Below are positions 1-64,000 of a stretch of 64,000 nucleotides of DNA, piece after piece. Numbering within the stretch: position 1 is the stretch's first letter; each line of letters starts with the position of its first letter. The DNA is taken from assembly GCA_037576215.1 (NCBI GenBank), contig JBANDB010000007.1, positions 3,565,001-3,629,000 of the forward strand, given 5' to 3'. The DNA is from Armillaria gallica (Eukaryota; Basidiomycota; Agaricomycetes; Agaricales; Physalacriaceae). The translations under genes were made by a program, and so were the position numbers. The notes below the pieces were generated by a model. That model was not told where the DNA came from. It did no database searches and saw only the letters and a program-made list of their open reading frames with translations.

Positions 1-114
1 TACAGTTTTCGACGAAGCCGGGGTCTTGGATGCTTTGCTAGGAGGACCAAACTTTGGCTTCACTGGCGGTTCCCAGTCCCACCCAGCTGTTGAAAGAGTA
101 ATTGGCTATACGAA

Positions 115-1215
115 TCAAGAGTTCAAAGTTGGTCCGGGGTGTGGAAAGCTAGTGAGGATGTTGCTGCGATAAGGAAGACACGAAAACTTACCCAGGTTGC
201 CGCGAATTGGCGTGCCCACTCCAAAATGTCCTCGTCAGTACACGAGATCCCTGTAGGAGCCTTTTCTCGCAGAGTTTCCAGTGTGAGGACGGTCTTCCGA
301 AATTCGGAGTCAGGCCCCGCCGCCCCAGAGCTTTGAACTGGGTATCGGCGCCTTGTTGAGTAGGGGAACCTGCGGGAGCCGGTGGAGGAAGGACTGGGGT
401 AGGCGGGATACCGAGGGAGGGCAACACGGCACGCTCAGACTGTGGGGGTAGATCGATATTCATGGCATCTGAGGGCGGGATATTCGACGAGAGGCCAGCA
501 GGAGGTCCCGACATAGACATGTCGAAAGGTTTGGCAGTGATAACCAGGGGAGCAGTTGGAGAAGTAGGGCACGACATAGGCAGAACTTGCGAGACAGGAA
601 AAAAATGCGTTAGAGACGGTCATTAATTTATGAGGAGGCTTACGCTAAAGGCAGGGGGCGACAGAAGAAAAGGGAAGACAGGTGCAAAGATGGTGGGGAA
701 GAATGTGAAAAACTGGACAAGAAAAGAAGGAGTTGGGGCCCGGTTTGGAGAAGATATGGAAAGGCCGACCAGAATTCCCGCATGTCAAGAGTCACAGCTA
801 ACCGAGACAACGGAGGCATGGTGATCACCTCTTTTGGCAGTAGCATTGCAATTCAGGCGTCTTCTCTTGTGAGGTAACCAGGGTAAACCGGTTGCCCACA
901 CGCACTTCCAGTTAGGGCCAAGTAGGGTAATTCTCATCAAGAGAAGGACGATCGTAGAATCGATTGGTCGAAAATTTTTCAACGTACCTTCGGGGAGGCG
1001 GCAATGACAAGTTGTATTTGCCAAGGAGGATCCGGGCGCAGGTAGTACATCAACATACGTCCAGACATGCCTGCAATGGACAACGACCCAATGGTCCAGT
1101 CACGAGTGACTTGCCTCCATAGGCGCAAAAACCGCCGATCCGAGCGATCTCAGGGTGTGGGACCAAAGATCAGGCAACAAATAGTTGTCAATAGCAGTGA
1201 AAGGATCCATCCAGT
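115..1215 (-). CDS. Unassigned multi-exon gene, proline-rich C-terminal part
   Basis: I do not recognise the product. Minus-strand coding character is visible in several pieces. Around 1110-980 an exon-like stretch reads RLWRQVTRDWTIGSLSIAGM and ends at a GTACGT donor. From 577 to 192 there is an open stretch rich in Pro and Ser (motif PPTPVLPPPAPAGSP). A clear donor GTAAGT (191-186) and an acceptor with a CTCAC branch (AG at 150-149) join it to a short last exon that closes in phase at a TGA at 115-117. The joins between 980 and 577 and the start codon are unresolved, so the span is approximate. No domain, signal peptide or membrane segment is evident. The low-complexity Pro/Ser section suggests a disordered tail. 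Confidence 0.3.
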
Positions 1216-1384
1216 TACCTAATAGTTCTAGAAGATGCTGCAGCTATTTTTAGATTTTTAGATGGAGGTGCTGGCACATACGTGTACACTAGCGTGTTCC
1301 CCAAGCACGCATCACAATGATACCTCAGCCCGTACTCGCTTTCTTCTATGCGACCGCCATTGCCATCGTTGACACTCTGCTTGT

Positions 1385-2305
1385 ATGCTTTGGACCTGTG
1401 GGTCGATTGCCTCATCGACATGTGTGTGTGACCTCCCGCCTGAGTGTGAATGTCCTAACCTAGATCAATACCGACAGAGTGCAGACGTTGACCATCAAAC
1501 AGATGATGAAGTCTTGAATCTGTGTCACTCTGTGCCAGATGACGACTGGACAACGTCGGGCTGCCCACCCAGGCTCACACCAGATGTTGTGGTCAAGCGG
1601 GTACCCAGGTTGCCGACAGGTTGGCCTTCAGAGGCTTTAGCGCAGGATCTCGTTCACAACCGCACAAACATCCCCGTTCCTCCTATCCGGCGCGTCCTCA
1701 ATCTCAATCCAGATGCCAGCGTCATAGTCATGGACTACATTCCCGGGATCACATTGGCGGAAGCGTGGCCCACCATGGGGCTCTGGCAGAAAATCCGTAC
1801 TGCTATCACCCTGCGAAGCTACGTCCGCCAGCTCAGGTCCATCGCACATCCCCGATCTCAAATTCCTGGACCTGTTCTCGAGGGCGAAGAGCCTGGAGTA
1901 TGCTATGCGTCACGCATCTTCGGGCCCTTCAGACCCACCAAGGGCCCATTTGCAACCTCGGAAGAGCTCATCCGGTTGTTCAACAACGCAATGGACCAAG
2001 CGGCGCTTGCCCGATTGTGCGTGCACAAAGGGCCATTGCCGGATGATGGGACTCTCGTATACTCACATGTGGACTTTGCAATGCGAAATTTTATCGTCGG
2101 GGAGGACGGCCAACTTTGGCTAATTGATTTTGCAACCGCCGGCTTTTATCCTAGGTGGTTTGAATATGTGAACATGGTCATGGATGCGAGGCTGGAAAGG
2201 GGAGCGGAATATGATTTAATTTGGTGGGCGATTCTTCCATTTGTCACTGATCCGTATTTTAGCATATGTGACTGGATACGAACGGTAGTGCCTGACTGTT
2301 TGTAG
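1385..2305 (+). CDS. APH/choline-kinase-like phosphotransferase
   Basis: This is a 306-residue protein of the fungal aminoglycoside-phosphotransferase-like (APH) kinase superfamily. What can be seen: an N-lobe lysine in VVVKRVPRLP (about residues 69-78), a hydrophobic hinge VIVMDYIPGITLAEAW (about 113-128), the catalytic loop YSHVDFAMRNFIV with the H-x-D...N residues (about 225-237), and the metal-binding Asp in LWLIDFATAGFYPRWFEY (about 244-261). Family members phosphorylate small hydroxylated substrates; in fungi the substrate is usually unknown. The first 50 residues are Cys-rich and look unlike the family. An overlapping reading frame opened by ATG at 1317 codes a hydrophobic segment (MIPQPVLAFFYATAIAIVDT), so the true 5' exon may differ. 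A polyadenylation-like AATAAA sits at 2311, six bases after the stop. Confidence 0.75.
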   Translation: MLWTCGSIASSTCVCDLPPECECPNLDQYRQSADVDHQTDDEVLNLCHSVPDDDWTTSGCPPRLTPDVVVKRVPRLPTGWPSEALAQDLVHNRTNIPVPPIRRVLNLNPDASVIVMDYIPGITLAEAWPTMGLWQKIRTAITLRSYVRQLRSIAHPRSQIPGPVLEGEEPGVCYASRIFGPFRPTKGPFATSEELIRLFNNAMDQAALARLCVHKGPLPDDGTLVYSHVDFAMRNFIVGEDGQLWLIDFATAGFYPRWFEYVNMVMDARLERGAEYDLIWWAILPFVTDPYFSICDWIRTVVPDCL

Positions 2306-2354
2306 TGCAGAATAAATGTTTCTTTTTTTTCAATTAACTAAGTATATACGTTCC

Positions 2355-3015
2355 TTACAAGTTCACTATATCTTCGTTAATTAATGTTATGCCCAATGGG
2401 CCACTTGCAATGCGGATCTCCTCGTGCCATTCATAAGCCAGCGGGGCCCAATCACTTCGTATGAGACCCTTCTCCGCGAACACCTTGAGGCTCCGAAAAC
2501 AGAAACGACCGCAGGCAGCGTTGTGTCCATTGACAGTCGTGCGGTCCAGGCCAGCACTGGTAAGGAACTCCAATAAATCGCCAACAGCGACATTGTGGGG
2601 TTCAAGGATGGGGAATGACAAAACGCTAGCAACTTGTGAGCCCGTAGGGATTACGTCTCGGCCTGTCACGCTAACGACGAAGTGAGACTAAGACCTGCAA
2701 TGACAAGGATGCACTCACGTAACATCTGGCTGAACGATGCCATTAACTAGAGAACAATTGACATCCAATTGGATCCTGTAATGATCCTGGCCAGTTGAAG
2801 GCGACAACAGCATCAGATAAAGATGCATTACAAGCATCCCTTGGTGGATCGCGGATTCAAAGCCTTTCCCTGATATTTCGATCGTATCGACTTTCCGCGC
2901 CAAACGGGCATCCGAGAGTTCGTTTTTGATGGCGCCGATGTTCTGAAGGAGACAACAGTGTGAGCGATGATATCGTCAGTTTGGGAGACCGCTGGTGACG
3001 TACGAACGAATCCAT
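2355..3015 (-). CDS. Small fungal protein, DUF7770-like
   Basis: Three exons splice in phase to a 183-residue protein: 3015-3004 (starts ATGGATTCG), 2942-2719 and 2670-2355. The introns are GTACGT..CAG (61 nt) and GTGAGT..TAG (48 nt). The layout resembles the fungal DUF7770 family: a central strand pair (DHYRIQLDVNCSLVNGIVQP), then LSFPI, then a short helix VGDLLEFL, then a G..ACGRFCF element before a final helix. Function in that family is unknown. The protein has no signal peptide or membrane segment. The exon joins are well supported because both introns restore a single open frame; the family assignment is from pattern resemblance only. Confidence 0.6.
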
Positions 3016-3560
3016 TGAACTGATGCCTTGCGTGCATCTTCCAACCTGAATTTATACCACCCACCGCCAGGCAGGCACGCTGTCAGAAAGGGGAATTACC
3101 TTAGCGGTCTCAACACGGCCCACCCAGGGCGCAGGGAGAGTTCCCTCCGAGTGAATGGAGACTGCCAGGAAGAACTGACAAAGAAACTATCAACCCCGTT
3201 GATGAAGCACCGTGAAAACAATGTTTTATATATAGCTTTCATGTGCACGAACATATGTTCCTACAAGACTACGGAAATAAATCGGACCAAGAAGCCTGAT
3301 TAATGTAACCATACCTAGCTGCCTCCCCTTGAACCGATCTGGGGGATTTGGTTAATCGATGTACGGCACAAGGTTCTGTCGTCCAGCCCTGATCAGACAC
3401 CTAATGATTGCGTTGGTGTATTCACTGCATCGCGGTTGGGTTTGGTTCCCCAAGTCTTGGGTGCATTCGGCCGAGACGAACAGGGGAACAAACGCTCTCC
3501 AAATCACTCACGCCAGGGAATGACCCAGAACGAAACAACGGCACGTACCTCATCATAGAG
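3016..3560. other. Intergenic stretch, nothing clear
   Basis: Open frames here are short, lack splice-compatible neighbours and have no recognisable motif. I see no repeat or RNA structure. Confidence 0.4.
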
Positions 3561-3567
3561 CAGAGTG

Positions 3568-4369
3568 TCAGGCCGAGAAGAAAGATAAGAATAAGCTCAG
3601 AAAGGCGGTTTTGGGGTCGAGACATCCCAGTGCCACCATCACGCCACACGATCGGACTTCCTCATGAAGGAGCTGAATTGTCTCGTTTGCGCAAACCAGC
3701 CGCCTTTCCAACAGCGCGTCCTCATCGTCGGATATGTCACCGCGTCCCACAATGAGCCGTAAGAGGGCCCCTTCTCGTCTCTTCCCATCCCCCAGAGCCT
3801 AAAACGAGTTGATAGGACACCGAAATAATGTGATCAGGGTGCGAATATCTTCAAGTTCTCGCTCGAGCTTTTCAACATCCCCTTGGGCACGTGCCAGGTC
3901 TAAGCTCTTGATTGGGCTGTTCGGCAGTGTGAGCCACCTGCGAGATTCAAGAGCGTATGTCACGAAATAGGCAATGACCAGGCGCCATACAGATTCACAT
4001 TCTCTTTGAAAGGGGATTATGGAAGGCGCTACGGCTTCTCCAGAGGGTAGTAATGCTCGGTCGTGTAGGAGGCATGGATGGAAGCATTATCGTAGGGCTA
4101 ACAAACGTCTGCACAACGGAGACTGAGACATCGGGGGAAATGATATGAGTTCCGCGAGTATATAATAAAGCGGCTTGCCAGGCTAAGGAAGGTCCCAGAA
4201 TAGACAGTGCTCGCATGATATCAAGATTGTGACAGAGTTCGAAGTCTGGACCCTCAGGCCGGTCGCATTGCGTTTTGGCGTAACAGACAGATGGAAGAAT
4301 GCTACGATTGACCGATAAGATAAACGCGCGGCAGAGGAGAGAGAAAGGGAGACTTAAATCTCCTACCAA
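3568..4369 (-). pseudogene. Decayed or unresolved coding remnants
   Basis: Coding-like minus-strand segments occur in three frames. About 4369-4130 includes RALSILGPSLAWQAALLY. About 4060-3800 includes ECESVWRLVIAYFVTYALES followed by a charged helical stretch (GDVEKLERELEDIRTLITLF) that runs into TAG. About 3780-3600 includes LIVGRGDISDDEDALLERRL after a TTTTAG acceptor. The gap between the second and third segment would need a 22-nt intron, too short for this genome, and the first two cannot be joined in phase with consensus sites. It may be a real gene with an unusual structure, but a decaying gene fits better. The charged heptad-like stretch suggests a coiled coil. No family recognised. 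Confidence 0.3.
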
Positions 4370-5324
4370 GTTATCTTGGTAGTGGATAGTGTATATGCAT
4401 GTAGGGAGGAAACTGCCGAAAGAGCGTGCCGGTCCCGATTTTCACTCGATAGAAAACCAGACCCAAATGATGCATGATGGTGCCGGAATTAGGAAAACCT
4501 GGGCCCGAAAATGCTAAAATTGAGTGTTTCCAGTTGGTTTCCAATCAGGTTTCGAAGCTGTCACGCACAATATTGGGAAACAAGTGCGCCGTGATGAGGC
4601 AAGTATTGAGAAATGAAACACTGGATCAAGTTCTGGCTATGAATTGACAATTGTTCAACGGTTAGTTTTGGGGTGTGTAAAGACTGCTTGCATAGCTTTA
4701 TCTCTTTCTATCCTCTACTAGTTCTGGTTTCTTATTGTAACTATAAAGTACGTATCAAACATTGATTGCCCTTGAAGTGAATACTTTCGAACTCAAGGCA
4801 CATCGTCTGCGAAAGCCCACGTTATGAAAGCACAACTAGCGATACTGCGACACCTATCAAGACCCCTACAAATGCCAGACATCCTCAGCACCAAAGAATG
4901 AATCGCAGCGCTGGCGCGTTTATTGCGAACTCCGACACGTTTACTTATTCAGGGATATGGGGCCACAGGTTAGCACCGGAAATAAGGGAGGAAGAGGAAG
5001 ATGAGGCGCCAATACGTAGTCTCTCCTATACAGACAGACGATACACACCTGTTGAAGAAGGGAGGGACGGTGTGTATGTAGTCTGTTGTCTAAGTCGATC
5101 GAGTTATGGACAACTGAGCTTATTATGTAATTTGAAAAAAGTGGCCTCAACGTGTCATTAATTCCATGCGCTTCTCTCTCATTCGACGTGTTTCAAGCAT
5201 CACTTACTTTAGCACTTATTATGTTTCACTCATGGCATCTAATGCAAAAATACAACAATCACACAACGGCGAAACTCACTATCCATGTCATAACACCATA
5301 TGACTATAGCGACAATCTCAGCAG
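4370..5324. other. Gene-poor stretch with one short open frame
   Basis: The only ATG-started frame of note (4898-5161, +, 87 codons) has an acidic patch EIREEEEDEAP but no motif and no supporting splice context. I would not call it a gene. The rest is A/T-rich with no visible structure. Confidence 0.35.
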
Positions 5325-5610
5325 TGATGTGCCGGTCAGCGACTAGTCGCAAAGTCACGGGCAAGTCGTTAGTCAACCAAAGGCAGGGCTTTTTTTGCCT
5401 CGACCTCTTCCCACCCCTTAGAGTGACCTCGAAGGCCCGGTCCGAGACTCCGAGTCCGGTCTCGGCCCCAGCATTGTCATACCTCACGTTAAGAGGTTCA
5501 AAGAGCGCCTCAGTGTGTGAGGACATCAGACGCTTAGTAATACTTGGTCGCGCCCTGAAAGTCAGGGCAGAAAATGACTTGACGACTAGTCGGTGACTAG
5601 TCACACGGGC
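5325..5610. mobile_element. MITE-like element with CGACTAGTCG terminal repeats
   Basis: The left end (5336-5356) and the inverted right end (5576-5596) both contain the palindrome CGACTAGTCG, at 5340-5349 and 5583-5592. The flanks match in inverted orientation (GTCA on the outer side, AAGTCA on the inner side), so about 20 of 22 positions pair. About 270 bp lie between the outer ends, with no transposase. This size and structure fit a non-autonomous DNA transposon. I could not fix a target-site duplication by eye. Confidence 0.5.
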
Positions 5611-5658
5611 CTTACTGCGACTTTCCACTTTGGGTCACTGCCCGTCCAACACTGAATC

Positions 5659-5946
5659 TCAGTACTTTCTCCTCTCAAATCCAGCAGGCGAGTCCTGATC
5701 AGCGTGTATGCCAAGGTGAGCCAGAATTGAAGCTGTAAAATATGCCGATTTTCCGTCGACGGTATCTGTGCAAAACGGAGGTTGTCGCCGCCAAGGATAT
5801 GCCATGATCATGGCAAAAATCCTTCCACTGGGGAATACAATGCTAGCCTTGAGGTGTCGTCCATGCGTAGGAGATATAACGTCAATATATTGAGCACGTC
5901 GCCGGGCATTGACAAAGGATAAAGCCAAGCCGGTATCTTTGTGCAC
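5659..5946 (-). pseudogene. Isolated coding fragment, no start codon
   Basis: An open minus-strand stretch of 95 codons has normal-looking composition (for example RIFAMIMAYPWRRQPPF and YFTASILAHLGIHADQ). It has no ATG at its head, and upstream lies poly-A and A/T-rich DNA. I do not recognise it. It is probably an exon remnant left next to the MITE-like element. Confidence 0.25.
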
Positions 5947-6114
5947 GTGACATAATTGCCAGATTATGTCAAAATTTGTAATAGACCCGATCGTCCATAA
6001 ATACCCACTAGATCAAAAAAAAAAAAAAAACTGCCCTGGCAAAACGCCAATATAAAGCAATTAACTGTATGCGGGTGCAAGAATACAAGTGAAGTACGTT
6101 ACTACGCAGCTCAC

Positions 6115-6484
6115 TCGGAGAAACCATATGCAAGAGAGGAGAGAACAAGAGGGAAGGAACCTCCACGGCGTCTCAATAGCCAGTGTACTTGGAAATGGGG
6201 AGTTTTATTGTTTTTTTCAAAAGTAAATAAAATAAAAAAACAGTCCAATATGACCAAAGGTTGGTTCCTTATAAAGATACCCGCAAAATACCCATATAAA
6301 TGGGGCAAGCATGACAAGGGTCCTGGATACGACCCTACTGTACCACAATGAGGGCCATCAGTAGTGTCCACGTGGGACTGTCATCCCCGATGGCCAAAAG
6401 TACCTGAAAACAAGCATCGGACTCGATGATTAGCTTAGTCAGTGGATTCTATATTTAGAGTATCGAAATCAATGATGACGATGT
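6115..6484 (-). repeat. Dispersed repeat R1, left copy
   Basis: This segment is present again in inverted orientation at 17281-17640. Diagnostic matching stretches include CTTTTGGCCATCGGGGATGA, the TCGAGTCCGATGC block, CGTCATCAT at one edge and a GAACCAACCTTTGGTCATAT block in the middle. By eye the two copies agree at roughly 85-90% over the best blocks. There is no open frame with a recognisable product. Confidence 0.65.
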
Positions 6485-6487
6485 GGC

Positions 6488-6862
6488 GCTACTGTACGTG
6501 AGTGTACAGTAGAAACTGTAACGCGTAACGTAGGTACCGTTTCGTGGCTTATTTCGCCTCCTGTAACGCATAACGGTCGAACTGTTCCCCCTTTTTTTCG
6601 TTACGCTATAGAAAATCATTGAAAAATCGTCAAAAAATACCATCAAATTTCAAGTACGAGCTTTTTCAATATCAATGGTAATTCTAAATGCTTACAGCAG
6701 AGTAGCATCGCGAATATCTTAAAACAATACAACGATTACCTTGGCGCCCTTGCTTAATCAAGCAACCGTAATGCGTAACTCGGAGGCCGTTTCCGAAATT
6801 CCTTAAATCTTCGCCGTAACGCTTAATCTGGCGTTTCTACTCTACACTCACGTACGTATGTG
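6488..6862. mobile_element. MITE-like element with GTAACGC-type sub-repeats
   Basis: The left end carries GTACGTGAGTGTACAGTAGA and the right end its inverted copy, with one mismatch across 23 positions (left about 6493-6516, right about 6832-6855). Inside, near each end, the motif GTAACGCGTAACG, GTAACGCATAACGG, CGTAATGCGTAAC or CGTAACGCTTAATC recurs. No open frame is present. The structure fits a non-autonomous DNA element about 375 bp long. Confidence 0.5.
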
Positions 6863-7429
6863 TATCTTGCGCTTTGTAATGTATTTGGAGTCAGGAGAGC
6901 GCTCAGCATGATGTACAATGCTACACTGGCCAGCGAAGCACCAAAATCAAAGCATCCTCGGAGTTGCCTTACAAGGCGGATGATTGGAGCCAGGACAATA
7001 GAGGCGTCCTTATCTAGTGTACATTCCCTGCCAAAATAATTGCATTGGGGTAAGGTCTACCCGTATCCGGCCTGAAATAGGCCACATCACGCACGATAAA
7101 CCAAATTAGGCATGTTATTAAGTCCAGAAATATCAAGGCATAATTCATTTTCGGCCCTTTTACTTTAATCCACCGTACAGACCAACAGTGCTGAGACATA
7201 TATCTACACTCAATATGTTCTCTTCAGGGAAAGTCTGAGCGCATGGTAGTTCACAGCCAAGCAATGGTCTGCTGAGGACTTTGGCATTCGTCCCATTGCC
7301 TGTCCACTTTCTGCATCATGGAACCAGACCAGAATCAAAGAGTCGTATTTCAAAGCACTCACATGGGAAACCATTTCCAACCAGACCTCTTGCAGACCTC
7401 TAAATTGTGTGCCTATGAAGTCTTACCTG
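6863..7429. other. Intergenic, no gene seen
   Basis: Only short frames without motifs. The stretch lies between the MITE-like element and repeat R2. Confidence 0.35.
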
Positions 7430-7620
7430 TTGCCCATCCATTACAACAATACACGTCCACACAATTCTTTCACATTGCTCCACAATATATTCAATCATGC
7501 AAAACAACGTAAACATCTTGAACTGCCATTCTCGATGGCCGACCATATCTGCAACGAGGCATCCGTCTCGATGACTTGCTTAGTAAGCACGGTCTATTAT
7601 TAGCGTATCGTAGACTTGGC
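7430..7620 (+). repeat. Dispersed repeat R2, left copy
   Basis: This stretch matches 16840-17010 in the same orientation: a run of ACAATRCRC..CCAC, then CATTGCTC, then GAACTGCCATYCTCGATGGC, then a block with CTCGATG.CTTGCTTAGT and a closing TATTATTAGYG. The right-hand copy lies directly next to an R1 copy; here the two repeats are about 1 kb apart. Confidence 0.55.
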
Positions 7621-7687
7621 TACCGGCTTACCCAGTAAGACCACTGGGAAAAACTGAAAAGTGACCTCGTACTGCTATAAAATGCCT

Positions 7688-8940
7688 TTAACTATAAAAT
7701 TCTGATGGGAAATGACTCTCCCCTTCTTCTGTATCAAATAGAAACACGAATGTATTACATGGATCCAAACGTATCCATGTAAAATTCTGATTTGATATGG
7801 GCGCATCTCTGTCAAGTGTGGACTGGAAACTGTCGCTAAGTACCAAGATCCAGTTCGACGGACTTCGTGTTGAAAAACGAACTTCGGCTGACCAGTTCGG
7901 ATTTACCGGGTATGTGTCAGTTTTTCCCGTGGATTTTACTGGGTAAGTCTTGGCTACCATGCCGTCGGACGAGTTTTGTTTTTTCGAGTCTGAAGTTCGA
8001 AAGTGTTTGTGTACTTGTTACCAGTTGCTCCGCTTCCGACATACAAAAGGCATCCCCCAACGTCATCCGCCTATCTAAGTACAGGTTTGATCTCGAGGAA
8101 ACTGTGGTCATTTGACTTCGCGGTGTTGGCCATAATTCCTTTGACACGAATTTCAACGTCCTGTGTCCCGTGTTTGAATCTCACTTTGGACGTCTCTGTT
8201 CCATTTTCCAGACTACTCGTATGGATTCTAATATGTCGCTTGTCGTGCAACTTTTGTAAAGCAGATTTTTTCTGAAAATCATACGTAATTTAAACAAGTT
8301 CACAAGGGTGAGGAAGGATGGAACATTTCTTAACCGAGGTTTTTTCACTACAAAAATACGCAGCTTTCGCGTGTGAAGACATTTTGTTATACGTAAGTAC
8401 GATGCACCACGGTTTGGAAGAAATGACCGGCATTTAGGAAAGAAAGTATTTTCACAGCTCATATTTGTTCATAGCTCTGGATGGACAAGCTGAAGTTGTC
8501 AGGGTTGCCGAGACCCGAGATTCTCACTTTACGGTTTCCCTAGAAGGGGAAATATAACATTTTACTGTCCGTGGTCTTCCATTTCTTTCAATGTTTGACA
8601 CGTGTCTAAGTACTGGTTTCTGATGTTCTATCCTTCGGACAATGTAGGTCTCCGATGAGTGCCATATGGTGTACTCGGTAATCCTCTGTATTAGCGCCTC
8701 GTCGCTTGCATTGAGATATGCGCCACATGGCTTATAGCACGGACACATTGCGAGTCCGATAGGCTGCGGAGGAAGTGCTGGCCCCTGGAATATGTCTGGG
8801 GCCTACGCGGTGATTGAAACCTATAGACATACGATAACTTGAGAGGCGTTTCTTCGCACCTCGCCTGATGGCCCATTCTATACCATTCTGCGTCGTTCTT
8901 GCACCTCCAGGACTTCCGGACGCCCAGCCGGGCATCTACC
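7688..8940 (-). other. Unassigned minus-strand coding-like region
   Basis: Several consecutive minus-strand frames look coding: 8935-8732 begins with a good ATG and reads MPGWASGSPGGARTTQNG; 8748-8524 includes EALIQRITEYTIWHSSETYI; 8156-7917 and 7960-7688 include RSNLYLDRRMTLGDAFCMSE and APISNQNFTWIRLDP. I could not find a set of introns joining them in one frame and I recognise no domain. It may be one gene of five or more exons or a decaying one. Confidence 0.25.
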
Positions 8941-8996
8941 ATAATAAACTGTAATGTTAAATGGTGTCCTTAGCTTGCCTACGTTGACAATTTCTC

Positions 8997-10054
8997 TTGC
9001 CTAGGGTGTGGGTTATCAACGGCGTCAACGGACCAAAGTGGCCAGTCGCGGTGTACTGTCAGCGTCATGACCAGGTGATGGCTTTGAACAGCCGCCTAAA
9101 TCCGTTCATAGCCTTGCACGGAGAAGAGGATGCCGTGACCTTTCGTTCATCCCTGCGAGGTTGGGAAGAGTGGCCGCAGATTACTGGCCTCTTCGATCAC
9201 GCGGGGACAATGTTTTGGTCTGTAATTTTCGGAGCGCGATCAGGAATTTTTTATTCTGAGTGAGTGAGACGGAAACGATGACAATATATATTTCACCATT
9301 CGGACAGAGAACATGCCACTGACCAAATGGAGCGCTCGCCACCCCAATACAGAGCAGCCTTTGGCTTCGATCAGTTTGAAAACGCGTTAATTTGCCAGAT
9401 GTCTAGGTCAAGCAATGTTGTTGGTCTCCTTGCCAGATTACCCCGCTCTCGGATCGGGCCAGGACATCGCAACCTCAGTCAAACATCTGGACCCTATCCT
9501 GATGTTCCTTCCCCAGATACTTCCGGAGGATCGCCACTGCAAAAGCAACACCCGAAGAAGTCGAATACAAATCCTTCTCCGTCGAAGACGCACAGTGAGT
9601 GGTCGTCCGCGTGTGTATTTATTTTGTAACATGCGTTTAAATTAGCGCAAGGAAGCCCCTCAAAGGGTGCTCACCTCACATCCAATGTTTATGTCACCAA
9701 CAGTGGCAATAACGAAGTATTTTCTACACCATGTAGGTATCTATGGCTTTTTTGTGGGAGTTGATGCTGACATTTCGCTTTGAAGTGCGTAGGACTGTGC
9801 AGGATACTCTTCGGCAATCACCTGCCCGACAATCATCTCCGCAAAAAACGTCACAAACATCCCTACGTCTTCCAAGGCTCCTGCGTCTTTATTTGGAAAT
9901 CTATCAGTATCCGGAAGAAGTGATTTCTCAAAATTTAGACATGGCGGAGGATCGTGATGACTTTGTGGAGACAATGACGTATAATGGTGTTCCGGAGGAG
10001 GCTAGTGGTTTCATTTGGGAGATGTACTTCGGGCTTGTAGGGATGTGTTTCTAG
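8997..10054 (+). CDS. Protein with viroplasmin/RNase H1-N-like domain
   Basis: Four exons join in phase: up to 9259, 9308-9594, 9646-9732 and 9786-10054, with introns GTGAGT..CAG, GTGAGT..TAG and GTAGGT..AAG of 48-53 nt. The spliced segment FWSVIFGARSGIFYSE plus EHATDQMERSP plus AFGFDQFENALICQM matches the pattern of the RNase H1 N-terminal/caulimovirus-viroplasmin-like fold (W..V..G...GI+.S...A..Q+......F..F..A). This fold binds RNA-DNA hybrids or serves as a protein-interaction module. The domain is at about residues 80-130. The C-terminal half is Ser/Pro/Gln-rich. No catalytic RNase H domain follows, so it is not a complete RNase H1. The start is unresolved: coding character begins at an acceptor near 9002 and the first in-frame ATG is 9078. 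Confidence 0.55.
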
Positions 10055-10733
10055 AGGGTTGCTTTTCAAGTTGATTGCTTTTGTCAAATATAACAGCACG
10101 CTCTGTGAATGTTTGATGAACATGGCTGATAAAGGAAAGTCTGATTGACATACAATATGTGGGTTTAATATCAGTCACTACATACAAGCTTCGATATACT
10201 GTATGTACTTAGATGTATGAAACGGGGTACCTCCGCGTTACGGATTTGTGGATGAAAGGAGACCATTATCTGGCGTTACACTTCTTCAATACGCTCCCCA
10301 GACTGAGATCCAACCCCGGTTACATGTTACAATTGCGGTTGTAGGAGACGAAGCGGCGCCTGCCATATGCTTTACGTTTCATTCATACAAATACATACGG
10401 GAGGTCTGGAGGTGTTCCATACTTTAGGGATTGACACAAGGACGGTGAAATAATCATTATTCCGGCTCACATGACGCGAATTTGTCGCTTAAATTGAGCC
10501 CAGGATGTGAGCCGCCCTTTCTCTTCCGCGGTCGAGGGCAACGAACGTGACTGTATCTGAGTACACAACTTCAGGATTTCAGGCATAGTTGTCGTCTCCG
10601 TCGAAGCGAAGCGAATTCAATCGAGCATCACCTAGACGGGCTTTCCATTCCCGTTTTTGTTCTACGGGAATGTCCGGATCGCCGACGGAAGTTCTTTTCC
10701 CATGCACTTTGCGTTCTCCCTTTAACCACCAGC
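10055..10733. other. Upstream region of the JmjC gene
   Basis: About 680 bp with no supportable gene on either strand. It separates the stop of the viroplasmin-like gene from the ATG of the JmjC gene and probably holds the latter's promoter; I see no diagnostic element. Confidence 0.35.
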
Positions 10734-13700
10734 ATGCCTACAACTAGTTCGAACAACGCGCAGTCTGAAAGCAGTTTTGGTAAGAGGGTGTTTTTTTTTT
10801 GCCTTTCCCACCAGTTCATTGTAGAACTCTCTGCTCATAACTATGAGAACATCGCCCTCGATGAAAATGGTTTATGCGCCCTTTTTGAAATGGTGGCATC
10901 GAGACCGATGCAAGCTATTAGTCATCGGAACGCCATCGAGGTTCACGTGCTGACGTTATTCTAGTGACAGGATATATGGCTGCGAAGCAGTCGAAGTTGG
11001 TTTGGTCGCTGCCCGTTCAATGCAAACTGTTCCTACTCAGCGACCTGGATCCCGACCTTTGGTATAAGTTGCGCGCAGCGGAAAGTTCTCAGAACTCGGA
11101 CATATCCAATTTCGGCGTCGCAATTGGAAGGTCGTTGAAGTCTGTCGCTGACAAGGACTGGGACAGAGGCCACCCAGCTCAAATCCGCATAGACAACATT
11201 GGTGGGGGTCGGAACGCTAATAAATCTGCAGGCCAGCTGGAGACCCTAGTGCTTGTGAAGGCGATGGATATCGCCTCAGGATTTCTCCGTTTGCCTTGTC
11301 GCTCTTATTATCCAAGCTTTTCAAAGACCCTAAGTTTTGATGCGCGTCAGCTTGGCGTAGGTTTCCCTGCTCTTCCTGAGATTATATTTAATTAACATGT
11401 GTCAAGTTTTTAAGAAGGCTGGACGGATGGACTCAGAAATTGACCGAAATTTCGACTTCTCTTCGCATATACAATGAAAAAAAATTGCACCCCTTGTTCC
11501 CCTGCAGCCGACTACGATAGGAAATAACGAGATTCTGCATAAAGATATATGCCTGCTTGCGAATCATTGGAAACACGAATCGGCGAAAAATTGGTTGAAG
11601 GTCCTATGTGTGCTGGATGGCGTGGCATTTCACATCCGGTTATTACGTTACGTGAGCACGCCTTATATCGCATTTCTCATCATTCTGACTTCTGTTGCAG
11701 CATAATGGAATAGAGCAGACGTCGCTTTGGCAAAGGTATGATTTTCGGATAGGCAAAGTGCACGTTGCTCATTTTATATGAAGGTTCATCGCAGATAATT
11801 ATGACCACCCCGACGTCCAAATGATCATGGGGGACGATGAAACGATGAAACGATTTAGAAAGAATTTGCCCCGGTGGAAACAAGCCTTTGTGAATGCTGT
11901 CGCAATATCCCCCCTAGTACTTATCATGGGCCAAGGAATGGGCCAAATATTGAACACACCCCTTGCGCTACAGGTGAGTTTTTCAATCATCTTTTTCCGA
12001 TGTGCCGTCTAACGTTTCAAGCAAGGTCGGAGGGTGGCTCTCTTCGATGGGGAAACCAAAACTCATCCTTCATATTGAAGAAATCTTGTGGAAGTACATT
12101 GTTGGTATAGCTTGGGGCTCCTGGACGAGCGAAGTCGGACTGGGCAAGTTTCTCGCTGAAGTGGAGCCGTTAGTTACCAGGATGCAGGTTCTCAAAGCTG
12201 CGTCCAAGGACGCAACCAAAAAGGGATGGGTGGGATATGAAGGCGAGGATACGTGGTTCGAGGATTCCATCGCGTTCATTCAGAAAAACCGTGTCCCCGG
12301 GCTGGAAACCAAAGTTGGAGCCGAAACGACGCAATGGCTCAGAGAGGGGAAATCTCGCTGGATCAAAATCAAAAAGGGCGGTCGCAGGAATGAACGTGTA
12401 GAACGAAGCAGCTCTTGTCCTCCCCGTGTCGAACGAGGCATCGCTCATCTGTCTCCCCGTGAAGCAAAACCTCGGCAGAGATCTCCAAGCTTGTCCCCTT
12501 CCCGATCCTTGTCTTCAAAGCCATTTCCGCGTGACGAGATTACGAAGATTTGCCGCCTTCTGACTTATCGCGTAAATGCGTGGGGTCACGTGTACTACCC
12601 GAATTTCAAGGACCGGCCAGAATGGCAACATGCGCCTACCATGCCCCCTCTCACTGTTCGAGATATTGACCAGATTTCTGTTCGACGAATCCTCATCGGC
12701 GAAGTGCCCCCTTTTCGCACGGAATCTTTCAAGACGGAATTTCCATTATCGCAAGAACAAAAAATAACCCACGAGAGGAAACTCTCACAAGATGTTGACG
12801 CAAGTTGGCGTCAGTTGATGTTAATGGCGCCCTTTCTGAGAATGACGGAGGTGCAAGACGATTTACCATCCATCTCTGGGAAAAAAAGGCAACGTTCGAA
12901 CGCCATCGCCATGGCTGCGGACAGAACGTCCAAAAAAGCAAAGGTTGATCGTGGTCTGTCTCGTTCTCCAAACCCAATTACTTCTCCGCTCGTTTGGGAT
13001 CTGGCAAAGAAAGAATATCGGACCTTCGACTATTACCCTTTGATCTCTAACGTATGTCCCCCACAGCCTTCTGTATACTTCTGTCTGATATAAGTCTTTA
13101 GGAAACTGATGATCGGTATCTGCTTGATGGTTGGAATGCTTGCATAGCAACAGACGCAAGTGGGGATCCTCTTTACCGGCTGAAAGCAACTGGGAAGGGG
13201 ACCAAAGAATCTATGATTGTGATCCTGAAACAATCAATTGCTTTGAGATATCCTGGAGCGACTCTCGGGACCTTCCGCCGCAACAACATTCTCCTGTCTG
13301 ACACCAAAACGTTGCCGCTTACGTGGTCTTTGGACTCTCTTACTGAGATTGGCAACATTGACCTTGTTCGAGAAGTTCAAGGTTTTCGTTTTCTTCCATC
13401 CTCGCGAATGTTGCCTGATGAACTGTACTTCTTCAGACCATCAACGGCGCAGCTCTGAGCATACAAAGGAGCAAATTCATGTCAACGTATCCTTACGTGA
13501 AATGTATGAAGAAGGTTTGTTGGAGGAAGGTCGTATCTTAAACGCTCTCTCTCTACCTTGCAACACTTCTCACAGTGGCCACCCCCTACAATCGTAAGTT
13601 AGACTTTATCCAATGTCTGCCCAGAAACCGACTGTTTTTAGGATTATTTCGAGCCACATCCGAGCCTTCGAACAAACCTCTGACTTACCCACGGACGTCT

Positions 13701-15180
13701 ATACATCGGGGTATCCAGTTTCGGCAACAAGCTTCTGGTTGGTTGCCACAAAGGGCGCCATTAGCTATATTCACTCCGATTGTTTTGGTGTTGGTACCGT
13801 TGTTGAAGTTTTGTGTGGGCGGAAGTTGTGGTACGTGTTCCAGCGCCGCAGGACGGTTGGTAATAGGCAGGATAGCTATATCGATGAGTACATGGGCGAT
13901 TGGGCCCCTGGATTTATCCCGGACCCGGAAGATTGGACTTCAGAAGTTGTCTTACTCGAACCCGGATCTGCCTTGTACGCCGTGCTGTATCTATCTTGTT
14001 CAATGCTGACACAGAGGCAGTTACATGCGTCCCGACACTCACCACGCAGTTGTTACTCTGGAGAATTCAATTGTAAAAGGTCACCACTTCTACTCCACTG
14101 CAACACTATCGAAAACTGTCTCGGGGTGGGTTCACACCTGTATGCTTGGCTACGGCATCACGAATGTTTTGCACACTGAGCTCCTGGAGGTTCTCCTTCG
14201 TATGATGTGTTATTTTGGTGCCATCATCAGTGATAAAGGCCCCGAAAGTATGTAAAAAAATATCGTAGCGACTCTCGTTCTGGTCATGACTAACGATGGT
14301 ATCAAGGACACGACACGGATATTCCGTCCTTAGAAAGAGAAGGACTTCTCGATCTAATCGCGTTAGGCAACCTCTGTTTATTTGCGCCTGCCTTGTACAC
14401 CTGCATCTGCGATGAGATGGAATCATCAAAACCAGCAATAGCCATGGCAGCCGGGGCGTACATATCCATCATACAACACTTGCGCACGCGATACTGTCTT
14501 ATCTTTTTCGAGCAAGACGCAAAGGCTGCTGTGCTTGCACCGGAATCAATGATGTGTGTTGATGGTGTTTCTTTGCGTGTTGGGTCCTTGGATATCGCCA
14601 ATTTCGCTAGGACGTCTGCTGCTCATTTTGGGCGGTCTTTGATCTTCTATGCTCGTAGGGCTTTGCGACAGGAGAAGGCTTCAGGAGTACATGAATCGCT
14701 CTGGATTGACTTGGAGCAGTTTCAGCAAGATATTGAGGATGCCATGGGTACCTTTCTGCAGATGGAGCTAACATCTGAGTTCCTCAATGCTTACAAGCGA
14801 CGGAAGGCGAAGCATTTACTCCTTAGGCCCATATGTTTGGTTCTGTCAAAGAACGAAGTCCTACGTGCGTGAGGTTCTTTTGCATTCAGACTGATCTGAC
14901 CTGTCATGTAGAAACTGAAGCCATGACGGACTGGACTCATATTCTCGACTTTGATCCTTCTGACAATGAAGAGGACGATGACTCCGACAACGAAGACTCG
15001 GACAGCGGGAAACCTAGTGATGGAGAAGCTGGCGATGGAGACTCGGACGGCGAGAAAGACTTCACCACCAATTTATCGGAGGAGGATGCTATGTATGAAC
15101 CTGAGGACGCAAACTCTCAGATCGGTTCAGAACCGACGTCAGAGGGGGAAGATTCTAGAGACCAATCCTACTGCCCGTAG
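10734..15180 (+). CDS. JmjC-domain protein with acidic tail
   Basis: About 1,228 residues from 13 exons: 10734-10869, 10965-11356, 11508-11651, 11701-11735, 11784-11973, 12026-13051, 13102-13381, 13437-13514, 13576-13593, 13642-13974, 14021-14247, 14307-14864, 14912-15180. The JmjC double-stranded beta-helix lies in exons 10-11. AISYIHSDCFGVGT supplies the H-x-D iron ligands, and RPDTHHAVVTLENSIVKGHH supplies the distal His and the strand typical of these proteins. It is therefore probably an Fe(II)/2-oxoglutarate-dependent dioxygenase, acting on protein residues in the nucleus. The middle part (exon 6) is Arg/Ser-rich and basic (SPSLSPSRSLSSKPFPR; KKRQRS), like a nuclear region. The last exon is an Asp/Glu/Ser tail (SDNEEDDDSDNEDSDSGKPS). 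One join, exon 9 to 10, is out of phase by one base with the best splice sites, so a frameshift or an unusual site is possible there. All other joins close. Confidence 0.75.
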
Positions 15181-15555
15181 TAAACTGGAGTCTAACCCGG
15201 ACACCCTGCCCAAGTAGGTTTGTGTCAAACGATAGGCTAGATTTTGCATACTTTTATGGACATATTACAACGCATGTTTTTTGTACAAATTTGTATTCTT
15301 TGCTTTCTGAAGTCGCGAACTAAATCTTGATATGTAATAGACTTCGCAGCATATTAACCTTCAGTCAATGAAGTTAATTTTCAGTAAGAGGTCACTGGTT
15401 CACGGTAGGTGACACAGACAACGCAGGTGGCTTTTATGTAATGTAACCAAGCAGGTCGCACCATCTTTCTAGACTGGTTACCAGTCTACCATCTTTCCAT
15501 CCTGTTACTTGGCCCAACTAGTGTTGCAGATAAACGAATACAGTCAGATCCCCCT

Positions 15556-15595
15556 TAACCCATAGCGTTCGGTGGACCCTCGGAGCTATGGGTTA
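15556..15595. repeat. Perfect 11-bp inverted repeat
   Basis: TAACCCATAGC and GCTATGGGTTA are separated by 18 nt. It could form a hairpin in DNA or RNA or be the core of a small mobile element. Nothing flanking supports one use over another. Confidence 0.5.
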
Positions 15596-16091
15596 TGGGA
15601 GAGTATGCATAGAATAGACGAAGGTCGAGAACTCAGGAAACAGTAGAACACAGGCTGATTAGTAATTCCTCGCAGAATTTCAGATGTCCATGTATAATGA
15701 ATTTATATGTCTAGCTGGCGGAGAAGAGCTGGATAAGTTTCCTTTTATAGTGAGGTTTTAAACATACAAATTAGAATTCCTGACTGGTGAATTAGCAAGA
15801 ATATGATTCCATTACCTTTCCGCCTTTGGGTTCAATTTGGGAATGCTTCAGCTTAAATTGTATATTGCCCACCAAACTCAGTCCTTGTTAACGGAAAGAC
15901 AAATCGCGGTGATTTGAAACACCACTAAAGCAACTTGGGATCTGTCGATCCTAGCCTTTCCCATCCCTTATCGCGTAACTCTTTCTACAGAGTTTTACGT
16001 GCTGTTGGCGCAACATAACGAGTGAATGTCCGTCTTGTTGGAGGAATACCCTTCAAATCATTGGCCTGAGAGCACATGCTAATTACCAGTC

Positions 16092-16150
16092 AAATATTCA
16101 ACAACAGAACAAGGACTACTGGTACTACTAGTCCTGTTGCTGAATATTAG
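16092..16150. repeat. Imperfect hairpin, 15-bp outer arms
   Basis: The outer arms AATATTCAACAACAG and CTGTTGCTGAATATT pair in 14 of 15 positions, and an inner GACTACTGGTAC/GTACTACTAGTC pair adds a second stem. The whole is 59 bp, like a very short foldback element. Confidence 0.45.
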
Positions 16151-16839
16151 AGATAACCTGGCTACATACAATAATGTGGCAGCACGTCCAAAGAGCATGG
16201 TCAAATTATTACCATATATGTGCGCCATCTCCTCCATTTCGCCTCTCTTCAACATAGGTGTGTAGTTGTAATTTCCCCTGGGCTGATTGACTTACATATG
16301 TTCAATTTCAGCTTCAGGTTGCTACGTCTGATGTGTTTTCGTTGGTCGCACTCTTTTTTTTCGCATGCGGTACATTAAAGCTCTATCTTATAGTACGGAT
16401 ATATGGTTAAAACCAGCCAGGTTCGCGGTTCAGTCTGCCGACAGCCGCATGCCCGTGTATGGACAGGAGATGGGAGTGTGATAGGTTGTAGGCCTGTAGC
16501 TACCCGGTGTATTCAATTTGTAGAGCTAGCTAGCAAATAAATGTGTGTCTTATTGATTACTATCGATGATACGCACCGAAAATAGTCTGTGAGCATCAAT
16601 GGGTATCCATAGGTAGCGATCGCAAAACCGTGCGATGCCCTATTCTTAGCGAGCTACAGCCTTCCATTGATTTATCGACTGGTATCTCTCCAAACCCGCC
16701 CAAGCCCACAGACGTTTAACTGGGCTTCATCGGTGATACAAAGTTATCTGCCAACTTTCTCTGTTATACTGCGGCCAGACGTCTCGCAGAGACAGCCATT
16801 CATCACTTGCCAATGAAATCTACCTGTCGTGATCGATTA

Positions 16840-17010
16840 TAACAATGCGCATCCACCAAAGCCTTGACATTGCTCAAAGACATTCAGCCATCAAACTTTA
16901 AATGTGAACATTCGGAACTGCCATCCTCGATGGCCCAAATTAGTTAGACAGAGGCATCGGCCTCGATGCTCTGCTTAGTCATCATAGTCTATTTTTAGTG
17001 CATCGAAGCG
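16840..17010 (+). repeat. Dispersed repeat R2, right copy
   Basis: Same-orientation partner of 7430-7620 (see that entry). Includes GGAACTGCCATCCTCGATGG and a CTCGATGCTCTGCTTAGTC block. It lies 270 bp before the right-hand R1 copy, so R1 and R2 may be parts of one larger element. Confidence 0.55.
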
Positions 17011-17280
17011 ACAATTTGCATGCCTAGCAAGGATTGTATGGATATTGAAATGGGCAAGTATGCCCAATCCACTATTCAAACATTTTCACTCCACCAAACC
17101 GCACACAACCACGAAGGACTATGCACCCACCAGAGCTCAAGACAAGAAATCGAAACTCAGAAATGCCCACATAATACCAATATCCTTACATACAGATCCG
17201 TTAAATTACTATTAGTGGTACAAAAGCGCAAGATGTACACTTAGCCCTATAGGGCCTTAGATTACTTTAAACATGGACGC

Positions 17281-17640
17281 CATCATCGTCATCATCGATT
17301 TTGATGTTCTAAAAGAAGAATTCGCTGACTAAGCTAAGCATCGAGTCCGATGCCTGTTTCCATGTACTTTTGGCCATCGGGGATGACAGTCCCAAGGGGA
17401 CACTACTGAGGGCCCTCATTATGGTGCAATAGGGTCTTATCCAGCAAACCCTCGTCATCCTTGCATCATTTATGTTGTATTTTCCGGGTATCTTTATGAG
17501 GAACCAACCTTTGGTCATATTTCAACTTTTTTATTTTATTTATTTTACAAAAAACACATAAAAACTCCACATTTCGAACTGGCTATTAAGACGCCGTGGC
17601 GGTTCCTTACCTCTTGTTCCCTTCTCTCTTGCATCTGGTT
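17281..17640 (+). repeat. Dispersed repeat R1, right copy
   Basis: Inverted partner of 6115-6484. Long near-identical blocks include CTGACTAAGCTAAGCATCGA and TTTTGGCCATCGGGGATGAC. Copies in opposite orientation 11 kb apart could mediate inversion of the interval holding the JmjC gene. Confidence 0.65.
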
Positions 17641-18108
17641 TCATCATCTGCTATATTGTACCCACAATACTAAACAATGATTCCATGCAAACTCCTGTAG
17701 TTACCATGTCATCAACAGTCTACATTGCCTAACAATACTCAGTTTCCCGAAACCTTTTACATATCTTTCCAAGTTTTCATCTGCAAAATGATCCTGCGCT
17801 CCCGGATGGACTCTACCCTCGCGTCCTATTTCTGGCAGGAGGCTATTGCGTTGATTGGCTACCATCTAAGACTTGAGTGTTCGTTATCTGTGTTGCTCCT
17901 TTGTATTTTGTTAGAATAAGTCTTCCGGGTTCGATTCGAATTATACGAACCCCAGTACGTTTCCTTTTGTGATTATACAAGTTCGAACTTGCCCACGAAA
18001 TCAAGATCGGCCGGACGGAATTATAGACATGACAAATACGCCAGATAACCTTAAATTTTGGGTCGAGCATTTTTATTTAAAAGAGATCAACTATATCATT
18101 CCAACGGT
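17641..18108. other. Intergenic, downstream of the alpha-kinase
   Basis: No supportable gene. It lies just past the 3' end of the minus-strand alpha-kinase gene. Confidence 0.35.
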
Positions 18109-21100
18109 TCATAATTCCGGTAGTTCAAACCACTTGCACCAAGCATTGCAAAGGTGCTGTTCCCCGAAGCGTTCTATCGATCCTTCAACGTTTCCATCCG
18201 CAAAAAGCTGATGTCCCGCAACTCTGAAAAAGAATTAGAGCTGTTCTGTTACTGAAAGATGTCTGACATACTCGGATTTTGCCATGACCTGCGGATCTGT
18301 CAACCAACAACCTGCGCCTGACGTAACTTAGTCCCTGGCAATGTGAGTCAGGAGAGTCAAAAGTACCTTGGTAATCCGAAACAAAAGCCTTCGCTTTTGT
18401 AAAGTGATATTGAACATGTTGCAAAAAGCACAGAAATACCGCGTTATGATGTTTCTCATCGGAGGCTAAGTCGATAGGCTGGGGTGTGCCGTTGCATACA
18501 TATTTGACAAAGTCATCTGTCGATAAAAGCCTTTCCACCAGCGCACAAAATCCAAGCCAATCCTTCGGTCTGACTGAATCGGGTCTGGACTTCATCACCA
18601 CTGCGGCCTCGACAAAACGAAGATCTGGGATTGGGCCGGGAGCTGTGCTGAGCGAGGTGGCTTTGCTCAGGACCATATCGAGGCTCATGTCATGTAGAGC
18701 GTTTGCCCACAACATGGTGTTTGCCTCTCGAAGGACACAGGTCCTTTCATAACCTTCGGGGGACCTCCTGGGATCTCCGCTCCTGGTAGCTCCTTGGTAT
18801 GGACGCTTGATACAAACGTTACCTTGGAGTGCGGGTGGAAGTGGAATTCCCTGCAACGTGACGCCGACTTGCAGGACACCAAGATGCGCGGTCTTAAAGG
18901 AGCCTGAACCAAGGCGTTTCTTAGGGCTTTCAGCCCAGTCGACGTAGATATGTCCCCTAGTTTGTGAATCAAAAGCAAAATTCGGTCTTGTGAGAATCTC
19001 AGATCGCAAGCGAGGGATATTGCAGATTTCAACCCAATGTTCCAGCTTACCTGAACGTATATAAGTATCGGCAGGATTTCAAATCGATGGACTTACCCGG
19101 TTGAGGTTGACCTTCTATGTATGTGCCTCCCTTCTCAATTAGATCCGGAATGGCATCGAACCATCTTTCGCATACGCTTGGCGTAATATCAGGACGGATC
19201 CGCTTTTGTCTTTCCTCGACATTCGGTGGGGACAGCTTCTTGGACTTAGAGAAGTGTAAAGCATAATCATGACAGGCTCACCGATCGTTTTGACGATGAT
19301 TTCGACTTGGAAGATAACTGGCTGTATCCCTGATGAAACCGGTGAGCATGGGGGAAGATCTAGACACTTTGAGTCGTACCGAAGATATTGAAGAGGGCGG
19401 TCCTGACACCATAGATACATTGGAGTCGAAAAATAGAGAGTTGTCTCCAAGTATAGTATCACTGTTATAACGGACATCTTGCTCACTGACTTCTGAGGCG
19501 CCCTATACGTGCATATGTTAAACGTTCACAACAATGCAAAGGAAACGTCACGTACAATGGATTGCGTAGGGATGGGACGTCCCTTCTTCTTCCTTATGGC
19601 TCTCTTCACAGGCGTAGACTGTATCTCCATCAGTCAACACTGTTTTTAAGGATTGAGACACTGACCATCGGGGTAATTTCACCTCCAGCTGCCCAAATGT
19701 CATATTTGTCGGCAATGGTGGGTTTGATCACCATGAACCAGTTTTCTTGAGCGGGTTGAACGAATTTGACGCCAGCTATTCCCTTCTTTTTACTGCTGGT
19801 CGCTAGTCCTTTGTAAAACAGTTCGGTCGGTTCGTCAGGATCCCCATCAAGAATTGGGCTCCACCCCGAATCCACAAGAAAGAAATCTCCAGCAACAAAA
19901 GAAAATCCTTGGACATCCGGATGATCATGGATGACAACCAGCAAGCTTTCAATGACGAGATTCGCGACATCGCTTCGAGAAGTGGCAGCTGGAAACTTCA
20001 CGCCCCGTTGTATGTTCTACAACAATCAGGACTTCAAAAAGAAAGATCGTAAGAAGGGACCCATACCCAGAAAGAAAGTCCCTTTTTAGTGCCATTTTCC
20101 CTCTTAACCTGAACGAAGACCCTAGCGGATTCACCAGATTGGCCTTCCAAGGTGAGTCGTCGATATTTTTGTGTCTCACTTTCGTGTCGAATGTGAGCCA
20201 TCGAATAACCAGTCTTTAACGAATCTTTCTTTAATCTGGATGATATTGCGACTGGCAACCTGGCCTCTGGGCGAGCCCCTAAAAGCAGTATGCAATCAAG
20301 AAAGAAACGTAGTATTGAGTTGAGACGACATACCTTTCGCTTTGGCATTCTTTATGCTGCGGTCGATGGTGGCGACGTCGGGGACAGTGAAGACATTTCC
20401 AGAAGAAGCAAGATTTTGCTGAAAAAGCTTTAATAAAACATCCGCTGTGGCTTCCGCTTTGCTTTTAGCCTCAAGCACTTTCTGTAGCTCTGCTTGCGAT
20501 ACGGATGCAACAGTCTGTAATGGATTTGCTGTCGCTAAGACAATTCTAAGTATCAACTGCCAAAGACAAAAGAAGTTTCTCACATGACGAAGCCCGTTGG
20601 TCCACACTCTTTGACAATTCTCTACGTTGGGAAGTAGCATCTTAGATATACCCAAAGGAGCGTCATGCAAACAGCATTCATTAAGTGAAAATGAAGACGC
20701 ACTTTTCTGAGCAGCGAGAGCCGCACAAGCGCCACAGGTGGTCAACGTTAGTGTCTGCGTCTGAAGTCTGCGTAAAGTAGCGGGACCAGCCGCAGCGAGA
20801 CAGGCTTGAACGTGAAACTTTTCTTCATTGGGCTTGAATTTGTAAGGTTCTCCTGTAGCTGAACGGTTTGTACAACGTATATATTGACAATGATCCGGAC
20901 TAAGGTCAGGTGACAAGGTCACGTCAAAAGCATCTGTGCCGGCTTCCAGAATTCGACTTTGCCCGATATTAGAATAGAGCGTACCTGTGCCTCCTGGAAG
21001 AACGTATCGAATATAGAAGTGTGAAAGGTCCCGAACATTTAATGAATCCAATGTCTCTTCAGCCAGCAGAGGTCTCCATCTTCCCGCAAGATAGCAGTTA

Positions 21101-21421
21101 AACGGAGCTGCTAATGTGCACCCGGCCTGTGCAACATGTTTTTCGATGATATTCAGGACATCATGTACGGTAAGACTACCGTCTACCCCTGAACGAATGT
21201 TACGTCAAATCAAAAACACGCATTTTTGTGTAACTTACTAAGGGGCAGAGTACGAGGAGCAACCCCTTGGATAAAGATCGTAAAACTAGCGCGTATTTTC
21301 TGAGGTGCACCAGAAAGTTTTCCGTCCGACACAGGGCCTACAAAGAGGAAGCGTTAGTACTCTTTACAAAATCGCAGTGTGTGTGTTAGGTACCGAAGCA
21401 AAACCATCGCGAAGTGAACAT
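18109..21421 (-). CDS. Alpha-kinase family (MHCK/EF2K-like) protein kinase
   Basis: A long multi-exon minus-strand gene; I place the start at ATG 21421 (MFTSRWFCFG after splicing to PVSDGKLSG) and the stop at 18109. The C-terminal catalytic domain shows the alpha-kinase hallmarks: glycine-rich loop KKRLGSGSFKTAHLGV, ATP-binding Lys in NVCIKRPYQ, FVSDYQG, LTDPQVM with the catalytic Asp, DGNVEGSIERF matching the GxxxG activation-loop element, and the zinc-binding HLCNAWCKWFEL. The last two joins (GA|GTATGT..CAG|A) keep frame. It should phosphorylate Ser/Thr in helical substrates in the cytosol. The N-terminal region contains a beta-grasp-like segment (FTIFIQGVAPRTLPL then VDGSLTVHDVLNIIEKHVAQ) and a Cys-containing stretch, as in expanded Agaricomycete alpha-kinases. 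It is transcribed divergently from the integrase-like gene across about 650 bp. Confidence 0.75.
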
Positions 21422-22070
21422 AACAGCACGTCCTGCTGAATTTGTGAGCCTCCACATCCATTTCAGACTCGGCGAGCCTTACCAACGTGAAACAGAATTC
21501 CAATAACGATGGAGGGTGGAAAAGTTGGTCTCAACTTCGTTCAGGGTTCGAATAATGTCGAGATTGAGGAAATGGTAGAGAGATATAATCCCGTTCTCTC
21601 TTTCTTATAACAACTACTGTGGGAATGTCGTCATCATTGCCCTTTCTATTTTTAAGAATTTGGAAAATTCTATTGCAAAAGGTGTTCATTGTTATTGCTT
21701 TTTTGGATGGTTCATTCTGTCACCGATCATAAAAGCAATGACGCGTCGCCGACATCTTCACACCGATTCTATGTTTATTTTGAAAAGCAGGAGAAATCTG
21801 ATTCGTACCTTGGTTTTCATCAGAAAACTCGTCAATCACTACACGGCGGTGACATCTTTTCTCCGATTTTTTTGTTTCAAAACCAGCCGTCAAAGCCAAA
21901 AAAGTGCATCAAATTTTAGGAGGGACTGCTTCCATTCTATGTATCACACGTGTAGCAGTCGGGTTTCCAATAGTCCCGAGTTCCACAATGTTCCGTTGAA
22001 TTCAAAGGTCCGATCTCCCGGAGTGCTTCAATAGTTTGGGTTGCTCAGACATTCTTTGACTACGTTAAAC
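21422..22070. promoter_or_regulatory. Divergent intergenic region
   Basis: About 650 bp between the divergent alpha-kinase and integrase-like genes, so it must hold both promoters unless longer 5' exons exist. T-rich, no open frame with a known product. I see no specific binding site. Confidence 0.4.
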
Positions 22071-23912
22071 ATGCCTAATCAGCATCTGCCACTGGGTAAG
22101 TTCTAACTTTCCTGATTTTTGTGTAAGATTGAACAAAAGGTAGTCCCAGAGGAACTTATTAGGCCTAGATTGGAGGAGCTGTGGAAGATGGAAGGGGGTA
22201 TTACCGATATCGTTTTATGCGACGAATTACAAAAGGTTTTCGACACATCAAAGTACACCTTAGGGTAAGTTCAACTTTCCAATGACTTCATATTATTTAC
22301 GTTTCTTCCCCAGTTTATCCAGTTTCAAAAGGATGAGGAAACGCATGGGGTTTTTGAGTACAAGGCAGCAAGACCACACGGTGGAAACCATTACAGAACC
22401 TATCGAGGAGTTGAGGGAGCGTTTCCCAAAGGCAGGATACTTTGAATTGAAAAAACATTTACGAATCGACCACAAGCTACGTGTCTCTAGGTTCGTCTTC
22501 TAGTTGTAGCCAGCCACTGAGATGCCTTCCTTACATCCCGGCAGAGACACAATCAAGGAGTGGAGTTACGCTAACGAGCCTAAATCTGTCGCAAGACGAC
22601 TCAGAAAGGACATGGTCCGGAAAGTGTTCTATTGTGCTGGTGTTAATGACTTGTGGTGTATAGACCAACACGACAAGTGGAAATACCGATTTGGTCTCTG
22701 TCTTCACGCTTGTGTCGACCCATTCAGTGGTGTCCTAAAATGGATGAAGATATGGTGGAATAATTCGAACCCAGTTTTGATTTGCAAATATTATTTAGAC
22801 GTGATAGAAGCGAATAGATGTAAGTATAAAACGATTCCTTCATGTCTTCAAACTCAGGAACTTTTTAGACGGCCCGCTTATAACCCAAAGCGACGTCGGG
22901 AATGAAAATGGAAATGTAGCTCGGGCTCAGACTTTCCTGAGACAATGGGCTGACCCAGAGTTATGCAATACTGTACAACATCGTTGGATGGCGGAGAAGA
23001 TGAATATTCTCTCCGAGATAGTTTGGAGTGTACTCCGCGCGACATTTAGCTTCGGCTACGAGGGCCTGCTGCAACATGGTGTGGACCAAGGATGGTATGA
23101 TCCTAAGGTACCTTTGGAAGCGTAAGTATCTATTTTCAGGTGGATATCAGCTAACAGTTAAGGCAGTTTGGTCTTTCGTTACATTTTTATTCCGTGGCTT
23201 CAACATGAACTCGACGAGTATGTCGTAAAAAATAACACAACCAAGAAGAGACACAATCGAAAGATAGCCCGCCCAAATGGTGTCCCGCTGCTCATCGAGC
23301 AGGCTCCGGAGCGATTCGACGCTCAGGATTACAAGGTAAATCTCGAGGTGATCTTTTTCAACGACATTGTGAAAGTCCATTCTTAGGTTACTTTCAGTCC
23401 TGAATCTATTCAGACTGCCAGGCAACTTTACGCACCAATTGATCATCCCATGCTGGAACTCGTACCTGAATCTTTTCGACAATGCGCCGAGGAGTTTATG
23501 AACGAGCTAGGGAATCCCGAAATAAAGCAAGACTGCGTCTGGAATATCTATCTTGCGCTCCTGGGAAAGTTCCATGCTCATAGAATCATCGCAGTAGACG
23601 AATGGGATATATTCTTCGATGATGATTGTTATGAAAAAACACAGTCCGACCCAAACCAGAGACAAGGCACCGTACATATCGACGGTCTCAATCCTCTGGT
23701 TATCGCAGGTAAGTCGACTCACATGTTGATACTCCTTTCATAGCCCTAATAAATGGCACTCAGACCTTCAGGACAAGGAAGTTGAAGGGAATGGAAGCAC
23801 ATTGTCACACAAAGAGAGCGATGACTCGGGTGAGGAGGAGTTTGAAATATCAGGAGAGGCGCCTAATTTAGAGATGTCCCTCACAAACTTTATGCAACAC
23901 ATGGGAGTGTAG
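22071..23912 (+). CDS. Integrase-core (rve/DDE-like) protein, stand-alone
   Basis: A spliced protein of about 470 residues. Visible exons include 22315-22491, 22547-22820 and later ones to the stop at 23912; the 5' join after MPNQHLPL is not resolved. It belongs to the fungal family with a retroviral-integrase-like core. First Asp in NDLWCIDQHDKWKYRFGLCL, second Asp in PLITQSDVGNENGNVARAQT, and a candidate third acidic residue in KMNILSEIVWS, followed by LVFRYIFIPWLQHELDEYV. It has the expected flanking segments but no reverse transcriptase, gag, chromodomain or zinc-binding HHCC domain, and no LTRs lie nearby. Such genes may be mobile or domesticated; the intact acidic residues leave catalysis possible. 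The acidic C-terminus (SDDSGEEEFEIS) is unlike retroviral integrase. It converges on the Ulp1 gene, 206 bp away. Confidence 0.7.
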
Positions 23913-24117
23913 AGTCGCAGACACATTGTAACACAGATTCAGACTTACAGACGTGGAAGAATGAAAACATGCCTACATGATACAATAGTGCATTTTCGCC
24001 ATGCTCAAGTTAACTTAAGATCGGAACTGAGTGATCCGAAAGATATAATGCAACGTCATTCTGGTATACATGAAAAAGATTTTAAGCAACGACGAGCATG
24101 TCTAGGAGTATACAAAT

Positions 24118-25730
24118 TTAGGTGTCTTGAACGATTTCGATAGGACTGTCCCCTGAAGCAACGTCTCGGGGGTGTGTTGCCATATAAGCTGACCATCCTT
24201 TTGAAAGTTCCAAGATCTGACAGGTTAAACGTTCCCTCAGGGCGTTAACTTTGTCGACTTGCCAGACCAGGTTTCTACTGGTTGTAAGGTGTGAAGGTGA
24301 TTCCGACTGGAGGGTATACACAACGTCATCAATACATAGTGGTCAACGAGAAAGAACTTACCATGAGTTTATGGTACCTTGATGGCTCCGACATGAATGT
24401 TTCCGCAAAGTGTAATAAAAATATACCGCAGTCGTAAGAATTCTTCTGCCATGGCACCTGTACAATGGTAAGCTTCCTGTGTGTGTCCATTATGACGCTT
24501 ACGGAGGCGGATTGTGTGATAGGCTGCGTCTTCGTCTGCACTCCTTTCTTGTCAGATGCCTCGAGTACTAGGAAGTTGCTCAATGCCGTCAAGGTATCCT
24601 GATGTTCCGAGCCCAGCGAATCAAGTGTAAAAATCTGGGTACTGAAATATCACCGTCAACAAAGTGCGTCAAATGTCACATGTAAATACTCTTACACTTC
24701 CCCTGTGGCAGATCCTTTTCCAGTGTCACTCCTTTCTTCAGCTTCAACCGGAGTCTCCTTCTCGGGTTCACCTGGCAGAATCATACAGCCAGGATTGCAA
24801 ATGATAGCGAGATACCAATGAATGCTAGGAAAGATCATGTTGATTATTCTCTGAAATACACGATAATGACGTACCCTTCGTGTATCGGTATGATCAAGTA
24901 TGTCTTCGCAAAGATATCGATCTTGGATGTCCAATGCCGCACGTCATCATATTGTCTAACACGTGTTTGAATACATCCGTGGTGACATGAAAGACAAAAG
25001 CTATCACCTTTCGAATTTAGGAAACCAAAACGGACTGAAGATATAAATGTCTTTGTTAATTGCAAATTTATCTTGTCCCAATTGCTCTTGGAAAAGCCTA
25101 CAGAAAGTTGTGAACAGGGGGTAAAAGACCTTGAGAAATACGTACCGTAATCCAAACTCTATGAGGTTATCATTGAGGTAGACACCCGGTTTCAAGCGAT
25201 CGAAGTCTTCTCGTTTGATGCTCACCCCACCAGTGATGCCCCAAGGATATTCCAGCATCCTAGAGGAATTGTTAACAGAGTTCCGCAGAAAATAAATGTT
25301 ACGAACAACTCTTCAGGATCAATTGTTCCTCCCTCCCCAACATGTTCTTGCGAACTGTCAGGTACAGCAGCGTTGCTAAGAAAAGCTTGGAAAATACGCT
25401 TCATTATTGACAAGAGATGCTTACTGGCTACGAGGCTTCTTACTTCGATGGACCTTGGAAATGGCTGAATCCTGCGTTTGTCAATTCAATCAAGTGGTAT
25501 TGCTTGATAGATATGCGGACCGACCTTAGCCTTTCGCTTCAACGATCCGCTCAGGCCAGTGTGAAAATTTGCAAGGGTAAATGGCTGAGAGTTCGATGTC
25601 GAACGGGAATCGCGAAAGTCTCCTTCATCGTCTGATGACGAATCAGATGACTCCGTTGAGTCTTCTTCATCAATCTCCGGAAACAGGGAACGGGGAGTGG
25701 GGTTCGACGGCTCTGGTAGTGGTCAGTCAG
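24118..25730 (-). CDS. Ulp1/SENP-type SUMO peptidase (C48 family)
   Basis: A multi-exon gene whose spliced frame gives the complete Ulp1 catalytic core in order: YPWGITGGVSIKREDFDRLK and VYLNDNLIEFGLR (substrate-binding N-part), SKIDIFAKTYLIIPIHEG then SIHWYLAIICNPG (catalytic His), FTLDSLGSEHQDTL (catalytic Asp), and VPWQKNSYDCGIFLLHFAET (oxyanion Gln and catalytic Cys). The C-terminal helix VWQVDKVNALRERLTCQILE is as in the family, ending at 24118. Members cleave SUMO from conjugates or mature its precursor. The region upstream of 25404 reads an acidic Ser-rich stretch (DSTESSDSSSDDEGDFRDSR), so the start lies above 25404; 25730 is approximate. In basidiomycetes such peptidases are often linked to transposons; here the neighbour is the integrase-core gene. 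Confidence 0.75.
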
Positions 25731-25739
25731 CGATTACAC

Positions 25740-27000
25740 CGTTGCACCTGTGAACGTACTCCATATCTTGAAAGGATATTCCTCCATCATATACGTATGG
25801 GAATTGATAAACGACGTGTCGGAAACAATGGTGGGAATTAAGAGACAAAAAATGATGCGATTCCAACAGTAACGGCATGCGCTGATCGCCGAATAACGTG
25901 ATATACGTAATGCCCCTTGACAGAGCTTAAAACCAAATTCCAACTTCAGATACTTAAAGAAGTTTATCTAGGACCATCTCTTCAACGCCAGTGAGGAAAA
26001 ATTGTAACGGCTGAAATCGGGATGCCATGATACAAATATGTCCACTTCCAGAAAGATCTAGACTATCCTGCGGACTGATTCGGGTTTTATAATAGGTCAA
26101 CTGCTGCTAACGACGTACTAACAATTCTTTCATAGTTAGGCCACGCGAAAACCCCAACAGGCATCAATCCCCGGACTACACTGATGAACAATGATCTTTA
26201 AGGAAACACTTAAATCACTGAAAATAATGGGCACACAGATAATGATTTCTGACTTTGAAAATGTCTGACGTGTGCGCTTCGAAGTATATCTTCGGAAGAA
26301 CATAAAACGCAGGATGTGATATACTGAGCAAGATACATTGCGGCGTTGTTTCGAGTCTCGACTTCATTTCTTCCACAATTTCCCAGTGTTTATAATAGCA
26401 CGAAACAGTTGCCATACAGCAACACTGCTGGCTGCGGTCAGGAATGAGAATTGTAAATAATGAAGTCGACCTTAGCTGCTGCAGAACCACTGAAGAGGCG
26501 GTGAGGGGTGAGAGTTAGATAAATCGGTGGATTGTACAATTTAGGTAGTTATACTCACCGAGTAACCCTTAAGCTTAGCCCTAAAGTGAAGAAGGTGATT
26601 CAAGGTGGCTGTGCTCCTCGATGCGTTTGGAATTTGAAATAATGTCATCCGTCTCGATGCTTTGATGACTTAATCCATCAACATCTAGAGCTATATTTGG
26701 CAACCGGGTGACTTTTAATATGCGTAGGAACGTAGAACAGGAAGAAAGGACAAGATACGGACAAGTAGCAATATCGCACCATACGCTGGCGTGTAGGATT
26801 AGGTACAACACATACCAACAGGATTCAAAAAAACTGGGTAACTGGAAGCTAGTAGTACAGATGCACGAACGCCTGAAAGGAAAGTAGAAGGCAAGTAATT
26901 AAGCTTGGTCAATGTTGCTCATTGGGCTCAAGCGCAGTTGGTATTCCATGCCTAGCCCGGAGATATACGTTGTTCCTCCAATCCGCAGTCATCTCGCGAA
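25740..27000 (-). other. Gene-poor stretch with unassigned frames
   Basis: Two minus-strand frames (26490-26215 with YKHWEIVEEMKSRLETTP, and 26811-26581 with RLPNIALDVDGLSHQSIE) look partly coding but cannot be joined to the membrane-protein gene or to each other. The block TCCGTCTCGATGCTTTGATG near 26650 recalls the R2 repeat. Confidence 0.3.
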
Positions 27001-28675
27001 TCATGTGCTACGTCGGCTTGAGGTCCAGTACCAAAAGAACAGGAACAAAAGTCCCAGTATCCCCCAACTGATACTGAACAGTATCCTATTCACCTGTGGA
27101 CCAGTGTACAGTCCAAAGATAAGGAAGGCGCCGACGAAGAACACTGTCCTGTTCATTGGGAAATTTGAATGAATCCAACTTCGAATACATACGACATACC
27201 CCCAGTATAGTAAGCCAAATGGTAGACCTTGAACAACAGCAATGTTCTCCAAAGTATCGCAGTTGTCACGGAATCCATGGTTTATTTGGCACTACGCACA
27301 TGTATGTCAGTTGGCAGGGAATAAAGAGTCATTGGACGAACAGAATCCGAAAATGACACCTGCAGGATGTCCTGATACTTGCGTTGTAGCAGGAAAGCAA
27401 AGGTAATGCTTCCAAGGCAAGCAGCCACGGAGATATATAACATTATTTTTATCCCCGACGTATTCGGGCCAGCGTCCACAGACTGGATCGCAAGGATACC
27501 AACATCAATGGCAATAAGGACCGTACACTTCGATAGATGTCAAACCGAAGTCCGCACAGGGTCACTTTCAGACTTACATATACGGTCAAGTCTGAACACG
27601 TCTTCTGAACTGCAGAGGAAAATTGATTCCATGCCCGGCGAGAGACAATGCCATCGATTGACATTGTTTCAATCGCCAATAGGTGCCTTCGTGGGGCACT
27701 GAAAAGCATCAAACTAATAAGGGAGAATCTTCTAGATACCTTCCGCGGTGCGCTATCGAAGATTGAAACTCCGCTGTTCAGTCGAACGGCTTGTTCCCCG
27801 TGAAGATTAGCGTACTTCTCCTCCGCTGGGATATGCATATTAGCGCTTACATCTTCATAAATTTGTATATGATTCACCGAAATGCTTCATGAGGATGAAT
27901 ATAATCCTGCAGACTCCTGGCGCGTTTTGAAGGTCCGGTATTCCGGAATTGATTATGTCCAACATCGTCTTTAATTCGTCCGGCCCATATGATGCAGTAG
28001 ATGAGGCAGATATCAGGTGATCTGGGCTTAGGATGTCAATTCTGTCAGCTATTGACACAGAACTTACTCACCGCCTATGGCATGAAGAATCATGTCCTTC
28101 AATTCGTGCAATACAGCTTGTCCTGGACGTGACAGAGAGGGATATAATCCGCGGTGGTGCCTGGAACACAAATGAGCTAGGAAAAGATCGAAGTATTGAA
28201 GTATTGAAATACCAGTATTGAGCGTTTATTGCATATCCTTGGATGACGTTTAGAACATGAATCATAAAAGGTTAAAGCCAATACCAATATGCGCCTCCGA
28301 CTGAATGCCCCTCATGTTATAGAACAGACTCTGCGATGGGTTCATTTGTTCCGGCCAGAAGATGACCCGTGTCGGATGATACGCGAGATAGTACTCGCAA
28401 ACGTGGTTGCCTGCGCCATCCAGGACGATGTCGAGGACGAGGTCGACGTTTGCAGAAGAAAAGAGTGGTTCGGCGTGTCGGATAGATTCCCAGGAGGTAC
28501 ATATATGTCTTAAGGCTTTATTGACTATCGTTAGGGTTCGATCTTGTGTGATATCAGTGTCTGTGACTACCGTGCAGTACTTGTGCCACAACTCAGTTCC
28601 TCCGGAAGTGAAAGATGAGCAAGGCACGTACCGGTTCCCTCCGACTGTAATATTTGGTCCCTTCAGGATGAACAT
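27001..28675 (-). CDS. Multipass membrane protein, Agaricomycete family
   Basis: Minus-strand gene of about seven exons; start chosen at ATG 28675 (MFILKGPNIT) and stop at 27001. It resembles a large Agaricomycete family of uncharacterised membrane proteins with a cytosolic N-terminal half containing an EYYLAYHPTRVIFW-type motif, a helical mid-section (GPDELKTMLDIINSG), then predicted membrane helices RFSLISLMLFSAP, MLYISVAACLGSITFAFLLQ, LPFGLLYWG plus TVFFVGAFLIFGLYTG, and a final ILGLLFLFFWYW. The exon join at YWG|T closes in phase through a GTATGT..CAG intron. No catalytic motif is seen. The name of the family and its function are unknown to me. Upstream to 28986 another minus frame may be an additional 5' exon. 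Confidence 0.55.
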
Positions 28676-28689
28676 GGCTCGTCCATGCT

Positions 28690-29072
28690 AGTACAGAGGG
28701 GCTGATGAAGATGACATAGTCGATACGAAGTATTCAATGTGTTTGACCCACACTGTGTATGATATTTTTTACGGAGGAATAGTGTATACTGCTTCACAAC
28801 GTTTGCTGCATATTTTTCAGAGTCAAAGTCCAAATATAGATCACAATGGCGTACACTTTCACGGTGCGGCGATACCGTTTGTGGTCGGTGGGGAGGATAG
28901 GATATACGTATCCTGCATGAGTGGGAGGAAAAGGCGCTTGAAAACGGCTCATCCGGTGTCGGATTATTCGGTTGTAACGCAAACAATGGTGCGAAAAAAC
29001 ATTTTATTCCCTGTGTATAATTATTTGGAGAATTGACATGATTATCTCAGCCGCGTTCTGGAACCAGAAAGG
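28690..29072. other. Upstream region of the membrane-protein gene
   Basis: Overlapping short frames on both strands, none with a motif. A 5' exon of the membrane-protein gene could lie here. Confidence 0.3.
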
Positions 29073-29080
29073 CTGTGACA

Positions 29081-29544
29081 GGAATGGGGTGGGTCGTGTG
29101 ATGGTAGCGTGACTGTAACGCATTCCCTTGATTACCTCATACATCATCCGTCTCGATGCTCGACGTCCCTTTGTGGAAACGAAGAATTCAACATATAAGA
29201 AAGACGCTACTACCGGTTAAATATATATGCTCAACTTGTACCTCAACGCACACCGAAATTGATCATCGATCCTGTCCAAGTTCTTGAACCATTTTAGGCG
29301 TTCCAGACGGCAGGAATGGGGTGGGTCGTGTGATGGTAGCGTGACTGTAACGCATTCCCTTGATTACCTCATGCATCATCCGTCTCGATGCTCGATGTCC
29401 CTTTGTGGAAATGAAGAATTCAACATACAAGAAAGACGCTACTACCGGTTAAATATATATGCTCAACTTGTACCTAAACGCACACCGAAATTGATCATCG
29501 ATCCCGTCCAAGTTCTTGAACCATTTTAGGCGTTCCAGACGGCA
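29081..29544. repeat. Tandem duplication, 2 x 232 bp
   Basis: The 232-bp unit at 29081-29312 is repeated immediately at 29313-29544. I find only a handful of single-base differences (for example GACGTCCC/GATGTCCC, ACATATAAG/ACATACAAG, ACCTCAACG/ACCTAAACG). Each unit starts GGAATGGGGTGGGTCGTGTG and ends TTCCAGACGGCA. The near identity means a recent event. The unit contains the CATCCGTCTCGATGCT block also seen in R2. Confidence 0.9.
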
Positions 29545-32091
29545 ATTACATTAAACCCGAACACGATAACCAGGTGCATTGGAACTGTGAAAAACGTCTC
29601 ATCTACTTTACTTTGAGTTACTTGAAGTGAATACAGAACAGTCACTTACTGTCCATCGCGCCGATTTTTGAGATTTTTGAGTGATACTTGTATGCGTTTC
29701 CGAAACTTTTTCAATCCCCTTGCCACCTGTCTCTGCCAGTCGACAACGATTATCATGAGTCAGAGATATTGTGGAGACAGTGGCTACAAACCTGAATTTT
29801 TTCAAAGTCGATGTTTCTTGGCGTTTAAGCCAACAGATGGGAGCAGTGTCTGATCCCATGTTGTGGCAGCGCAAAGTTGGGAGTACTCTAGAGACTGATC
29901 GTTATCGGGAGATGATAAGTGTTCTTGACGTCAAACGTGCTTGCGAGGATTTGCAGAAATTGCCCATACCTGCAGGTACATGAACAGCATGTCAACCTGT
30001 TAAGTGACCGGGAAACGACACTGTCCACACGCCGATGAAAGTACTTCACTTGTCCTGAAAACGATGTCATCATGCGCGTCATTCTTTTGTCTTATATGAT
30101 CATTTGGACGTGTCCGCAATGGAACTTCACGGGCAACAAAATCTGCATTATCACTTTACAGGGCATGCGCCCCGTTGAATTCATCGAAAGGAAAACAATA
30201 TTAGTGACTATCTAACGGCGAGTGCCAGCCTGAATTGGGATGGCGGTGACGTATTTGTATTCTGTAAGTAACTGTGAAAGGTGACAATCAGGGCAAGCAA
30301 GGGTTCATTACGTTTGGGCCATTCCGTGCTGGGCGGATGCATCAAGTTGTTGGGTACAACGGAGAATCATCGATCTCAGGGAATTTCGCACACAGGATAC
30401 AGTCTTAATGCATGTTAGTACATGTCTACTTTGAAGCCAGGGAAGTGGTTTGATTTCGCGCTTTCCTTCGCAGCCAAGAACCTACAGACATTGCACCTGA
30501 CAATCCTATGGCGGCTCCGCTAAATGTCCGATGCGGACATCGCACAAGATATCAATACACTATGTCGGAGGCTCAGACGTAAGCCCCATATAAGGAAGCA
30601 AAGTATCGAGCTTGACTAGGAAAGTGCAAATAGGATCCATACAAATGCCTCTGTACCATCGACGGGACACACTATTCCCTCGTCCGTGTGGTTTCAGTTG
30701 CGATAATAATCACGCTTCGTACACTGCACCGATGATTAATTTACGTTACCTTGTCTATCAGAACAATCGTGCAAATTGCCTTGATTGGGTTCGAAGCACA
30801 TGGTTCTTACATTTCAGTCGTTCACACTCGGGAGAAGAAAACCTCCGTCAAGGGTGTGGTCCTTTCTCCGTGCCGGCAGGGTAACTAAGCTAAGGATCTT
30901 GGCAGCAGAGAAAGTCAGAACTATACATGTAAAGGATGTTGCGACCAGGATTCTATCCTACGTTGCACTAGATATCTTTCTTGCCGTCGAAACATGTATA
31001 TTTCCTTGGGCTGACAAATCCAAATTGTAGGGTACGTTCCAGAACCGCTTCTCTGTCAGGTTTGCGGGGAAGACTAAAAGACCCTTACACGTGTTGTACA
31101 AGATGACCGTCTTTAGCCCGATTTTGCGGTCTGGACTTCGGGTCGGGGTGGGCCCAAGCTGTTGACCGCCTCTTGAAGGCGGAGACTTCACGCATCCGAT
31201 CGTCGAGCTATTGCAGCGCTGACCTTCGTAGGTTTCACTTGTAAAGCCCAAGGGGCAGTATATGACAGGTTTGGTCGGAGCAAATTCTCGCATGACCCAC
31301 CCTTATAGGTGCTCCTATGAACCTCATCCGCCGTCTGTGAGTTACATTGAGCACAGGAGTGAATTTCGAGACGTCAGACGAAAGACCGCTGAGGAAGCGA
31401 TGTCTGCCAAAGAAGTAGCTCACCTTGGAAAGTACTATATGGCTGTGCGCGATCGGATCTGCCCCTACTACTACTCAGGCCTGTCAACTTGATTACGACA
31501 TAAGAAGTCACCGCTAAAAACCTCGCCAGTCGAAGGAGGCTGCAAACCGAGTACCATAACTGATATTGCACACGTCTTATTCGAACGCTGTGGTTATAAA
31601 AATTCATTGTTTGATATCATTCTGGATATGGACTTTTTGTATCAACTTTTTATGTGTATCAATCTGAGATGTCTCTGCCAATTTAAGATGGTGTCTGAAT
31701 AGGTGGTATACATTCGACGTACCTTCCAACATTGTGCCGATTGGAAGGGGAAGAACCGGTTCCATAATCTCCGTGCCCATTCTGACTTCTACGTCTCTAC
31801 TCATCCACCTGGGCAGGGATTGGTCATTTTGATCCCGTTCTGGAAACATCCTGCTCCGCTGAAGAGTTTTTGACCGGGAGGTCTGTGCCGGTCCCAGCCG
31901 AGCCGATGTCAAATACAAAATTAAATCAATTACTACGCGAGTCCAAAATAAACATTTAAACTCCAGCAATTTGAAAAATTCGAAGGTGAGGAAGTCTCCG
32001 GGGTCATGCTGCTATATATGGTAAGAGCAAATACCTACAAATACCGGTTATTATCATAACCGGAGCGTACCAGTCCTGTATTCCATACATT
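29545..32091. other. Gene-poor stretch before the duplicated block
   Basis: About 2.5 kb. Frames such as 29771-29983 (+, DRYREMISVLDVKRACEDLQ) and 31969-31604 (-, VYHLFRHHLKLAETSQI) have coding-like composition but no motif, no clear splicing and no neighbours that extend them. They are possibly exon remnants. Confidence 0.3.
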
Positions 32092-32140
32092 CGCGCTCTA
32101 TATCCTGAATAAACACAGCCTCATTGTTACTTCTTTTTAG

Positions 32141-33632
32141 GCGGAAGTTACAGATCAGAGCCTTCGCACATATGTTTACCATGCCTTCACATTCTGGGAC
32201 CGTTTTGCTGGATTGTCAACACATCCAGTCAACCTTGGACATGTGTACACCCATGCAATGACCATCTCGCCTTCTGCGAACTTTATCTGCAGAGACTGGG
32301 GGCAAAGTAGTGGTGTCAATATCCCTTTCGATAAGGAGCGCCTGCTAGCTCTCACACATTGCAGACATATTAATAGACCCCCGGGCCTCGACGATTACAG
32401 TGTTGAATGTCTCTCTATTGTCTGAGGCTCCCGACACTTTCAATACGATTTCGTATTTCAGCCTGCGAGCTCTGAATTAAGACGCCGATTCGGAATACTC
32501 TATCCTGGAGGATCTCTCCTGTTCGATGTTGACACGGGGAGGATACTGGACCAATCACCTTTGATTCTATGCTCCCCTAATTTGCAATCACCCCCAAAAC
32601 CCGACTTCGACCCCTCCACCTCCTACAAATCATTTTATGCCGGTGTTCGGACCGTTAGGTTCGTGTGGTGGAAAATTTGTTACGGGGACGAGTCCGGGTA
32701 CTCCTTCCATGGTACGCAATATGAAATTATTGAAAGGCATGACGGCGACCCTCAAGATGCCATGATATCCAATGTTGACCACAACAACGATTTCGACAAT
32801 AGAACTGACAACAGTATAACGCCACTATCCATGTTCATCTCCATCGCTAATACTCAGACTCCCTTCCACTGCGACAATTATCTATTACTTGCAATTGGGT
32901 CAGATTGTGCTGTAGAACAATATGCACATGGATTAATCGTTGTTGATAAGGATTCGGGCTTGATGCTCAAAGTTGAGCCAGGCGCTACTAGTCGCAAAGA
33001 ATGGATGACCCTAGATGGCGGGGCAAATGGGGTCCATGTGTTTGCCGTCTTGGAGGATGGATCTAGGTTACTAGGATTGACGGGAGCTACAGGCAAGATA
33101 TCGTTGCGAGAGTGGGAAACATCGGCGGGTACTCTTTGTCGTGAATCCATATATGGCAGGTCATAATCTTTTGTCATCCATGATAACACTGACAACCAGG
33201 AACACAGATTGCCCTGATTTCAAGTATGACTCTGATGACGATTTAAGTTACTGCCAATTATCGCCCGACGGCTCAAAGGTCGCACTCTCCCACGAGTGGC
33301 GGCTCTCCCAGACATACCTGTTGGGAATCACACCTGGATCGAGTGTGGATATCACGAACCTCAAGGACACGGGGAACTTGGCATGGTTTCCTGACAGCAA
33401 ACGAATTGTCTACTTGCGAAGTTGGCGACGTGATCATGAACATAAATATGGTGACAAATGTTATGATCTTGTTGTTCAATGCCTTGCGAGCGGCCAGATT
33501 ACTACGATTTACCGTTGGTACAATATGGGTGCTCCGTTTTGCAAGGTCTTCGTCACTCCCGACGGGTCCAGGGTGATTACCTATGATGAAGATCGGTGCG
33601 AATTCAGGACATGGGACGTTTCGGATTTATAG
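32141..33632 (+). pseudogene. NLR copy 1: beta-propeller fragment with nonsense codon
   Basis: Equivalent to exons 9-10 only of the complete NLR genes downstream. It opens with the same TTTTTAG acceptor and the reading VTDQSLRTYVYHAFTFWD, and ends at the shared terminal motif FRTWDVSDL. A TGA at 32423-32425 interrupts the frame where copies 2 and 3 read CAA (FQGSR). The C2, helical and NACHT parts are absent because the duplication boundary falls just upstream. Downstream of the stop the frame stays open and well conserved (for example FDVDTGRI, ISLREWETS, LSPDGSKVALS, WFPDSKRIVYL, VTPDGSRVIT), so the decay is recent or selection was relaxed only lately. Confidence 0.85.
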
Positions 33633-34029
33633 TTTATTTGTCTGTATTGTAGGATACATTTATGCCTCACTTGCGCTCCCTTGGCCACCCGATTTCAACA
33701 TCATTCAGCACCAACCTTTTCAAAATCGAAATACAAACAGTATAAAAGAAACAACATGGCACCAGGTTCGAAAGTTCAACTGAACATCGTTCGACATTGC
33801 AACGTTGAGCGTTTGCTGAAGCCGAGGGCTCACTGTGCTTGTGACCACTATTCCTTGCGCGAAAGAAGAAATGAAGGGGGTGTATTGCTAGTGAATATGT
33901 TGGACTTGGACGACGACTCTGCGTAAAATAATTCATCATGAAGTATATGGATAACAGCATAGCATGAATACACCCAGGATCGCAGCGCCAAGCTCTAGCG
34001 GCATTACCATAATCACCGGAGATTAAGCA

Positions 34030-34680
34030 GCGGTTGCTCTGCGTAGCGTGTAAACACATGGAAACAAACGAGAAGGGGTAGAAGACGAAATTGCGGTGTG
34101 ATGCTTTAATTGCAGGCCTAACGTTTTTTTGCGTTTTTTTGAGAGACGCTGAGAGGCTTTGAGAGCACTGAAAAGATGATTAGCCAACGGGAAAGCTGAG
34201 TGCTCACTGAAACTCAGACTTCTACTCCGTCTGCGCTTAACGGAACGAAGGTGACGACGGCGCTGGAGATGGATGCAAGGCGCGATTTTGAGAGCCTTTG
34301 TGTAGGACTTCGCGTTCTCCTTCTTCCCGGCGGACAACGTATTTGCAAACTCCATCTTCTTTGGACAAGTTGAGCATGTTTGTTGTCTGCTTAGGAACGA
34401 GGCGGGGAGGGTCGGCCAGGGATTTCTGATTTTGCATCAGTACAAGTAGAAAGGTGAAGGGAGAAGTGCACACACCAGCCTCTGTCTGCTTCGGTATGAC
34501 CAAACTCAACGAGGCCCACTATGCATCCACGGACAGACTTTCGCTTCCTCTCGCCCATCTGGCAAGTGCTCGTCGGTCAGCAGACGAACACGGCAGGGAA
34601 GGAGCACACCCCGTTCATCAAGAATCCTGTTTATCGTTACCCCCAGGAATGCTTCGACTTAGGGCATTGGGATTTTCAAT
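34030..34680 (-). pseudogene. Ribosomal protein eS6 pseudogene, unit 1
   Basis: Minus-strand remnants match eS6: MLNLSKEDGVCKYVVRRE, KSYTKALKI, LQRRRHLRSVKRRRS, interrupted by frameshifts and stops; the N-terminal half survives only as scraps (GVLLPCRVRLL). A functional eS6 would be about 240 residues with a continuous frame. Intron positions shared with the unit 2 copy are still visible, so this came from genomic DNA and not from an mRNA copy. Confidence 0.75.
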
Positions 34681-35640
34681 GGCATGATGATATAGCCACA
34701 CCTTGTTAATGAGCCTCCGACCGCTGGGTACGAGTATCAAAGAGAAGTTGTTGGTTCATGGGAGAGGTGCAGACCGGATAATCCCGGGCTTCCGTCTTGC
34801 TTTGGCTTACTACTCTGGTATTCCGTTTCCTGAGTCCGCAGCGCTCATATTACTTATAGTAGGTCATCCTCTGCTGTACAGATACATTGCATGAACCTCG
34901 TCAATACCGTCGAAAGACCTGCAGGAGAAAAATGTATGTATGTTCAAATTTGCATTTCAAGCAAGAGCGAGGTTCTTTCCTCGCCGCACGACAGCACGAT
35001 TCGAGGGGCAGGACTCGAGATAATACTGCGGGAACGTGACACTGATAATTTGTACCTGTGAACGCGCATGCGGCTTCCTTTTCTGGCCCTGCAGAGTCAA
35101 CGACCCCATCGCGGTATAGTACTATCAGACTTGGTCAACGGTCGTTGATGTCCGACGACTTCCTAGTGATGCGCCATTGCGCCTGCCTACGCGTTGTTAA
35201 AAATCTTGAAAAATTCAGGAACTCAAGCTCACCGGTGCTCGTACTCCGTTTCGGCAAGCTGGTCGAGGTTTTCGCAGAAATCCTAAAGTTCACCCTCATT
35301 TCAGAAAATCTAGATTCCCGCAGACTAGTGGCGACATACCATGATCTACACAGGAAGGATAGTTTTCTTTGCGGAGTCATTGGGACGAACCAACATTCCA
35401 GTGTCATGTCTTGCGGCTTCCACGAACTTGTGTTCCTCCTGTTATTCAGGCGTTTCTCGCTTCCCAGTTTGCTCTCTTCTATTCTTCACCAATGGCCTTG
35501 GCAAGGTGTCCACAAACGGTTTACCTTTGCTGGAAGTGGGAGCCTGCATACTCGATTCGTGGAATCCACATAGAGGAAGGAGCATCTGTAAGGTTACCCT
35601 GGCGGATAAATGAACCGAACTAGAATTGACATTGAAAAAA
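34650..35640. repeat. Sub-repeat S-A, unit 1
   Basis: Degenerate segment found twice per unit (S-A and S-B). Shared landmarks: a TTAGGGCATTGGGATTT-type start, AATGAGC, ACCGGATAA.CCCGGGCTTCC, CAAGAGCGAGGTTCTTTCCTC, and CGTTTCTCGCTTCCCAGTTT followed by ATGGCCTTGGCAAGGT. There is no intact frame. It adjoins the 5' side of the eS6 pseudogene. Confidence 0.6.
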
Positions 35641-35693
35641 ACTCACAGTCCAAGGGTTTGCGTCGAATGTGGGAGGAAGTGACCCCTCCAAGC

Positions 35694-35809
35694 AAAAAGT
35701 GTCGCAACGCACGCCCTCCCATCCTTGGGAGGGCGCGCGCTCCGATCTCTCTGATGGAAGTCGAACCCAGCCATCGCAGCCCACACTTCGCCGGTCCGCC
35801 AACAGAGAG
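35694..35809 (-). ncRNA. RNA module M1 (type I): tRNA-like plus hairpin
   Basis: On the minus strand: CTCTCTG arm (35809-35803), A-box-like GGCGGACCGGCGAAG, B box GGGTTCGACTT, closing CAGAGAG, then hairpin arms GCACGCCCTCCC/GGGAGGGCGCGC (11 of 12 pairs), then T5 at 35698-35694. An upstream box TTGACAT (variant of TTTACAT) lies 50 nt before the arm. The layout suggests an RNA polymerase III transcript of about 115 nt. It is not a normal tRNA, because the D-arm is truncated and no standard anticodon loop forms. Confidence 0.6.
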
Positions 35810-36157
35810 CTGAGTACTTCCAGTGTCACTGGTCCCATATCGCCGTGGTGATTCGTTTATGTCAATGTATCCACGACCACGACTGCGAAGTACATGGCTT
35901 CGGGACTTGTAAAATCTTGAATCGATGGCCTAGAGCCATAGTCAGCTTCATTTGAAGAAAATGTCGCGCATTGTTAGGTAGGCAAAGGCTCGAAAGGCTC
36001 TGGATGGAAGCAATATGCTTCGCATAGAAAACGTTGATAGCGGTAAGGCCGATGGCGGAAAGAACCACTGAGTGCGAGAGCTTGCTGCTTGCCTGAAATT
36101 ACCAGGGTAGTCGGTGTCCCCAAAACTGGAGCAGAAGAAGGTGGTCCAGCATAAAGC

Positions 36158-36279
36158 AAAAAGCTTCACAACACACGCCCTCCCGTACCGAGGAGGGCGT
36201 GTGCTACGATCTCTCTCGCAGGAATTGAACCCAGCTACGGGAAGCGACGAGGCCGCTTCTCCGATACGCCATCAGAGAG
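36158..36279 (-). ncRNA. RNA module M2 (type II): tRNA-like plus hairpin
   Basis: Minus strand: CTCTCTG, A box TGGCGTATCGGAGAAGC, a 6-bp stem GAAGCG/CGCTTC with a 7-nt loop, B box GGGTTCAATTC, then a perfect 12-bp hairpin CACACGCCCTCC/GGAGGGCGTGTG (36172-36183 with 36192-36203) and T5 at 36162-36158. TTTACAT at 36333-36327 lies 48 nt upstream. Compared with M4 the hairpin shows a C:G to T:A compensatory change. Confidence 0.65.
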
Positions 36280-36706
36280 TTAATGGCCGCCCTTCAATGA
36301 ATGATATCACAGCCAAACTATGATACATGTAAAGCCGCCGTCAAAAAAGAGAAAACGGGCCGTAAATCGAGGCTGGTACGATGGTATCTCGCCATTCCGA
36401 AGCACAGTGTCCAGGATCGGAACAGGCGGGAAAGGAGCTGAACGAGGAACGCTGAACGAAAAAATAGGATACAGTGAGCTAGCTGAATGCGAAGCGAAAG
36501 GAGGAAGCTGCCTACGCATTCAAGATTACATGGTAATACCTCTTGAACGTGAGGAACCCGAGCCAATTCTTCTCCAAGGTCTGAAGCGGGAAATGGTGAT
36601 AGATACTTGTCGTGTCGATGCCCATCGCCAAAGGGATCAAAGAATGACGGGCTTAAAACAGGTCGTCAAGCCGGAGGTTATAACGAAAGCAAGGATCGCC
36701 CTGGAC

Positions 36707-36816
36707 AAAAACAATGCGCAACACACGCCCTCCCCTCTTAGGGAGGGCGCGCGCCGCGATCCCTCTTGCTGGGAGTCGAACCCAGCCTGCGAGCGTCACC
36801 GATGTCAATGGAGAGC
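36707..36816 (-). ncRNA. RNA module M3 (type III): tRNA-like plus hairpin
   Basis: Minus strand: weak A box (TTGACATCGGTGACGC), good B-box arm GCTGGGTTCGACTCCCAGC, closing AAGAGGG, hairpin ACGCCCTCCC with GGGAGGGCGCG, then T5 at 36711-36707. Upstream TTTACAT at 36863-36857, 42 nt before the arm. The type III subtype shares a conserved CCAGCGAAGCCTC-type flank with M7 and M10. Confidence 0.6.
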
Positions 36817-36849
36817 TGACAGGACGAGGCTTCGCTGGGATTACATGAC

Positions 36850-38060
36850 GTCGTTTATGTAAACGAACAAGCTCATGGGGCGTGACGCCCAGGGTGTACA
36901 ATCGAGTCGATACGGAAGAGCGATGGTGAGTCGAAAGACGGATGGAGAAGTTGTTATTTGGAAGATGGCCGGTAAAGGTGGCTCGTTCAACAGCGGGGAT
37001 ATAGTGGAGAGAATCTTCGCAGAGATCTTGTCGGATATGGCGATGTCGAACGTTATCCGGGAATGTCGTCGATGCCAACTGATAGTCTTGCACGGCTGAT
37101 GGAGGGAGGGAGGGAGAGAGCGATGTGAGTTGCGAATCATATCCAGAAGAGTTAGGCGCACGCGGATGGCCGGTTGCGCATGAGACTCGTACGTCGGTGA
37201 GGGAACATGGCGATAAGGAATAATGGCGATCTGAAGCTTGGTGGAGCTTTTACTACTAGGGAACCCACTATGGGCTGGTTCTATGGGACATGTTGGTCGT
37301 TCCGGGAAAAGCGAGTCCGATAGAGGTTGCACTCTTCGCCTCAGATTATGACTATACAAGTCCTCCAAGAAGGAGTAGGTGCATGTTCTTTCGTTCCATG
37401 GACATCAGTCGCGGTCCGCGAGGATTCTACCAACCCTAATTCCTCATGCTTTTCCAGATCCTCCTCCCGCGCCTTAAAATGCCATACGCGGATGCATGGG
37501 TCGATAGGAAGTTTCAGGCGATCGCAAGCCTATGAGATTGGGGTTAAGGCCGAGGTTTGTTCGGGGAAGGGAGATATGGCTACATATGTACAGTCGCCGA
37601 AAAACTGTAAGTCGTCTCACAGACAACCTATACGGGATGGTAGTCGATTACATGACGTAGGCGAGCGAGTGCGTGGGATCTTCCGCCGCAGGAAAAGCGA
37701 TAGTCTGCATACGCGCGTTAATCAAACAAGGATGAAAGGATGACAGTCTCAACGTACTGCACAAAATTGGTTTCTTCGGGATGACGTCCAGAGTGAGGGC
37801 CACGGAGAGTGAGTGTACACATGCAACCGCGAGTATTATGGTCTCCAAAAACGGGAGCGTTGAGACAGCCGAGTGGTAGAAAAGGCACAGAGGTCGGTGG
37901 CCATGGTCGATGTGCGGATACCGGGGTGCGGTCCGGAGTCCGAAAGTCTGAAATGTCGACTGTTTGCCATCCTCTCGCTCATCCTTAAGCACATCACTGG
38001 CGCCCTCGTAAACCCACCTATGATTTCTTTCGACCCTTCCGACAATAGACCCCGTTGACA
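36850..38060 (-). pseudogene. Decayed minus-strand coding remnant, unit 1
   Basis: A stretch conserved in unit 2 (about 51660-52930) and starting again at the right edge of unit 3. Frames such as 37368-36841 remain open but differ in frame and sequence between units (VRLTLLDMIRN here, TRLSILDMFRN in unit 2), while both show TLPFLETIIL upstream. Frame shifts between copies argue against a working gene. Family not recognised. Confidence 0.4.
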
Positions 38061-38338
38061 TATACCTCCCTGCCGGCCCTCTCTGGAGTACAATTTAACG
38101 GAGCGTTTCTGTGGCACATGGAAGAGCAACTCGAATAGCGAGACTATTTCTGCCGGCTCCCTCGTTGACGTCGGCGTCGGCCATATTGGGTTTATTAGAC
38201 ACGGCTGCCCAAGTCACTCTGAGTCAGAGCGAGCCCCGATCATCGAGCTACTCATTGCTCTGTCGCACATAGATGCTTCTTGGTGCGTTATTCATTCTCA
38301 GGCCCTTATAATTATGTGCTGTTGAGATAATCTTTACT

Positions 38339-38730
38339 ATGCATAGCCTGTGCACCTGTCTAGCACGCACTGTCAGCTCAGCTCGGCGTAACCTTGTTGA
38401 CGCTCGCCCCAATTCACATTGCATCTGCGACAATGCTCTTCGGCTCACGAGCTATGATCCTTCCCATAGACCAGGATCACTGAAGCCATGGCCCAGGACT
38501 TCTGCGACCCATATGAAAGAGCATTTGAACGTGAGTGCGTCGTTTGTCTACTGGCATATCTTCACTGACCCATTTCTAGGCGGCTTTTGCTCGTTTTATT
38601 ATGGTTCCTCCTTCCGTTAGCCTTCGTTTCCGTATCCATGATATTCCGCCCGTCCGCTCGACAACCCGTCGCGAAGTAGAACACGCCATCATCGACCATA
38701 GTCACCTTGCCACTGGACGACCATCCTAGA
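38339..38730 (+). pseudogene. Plus-strand coding remnant with conserved intron, unit 1
   Basis: Reads RTSATHMKEHLN, then a GTGAGT..CTAG intron of 46 nt (38531-38578), then AAFARFIMVPPSVSLRFRIH to a stop. Unit 2 (53201-53700) has RTSATRMKEHLIH, the same intron, and AVFARLIMAPPPVNLRPR, after which the frames diverge. The intron is conserved while the exon ends are not, so this is an old gene fragment carried with the unit. Product unknown. Confidence 0.4.
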
Positions 38731-40469
38731 CTTGCAAAAATCATGAAGACTATTCGTTCATTTTGGAAACCGGCGACTATCCGCTCACCTTGCTGGATAG
38801 CGACCACTGAGCACATGCCATTTCTGGTACACAACTCCAGAGGCGACGATGGCGTCGCCAGTTCAGGGAAAGACGGACCCGTTCTTTGTATGCCTATCAT
38901 TTTCGAGTGATTCTCCTGAAGGTGTACATGAGTTTGGCCCTTGCAGGCAATAACTGTTGCTTCGCAGACGTTTTCTGCAAACTGGAGAGTAGTATCAATA
39001 CTCTGAATAATCGAACGTTGTCGGTAAACAAAGTCCCCTCATAGTGCGTAACCTATTCTCTCAAAGTGCCCCATTTTGCTGATTGGCATACTTAGGTGCC
39101 CAGGCATGTGCCGCTATGGGCCCAGACAGTCCGGACGGGGCCTTGATTTTTGAGGAAAATTTCTGCCGGTTAGCCTCAGTACGCTCTACCATTACTTGGT
39201 TATTCACTAACGGTCCGTTAAGGTTTCCATGGAGTTTACATCTAAATCTCATCAGCGGGCGCCCTCTCAATTGAGACGAGTCATTCCGAGGCTGCACTGC
39301 CAGATCTAGTGCGAGGCCTCATATTTACCACTACCGACCTTGAAACCTGCAGCAGCAGCCCTCAAGCCAGAAGTTCGCTCGTGAACTCGGACGAACTTGC
39401 GGAGCTCTAAAAGGCACTGCTCCTCCAATCATTTCTCGTTGATGTTGTCCACTCACGTTTCGGTGTTTTTCCGTCGCTGCTAAAACTCTGTTCTTTACAA
39501 GAAGGCGGCTCCTGGATGTCCGAGATGACTACTTGGCCTCCTCAATGACCCGGATGACGGCGATTTCTGCGTTACAGTCATTCCTGTTCACCTCTGCATC
39601 TAACACCGTGATAATTTCCCTCGCCATTTCTCTTCGTTGGTTTCTGTATCACCTTATTCTTTGCGAGCGAGAGTCGTCCCGACCTTGTCTGTCAAGTTCC
39701 GGCTCTTTTCCGTCCCTCCTTACTTCGTGACCTGTCAGTCCGCTTCGGCATCCTACTCCGAAGTCATTATCATCTGGAATTTTAGAGAGCTGCGTCAGCT
39801 TTGACTGATGAGCTGTTGCTTTGTCTCCAGACTTTGGGACATCTCCAAATCGTGATACTCAGGGTCTTGGCGTGGGGCATCGAGCTTACAAGAGACGGGA
39901 GTCATTTGGACGGCGGTCGTAATTCCCACTCGACACGACGCACGATGGCTTGCCTCGAGGAAGGAGATATGGCCCGGTATGTCTTTGTGGACTGACACGA
40001 CTGGAATACTCGCATCCAGGTACGTTAATTTGTTGATTCTCGTTTGCAAACGAGCTTTACATATGTTTTGCTACCAGATTTTGGCATCTATAACATGCTG
40101 TATTTGACCCCGACGAGTTCGATGAATAAGAGGAATAGATCTGTCAGGCATCATGTTATAGTGGTCTGCCGGAGGTATAAGGCAGCGCTCAGCGTGAATT
40201 TTGATCCATGCTGTGTTTGTTTCATACGAGCAGATTCCTAACGATACTAGCTCAATGATATCATTTCATAGTGCTTGTGGTGCGTGAGTAGCGCTCAAAG
40301 ATGATGCGTTCATGAGATACAACTTTTCCCATACCGTCACTGTCGCCTTTCACAATGAAGGCCCTGTTTTATAAAGGAACCGCTGCACGACACGGATTCA
40401 CAAGAACTGTCCGAGTCATTGTGGCATCGCAAGTTATAAATATGATGGGTAAAAATGCCGCACGCTTAG
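38731..40469. other. Spacer of unit 1, partly unit-specific
   Basis: 38.9-39.3 kb still matches unit 2 (TGCAGAAAACGTCTGC on the minus strand). From about 39.3 to 40.95 kb I find no counterpart in unit 2, which explains most of the longer period of unit 1. It holds short frames only. Confidence 0.4.
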
Positions 40470-40556
40470 GATTTCTGACCTCTTGTGGATCGAACCCAAT
40501 GGGCGGCCACGCACCGTCTCGCTGTCCGTTATACCACAAGGGCTTGGAATCACATT
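40446..40556 (-). ncRNA. tRNA-like element in the unit-1 insert
   Basis: Minus strand: A box TGGTATAACGGACAGCG, B box GGGTTCGATCC, complementary ends CTTGTGG/CCACAAG (7 bp), then T5 at about 40451-40447. The T stem is broken, so it is probably a tRNA pseudogene or a distant relative of M1-M10. It has neither the GC-rich hairpin nor the TTTACAT box. Confidence 0.4.
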
Positions 40557-40694
40557 GTTAATATCAAGTTTATGATCCATACTACTACGAGCTCGGCGCC
40601 AGATTCTGGAGGAGATGAACTTGTTGCAAGTGGTGACTCCAAAAGCGAGTGATATAGACATGCAAGGACAAAGCTACAATAAGTAGCGTGAGCT

Positions 40695-40785
40695 CTGAAG
40701 AGGGCATATCCGCCGATTCCTCTGACTGGGGATAGAACCCTGCTATTCCACATAGGCGCTTCCCTCGTACACAGAGAATTAGGAA
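40695..40785 (-). ncRNA. Second tRNA-like element in the unit-1 insert
   Basis: Minus strand: TTCTCTG arm, GTGTACGAGGGAAGCGC in the A-box position, T-arm-like CAGGGTTCTATCCCCAG, and closing CAGAGGA. The ends resemble the CTCTCTG/CAGAGAG arms of modules M1-M10. No downstream hairpin or upstream TTTACAT, so it is probably a decayed member. Confidence 0.35.
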
Positions 40786-40959
40786 TGGGCTTGCCGTTAT
40801 ATCAGTTGCCAGACGTTGTTCGTCGTTTAGATAAACCGAGATACGGGCAACATCACACAGAGAGTAGAACTAACCAATGCATATTCAGGGAGGTCATAGA
40901 AAAGTCGTCGTGTTTGAACTTTAGGGAGAGGGGCGTTATGATCGTCGATGTACTAGTGT

Positions 40960-42350
40960 CATGGTCCCGCTCTCCTTGTACAGAACGTTTCGATTTGGGG
41001 AATTGGGGTTTTTGTAGATATATATATACATGATCTGTAAATGAGTGTTTCAACTGCCGAGTAACAGAAAAAACCTACAGACGAAGTTGGTGATTCACGG
41101 AGAGGCGAATCGGGCGTCCGGACCGGATAAACCCGGGCTTCCCTTCCAACTCATCTTGACCTTGCATTTTGCATTCCCTAGCATTCTGTTTTCTTAGCTC
41201 GCATTTAATGGCAAGTCAGCCTTTGCTGTACGGTTGCATCGCATCAACCTCGTTCGATACCATTCAAATACCTGCTGGGGAATAACTGGCGCGCATTCAA
41301 GTTTGTATTGCTAGAGCGAGGGCGAGGTTCTTTCCTCCATTCTGACACCGTACGACGCTGGAGATAATGTTGTGCGAACCCCGCTATTCTGATAACAATA
41401 CTGTTCTTTTAACGCGTTTGCAGATTCCTTTTCGACTCGTGTTTTGAAGAGGCAAAACCCTTCATCTCGTCCTATACCAACACCACCTGCCTTGCGCTTC
41501 ATATGGCTTCCGTAAATCCGTATTTCTTCGTCGTATGTGTCAGTCAGGCATTTCTCGCTTCCGATCTCTTCTCCTCTTCCACTTTTCATCGATGGCTTTT
41601 GCAAGATTCTCGTGGAATTGGTTGCATATTGACCATCGTCTCCGAAGAGTTGGACTCCTCTCTTCGCTTCAATCGCATGTAGCTTTCCTTTGCTATATGC
41701 CCGTATCTACGCTAACATGAAGGAGAAAATGATGTAGCTGCGAGACTTGGCCTGGAAAGCAATACGGCAAAGGTGAGTATAATTCAGCTGGATTCAATAC
41801 GACCACGTTTGGCGCTTAAAAACGGACGGACAGGCGATAAATTGCCGACGTTCAAGGACGTGAAAAGCAGAACGTACTACAATCGGACGACCGCGCGACT
41901 GACTGTACTCTGCCTGCCGGTTATACATGCGATTCGGTGCTTCTGCGAAAAACGACATCAGTCATTATATACCAAGATAGTATGGATCTCAACACATAAG
42001 ACCTTGCAATATGGCAATAGAACCAATCCTTTTTCCTGCAAAGATCTCAGATAAATTAGTAAAGTCCTCAACACGATGATGGCGTCTATCCCTTCCTAAC
42101 GTAAGTAGTCCTCGAAATGCTACGCGAGACGAATACTGAGATGCTCTTTCGCAGTGGTAGCGGAAGTTGGGAACATAATGCACCATGTTTTGTTCTCATA
42201 CCGCCTTTCTCTGCGTGGCAGCTGAAAGTTCACAGAGGCGAAGGTCTTTTTTCTTGTCGTAATCCATGTCTTACGCCAGGCAGAATACGAATTCTTGATT
42301 GGTATCTGTCTGATCTTGAGCACGAACCCGATATTCAGTTATTTTCACCG
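40960..42350. repeat. Sub-repeat S-B, unit 1
   Basis: Second copy of the sub-repeat in unit 1. Starts CGATTTGGGGAATTGGGGTT, continues with AATGAGTGTTTCAACTGCC, ACCGGATAAACCCGGGCTTC, GAGCGAGGGCGAGGTTCTTT and CATTTCTCGCTTCC. It matches 54400-55750 (unit 2) closely and S-A more weakly. The eS6 pseudogene is missing next to it. Confidence 0.6.
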
Positions 42351-42927
42351 GTTCTTCGGACGATTGAGCTAGATCACCCGGCATCTATAGTTAGCTCAAA
42401 TTACGCAAAACGCTAACAGTAGTTGTGGCTATGGGTGATAGTGTCACGAAAGTTAATCCCCCTTCAGGACAACGTCCTCTCCGCGCTTCCTAACTGTCTA
42501 TATACGGAGCTCCTCGATAACCCTCGATTTGGCTCATGAACTCTTCGGATGGTCGTGAGCGAGTGTTCATCCTAGCTGAACCTAATTGGGCGCTAATCAG
42601 TGGCTTCTAAGTTCATATTCCCGGGCCTTCCTTCGAACTGCTGTGCCTAATGTTCGCGAAGCAACTGAAGTGACAAGGCTCTGTCGTAACAGTAGACCGC
42701 CTAGGATAGCCAGGATCTTCAGAGTCTGGGTTGGGAGTTTATGCATCCTTGCTTGGTGTTATCTAGACCCAACAGGTGCCGTGGTTCGCTTCATCTTGCG
42801 ACTACGTCTGCGGACCATTTAGCCATGACTATGGTGTATCTTTTCTCGACAGTGACACATTGGTTACAGCATACAGCATCTTCATAATCGAAGCAGCTGG
42901 AAACCTGTGCATTTCCGAGCCGAAGCC
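42351..42927. promoter_or_regulatory. Upstream region of NLR copy 2
   Basis: About 580 bp between S-B and the NLR start. The corresponding stretch before copy 3 (55750-56300) is clearly homologous (CCTCCGCGCTTCCTAACTGT; TTTATGCATCCTT). No TATA element stands out. Confidence 0.35.
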
Positions 42928-45900
42928 ATGATGCTGTACGACACGCATCCGCCGCGTGGTATATATCTATACAGTACCTGCTCTTCCACTTCACCCCCCA
43001 CCACCATTGTCGAATATGAGCACCGAGATAAACAAATGGTGAGCTCCCTTCATCACGGTTTGTAGAAACATTTGTGCTCAAGAAATAGCAGGTATCGCTT
43101 TCGTCGGATCCGAGGTACAGGCACTTCTATTTTCGCGTTTGCGGTCTTCTCGTTAAGCGCTCTTATTGGCTAGCTATAGAGTTACTCAATATACTCCCGA
43201 CATCGGACAAACGTTTCTACCGTCTCAAGCTCTTTGTAGGAGATACAACACTCAAGAAAACTGATACATTCAAACTGGAGAAAAAAGTACTGGAGAGAGA
43301 CCCGACTCGGATACCTAAATGGACAGTAAATCTTGATCTGTAAGGGCGCCAACATATTTCTTGAGTCCTAGCTCATCGCATATCCAGGAGCAACTTCAAT
43401 GAATCTGAGAGTTTTCAGGTGGACGTATACCACCGTCGGGACAAGGGAGATTATCGATGCTTCGGTTTTTGTCGAGCATCAATTCGGGATGTTTTGATCG
43501 GCAGAACGGACAGTGAGTATTTGTAATCTCAGTTGGCTCTCAGTATCTAACAGATTGCTGCCAGTTATCGTCATGTCCATCAGTAGCAACTCTCCCTGCC
43601 CCAACGTCTCTTTGAAGATCTTCAGGGAAGGTGCCTCTGACTATTCTTCGATCACACATCCAGCAAGCGAAGACCAAGACATGTCAGCCGCACCCCAGAG
43701 CGGCCCATGGAATACTATGGATCCCGAAAGTCAGGATATATCAGACTTGTCCGATCTGCAATCCGAGGAAATCTCTGCGAGGTCGGTGGAAGATGATTGG
43801 GCAACAGCAGGAAAGGTCATCGAGGACACCGCAAAGCCTAATGAACCCTTGGAATGGATCTCGAAATTGATCGATGGTATTGATACTGTGGAGAACGTGA
43901 TTGATGCATTCAAGGACGTGAGCACGTTCCTTGCGATCAAATTCTAGGTTCTAATTAATCATTGCCAGCTACACCCCGCTGCTTCAATAGCGTGGGGCAT
44001 CATTTCCTCTTGTGTTAATGTAACTACCAGCCTTGTTGGAATCAGGATGACCAGCTGACCAGACTTTTTCGGATAGATCTTGAAGCAGCAGACAGAACAA
44101 GATAAAACCGTACTCCGGCTGTACGAGGCTATGATCACGACCTACAAGGAGGCGAGCGACGACCGCTTGCTGTGGCACCGAAAGCAGCTGAAGCCGATCT
44201 ACGAATCATTGTTCCAGACCACAAACGAGTGCGGGATGCTCATCAAGAGATATACCAAAAAAAACCGCTTCGGTGCGTCCATTGTTCATGCTTAAAACAG
44301 TGATATCTGAGACCTATTTTAGAGCGCTTATTTTCGCCAAATGTGACACAGAAAGCAGAAGAATTCATTCAAGGGTTTGAAAATTTGCGGGAGCAGTTGG
44401 ATTCAGGTGTAGCAAAGGACGCGCTTGTCGTGACATTGGGCGTCAGAGCCAATGTTGATATACTTGGTACGTCCCTTCAATTTGCTCAAAAACGTGATCT
44501 AAACCCAATCTGAGTAGCTATGAGGACATTGCTCCAGGAACTAAAGGGCGAGCGGGAACTTGGTCCCAAATCGACGTGTATGCCCGGTACACGCGTGGAA
44601 ACCATCAACTACTTGTTGACATGGATTGGAGAATACGATGACGGCATCCTTTGGTGTAGTGGTCTGGCGGGGACGGGCAAAAGTGCGCTTGTCGGCACCC
44701 TCCATAAACTTCTCTCCTTTCAAATGAGCGGTCGTAGTCACCTTGCGGCGTTCATTCGTTATGACAGGACAATGTACCGGCACTTGTCAGAACTCATCAC
44801 ATCCATTGCCTACTCTTTGGGCATGTTCGATCAGCGCATAGGCAACGCCATCGCTAAGGCTTTGGCTGCATGCCGCGCCGCAGCTAACATGCCAGCATCC
44901 GAAGCACGTAGCCAATTTCGACTGCTCTTGCAGGAGCCATTGGAGACAATTCCGGAATTACAAGATGAAGGGCCATTGGTCGTCATCATTGATGGTCTTG
45001 ATGAAAGTGATGTGTCGAAAGAGTTGCTGGAAGTACTTGCGGATGGGTTTGGGCCCAAACTACCATTCATGCGGCTCATAGTCTCTAGTCGACCTGAGGA
45101 AAGGATTTCTCGTGTTTTTAAGCATCACCAGAAAGTCCATTGCTTTCTGCTGGATACCTCCTCAGATGAGGTGAAACATGATATACGGCACTTCATCCAG
45201 CAAAGGTTTGCCAGCATCGAAGACAAGAGTGTCTGGGGCAGATACAATGAGCAAGATGTTGTCACTCTGTTGGCTGAGCGAGCGAGCGGGTTGTTCATAT
45301 GGGCAGCCACAGTCTGTTCATTCCTGTGCAATCTTCCCAGTCTTCAGAGGCTCGAGGCGTTACTCGAAACTACGATTCCAGCAGATGCAATGGAGGCCCT
45401 GACGATACTATATCAAACCGCACTGGAGACCATCGTGTTGGAAGTATCCGGAAAGAAGGAAGAGACCCGACGATGCATTCGTGCAGTATTAGGTGCCCTG
45501 ATTGTTCGGAAGGGCCCCATGACCGTACCTATGCTTCCTGAGCTTGTTCTGCAAGAAAGAGACCCTTCAGCGCAGTTTATCATTAACAAATTAGGAAGTG
45601 TGGTGGAGGCCCTGGAGGGATCCGGGAGCCTGGAGCTTATACACAAATCATTTGATGATTTTCTCCGGGATCATAGCAGATGTGGGGACGGATGGTTTAT
45701 TGATGTCAAGAAGTATGAAAAGGAGCTTGCTCGGCGGTGTGTGTCATTGTTGACAATGCTTTCGGAGAAATGGATGCCACGCACTGAAGAGGATCAGGTC
45801 CGGTTTCATCGTATAGACTGGGTGCCCTCCAAGTGGAAGGGGAGTGCAGAGACTGAAGACAAGGTTGTACTGTCTGAGGGCACAGACTATGCTGTGACAG

Positions 45901-47570
45901 TTTTAGACCGGCATCCCGATGCATTCATTGAGCTTGGGGTCGACACTTACCGTGCCTTGTTTGAGCATCACTTCTTGCTCTGGTACACATTTTGCATGGC
46001 AGTCGGAGGATACAGCGATGCGCACCCCTTAGGTAACCGTGCACTGCTCAAGATAATTTTCCAGGTCAACGTAAGCTATTCATGCTCTATGAATATACAT
46101 GTAACACAAGCTCATTGTTGCTTCCATCTAGGCTGAAGTTACAGACCAAAACCTTCGCACGTGTTTCTATCATGCCTTCTTAATCTTTGGGCGGATCACT
46201 GAATGTGATGGCTGTAGCTCGGTGAATGCAGGCATACCCTTGTCACCTTCCAACAACGTCATTTGCAGAGACTGGAAGGATTGTGGTATTGAAGCCCCTC
46301 TTGATAAGGAGCGCCTGCTGGCCCTTATACCTTGGAAGGTTGGCGAAGACCATGATCTGACCAGGACCTTGTCTGTATTTCAAGGCTCTCGATACATTCG
46401 ATATGAGTGCACGGAGGATGAGGACACTTTCCTACACAGGCTATGCTTCGGTGACGGTGTTCTACACTCCAGTGGCAGCTCTGTGCTGTTCAATATTGAC
46501 ACGGGGAGGATAGCGGAAACACCATCTGAACCAATACTTTGCTTCCCCGATTTACCATCCTACGGCAACATTTCCTATGAGCAGATGGATGCTAGTGTTC
46601 AGATCATTAGGCTCATGCAACTGCCGGATGACTTCGAGTTCTCTCATCTTACTGGTATACAATACGAAGTCATTGAGAGGCGCGACACCCTTGATGACGA
46701 TTGGGGCCATAGCACTGACAGCGGTGACAACATGACCATGTTCATCTCTATTGTCAATACTCAGACCTCTCACTGTGACAATTACCTGTTTCCTGGGTGG
46801 AGCAAGCACAGTTGCGATATAGTTCAATATGCACAGGGATTTTTCATTGTTGATAAGGATTTAGGTTCGATGCTTAAAGTCGAGCCAGGCACTGCTGGTA
46901 GCAACAAATGGATGACCCTGGATGACCGCGAAAATATCCATGGGTTCACTGTCATGGAAGATGGATCTAGGTTACTAGGATGGACGGCAGACACAAGCTT
47001 GATATTGTTACGAGAGTGGGAAACATCAACGGGTACTCTGTGTTCTGACCACATACATGGCAGGTTATAGTCTTTGTCATCTTTACGGCAATATTGACCA
47101 TTTGGGATACAGGTTTTCCTGGTTTCAAAGGGGATGCCAAATTGTGGGATACTGACAGTAGGCGCTATAAGAGTGCGCTTTGCTATATTCGTTGCCAAAT
47201 GTCGCCCGACGGCTCGAAGGTAGCCATCACCGATAAGGCAAGGTCGCAGACATGCATATTGGGAGTCACGTCCGGATCTAGTAAGGATAATATCGCGGAG
47301 CCTATAGAAGTCGTCGAAAATGTGTACGACTTGGCGTGGTTTCCTGATAGCAAGACATTTGCCTACCTTCGAGATTGGAGACGTGCAGAGAGGGCGGACT
47401 GGTGGTTGTGGGATGTTGTTGTTCGAGATCCTGCGAGCAGACAGAGCACAACAATTCACTGTTCGAACGGCCCCGTTAATCACCGTCGAATATTTGTGAC
47501 TGATGATGGGTGCAGGCTTATTACTCAGGACGACGAATCATTCATGACATGGGACGTTTCGGATTTATAG
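42928..47570 (+). CDS. NLR copy 2: C2-NACHT-beta-propeller STAND protein, complete
   Basis: Ten exons join in phase to 1,379 residues: 42928-43038, 43092-43339, 43388-43512, 43565-43917, 43969-44019, 44077-44272, 44323-44466, 44518-46070, 46132-47032, 47113-47570. Domains: N-terminal C2-like sandwich (about 55-160; YWLAIELLN, IPKWTVNLDL, FQVDVYHRRDKG); acidic linker; helical region (WISKLIDGIDTVENVIDAF; KAEEFIQGFENLREQL); NACHT NTPase with P-loop GLAGTGKSALVG (about 456), Walker B GPLVVIIDGLDESD (about 560) and LIVSSRPEER; winged-helix part with LELIHKSFDDFLRDH; C-terminal propeller-like blades (MSPDGSKVAIT, WFPDSKTFAYL, TWDVSDL). Such fungal STAND proteins are thought to act in cytosolic non-self recognition and regulated cell death: ligand sensing by the C-terminal repeats, ATP-driven oligomerisation by NACHT, and output by the N-terminal domain. 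No lesion is seen. Confidence 0.88.
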
Positions 47571-47879
47571 AATATTCGTCTGTATTCAGTATTGTACGAT
47601 ACATCTACCTCACTCGCGCTCCCTGGCACCACGATTCGAAAATCATTGAGCGCCAATCAAGATTCAAGCGTTAGGAAATAAACCGTACCGAAATTCAAGT
47701 TCAATTGAATTGAGCGTTGTCTGCTGAACTTGAAGGACGACGATTGCAACAGTTTATCATAGCATAAATACACCCAGGATCGCAGTGCCAAGCTCTCGTG
47801 GTATCGCACAAGTAGTCATCGAAGTTTAAGCAGTGGTTGACCCTACGTAGCGTATAAGCACAAGGAAACATGAGACGAG

Positions 47880-48600
47880 GTAAGAAACGAAGTTATGGTG
47901 TAGTGCTTTGATGGCAGCAACCTTGGCCTTCTTTTCAGAGATGCGCTTGGCAATGAGAGCGCTAAAAGGTGGATTGGCGAGAAACAGAAGCAGAAACAGA
48001 ATACTCACTCACACTCAGACTTCTGCTCCTTCTGGTGCTTCAATTGTTTGCGCTTGACGGAATGGAGGTGACGACAGCTCTGGAAACGGATGGGAGTAAC
48101 AAGACGCTGAATCTCGGGAGCCGCTTCACGCTCTCCTTCTTCCCGCTCTTCACCTCCTGACAGATAACATGCTTGCGGACATCATCCTCCTTGGACAAGT
48201 TGAACATCTTGTGGATGTTTGTCGCCCGCTTGGGACCGAGACGCTTGGGGAGGATAGTGTCAGTGAGGCCGGGGATTTCTGAATTTACGTCAGGACAAGT
48301 AGAAAACGAAGATAAATGTATACACACCAGCATCTCCCTGCTTCACACAATGACCAACTCAGCACAGGGATATCAGGGCCCACTATGCACCCGCGGACAG
48401 ACTTTCGCTCCCTCTCACCCGTCCGGCGAGTGCGATAGCAAGAGTGACCGTCGGCAGCAACAGACGGACACGGTAGGGTAGAAGGACACCCTGCTTCATC
48501 GAGAAACCCTACTTGTCGTTTCTTCCAGTAATCCGGAAAACGTATTCCTTGGGCTCATCAGGAATGTTTTGACCTAAGGCATTGGGATGCTATTGACATA
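47880..48600 (-). pseudogene. Ribosomal protein eS6 pseudogene, unit 2
   Basis: The best-preserved of three copies. In order on the minus strand: [13 protein letters not shown], an in-frame [18 protein letters not shown], a decayed RKSVRG-like region with further stops, KQGDAG, an intron GTGTGT..CAG, IPGLTDTILPKRLGPKRA, MFNLSKEDDVRKHVICQEVK, RHLHSVKRKQLKHQKEQKSE, an intron GTGAGT..TTAG, LIAKRISEKKAKVAAIKA. This covers most of eS6, the small-subunit protein whose homologue is phosphorylated in TOR signalling, but lacks the N-terminus. Retained introns show DNA-level duplication. The working copy must lie elsewhere. Confidence 0.85.
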
Positions 48601-49900
48601 TAGGCATGCTTGATTTTTGAATGAGCGGTCTGAGCGATAGAAGCGCTGAGAAGGAAAGAAGAGTCTTGAAAGGAACGAAGTGGCTCACGGGAGAGGCGAG
48701 GCGGCGTGCGGACCGGATGAACCCGGGCGAAGTTTTTCTCTGGCATCCATTTCTTCAGCTCTCATTTATAGCAGGCCAGCCTCTGCTTTACGGTAACGCG
48801 CTCAAATTATTGTTCGAGCGAGTGCGAGGTTCGTTCCTCTGTTCTGGTATCGATGTACAACGCCGTAACTGAAGATAATCCTCTATGAACGATACTGCGC
48901 TTTCAACATGGCTTCATCCTTTTCTGCTCGTGCCGCCATACCCTCGGACCTGGTCAGCGGTGCGCCTGCCTGCCTATGCGTTATGGGAAATCTGGTCAAT
49001 TTCGGACCTCAAGGTCACCAGGTGCTTAGCGCTTAGCACTCATGGCTCCGCTCCAGCGAGCGAGTCGAGTCGGGACGCATCATCAATGTTCCAGTGTGCG
49101 CCTCGTACAGCTTCAAACCCGCTTTTCTCCATGGTATTTGTCGGCCAGACGTTTCCTACTTCACGATTTTCTCTCTTCTGCTCTTCAAAGTTCATCCATA
49201 GCCTTGGCATGATGTCCACGAAACGGTTTGCATGTTGACCTTCCTCGTTGAGGAGCCGGACTGCTCTCGTTGCTTCTGGCCGGTGTAACCTTCTCTTTTA
49301 GAATTGTTTACGATGTATAATATCTGGACTAAGATGAAGAGCAAATACTGCAGCTGCAAGACTTTGACGGGAAGGCGACATGGTACGGGTGAGTACAGTT
49401 CACCATAACCGTGTTTGATGCCTGATAGATTTTAAATAAAAGGCAGTCGATCAAGATACCAATACTCGAATACGTGAAAAACGGAATGTGCTGCAGTGGG
49501 ACAAATACGTGACAAACTAGAGTCTGCCTGCCGATTATATGTGCCGTTAGTGCATACTTCTGTTGCGGACGCCGATGTGACGCTTGAGTCTGCAAGAAAC
49601 GACAGCACCAGCATGGCCTGGATTTCAACATATATATCACGATCTTTCAATATGGAATAGAGCTATTCTCTTGTGAGGACCTCAAATATCAGTGCTATCC
49701 TGGACACGATGAAGACATCTATCCCCTCCCGAATAAGGTACGTAGCATTTCCAAGTATCCGAGATGAAAATTTGAATACTGAGATCATTTTCGCAGCTAA
49801 TCTTCTCTAAACACGGCGGTGTAACATCGCGATTCGTCTTCATTGCACCTTGTCTGTGTGTTACGCGAAGAACTCTTTTCTTGTAATCGTCTCTGTTTAG
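48560..49900. repeat. Sub-repeat S-A, unit 2
   Basis: Homologous to 34650-35640 and 62050-62690 and, more weakly, to the S-B copies. Carries CACGGGAGAGGCGAGGCGG, GACCGGATGAACCCGGGCG and CGAGGTTCGTTCCTCTGTTC. No intact frame. Confidence 0.55.
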
Positions 49901-50166
49901 TAGCCCTACCATGAAGTGAGTCTCCAGGATTCACTTTGTCCACCCATTTTCCAAAAATCGTGTTGGGACTCGAGCTCGGGTATCCCGACCATACCAATAT
50001 ACTACCAGAGAGTTTGAATTCACGTTCGTTGATATCGCTCGAGTGACGGCTAGACTCGAACGTGTGCATGGACGTTTAACCCCCAAGGCAGTCAAATTTA
50101 AGGTGTACTGGAAGAATAGTAGCGCGACACGCCCGCCGTTGGCTGGTGAGCATCAATGAAATAAAG

Positions 50167-50287
50167 AAAAAACACAACATACGCCCTCCGGACCGCCAGG
50201 AGGGCGTATGTAGCGATCTCTCTCGTTGGGAATCGAACCCAACACGAGAAAGCATTGTGGATGCTTTCTCGCTACGCCATCAGAGAG
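50167..50287 (-). ncRNA. RNA module M4 (unit 2 only)
   Basis: Minus strand: CTCTCTG, A box TGGCGTAGCGAGAAAGC, a perfect 7-bp stem AAAGCAT/ATGCTTT, B box GGGTTCGATTC within a 5-bp T-like arm, then a perfect hairpin CATACGCCCTCC/GGAGGGCGTATG (50178-50189 with 50199-50210, extendable to 13 bp) and T6 at 50172-50167. Upstream TGTACAT lies 45 nt away. Closest to type II but with its own middle stem. Confidence 0.65.
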
Positions 50288-50588
50288 TTGTTATTACTAC
50301 AGGAGGTCTCACTGTGAGCTCTCTGTCATTTATGTACACCGTGCGTAGCTCACTGAGTCGGAGAGTGGCCGTCGTTGAGTTACGTTGATTCTCTTGAGGA
50401 ACCACCTGAAATGTGGGTGTCTGTATACTAGAGTCGAAGAGGGACTTAAATTCACAAGAGGACGTGAATAACGAGAATCTGTAAGCTTACGCTGGCGTAT
50501 AAATGAACCAAACTAGGTTCGACATGAAAAAAAGAGTCCGTCCAAGGCATCGAAATAACGAATTTGGGAGGACGTGAAGTTTCCAAGC

Positions 50589-50705
50589 AAAAAGTGTCGC
50601 AACGCACACCCTCCTGTCCTTGGGAGGGCGCACACTCCAATCTCTCTGGCTGGGAGTCAAACCCAGCCTTCACAGCCCGTGCTTCGCCGATATGCCAACA
50701 GAGAG
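50589..50705 (-). ncRNA. RNA module M5 (type I)
   Basis: Minus strand: CTCTCTG, A box TTGGCATATCGGCGAAGC, T-like arm GCTGGGTTTGACTCCCAGC, CAGAGAG, hairpin with inner CCTCC/GGAGG and some A-C mismatches, T5 at 50593-50589. TTTACAT at 50761-50755, 50 nt upstream. Counterpart of M1 and M8. Confidence 0.62.
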
Positions 50706-51012
50706 TTGAGTATATCCAGTGTCGCTGGTCCCATATCGCCGTGGCAATTCGTTTATGTAAATGTATCCACGACCTACAGTCAGCTTCATTTGAAGAAAAC
50801 ATCGCGCATTGTCAGGCTGGCAAAGGCTCGAAAGGCTCTGCATCGAAGCAATATGCTTCGCATAGAGAACATTGGTAGCGGTACTTAAGGCCGATAGCGG
50901 AAAGAAGCCGCTCCGTTCGGAAAGAATCACTGAGTGCGAGAGTTTGCTGCTTGCCTGAAATTACTGGGGTAATTGGTGTTCCGAAAATCACTGAACAGAA
51001 GAGGGTTTGTCC

Positions 51013-51132
51013 AAAAAGCCTCACAACACACGCCCTCCCGTATTGAGGGCGTGTGTTACGATCTCTCTCGCAGGGAACTGAACTCAGCTATGGGAAGCGA
51101 TGACGCCGCTTCTCCGATATACCATCAGAGAG
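51013..51132 (-). ncRNA. RNA module M6 (type II)
   Basis: Minus strand: CTCTCTG, A box TGGTATATCGGAGAAGC, 6-bp stem GAAGCG/CGCTTC, B-box position GAGTTCAGTTC (weaker), GAGAGAG, perfect 12-bp hairpin ACACACGCCCTC/GAGGGCGTGTGT (51026-51037 with 51045-51056), T5 at 51017-51013. TTTACAT at 51186-51180, 48 nt upstream. Counterpart of M2 and M9. Confidence 0.62.
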
Positions 51133-51543
51133 TCAATGGCTGTCCTACAATGGACTATATCACAGTCGAACTATGATGTATGTAAAGACGCCATCAAAGA
51201 AAAGAGGGTGGGCGTAAATTGAGGCTGGTACGATGGTATCTCGTCATTCCGAAGCAAAGTGTCCAGGATCGGAACGAAGAGAAAAAGAGCACTGAATAAG
51301 AGATACAGGGTACAGTGAGCTAGCTGGATGTGGAATGAAAAGAGGAAACCTACTCATTCAAATTACATGGCAATACCTCTCAAGAAAATCAAACGTAGGG
51401 GACTGGAGCCAATTCTGCTTCAAGGTCTTTGACGAGAATTGGTGGTAGATACTTATCGTGTTGACGTCGAAGGGATAGAAGAGTAAGCTGACTTTAAAAT
51501 GGGACGTCGCCGAGAACAGAATAGAAAGTGATCCGCCTTGGAC

Positions 51544-51630
51544 AAAAACAATGCGCTGCGATCCCTCTTGCCGGGAGTCGAATCCAGCGTGCGAATGAAA
51601 GGCACGCATCACTGATATGCCAACAGAGAG
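51544..51630 (-). ncRNA. RNA module M7 (type III, hairpin lost)
   Basis: Minus strand: CTCTCTG, TTGGCATATCAGTGATGCG in the A-box position, B box GGATTCGACTC, closing AAGAGGG, then only 15 nt to T5 at 51548-51544. The GC-rich hairpin present in M3 and M10 is deleted. TTTACAT at 51679-51673, 43 nt upstream, is intact. Confidence 0.55.
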
Positions 51631-51659
51631 TTGACAAGAGGAGGCTTCGCTGGCATTAA

Positions 51660-52930
51660 GGTGTCGTCGTTTATGTAAACAGATATAAGAGCAACCTGAT
51701 GGACGTTGTGCTCTAGGCGCAGGGCATGCGGTCGAGTCGATACGGAAGCGCGATGGTGGGTCAAAAGAAGAATGGAAATAACGGTAGAAAAGGTAGTCCG
51801 TCACGGTACTCATTCCAAAAGCGAGGGTCCACTGATGTGAGGAATCTGCAGAGGAATCTTGGATCTGGTGATGTAGATTCGAACGAATGCCGACGATGTC
51901 AACCGATAGCTTTGCGCGGCCAACTGGACACAGGGACAGAGAGCGATGCAAAGTTGCGAAACATGTCCAGAATACTTAGACGTGTACGAATGTCCGGCTT
52001 TGCATAGGGCTCGTCCATCGTCTGAGTGAGGGAACATGATAGGAAGGAATAATAGCGATCTGTGGCGTCTGAGGCATGGTGGAGCTTTGAGGAAATCTGC
52101 GATACGGGCTGGTTCCATGGGCCACTCTGGGCGTGCTCGAGAATCCTGGAAGAACGAATCCGATAGAGGTTGCGCCCTTCGTCCCAAATGATGATTGTAC
52201 AGGTCCCCAAAGAAGGAGTAGGCGCCTATTCCTTCGCCCCGTGGACATCAGTCACAGCGGGCGGGTCCAACTGCAAGGTTTCCATCAGCCCTGTTTCTCC
52301 AGATCCTCTTCCTGTACCTTTAAACACCATACACGGATGGATGCAAGTTTGAGGAGATCGTACATCTACGAGATTGAGTGCAAGTTCGAGGTTTGTTCAT
52401 GGAAGGGAGATATAGCCGCGCATGTACAGTCGCCGATAAAGTATGGGTCGTCTCACAGACAACCTATACGAGAAGCTAGTCGATGTGCGAACGAGTTGCG
52501 TGGGTGCCGGGCGGGAAAGATGGGAGCATCGCAGGTTGAATCCACCATATAGGATCAGCTATCAGCGATAGATTCATCTTCCATCGCATGAAAAGCGATA
52601 GTCTGCATCCGCGCGTTAATCAAACGAGGATGAAAGGATGACAGACTCGACGTACTGTAGGAAATTGGTTTGTTCGGGATGTCGGCCGGAGTGATGAGCG
52701 GGGAGAATGAGTGTGCACGTCTAAGCCACGAGTATTATGGTCTCCAAAAACGGGAGCGTTGAGACGCCGAGAAGGGGGGGTATATGGAGATGCTGGTGCG
52801 GATACTGGGGTGCGGTCCGGTGTCCAAAAGTCAACTGTTGACCCGCACGCTCATCGAGCACACCACTACAGCCATCGCAAAACCACCTGAATCGACCGCG
52901 ACTTCTTTGGACCCTTCCCTCATGCATTAG
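51660..52930 (-). pseudogene. Decayed minus-strand coding remnant, unit 2
   Basis: Homologous to 36850-38060. Open pieces such as TRLSILDMFRN, GPWNQPVSQISSKL and VSTLPFLETIIL occur in frames that do not agree with those of unit 1. No recognised family. Confidence 0.4.
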
Positions 52931-54399
52931 ACCTCGTCGATATACACCTCCCTGCCGTCCCTCTCTGGAGCGCAATTTACACAGGGCCTTTGGAAGAGCA
53001 ACTCGGATAGCGAGACTACCGCCTCCGAACAACTAGTCGTTGCGGATGTTGGTATCAGTCACTATCTGGGAGTGCAGACCAGATCCAACAGATATGGCTA
53101 CCCAAGACACTTTGAGCTAAAGCGAGTGTCGACACCGAGCGGCTCACAGCTCTGTCGCATGTAGACACTTCTTGGTGCGTTATCCATTCTCAGGCGCTTT
53201 ATGCTGTTGATACAATCTTTAGTGTGTATCACCAGCTCATCCGTCCAGCACGCTCTTTGCACTATTAGCACAGCTCATCGTGGCCTTATCGACACTCGTT
53301 GCAACTCGGACTGTAGACATTGCATCCCCAAATTCGACATGCTTTTCGGCTCTCGAGCTTCAATCTCGCACAAGACCATGATGGCCACTGAAACATGGCT
53401 CAGGACTTCTGCAACCCGTATGAAAGAGCATCTTATTCATCGTGAGTGTCGTTGGTCTAGTGACATATTTTCATTGACCCATTTCTAGGCGGTTTTTGCT
53501 CGTCTTATTATGGCTCCTCCTCCCGTTAACCTTCGTCCTCGTTGGTGCCCGCCCGTATGCTTGATATTGGATCTCATCGTTTTCGGCGCGCAAAGAAGAT
53601 CGGACCTCATGAGATTTGGGATTGCGGGTGTGCTCTCTCTATACACACCTCATTTTCTCACTGATTTAGCGTTGTCGTTCAGGATGCTTGGCTCATACAT
53701 GCCATGAATGTGTATTCAGGAATCGATATCGATTGGCGTACTACGCAGACCATTCGCACTCGGTTACTATGCGGCACAGATGGCTAGCTAGTGTATTCAG
53801 GGTGCGTCAATTCTCCTTTTGATGTTTTCATTTGGAACTAATCAATGCAGCTATGTGGGTAGACTTGTATTCACTGCCCATTACTTCACCGACAACCCAT
53901 CGCGAAGTTTGTATCTAGAACACACCTTCAATAGTTATCAAGTCGTCCATACTCGTATTGCCACCGGACACTACGCTACCATCGACTATCGTAGATTTGC
54001 AAAGAACGACCGTGAAGACTCCGTTCATTTTTCAGGATGGTGGCTATCTCGCTAGATGACGACCTCCTAAGCACACACCGTTTCTGGTAGGCGACTCCGG
54101 AGGCAGCGCTGTCGTTGCAAATTCAGAGAAAAGCCACACGTCCTGTGTATGCCAACGCTCGGCAACGTATTCGAGCGATTCTCCTGAAAGCTCTACGCGA
54201 ATTTGACCCTTGCGGACATGCGTAGTACTGAGTGTTGCTTTGCAGACGTTTTCTGCAAGCAGGAGAGCAAGGTTGATACTCTGCATAGTGGAGCGTTGCC
54301 GCCACAGTCCCATCGTAGTGCCTATCCTATTCTCTTAAAGTGCACTCCCTGTTTGATTGTCAGTTTCAGGCGCGCGAACATGTCTTTTGCGTGGCTCTC
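52931..54399 (+). pseudogene. Plus-strand coding remnant and spacer, unit 2
   Basis: Holds the counterpart of the 38339-38730 remnant: RTSATRMKEHLIH, the same short GTGAGT..CTAG intron, AVFARLIMAPPPVNLRPR. Beyond it, the minus strand at 54313-54044 has an open 89-codon frame (MGLWRQRSTMQSINLALLLA) that is broken in unit 1. Confidence 0.35.
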
Positions 54400-55750
54400 C
54401 TTGGACAGAACGTGTCGATTTAGGGAATTGGGGTTTTTTATGGATATATAGATATACATGATCTGTAAATGAATTTCAACTGCCAAGTAACAGAAAATAC
54501 CTACAGACCAAGTTGGTGATTTACGGAGGGGCGAATCGGGCGCTTGAACCGGATAAACCCGGGCTTCCTTTCCAACTCACCGTGACCTCGCTTTTTGCAT
54601 TCTCTGACATTCCGTCTTCTCAGCTCGCATTTAATGGCAAGTCAACCTTTGTTGTACGGTTACATTGCATCAACCTCGTTGACACTATTCAAAGACTCGC
54701 TGGAGAAAAAGTGGCGCGCATTCAAATTTGTATTGCTAGAGCAAGGGTGAAGTTCTTTGTTTCGTTCTGATACCGTACGCCACTGGAGATCATTCAGTAC
54801 AGCCGCCGTTATTCTGATAACAATTCTGTTCTTTTAACTCCTTGTCGGCCCGTGACACGTGAAGCTTTGACGCTGAAGATGCAAAACCTCGTCGAGCCCA
54901 TATACCAACACCGCCTGCCTTGCGCTTCAAATGGTTTCTGCGAATCCGTATCTCTTCGTTGTATTTATCAGGCGTTTCTCACTTCCAGTCTCTTCTACTC
55001 TTCATCAATGGCCTGCAAGATTCCCGCGGAATGGCGTGCATATTGATCATCGTCGCCAAAGAATTGGACTCTTCTTTTCGATTCGACCCAGACGCACATA
55101 TCTGGGCTAAGTTGAAGGAGAAAATCATGTAGCTGTGAGACTTGGCCGGAAAAGCGATACGGTAGCAGTGAGTATAATTCAGTTGGATTCAATACGACCA
55201 GGTTTGACGCTTATAAACGGACAGGCGATCAAGATACCGATGATCAAGGACGTGAAAAGCAGAACGTACTACAACTGGACGACCGCGCGACTGACTGTAC
55301 TCTGCCTGCCGGTTATACATGCGGCTCTTTCTGCAAAAACCAACATCAGCCACTACGCAGCAGGATGGCCTGGATCTCGACACATATATCACGGCCTTGC
55401 AAGATGACAATACAACAAGCCCTTTCCCTACAAAGATCCCACATATATCAGTACAGTCCTCAACACGATGATGGTGTCTATCTGTTCCTAACGTAAGTAG
55501 TCCTCGAAATGCTATGCCACAAGATGAACATTGAGATGTTTTTCGCGGTGATGCCCAACCAACATCCTCTAAGCATGGCAGTGTAACATAATACATTATG
55601 CTTCGTCTTCATACTGCCTTGTCTGCGTAGTAGTCGAACCTTCCTAGAGACGTCTGACGAAGGACCCCTTTTCTTGTCAATCAACCTCTTACGTCTGGTC
55701 GTGAGCACGAACCCGATGTTCAGTTCTTTTCGCCGGTTATTCGGATGATT
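54400..55750. repeat. Sub-repeat S-B, unit 2
   Basis: Closely matches 40960-42350: GGACAGAACGTGTCGATTTA, AGGGAATTGGGGTTTTTTAT, CCGGATAAACCCGGGCTTCC, CGGACGACCGCGCGACTGAC-type blocks. A short frame KELDSSFRFDPDAHIWAKLK ends at a TAG. Degenerate. Confidence 0.6.
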
Positions 55751-56303
55751 GGGTTAGATCACCCGGCATTTGTAGCCGGTTCAAGTTACGTAAAAAACCC
55801 GATAACAGTGAGTGGTCGTGAGTGACGAAGGCAAACTCTCTTTTTGGAGAATATCGCCTCGTCCCCTCCGCGCTTCCTAACTGTCGATACATGGAGCCCC
55901 TCGATATCCCTCGACTTGGCACGTGAACTCTTCAAATGGGTGAGTGTGCAGCCTCGTTGATATTATATTGGCTCATCATCAGTTTCCACTTTCAGACTTG
56001 CGACTTGGCGCTTTACCTTTACCTTCGAACTGCCGTTTTTAATACTCGCGAAACAAAATGGAAAGGCACTGCCACTGGCTGCAGACCACAGTAGCGTCCG
56101 GGTTGAGATTTTATGCATCCTTCCCCGGCGCTATACGGGCCCAACGGGTGGTGCAGTGCATTTTTTTAAAATGAGACTGTCGGCGGAGCATTGAGTCATG
56201 ACTATGGCGTACCGCTACCAGCAGTGACACAGTGGCGGTAGCAATATTCGGTATCTTTCCAGATCGAAGCAGCTGAAAACCTGTGCATTCCGAAGTCAAA
56301 GCC

Positions 56304-56449
56304 ATGATGCCGTAAGTCATCCATTCACCGCGTGTACAGCACCTTCTCTTCCACAGCACCTCCATCGTCCAGCATTGAGCATCGAGATGGAAAAACGGTG
56401 AGCGCTCTCATTACGGTTTCTAGAATGATTTGTGCTCATAAAATAGCAG
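56304..56449 (+). pseudogene. Damaged first coding exon of NLR copy 3
   Basis: Corresponds to copy 2 exon 1 (42928-43038). Both read APPSSSIEHRDGK- or SPPTTIVEYEHRD-like residues before a GTGAGC donor, and a phase-compatible AATAGCAG acceptor follows. In copy 3 the initiating ATGATG is followed at once by CCG TAA, and a deletion of about 11 bp before TACAGCACC shifts the frame. Confidence 0.65.
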
Positions 56450-56470
56450 GTATCGCTTTCGTCAGATCAA

Positions 56471-59400
56471 ATGTACGGTCCCTTCTACCTTCGTATTCAT
56501 GTTCTTTTCGTTAAGCGCCTTTATTGGCTAGCGATCGAATTACTTAACCTACCCGCGGCGTTGGATACGCGGTACTATCGTCTCAAGATTTTTGCAGGAA
56601 GTGTCTATAAAAAGACCGATACATTTACACTGAAGACGAAAGCGCTGAAGACAACTCCGATACCCAAGTGGACGATCCATCTTGATCTGTAAGGGGGCGC
56701 CAACTTACCACTTGAATCCTGGCTTATCACATATATAGGAGCTCCATCAACGAATCGGAGAGATTTCAGGTAGAAGTATACTGCCGCCGGGGAGACGGAA
56801 AGTATAAATGCCTCGGTTTTTGTGAAGCATCGATCTGGGATGTTTCGATCGGTGAAACGGACAGTGAGTTTCTGTAATCTGCACTGTCAGTTTGCTGTCA
56901 CTATCTAAAACATCGCCGCTAGTCATCGTCATGTCCATCTGTAGCAACTCTTCCTGCCCCAACGTCTCTTTGAAGGTCTTTAGAGAAGGTGCCTCCGACT
57001 ATTCTCCGATCGCGCAATCGGCAAGTGAGGTCCAAGACATGTTGGCCACACCGCAGAGCGCTCTATCGAATACCGTGTATCCCGAAAGTCAGGATACCTC
57101 AGACTTGTCGGGTATGCAACCCGAGGAAATCTCTGCACGATCAGTGGAAGATGATTGGGCAACTGTGGGAAAAGTCATCGAGGACACCGCAAAGCCAAGT
57201 GATCCCTCGGAATGGATCTCCAAATTGACCGATGGTATTGATACTGTGAAGAACCTGATTGATGCAGTCAAGGACGTGAGCAGGTTCCCTATGATCACTC
57301 TCTAGATGACTAACTGAGCACTTCCAGCTACACCCTGCTGCTTCAATAGCATGGGGCATCATTTCCTCTTGCGTGAATGTAAGTACTAGCCTTATTGGAA
57401 GCGGGATGACCAGCTGACCATGGTTTTTCGGATAGATCTTGAAGCAGCGGACAGAACAAGATAAAACAGTCCTCCGACTGTACAAAGTCATGATCATGAC
57501 GTACAAGGAGGCGAGCGACTATCGTCGGCTGTGGCAGCAACAGAAGTTGGCGCCGATCTATAAATCGCTGTTCCAGACCACGAACGAGTGCGGGATGCTC
57601 ATCAAGGGATATACGAACAAAACCCGCTTCAGTGCGTCCATCGTTCGTTTTCAAAACAGTGATATCTAAGTCCTATTTCAGAGCGCTTCTTTTCACTGAA
57701 CGTGACACAGAAAGCAGAAGAATTCATCGAAGGCTTTGCGAATTTGCGGGAGCAGTTGAATTCGGGTGTAGCAAAGGATGCGCTTGTCGTGACATTGGGT
57801 GTCAGAGCCAATGTTGATATACTTGGTATGCCTCTTCGACTCGCTCATGAACGTGCTCTAAACCCAATCTGAGTAGCTATGAAGACATTGCTCCAGGAAC
57901 TAAGGCCCGGACAGGAGCTTGGTCCGAAATCAGTGTGTATGCCTGGTACACGCGTGGAAACGATCAACTACTTGATGTCATGGATTGCAGGATATGACGA
58001 CAGCGTCCTTTGGTGTAGTGGTCTAGCAGGGACAGGAAAAAGCTCGCTTGTGGGCACCCTGCATAAACTTCTCGGCTTTCATATGGGCAGCCACAGCCGC
58101 CTTGCTGCTTTCATTCGTTACGACAGAACCTCATACTCAAATTCATCAGAACTCATCACATCCATTGCCTACTCTTTGGGCATGTTCGATCAGCGCATAG
58201 GTGACGCCATCGCTAAAGCTTTGGATACATCTCGCGCTGCAGTTAAAATGCCAGTATCCGAATCCTATATCAAGTTTCAACTCCTCGTGCAGGAGCCATT
58301 GGAGACAATTCTGGAATTGCAAGACGAGGGACCTTTGGTTGTCATCATTGACGGTCTTGATGAAAGTGAAGTGTCGAACGAGTTGCTAAAAGTACTTGCG
58401 GATGGGTTTGGGCCGAAACTGCCATTCATGCGGCTCATTGTCTCCAGTCGGCCCGAGGAAAAGATTGCTCGGGTTTTCAAGAACTGCCGGCATGTCCATT
58501 GCTATTCTTTAGATACCTCCTCAGAAGAGGTGAAACTGGACATACAGTACTTCATCCGGCAAAGATTTATCAGCATTGACGATGGGAGTGTCTGGGGCAA
58601 GCACAATAAGGAAGATGTTATCACTTGGCTGGCCGAGCGGGCAAGCGGGCTGTTCATATGGGCGGCGACAGTTTGTTCGTTCCTGTGTGGCTTTCCCTGT
58701 CTTTGGAGGCTCAACGTGTTACTTGAAACTACTATTCCAGCAGATGCAATGGAGGCTCTGACAATACTATATCGAACCGCATTGGATACCATTGTATCGG
58801 AAGTACCAGGAACGAAGGAAGATGTCCAACGATGTGTTCGTGCAGTATTAGGTGCCCTAATTGTTCGCAAGCGCGTCATGTCAGTGCCTATGCTTACCGA
58901 GCTTCTTCTGCACGAAGGAGACCCTTCAGCGCAGTTCATCGTTGACAAATTAGGAAGTGTCGTACAAGACTGGGGCGGGTGCCTGGTGCTTATACACAAA
59001 TCATTCGATGATTTTCTTCGGGATCATGGCCGCTGCGGAGATTTATGGTTCATAGATGTCAAGGAGCATGAAAAGGAGCTTGCTCGACGATGTGTGTTGT
59101 CCTTGACGATGTTTTTCAAAGATTGGACCTCACCCTGTGCTCTTCCTGGCTCTATGGACATCTGTCTAAGAGCGACCACACGGGATCAGTCCTACGATGC
59201 TATACCATCCCATATCAAGGATTATACCGTGGAGGTTCTAGAGTGTCACCTCGACGCCTTTGTTAGACTTGGGATTGACACATACCGTCCCTTGTTCGAT
59301 CGTTACTTCTTGTTCTGGCTCGAAATACTCTATGCATTTAAGCATCCGCTTCCAGTTGAAGCATTGCTCAAGGTGGTTTCTGTGGTTAATGTAAGCTGCT

Positions 59401-60992
59401 TGCGTGCTGTATCTTGAATGAAAACAGCCTCATTGTTACTTCTTTTTAGGCTGAAGTTACAGATCAAAGACTTCGCACATATGTTTACCATGCCTTCACA
59501 TTCTGGGACCGTTTTACCAAAATTTCATCCAAGGATCGTCAGGTCAAACCTGCGTATGTGTACACCCACGCAATGTCCATCTCGCCTTCCGAAAACCTTA
59601 TTTGCAGAGACTGGGGGCAAAGCAGTGGTGTTGATGCCCCTTTTGATAAGGAGCGCCTGCTAGCTCTTATAACTATGAGCATCCCTACCACTATAGAAAT
59701 CCCTCACAGAAGTAGCAGCCTTCAAGACTTTCCAATGTTTCAAGGCTCTCGACATATTCAATTCGAGTCCATAATGATAATCAAACCTTGGTTGCGCATA
59801 GACATGCAATCGAGAGATGTGATCCACTCCAAAGGACCTGTCTTGTTCAATGTTGACACAGGGAGGATAGCGGAAGCGTCACCTCCGTCGATACTTCTAT
59901 ACTTCCCCGATTTGCTATTACCCTCCTCCTATGGCGCAGAGACTTGCCACTATGAATCATTTAGTGCCAGTGGTCAAATCGTTACTAGGTTCATATATTG
60001 GAAAACTTGTTGTGGGGACCGGTCCGAGTACTCATTCAATAGTACACCGTATGAAGTCATTGAGAGGCACAACAGCGACCCTCAAGATGCCATGATATCT
60101 AATGTTGACGATAACAACAATTGCGACAATGGAAGCGACAACGGTATAACACCGCCATCCATATGCATGTTCATCTCTATCGCTAACACTCAGACCTCTC
60201 GCTGCGACAATTATTTCTTACCGGCAGTTCAAGGCGATGGAGGGGCCCATTTTCCTGTAATAAAATATGCACATGGATCACTCATCATTGAAAAGTGGTC
60301 GGGCTTGATCCTCAACATTGAGCCACGCACTAGTGGTTGCAATAAATGGATAACCCTGGATGGCGGGACAAATGGGATCGATAGCTTCGTCGTCATGGAA
60401 GATGGATCTAGGTTACTAGGATTGACGGAAGTTGCAGGCAAGATATCGTTGCGAGAGTGGGAAACATCGACGGGTGCTTTTTGTTGTGAACGCATATATG
60501 GCAGGTCATATTCTTTTGTCATCCATGATAATGCTGACCGCCACGATCACAGATTGTCCTGGTTTCAAGTATGGCGACCCTTCTGGGAGATTTTCCTGCG
60601 ACATATCGCCCGACGGCTCAAAGATCGCTGTCTCCCAAGATGCGCAGACATACATATTGGCAATCGGGTCCGAATCGAGTGCGGATATCACGTACCTCAA
60701 GGAGGCGGCATACTTGGTGTGGTTTCCTGACAGCAAGCGAATTGCCTATATTCAAAAATTTGAACATGCTAAAAAATTCTATGATCTTGTTGTTCAACGC
60801 CTTGCGGGCGGCCAGATTACTACGATTCACCGTTGGTACTACTCCTTGGGTTTTACCAGGATCTTAGTTACTCCCGACGGGTCCAGGGTGATCACGATCA
60901 CTCACGATGATCTCGGTGATGAATCCAAATGGTTGAAGGCCATCGAGTCGGATGAGTGCGCATTCAGGACATGGGACGTTTCGGATTTATAG
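56471..60992 (+). CDS. NLR copy 3: C2-NACHT-beta-propeller STAND protein, 5' end altered
   Basis: Nine exons join in phase to 1,354 residues from ATG 56471 (MYGPFYLRIHVLF): 56471-56688, 56739-56863, 56923-57275, 57328-57378, 57436-57631, 57682-57825, 57877-59390, 59450-60473, 60553-60992. Exon sizes 3-7 equal those of copy 2. The order is C2-like domain (YWLAIELLN, PKWTIHLDL, FQVEVYCRRGDG), acidic linker, helical region, NACHT (P-loop GLAGTGKSSLVG, Walker B GPLVVIIDGLDESE, LIVSSRPEEK), and propeller-like C-terminus (ISPDGSKIAVS, WFPDSKRIAYI, VTPDGSRVITI, TWDVSDL). The exon matching copy 2's first exon (56304-56398) begins ATG ATG CCG TAA and is also length-shifted, so translation probably starts at 56471, losing about 45 residues before the C2 domain. 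Copies differ most in the C-terminal repeats and the region after the NACHT, as expected for a recognition surface. Confidence 0.82.
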
Positions 60993-61439
60993 AATATTCG
61001 CCGGTATTGTAAAATACGTTTATGCTTCACTCGCGCTCCCTTGGCCCCCCAATTCCAAAATCATTCAGCACCAACCTCTTCAAAATCGATATACAAACAT
61101 TACGAAAGAAATAATACTGCACCAAGTTCAAAAGTTCAACTGAATGTTGTTCAACATTGCAACGTTGAGCGCTTGCTGAAGCCGAAAGTTCATCGTGCTT
61201 GTAACCACTCCTATTCCTTGAACAAAAGAAGAAATGAAGGGGTTATTTCAAGTAAATATCTCGGATCTAGACGATGATGCATGTAATATTTCATCGCGGG
61301 TATATGGATAACAACATAACATGAATACACACAGGATCGCAGCGCCAAGCTCTAGTGGTATTACCATAATCACTGGAGATTAAGCAGTGGTTGCTCTGCA
61401 TAGCGTGTAAGCACGTAGATACAAACAAGAAGGGGTAGA

Positions 61440-62075
61440 AGGCGAACTTGCGGTGTGATGCTTTAATGGCAGGGACCTTGACCGTCTTTTCAGAGACGCG
61501 CTTGGCAATGAAAGGCTTTGAGGACACTGAACGGATGATTAGCCAACGAGAAAGTATAAATAGAACATTAACTCGTACTCGAACTTCTGCTCCTTCTGGT
61601 GCTCCAATTTTCAGCGCTTGACGGAGCGGATGTGACGACGGCGCAGGAGACGGATGGGAGTAAGAAGACGTCGGATCTTGGGAGCCTTGGTGTAGGACTT
61701 CGCGTTTACGAGCAACGTACTTGCGGAAATCATCCTCTTTGGACAAGTTGAACATCTTGTTGCCCGCTTTAGACGGAGACCCAGGTATTTCTAAATTCGC
61801 GTCAGTAGAAGTAGAAAACAAAGATAAAAGTGCACACACTAGCCTCTCCCTGCTTCACGATGACCAAAGCAATATCCAGGCCCACTAAGCATACACGGAA
61901 AGACTTTTGCTTCTTCTCATCCGTCCGACGAGTGGCCGTCAGACAACAATAGACGGACACGCCAAGGAAGGTTCAAACGTTCAAGAGGCACACCCTGTTC
62001 ATTGTTTCTTCCAGTAATCCGGACGATGTATCCTTTGAGCTCTTCAGGAATACTTCGACTTAGGTCATACTTTTG
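61440..62075 (-). pseudogene. Ribosomal protein eS6 pseudogene, unit 3
   Basis: Minus-strand remnants MFNLSKEDDFRKYVARK, LRQALKIGAPEGAEVR (shifted frame over the RRRHLRSVKRR region) and FIAKRVSEKTVKVPAIKASH, with LLLSDGH-like and RITGRNNEQG-like pieces near 61960-62020. Several frameshifts. Same intron remnants as the unit 2 copy. Confidence 0.8.
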
Positions 62076-62690
62076 CATATAGTGCTTGATTTGTAAATGA
62101 GCGGTCCAACCGCTGGGTATGATGAGTATCAGAGAGAAGTCGGTGGCTCATAAGGAGAGATGCGGACTGGATAAACCCGGGCTTCCGTCTTTGCTTTTGC
62201 TTTCTCTTTCATTCCGAGTGATACGCTATTGCACCTGCCTATGTACGCGTTCTTGAAAATCTTGACAATTTCACGAACTCAAGCTTGCCGGTGCTCGTGC
62301 TCCGTTTCATCGAGCTGGTCGAGTTTTTGCTGAAATCCTAAAGTTCACGCTCCTTTTAGAAAAATTGGATTCAGCTTTCCTTTCGCAGACTATACAATAA
62401 TGGCCTACATAGGATAGTTTTCGTTACGGAGTCATTGGGACGAACCAATGTTTCAGTGCCGGGCTTCGTACAGCTTCCACGAACCCGTGTTTCTTCATGT
62501 TGTCTGTTATTCAAGCGTCTCTCGCTTCCCAGTTTTCTCTTTTCTGCTCTTCATCGCCTAGGCAAGGTGTCCGCAAACGGTTTACATGCCGGAAGTGGAA
62601 GCCTGCATACTCGATTTGAAGGGGAACTGGAATCCACTAGAGGAAGGAGAATCTGTAAGGTTACCTAGCGGATAAATGAACCGAACTAGA
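62050..62690. repeat. Sub-repeat S-A, unit 3
   Basis: Shorter copy: TGTAAATGAGCGGTCCAACC, GGCTCATAAGGAGAGATGCG, ACTGGATAAACCCGGGCTTC, TCTCTCGCTTCCCAGTTTTC. No intact frame. Confidence 0.55.
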
Positions 62691-62758
62691 ATTGACATTG
62701 GAAAAACTCATGGTGCAAGGGTTTACGTTGAATTTGGCAGGAAGTGACCCCTCCAAGC

Positions 62759-62865
62759 AAAAACTCTCGCAACGCACACCCTCCCGTCCTTGGGAGGGCG
62801 CGCGCTCCGATCTCTCTGGCTGGGAGTTGAACCCAGCCTTCGCAGCCAGATATGCCAGCAGAGAG
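62759..62865 (-). ncRNA. RNA module M8 (type I)
   Basis: Minus strand: CTCTCTG, A box CTGGCATATCTGGCTGCG, with the middle part shortened, T-like arm GCTGGGTTCAACTCCCAGC, CAGAGAG, hairpin GCACACCCTCCC/GGGAGGGCGCGC (10 of 12 pairs), T5 at 62763-62759. TTTACAT at 62921-62915, 50 nt upstream. Confidence 0.6.
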
Positions 62866-63192
62866 CTGGGTATATCCAGTGTCGCTGGTCCCATTTCGCC
62901 GTAGCGACTCGTTTATGTAAATGGATCCGTGTCTGCGATATACATGCCGCCTCGGGAGTCTGTGGCGTATATCTCGAATCGATAGTCTAAAGCCACAGTC
63001 GTCTTTATTTGAAGAAGATGCCGCATATTGTTAGAAGACAGGAAATGCACGGAGGATATTTGCGTCACATGAGAAATCGACAGGCTACGACGGAAACGAA
63101 CCGCGAGGTTCAGAAAGAAGCACTGAGTACGAGGGCTTGCCCGAAATTACAGGTATAGTCATTCTTCCCAAAGACCAGATAATGCATGAAGC

Positions 63193-63314
63193 AAAAAGCT
63201 TCACAACATACGCCTTCCCGTATCGAGGACTGCGTGTATTGCGATCTCTCCCGCGGGGAATTGAACCCAACGACGAGAAGCTCCAAGGCCGCTTCTCCGA
63301 TATACATCAGAGAG
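63193..63314 (-). ncRNA. RNA module M9 (type II, hairpin decayed)
   Basis: Minus strand: CTCTCTG, A-box position GATGTATATCGGAGAAGC, stem GAAGC/GCTTC, B box GGGTTCAATTC, GGGAGAG, hairpin region with CATACGCCTTCC against GGACTGCGTGTA (imperfect), T5 at 63197-63193. TTTACAT at 63368-63362, 48 nt upstream. Confidence 0.55.
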
Positions 63315-63702
63315 TTAATAGCCGTCCAACAATGGACTACATCACAGCCGAACTATGATGCATGTAAAGACCCCGTGGAAGAAGAGAGAGCGGGACGTGA
63401 ATTGAGGCTGGAACCACGAAGTTTGCGATTCAGAAGAGGATTGGAGTGATAGAAGAAGAATGGGGCTCGCTGAATGAAAATTGGGTGCAATGAGTTAACT
63501 GAACGCGAAGCGAAAAGATGAAACCTACTCATCCAGGGCTACACGTCAATACCTCTCGAGAGAAATAAACCTATGGGACTCGAGTCAATTCTGCCTGAGG
63601 CGAGAATTGATGTATTGACGACGAAGGGATACAACGAATAACTGGACTTGAAAATGGGACGTCGAGCTGGAAATTAGAACGAAAGAAAGGATCGCTCTGG
63701 AC

Positions 63703-63825
63703 AAAAACAAGCGCAACGCACGCCTTCCCTACGATGGGAGGGCGCGCGCTGCGATCCCTCTTGCTGGGACTCTAACCCAGCAGCGTGATGCGAATGCCAC
63801 GCGTCGCCGATATGCCAATAGAGGG
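63703..63825 (-). ncRNA. RNA module M10 (type III)
   Basis: Minus strand: CCCTCTA arm, A box TTGGCATATCGGCGACGC, GCTGGGTTAGAGTCCCAGC in the T-arm position (B box weakened, arm still paired), AAGAGGG, hairpin GCACGCCTTCCC/GGGAGGGCGCGC (one T-G wobble and one mismatch), T5 at 63707-63703. TTTACAT at 63874-63868, 43 nt upstream. Confidence 0.58.
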
Positions 63826-63849
63826 CTGACAGGATGAAGCTTCGCTGGC

Positions 63850-64000
63850 ATTAAGGTGTCGTCGTTTATGTAAACGGGTATCAGAGCAAACTGAGATGGA
63901 CGTTGTGCTCTAAGACCGAAGTGTGCAGTCGAGTCGATATGGAAGGGTAATGGTGAAGGAGAGCCGTCGAAAAGGTACCCCATAATGGTGCGAATTTCGA
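63850..64000. repeat. Start of the remnant block of unit 3
   Basis: Matches the sequence just downstream of M3 and M7: GTCGTTTATGTAAACG, TGAGATGGACGTTGTGCTCT, GTCGAGTCGATATGGAAGGG. It continues beyond the window. Confidence 0.55.

What the first reader, a model, noticed from the sequence alone, without database searches (positions are those of the whole stretch)
35694..63825. Ten-copy family of tRNA-like/hairpin RNA modules, probably RNA polymerase III transcripts
Ten minus-strand modules share one fixed order: a TTTACAT-type box 42-50 nt upstream (8 exact, 2 one-base variants), a CTCTCTG-type arm, an A-box-like TGGCATATCGG..GAAGC, a B box GGGTTCRANTC (weakened in M6 and M10), a closing GAGAG arm, a GC-rich hairpin (absent in M7, poor in M9), and T5-T6 as first T-run in all ten. 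The parts are short and separated by diverged sequence, so their joint retention points to function or very recent function. The D-arm is too short and U33 is missing, so they are not ordinary tRNAs. I know of no named fungal RNA with this architecture.
Basis: partly seen in the sequence, partly recalled or inferred. Interest (0 to 1): 0.9.

Follow-up and report, generated by a model that had tools for sequence, protein, structure and literature searches.

The report
tRNA-like hairpin RNA gene arrays
A honey-mushroom (Armillaria) chromosome carries well over a hundred copies of an apparently undescribed small-RNA gene, each a tRNA-like part joined to a hairpin, set in fixed-order groups among a two-megabase cluster of immune-receptor-like genes, and the copies have kept their structure better than the DNA around them.

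Summary
In detail: all ten modules carry the described parts, except the stated losses. They are not ten independent units but three segmental duplicates of one ordered block (A-B-C, plus D once), downstream of tandem NACHT/NLR genes of an Armillaria. In the 86-Mb assembly the family is large but confined: a 26-base core pattern has 148 matches (reversed control 0), and of the 100 places listed 96 lie on contig C7 at 2.4-4.3 Mb, where 59 of 87 NLR match rows also lie. In 29 arrays the A and B modules exceed their spacers in identity and lack of gaps. On 107 copies the acceptor, T-arm and hairpin helices show 86 double-change cells (26 in shuffles, at most 53 in slid controls). TTTT is rare inside predicted transcripts and a T4+ run ends 94 of 108. 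Best reading: Pol III type-2 RNA genes with a TATA-like box, a tRNA-like half without D stem and a 3' hairpin, built like the TMERs of murine gammaherpesvirus 68 and Neurospora tRNA-linked milRNA. Transcription, processing and function are untested. Hairpin arms show no excess complementarity to three NLR units; a role in NLR regulation is suggested by position only.

The parts
36707..36863 (-). M3 (type A): TATA-like box 36863-36857, tRNA-like part, 3' hairpin, T5 at 36711-36707
36158..36333 (-). M2 (type B): box 36333-36327, tRNA-like part with 6-bp anticodon-like arm, 3' hairpin, T5
35694..35865 (-). M1 (type C): box variant TTGACAT 35865-35859, tRNA-like part, 3' hairpin, T5
51544..51679 (-). 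M7 (type A): box, tRNA-like part; 3' hairpin missing (apparently lost between GCGC direct repeats); T5
   Evidence: lowest CM score of the ten (64.9 bits); fold z +0.14
51013..51186 (-). M6 (type B): weakened B box, 3' hairpin, T5
50589..50761 (-). M5 (type C): box, tRNA-like part, 3' hairpin, T5
50167..50338 (-). M4 (type D): box variant TGTACAT, long anticodon-like arm, 3' hairpin, T6
   Evidence: fold z -7.1
63703..63874 (-). M10 (type A): box, weakened B box, 3' hairpin, T5
63193..63368 (-). M9 (type B): box, mismatched 3' hairpin, T5
62759..62921 (-). M8 (type C): box, shortened variable region, 3' hairpin, T5
40660..40860 (-). F: degenerate module about 3.7-3.9 kb upstream of the NACHT ORF at 44520; close copy at C7:2562328-2562528
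   Evidence: CM hit 40678-40780, E 3.7e-6
40470..40560 (-). F2: further tRNA-like element beside F; four similar stretches in the loci held
44520..47570 (+). NLR copy 2: NACHT/NPHP3_N ORF 44520-46136 and downstream ORFs without Pfam match, convergent with array 2
57879..60992 (+). NLR copy 3: NACHT/NPHP3_N ORF 57879-59417 and downstream ORFs without Pfam match, convergent with array 3
32093..34811 (+). stretch similar to the 3' part of NLR copy 3 and its downstream region, next to array 1
   Evidence: self-comparison

Best explanation
Each module is a small RNA gene of RNA polymerase III type 2. An upstream TATA-like box (TTTACAT type) and internal A and B boxes recruit TFIIIC/TFIIIB. Transcription starts between box and arm and ends at the T-run, giving an RNA of roughly 120-145 nt in most copies: a tRNA-like 5' half without a D stem (acceptor and T arms, in types B and D also an anticodon-like arm) joined to a 3' hairpin of about 17-18 bp. 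The stacked acceptor/T-arm helix should be recognised by tRNase Z (perhaps RNase P), which would cut behind it and free the hairpin as a stable structured RNA or small-RNA precursor. The genes sit in ordered arrays (A-B-C-D, then E), mostly convergent to and downstream of tandem NLR genes, and were multiplied with them; their most likely role is regulatory and connected with that NLR cluster. SHOWN here: family, order, genomic confinement, conservation of modules above spacers, covariation of the helices, retention of Pol III-type signals in most copies. INFERRED: Pol III transcription, start site and length, tRNase Z cutting, fate of the hairpin, any effect on NLR genes.
Against: No RNA data were available. 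The copies are homologous, so motif and T-run counts are not independent, and the covariation shuffles do not allow for relatedness; AAAA, CCCC and GGGG are also below shuffle in the modules. The number of pair types does not clearly exceed shuffles (71 of 500 reach it); in type B alone two of five measures do not exceed shuffles. The per-pair test of G-U against A-C is not significant (16 to 7, P 0.09). The leader of type B is no more conserved than spacer (0.72), the stretch upstream of A is fairly conserved (0.78), and the boxes (0.78-0.83) are not more conserved than the bodies. In the shift test the best distant shifts come close (0.070 and 0.110 against 0.070 and 0.113). Many copies have lost a part: 71 of 111 rows have an exact GGTTCRANTC B box and 43 of 111 an exact TTTACAT. 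The hairpin is short for a usual Dicer substrate (recalled). Hairpin arms show no excess complementarity to three NLR units (18 tests, best P 0.02 uncorrected). C5 carries a full A-B-C-D array with no NLR match nearby.
Confidence: 0.6

Rival explanations
1. A structured Pol III RNA that works whole, as a protein-binding or decoy RNA (in the manner of VA RNA, EBER or vault RNA), the 3' hairpin being a stability or binding element and not a small-RNA precursor.
For: Hairpin stem only about 17-18 bp. A CGCCCTCC/GGAGGGCG-type core recurs in types A-D while leaders differ. For one viral TMER the stem-loops, not the miRNAs, carry the in vivo function (PMC4838037, passages). No target signal in the NLR units tested.
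Against: The acceptor/T-arm helix before the hairpin is the kind of structure tRNase Z cuts (recalled); Dicer, Argonaute and tRNase Z family matches exist in the genome.
Confidence: 0.35
2. The modules act as DNA: TFIIIC-binding boundary, insulator or fork-barrier elements spaced along the NLR cluster; the RNA is incidental.
For: 34 of 59 arrays have an NLR hit starting within 9 kb on their 3' side (33 of the 34 on the opposite strand), against a mean of 14.9 and a maximum of 26 in 1000 random placements; the 9-kb limit was my choice after seeing typical distances. B boxes are mostly kept.
Against: Compensatory changes and G-U tolerance in the 3' hairpin, and retention of hairpin and terminal T-run, are not needed for a TFIIIC site.
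Confidence: 0.15
3. Decaying relics of a once active tRNA-derived element or RNA gene, carried along by duplication of the NLR cluster.
For: Many copies have inexact boxes; M7 lost its hairpin; F and F2 are degenerate; the three blocks of the window alone would allow it.
Against: Identity and lack of gaps above spacers in A and B modules, which were not used to choose the loci, and covariation mean constraint during much of the cluster's expansion.
Confidence: 0.2
4. A tRNA-derived SINE.
For: tRNA-like head with A and B boxes.
Against: Copies seen lie in one 2-Mb region except at three sites on C3 and C5 (48 of the 148 places were not listed); fixed order; the box upstream of any transcript start is shared; the surroundings are duplicated too; T-run end.
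Confidence: 0.03

Closest known systems
TMERs (tRNA-miRNA-encoded RNAs) of murine gammaherpesvirus 68
   Same: Cluster of Pol III-type units, each a tRNA-like element followed by hairpin structure
   Different: TMERs are 200-250 nt with two pre-miRNA hairpins, eight units, viral (PMC4838037, passages); here one short hairpin, more than 100 units, fungal, no D stem; no sequence relation claimed or tested
Neurospora crassa milR-4 and milR-1 (Pol III milRNAs)
   Same: Fungal; TATA-like element, putative A/B boxes and poly-T marked for milR-1 to -4; tRNA-containing precursor needing RNase Z for milR-4 (PMC3547838, passages)
   Different: milR-4 lies between and beside predicted tRNA-Ala genes; here dedicated tRNA-like modules in a large ordered family; small RNAs not shown
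tRNA-related SINEs of fungi (AfuSINE2 of Aspergillus fumigatus; only the search listing with the start of the abstract of PMC5063351 was seen)
   Same: tRNA-like head
   Different: Not dispersed here; ordered arrays inside segmental duplications; shared upstream box; hairpin and T-run end
Pol III genes with TATA-like boxes (4.5SI RNA gene: CTACATGA at -31/-24)
   Same: A TACAT-type box at about the TATA position upstream of a type-2 promoter (PMC7279448, passages)
   Different: Murine RNA gene; no relation implied

Membership tests
transfer RNA | Full cloverleaf with D arm and anticodon loop with U33, recognised by a tRNA finder | tested here: not met
   ARAGORN: none in the window; in 50 loci one tRNA-Gly away from the modules and one tRNA-Cys call overlapping a type-B module. 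No D stem of tRNA form in the folds of the ten.
RNA polymerase III type-2 promoter gene | A box and B box at a workable spacing, T-run terminator, few internal T4 | tested here: met
   (sequence signals only, most copies, not all)
RNA polymerase III type-2 promoter gene | Transcribed by Pol III | not testable with these tools
   No RNA or ChIP data
TMER-like tRNA-hairpin RNA | tRNA-like element directly followed by hairpin structure in one unit | tested here: met
   Folds and covariation; one hairpin, not two
TMER-like tRNA-hairpin RNA | tRNase Z and Dicer processing to miRNAs | not testable with these tools
   Only presence of the gene families in the genome
fungal Pol III milRNA | Argonaute-bound small RNAs from the hairpin | not testable with these tools
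   No small-RNA data
tRNA-derived SINE | Many dispersed copies, often 5'-truncated | tested here: not met
   (capped or partly listed searches)
tRNA-derived SINE | Target-site duplications around each copy | not tested
   Copies lie in duplicated blocks, so insertion sites cannot be compared
any Rfam family | Match at or above gathering score | tested here: not met
   None in the whole window; three matches far below gathering in 49900-51900

The most novel reading that the evidence does not exclude
A dedicated Pol III small-RNA system, co-amplified gene by gene with a fungal NLR cluster, that tunes the expression or incompatibility activity of that NLR repertoire: a fungal counterpart, independently evolved, of the miRNAs by which plants restrain their NLR genes, made in TMER fashion from tRNA-like precursors.
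Probability: 0.15. Interest if true: 0.93.

Novelty: new variant of a known kind. Interest (0 to 1): 0.78.

Why it matters
Pol III RNA genes outside the classical set are few, and tRNA-like-plus-hairpin units as a multigene family are known to me (recalled) only from one herpesvirus. A cellular family of well over 100 copies, ordered and under constraint, inside an expanded immune-receptor-like cluster would be a large unannotated RNA gene class in a forest fungus. It gives a concrete place to ask how fungi control NLR repertoires and whether tRNA-like, tRNase Z-dependent biogenesis of small RNAs is widespread in fungi.

Tried and rejected
SINE: rejected by the distribution seen. Ordinary tRNA: rejected. 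Known Rfam RNA: none at gathering score; weak matches below it in one stretch. Relatives in viral contigs: one match to a two-part pattern, L001; judged chance, since the 311 bases read around it show no other part. Targeting of NLR units by hairpin arms: 9 of 10 modules (M7 has no hairpin), 18 arm tests, ungapped Watson-Crick matching, three units, none convincing. T-run depletion as an independent proof: weakened, since other homopolymers are also low and the copies are related. A coding reading of the arrays: two ORFs that cross modules (window 36320-36862 + and 51358-51951 -) have no Pfam match; the first has no protein relative (30 candidates); 36653-37093 (-) has one, P0121, an anonymous ORF on a 1474-base contig whose similarity runs on into the reading of the hairpin arm and T-run; I read it as a type-A module in another, unnamed record. 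Literature: ten searches of an open-licence library; no listed title or abstract start describes such a family in Armillaria or other mushrooms, but several searches held far more papers than were listed (195, 431 and 24,784), and subscription journals and preprints are not covered.

Rows dropped: one search used 38 of 40, 38 of 40, 39 of 41 and 18 of 44 rows (left out: rows off C7, an antisense row, and partial, antisense and other-type matches), and 57 of 87 NLR rows (28 off C7, 2 second pieces of the same gene). One search used 107 of 110 modules (left out: M7, a leading C fragment, a copy split by a locus edge). One search used the 29 arrays with A, B and C complete; one of them holds an insertion of about 2 kb. 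Loci L002-L031 were chosen by similarity to a type-C module, so type C was left out of the shift test. In one search one of the 108 rows had a truncated body because of a locus edge. In one search the type-B alignment holds 29 of 31 B copies.

Full report
What is there. The ten minus-strand modules exist as described: TTTACAT-type box (8 exact, 2 one-base variants), CTCTCTG-type arm, A-box-like stretch, B box (inexact in five), closing GAGAG/GAGGG arm, GC-rich hairpin (absent in M7, mismatched in M9) and T5-T6 as the first run of four or more T. ARAGORN finds no tRNA and Rfam no match at gathering score in the window. Nine of ten fold better than shuffles, z -2.1 to -7.1; M7, which lacks the hairpin, does not (z +0.14).

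Context. One NACHT ORF (57879-59417) was searched: its best named relatives are NPHP3_N/NACHT proteins of Armillaria and Desarmillaria (76% to A. ostoyae), so the window is most likely from an Armillaria. Self-comparison shows tandem duplication of whole units, NLR gene on the plus strand and module array on the minus strand downstream of it, in blocks 63-73% identical. In the three-array alignment 79% of ungapped module columns are invariant against 64% of spacer columns, with 12 of 1099 shifted placements as extreme: suggestive only.

Genome-wide. The window lies at C7:3565001-3629000 of an 86-Mb assembly in 28 contigs. Searches with types C, B and A scored the best 40 candidates each (of 70, 67 and 91): 38 of 40, 38 of 40 and 40 of 41 rows are on C7 between 2.41 and 4.34 Mb; the others are on C5 near 0.51 Mb and C3 near 1.50 and 2.85 Mb. 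Type D gave fewer full matches. The pattern box-gap-arm has 13 exact matches, all on C7, control 0. A 26-base B-box/closing-arm core with up to two mismatches has 148 matches (132 on one strand), control 0; 100 places are listed, 96 on C7 at 2.41-4.33 Mb, three on C5 and one on C3; the other 48 I have not seen. The NLR protein query has 87 match rows, 59 on C7 from 2.46 to 4.36 Mb, 56 of these on the plus strand; of the 28 elsewhere 27 are 37-57% identical and one short fragment 73%. Joining the module lists gives at least 133 modules in 59 arrays on C7, 55 on the minus strand; 34 of 59 arrays have an NLR hit starting within 9 kb on their 3' side (33 of the 34 on the opposite strand; typically 4-6 kb), against a mean of 14.9 and a maximum of 26 in 1000 random placements, and 32 of 57 NLR hits have such an array; the 9-kb limit was chosen by me. 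One full A-B-C-D array at C5:507078-508596 has no NLR match nearby.

Order and constraint. A covariance model from the ten run on 50 loci gave 222 matches at E 0.01, many of them antisense echoes of the hairpin. From the best 150, after removal of overlaps and merging of one split copy, 110 modules remain (A 31, B 31, C 33, D 15) in 31 clusters. In 30 of 31 the order along the module strand is A-B-C-D (two with a doubled C, one made of two opposed arrays); one has an extra C fragment ahead of A. A further type E, without closing arm and hairpin, lies 3' of 13 of 15 D modules; degenerate copies F and F2 were found with a few relatives, most of them 3.6-4.3 kb upstream of NLR hits. In 29 arrays aligned over A to C, pairwise identity is 0.84-0.86 in the tRNA-like and hairpin parts of A, 0.81-0.82 in B, 0.87-0.89 in C, and 0.73-0.74 in the two spacers; gaps are rare in modules and common in spacers. 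Against this: the leader of B (0.72) is no better than spacer, the stretch upstream of A is 0.78, and the boxes are 0.78-0.83. Because loci were picked by a type-C query, the formal test uses A and B only: 1 of 1051 (identity) and 14 of 1051 (occupancy) shifts of the annotation reach the observed difference, none of 1010 when shifts of 20 or less are excluded, though the best distant shifts come close.

Structure. On a sequence-only alignment of 107 copies the acceptor, T-arm and hairpin pairs form standard pairs in 90.6% of cells; sliding the partner gives at most 69.9%. There are 86 double-change cells (26.4 +/- 7.9 in shuffles, 0 of 500; at most 53 in slid versions) over 15 of 29 pairs (10.2 +/- 1.9 shuffled); the number of pair types is not clearly above shuffles (71 of 500). 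The shuffles do not allow for relatedness of the copies. Within type B (29 copies) double-change cells are 18 against 9.7 (0 of 500), but the number of changed pairs and of pair types do not exceed shuffles. A C-G to G-C exchange in the hairpin occurs in nine type-B copies, probably one event. G-U cells outnumber A-C cells 367 to 123, as expected if the minus strand is the functional RNA; counted per pair the asymmetry is 16 to 7, P 0.09.

Pol III signals. Box within one mismatch at 44-62 nt upstream in 82 of 109 modules (exact in 42), mostly at type-specific distances (A 48-49, B 54, C 56, D 50-55), against 67 of 872 background windows; A-box to B-box start distance mostly 34-43 nt where both motifs matched. 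Exact B box in 71 of 111 rows, within one mismatch in 102. TTTT: 5 in 14812 nt of predicted transcript (33.9 expected from shuffles) against 277 in 20466 nt of T-rich spacer; a terminal run of T4 or more in 94 of 108, 40% in shuffles. The drop in TTTT begins about at the box and ends at the terminal run; but copies are related, and AAAA, CCCC and GGGG are also below shuffle there.

Link to NLR genes. Arrays and NLR genes were multiplied together and are mostly convergent, but the hairpin arms show no excess complementarity to the three NLR units of the window (18 tests, best P 0.02 uncorrected), and C5 has an array without an NLR match. A regulatory link is a hypothesis from position.

Beyond this genome. 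A short anonymous ORF, P0121, from a 1474-base contig of another record matches the reading of the region through a type-A module, hairpin arm and T-run included (43% over 94 residues); this suggests a relative in a second record, species unknown. Other fungal genomes could not be searched with these tools.

Judgement. A real, constrained RNA gene family for which I found no description in the searches made; in architecture it works like a TMER or tRNA-linked milRNA precursor; membership of that kind is untested at the RNA level. I rate it a new variant of a known kind.

Noticed in passing
G000 C7:2.46-4.36 Mb: Very large tandem NACHT/NPHP3_N (NLR) cluster: 59 of 87 match rows of one NLR query, 56 of the 59 on the plus strand; many open, some with stops
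   Followed up: partly
window 29079-29544: Two tandem copies of a 232-base unit, 97% matching
   Followed up: no
window 6120-6488 and 17278-17642: Inverted repeat pair of about 370 bases, 84% identical, 11 kb apart
   Followed up: no
window 1385-2305 (+) and 18185-19009 (-): ORFs with weak APH phosphotransferase and alpha-kinase matches
   Followed up: no
M7, about 51570-51544: The hairpin looks deleted cleanly between GCGC direct repeats, compared with M10
   Followed up: partly
L015 (C5:507078-508596): Complete A-B-C-D array, with an E-like stretch behind it, outside the NLR cluster and with no match of the NLR query nearby
   Followed up: partly
L046 9454-9545 (-): A type-B module is called tRNA-Cys by ARAGORN, so annotation pipelines may list some modules as tRNAs
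   Followed up: no
L034 1718-1788 (-): An apparently ordinary tRNA-Gly gene within the C7 region, not part of an array
   Followed up: no
P0121: Anonymous 240-aa ORF in another record that seems to read through a type-A module
   Followed up: partly
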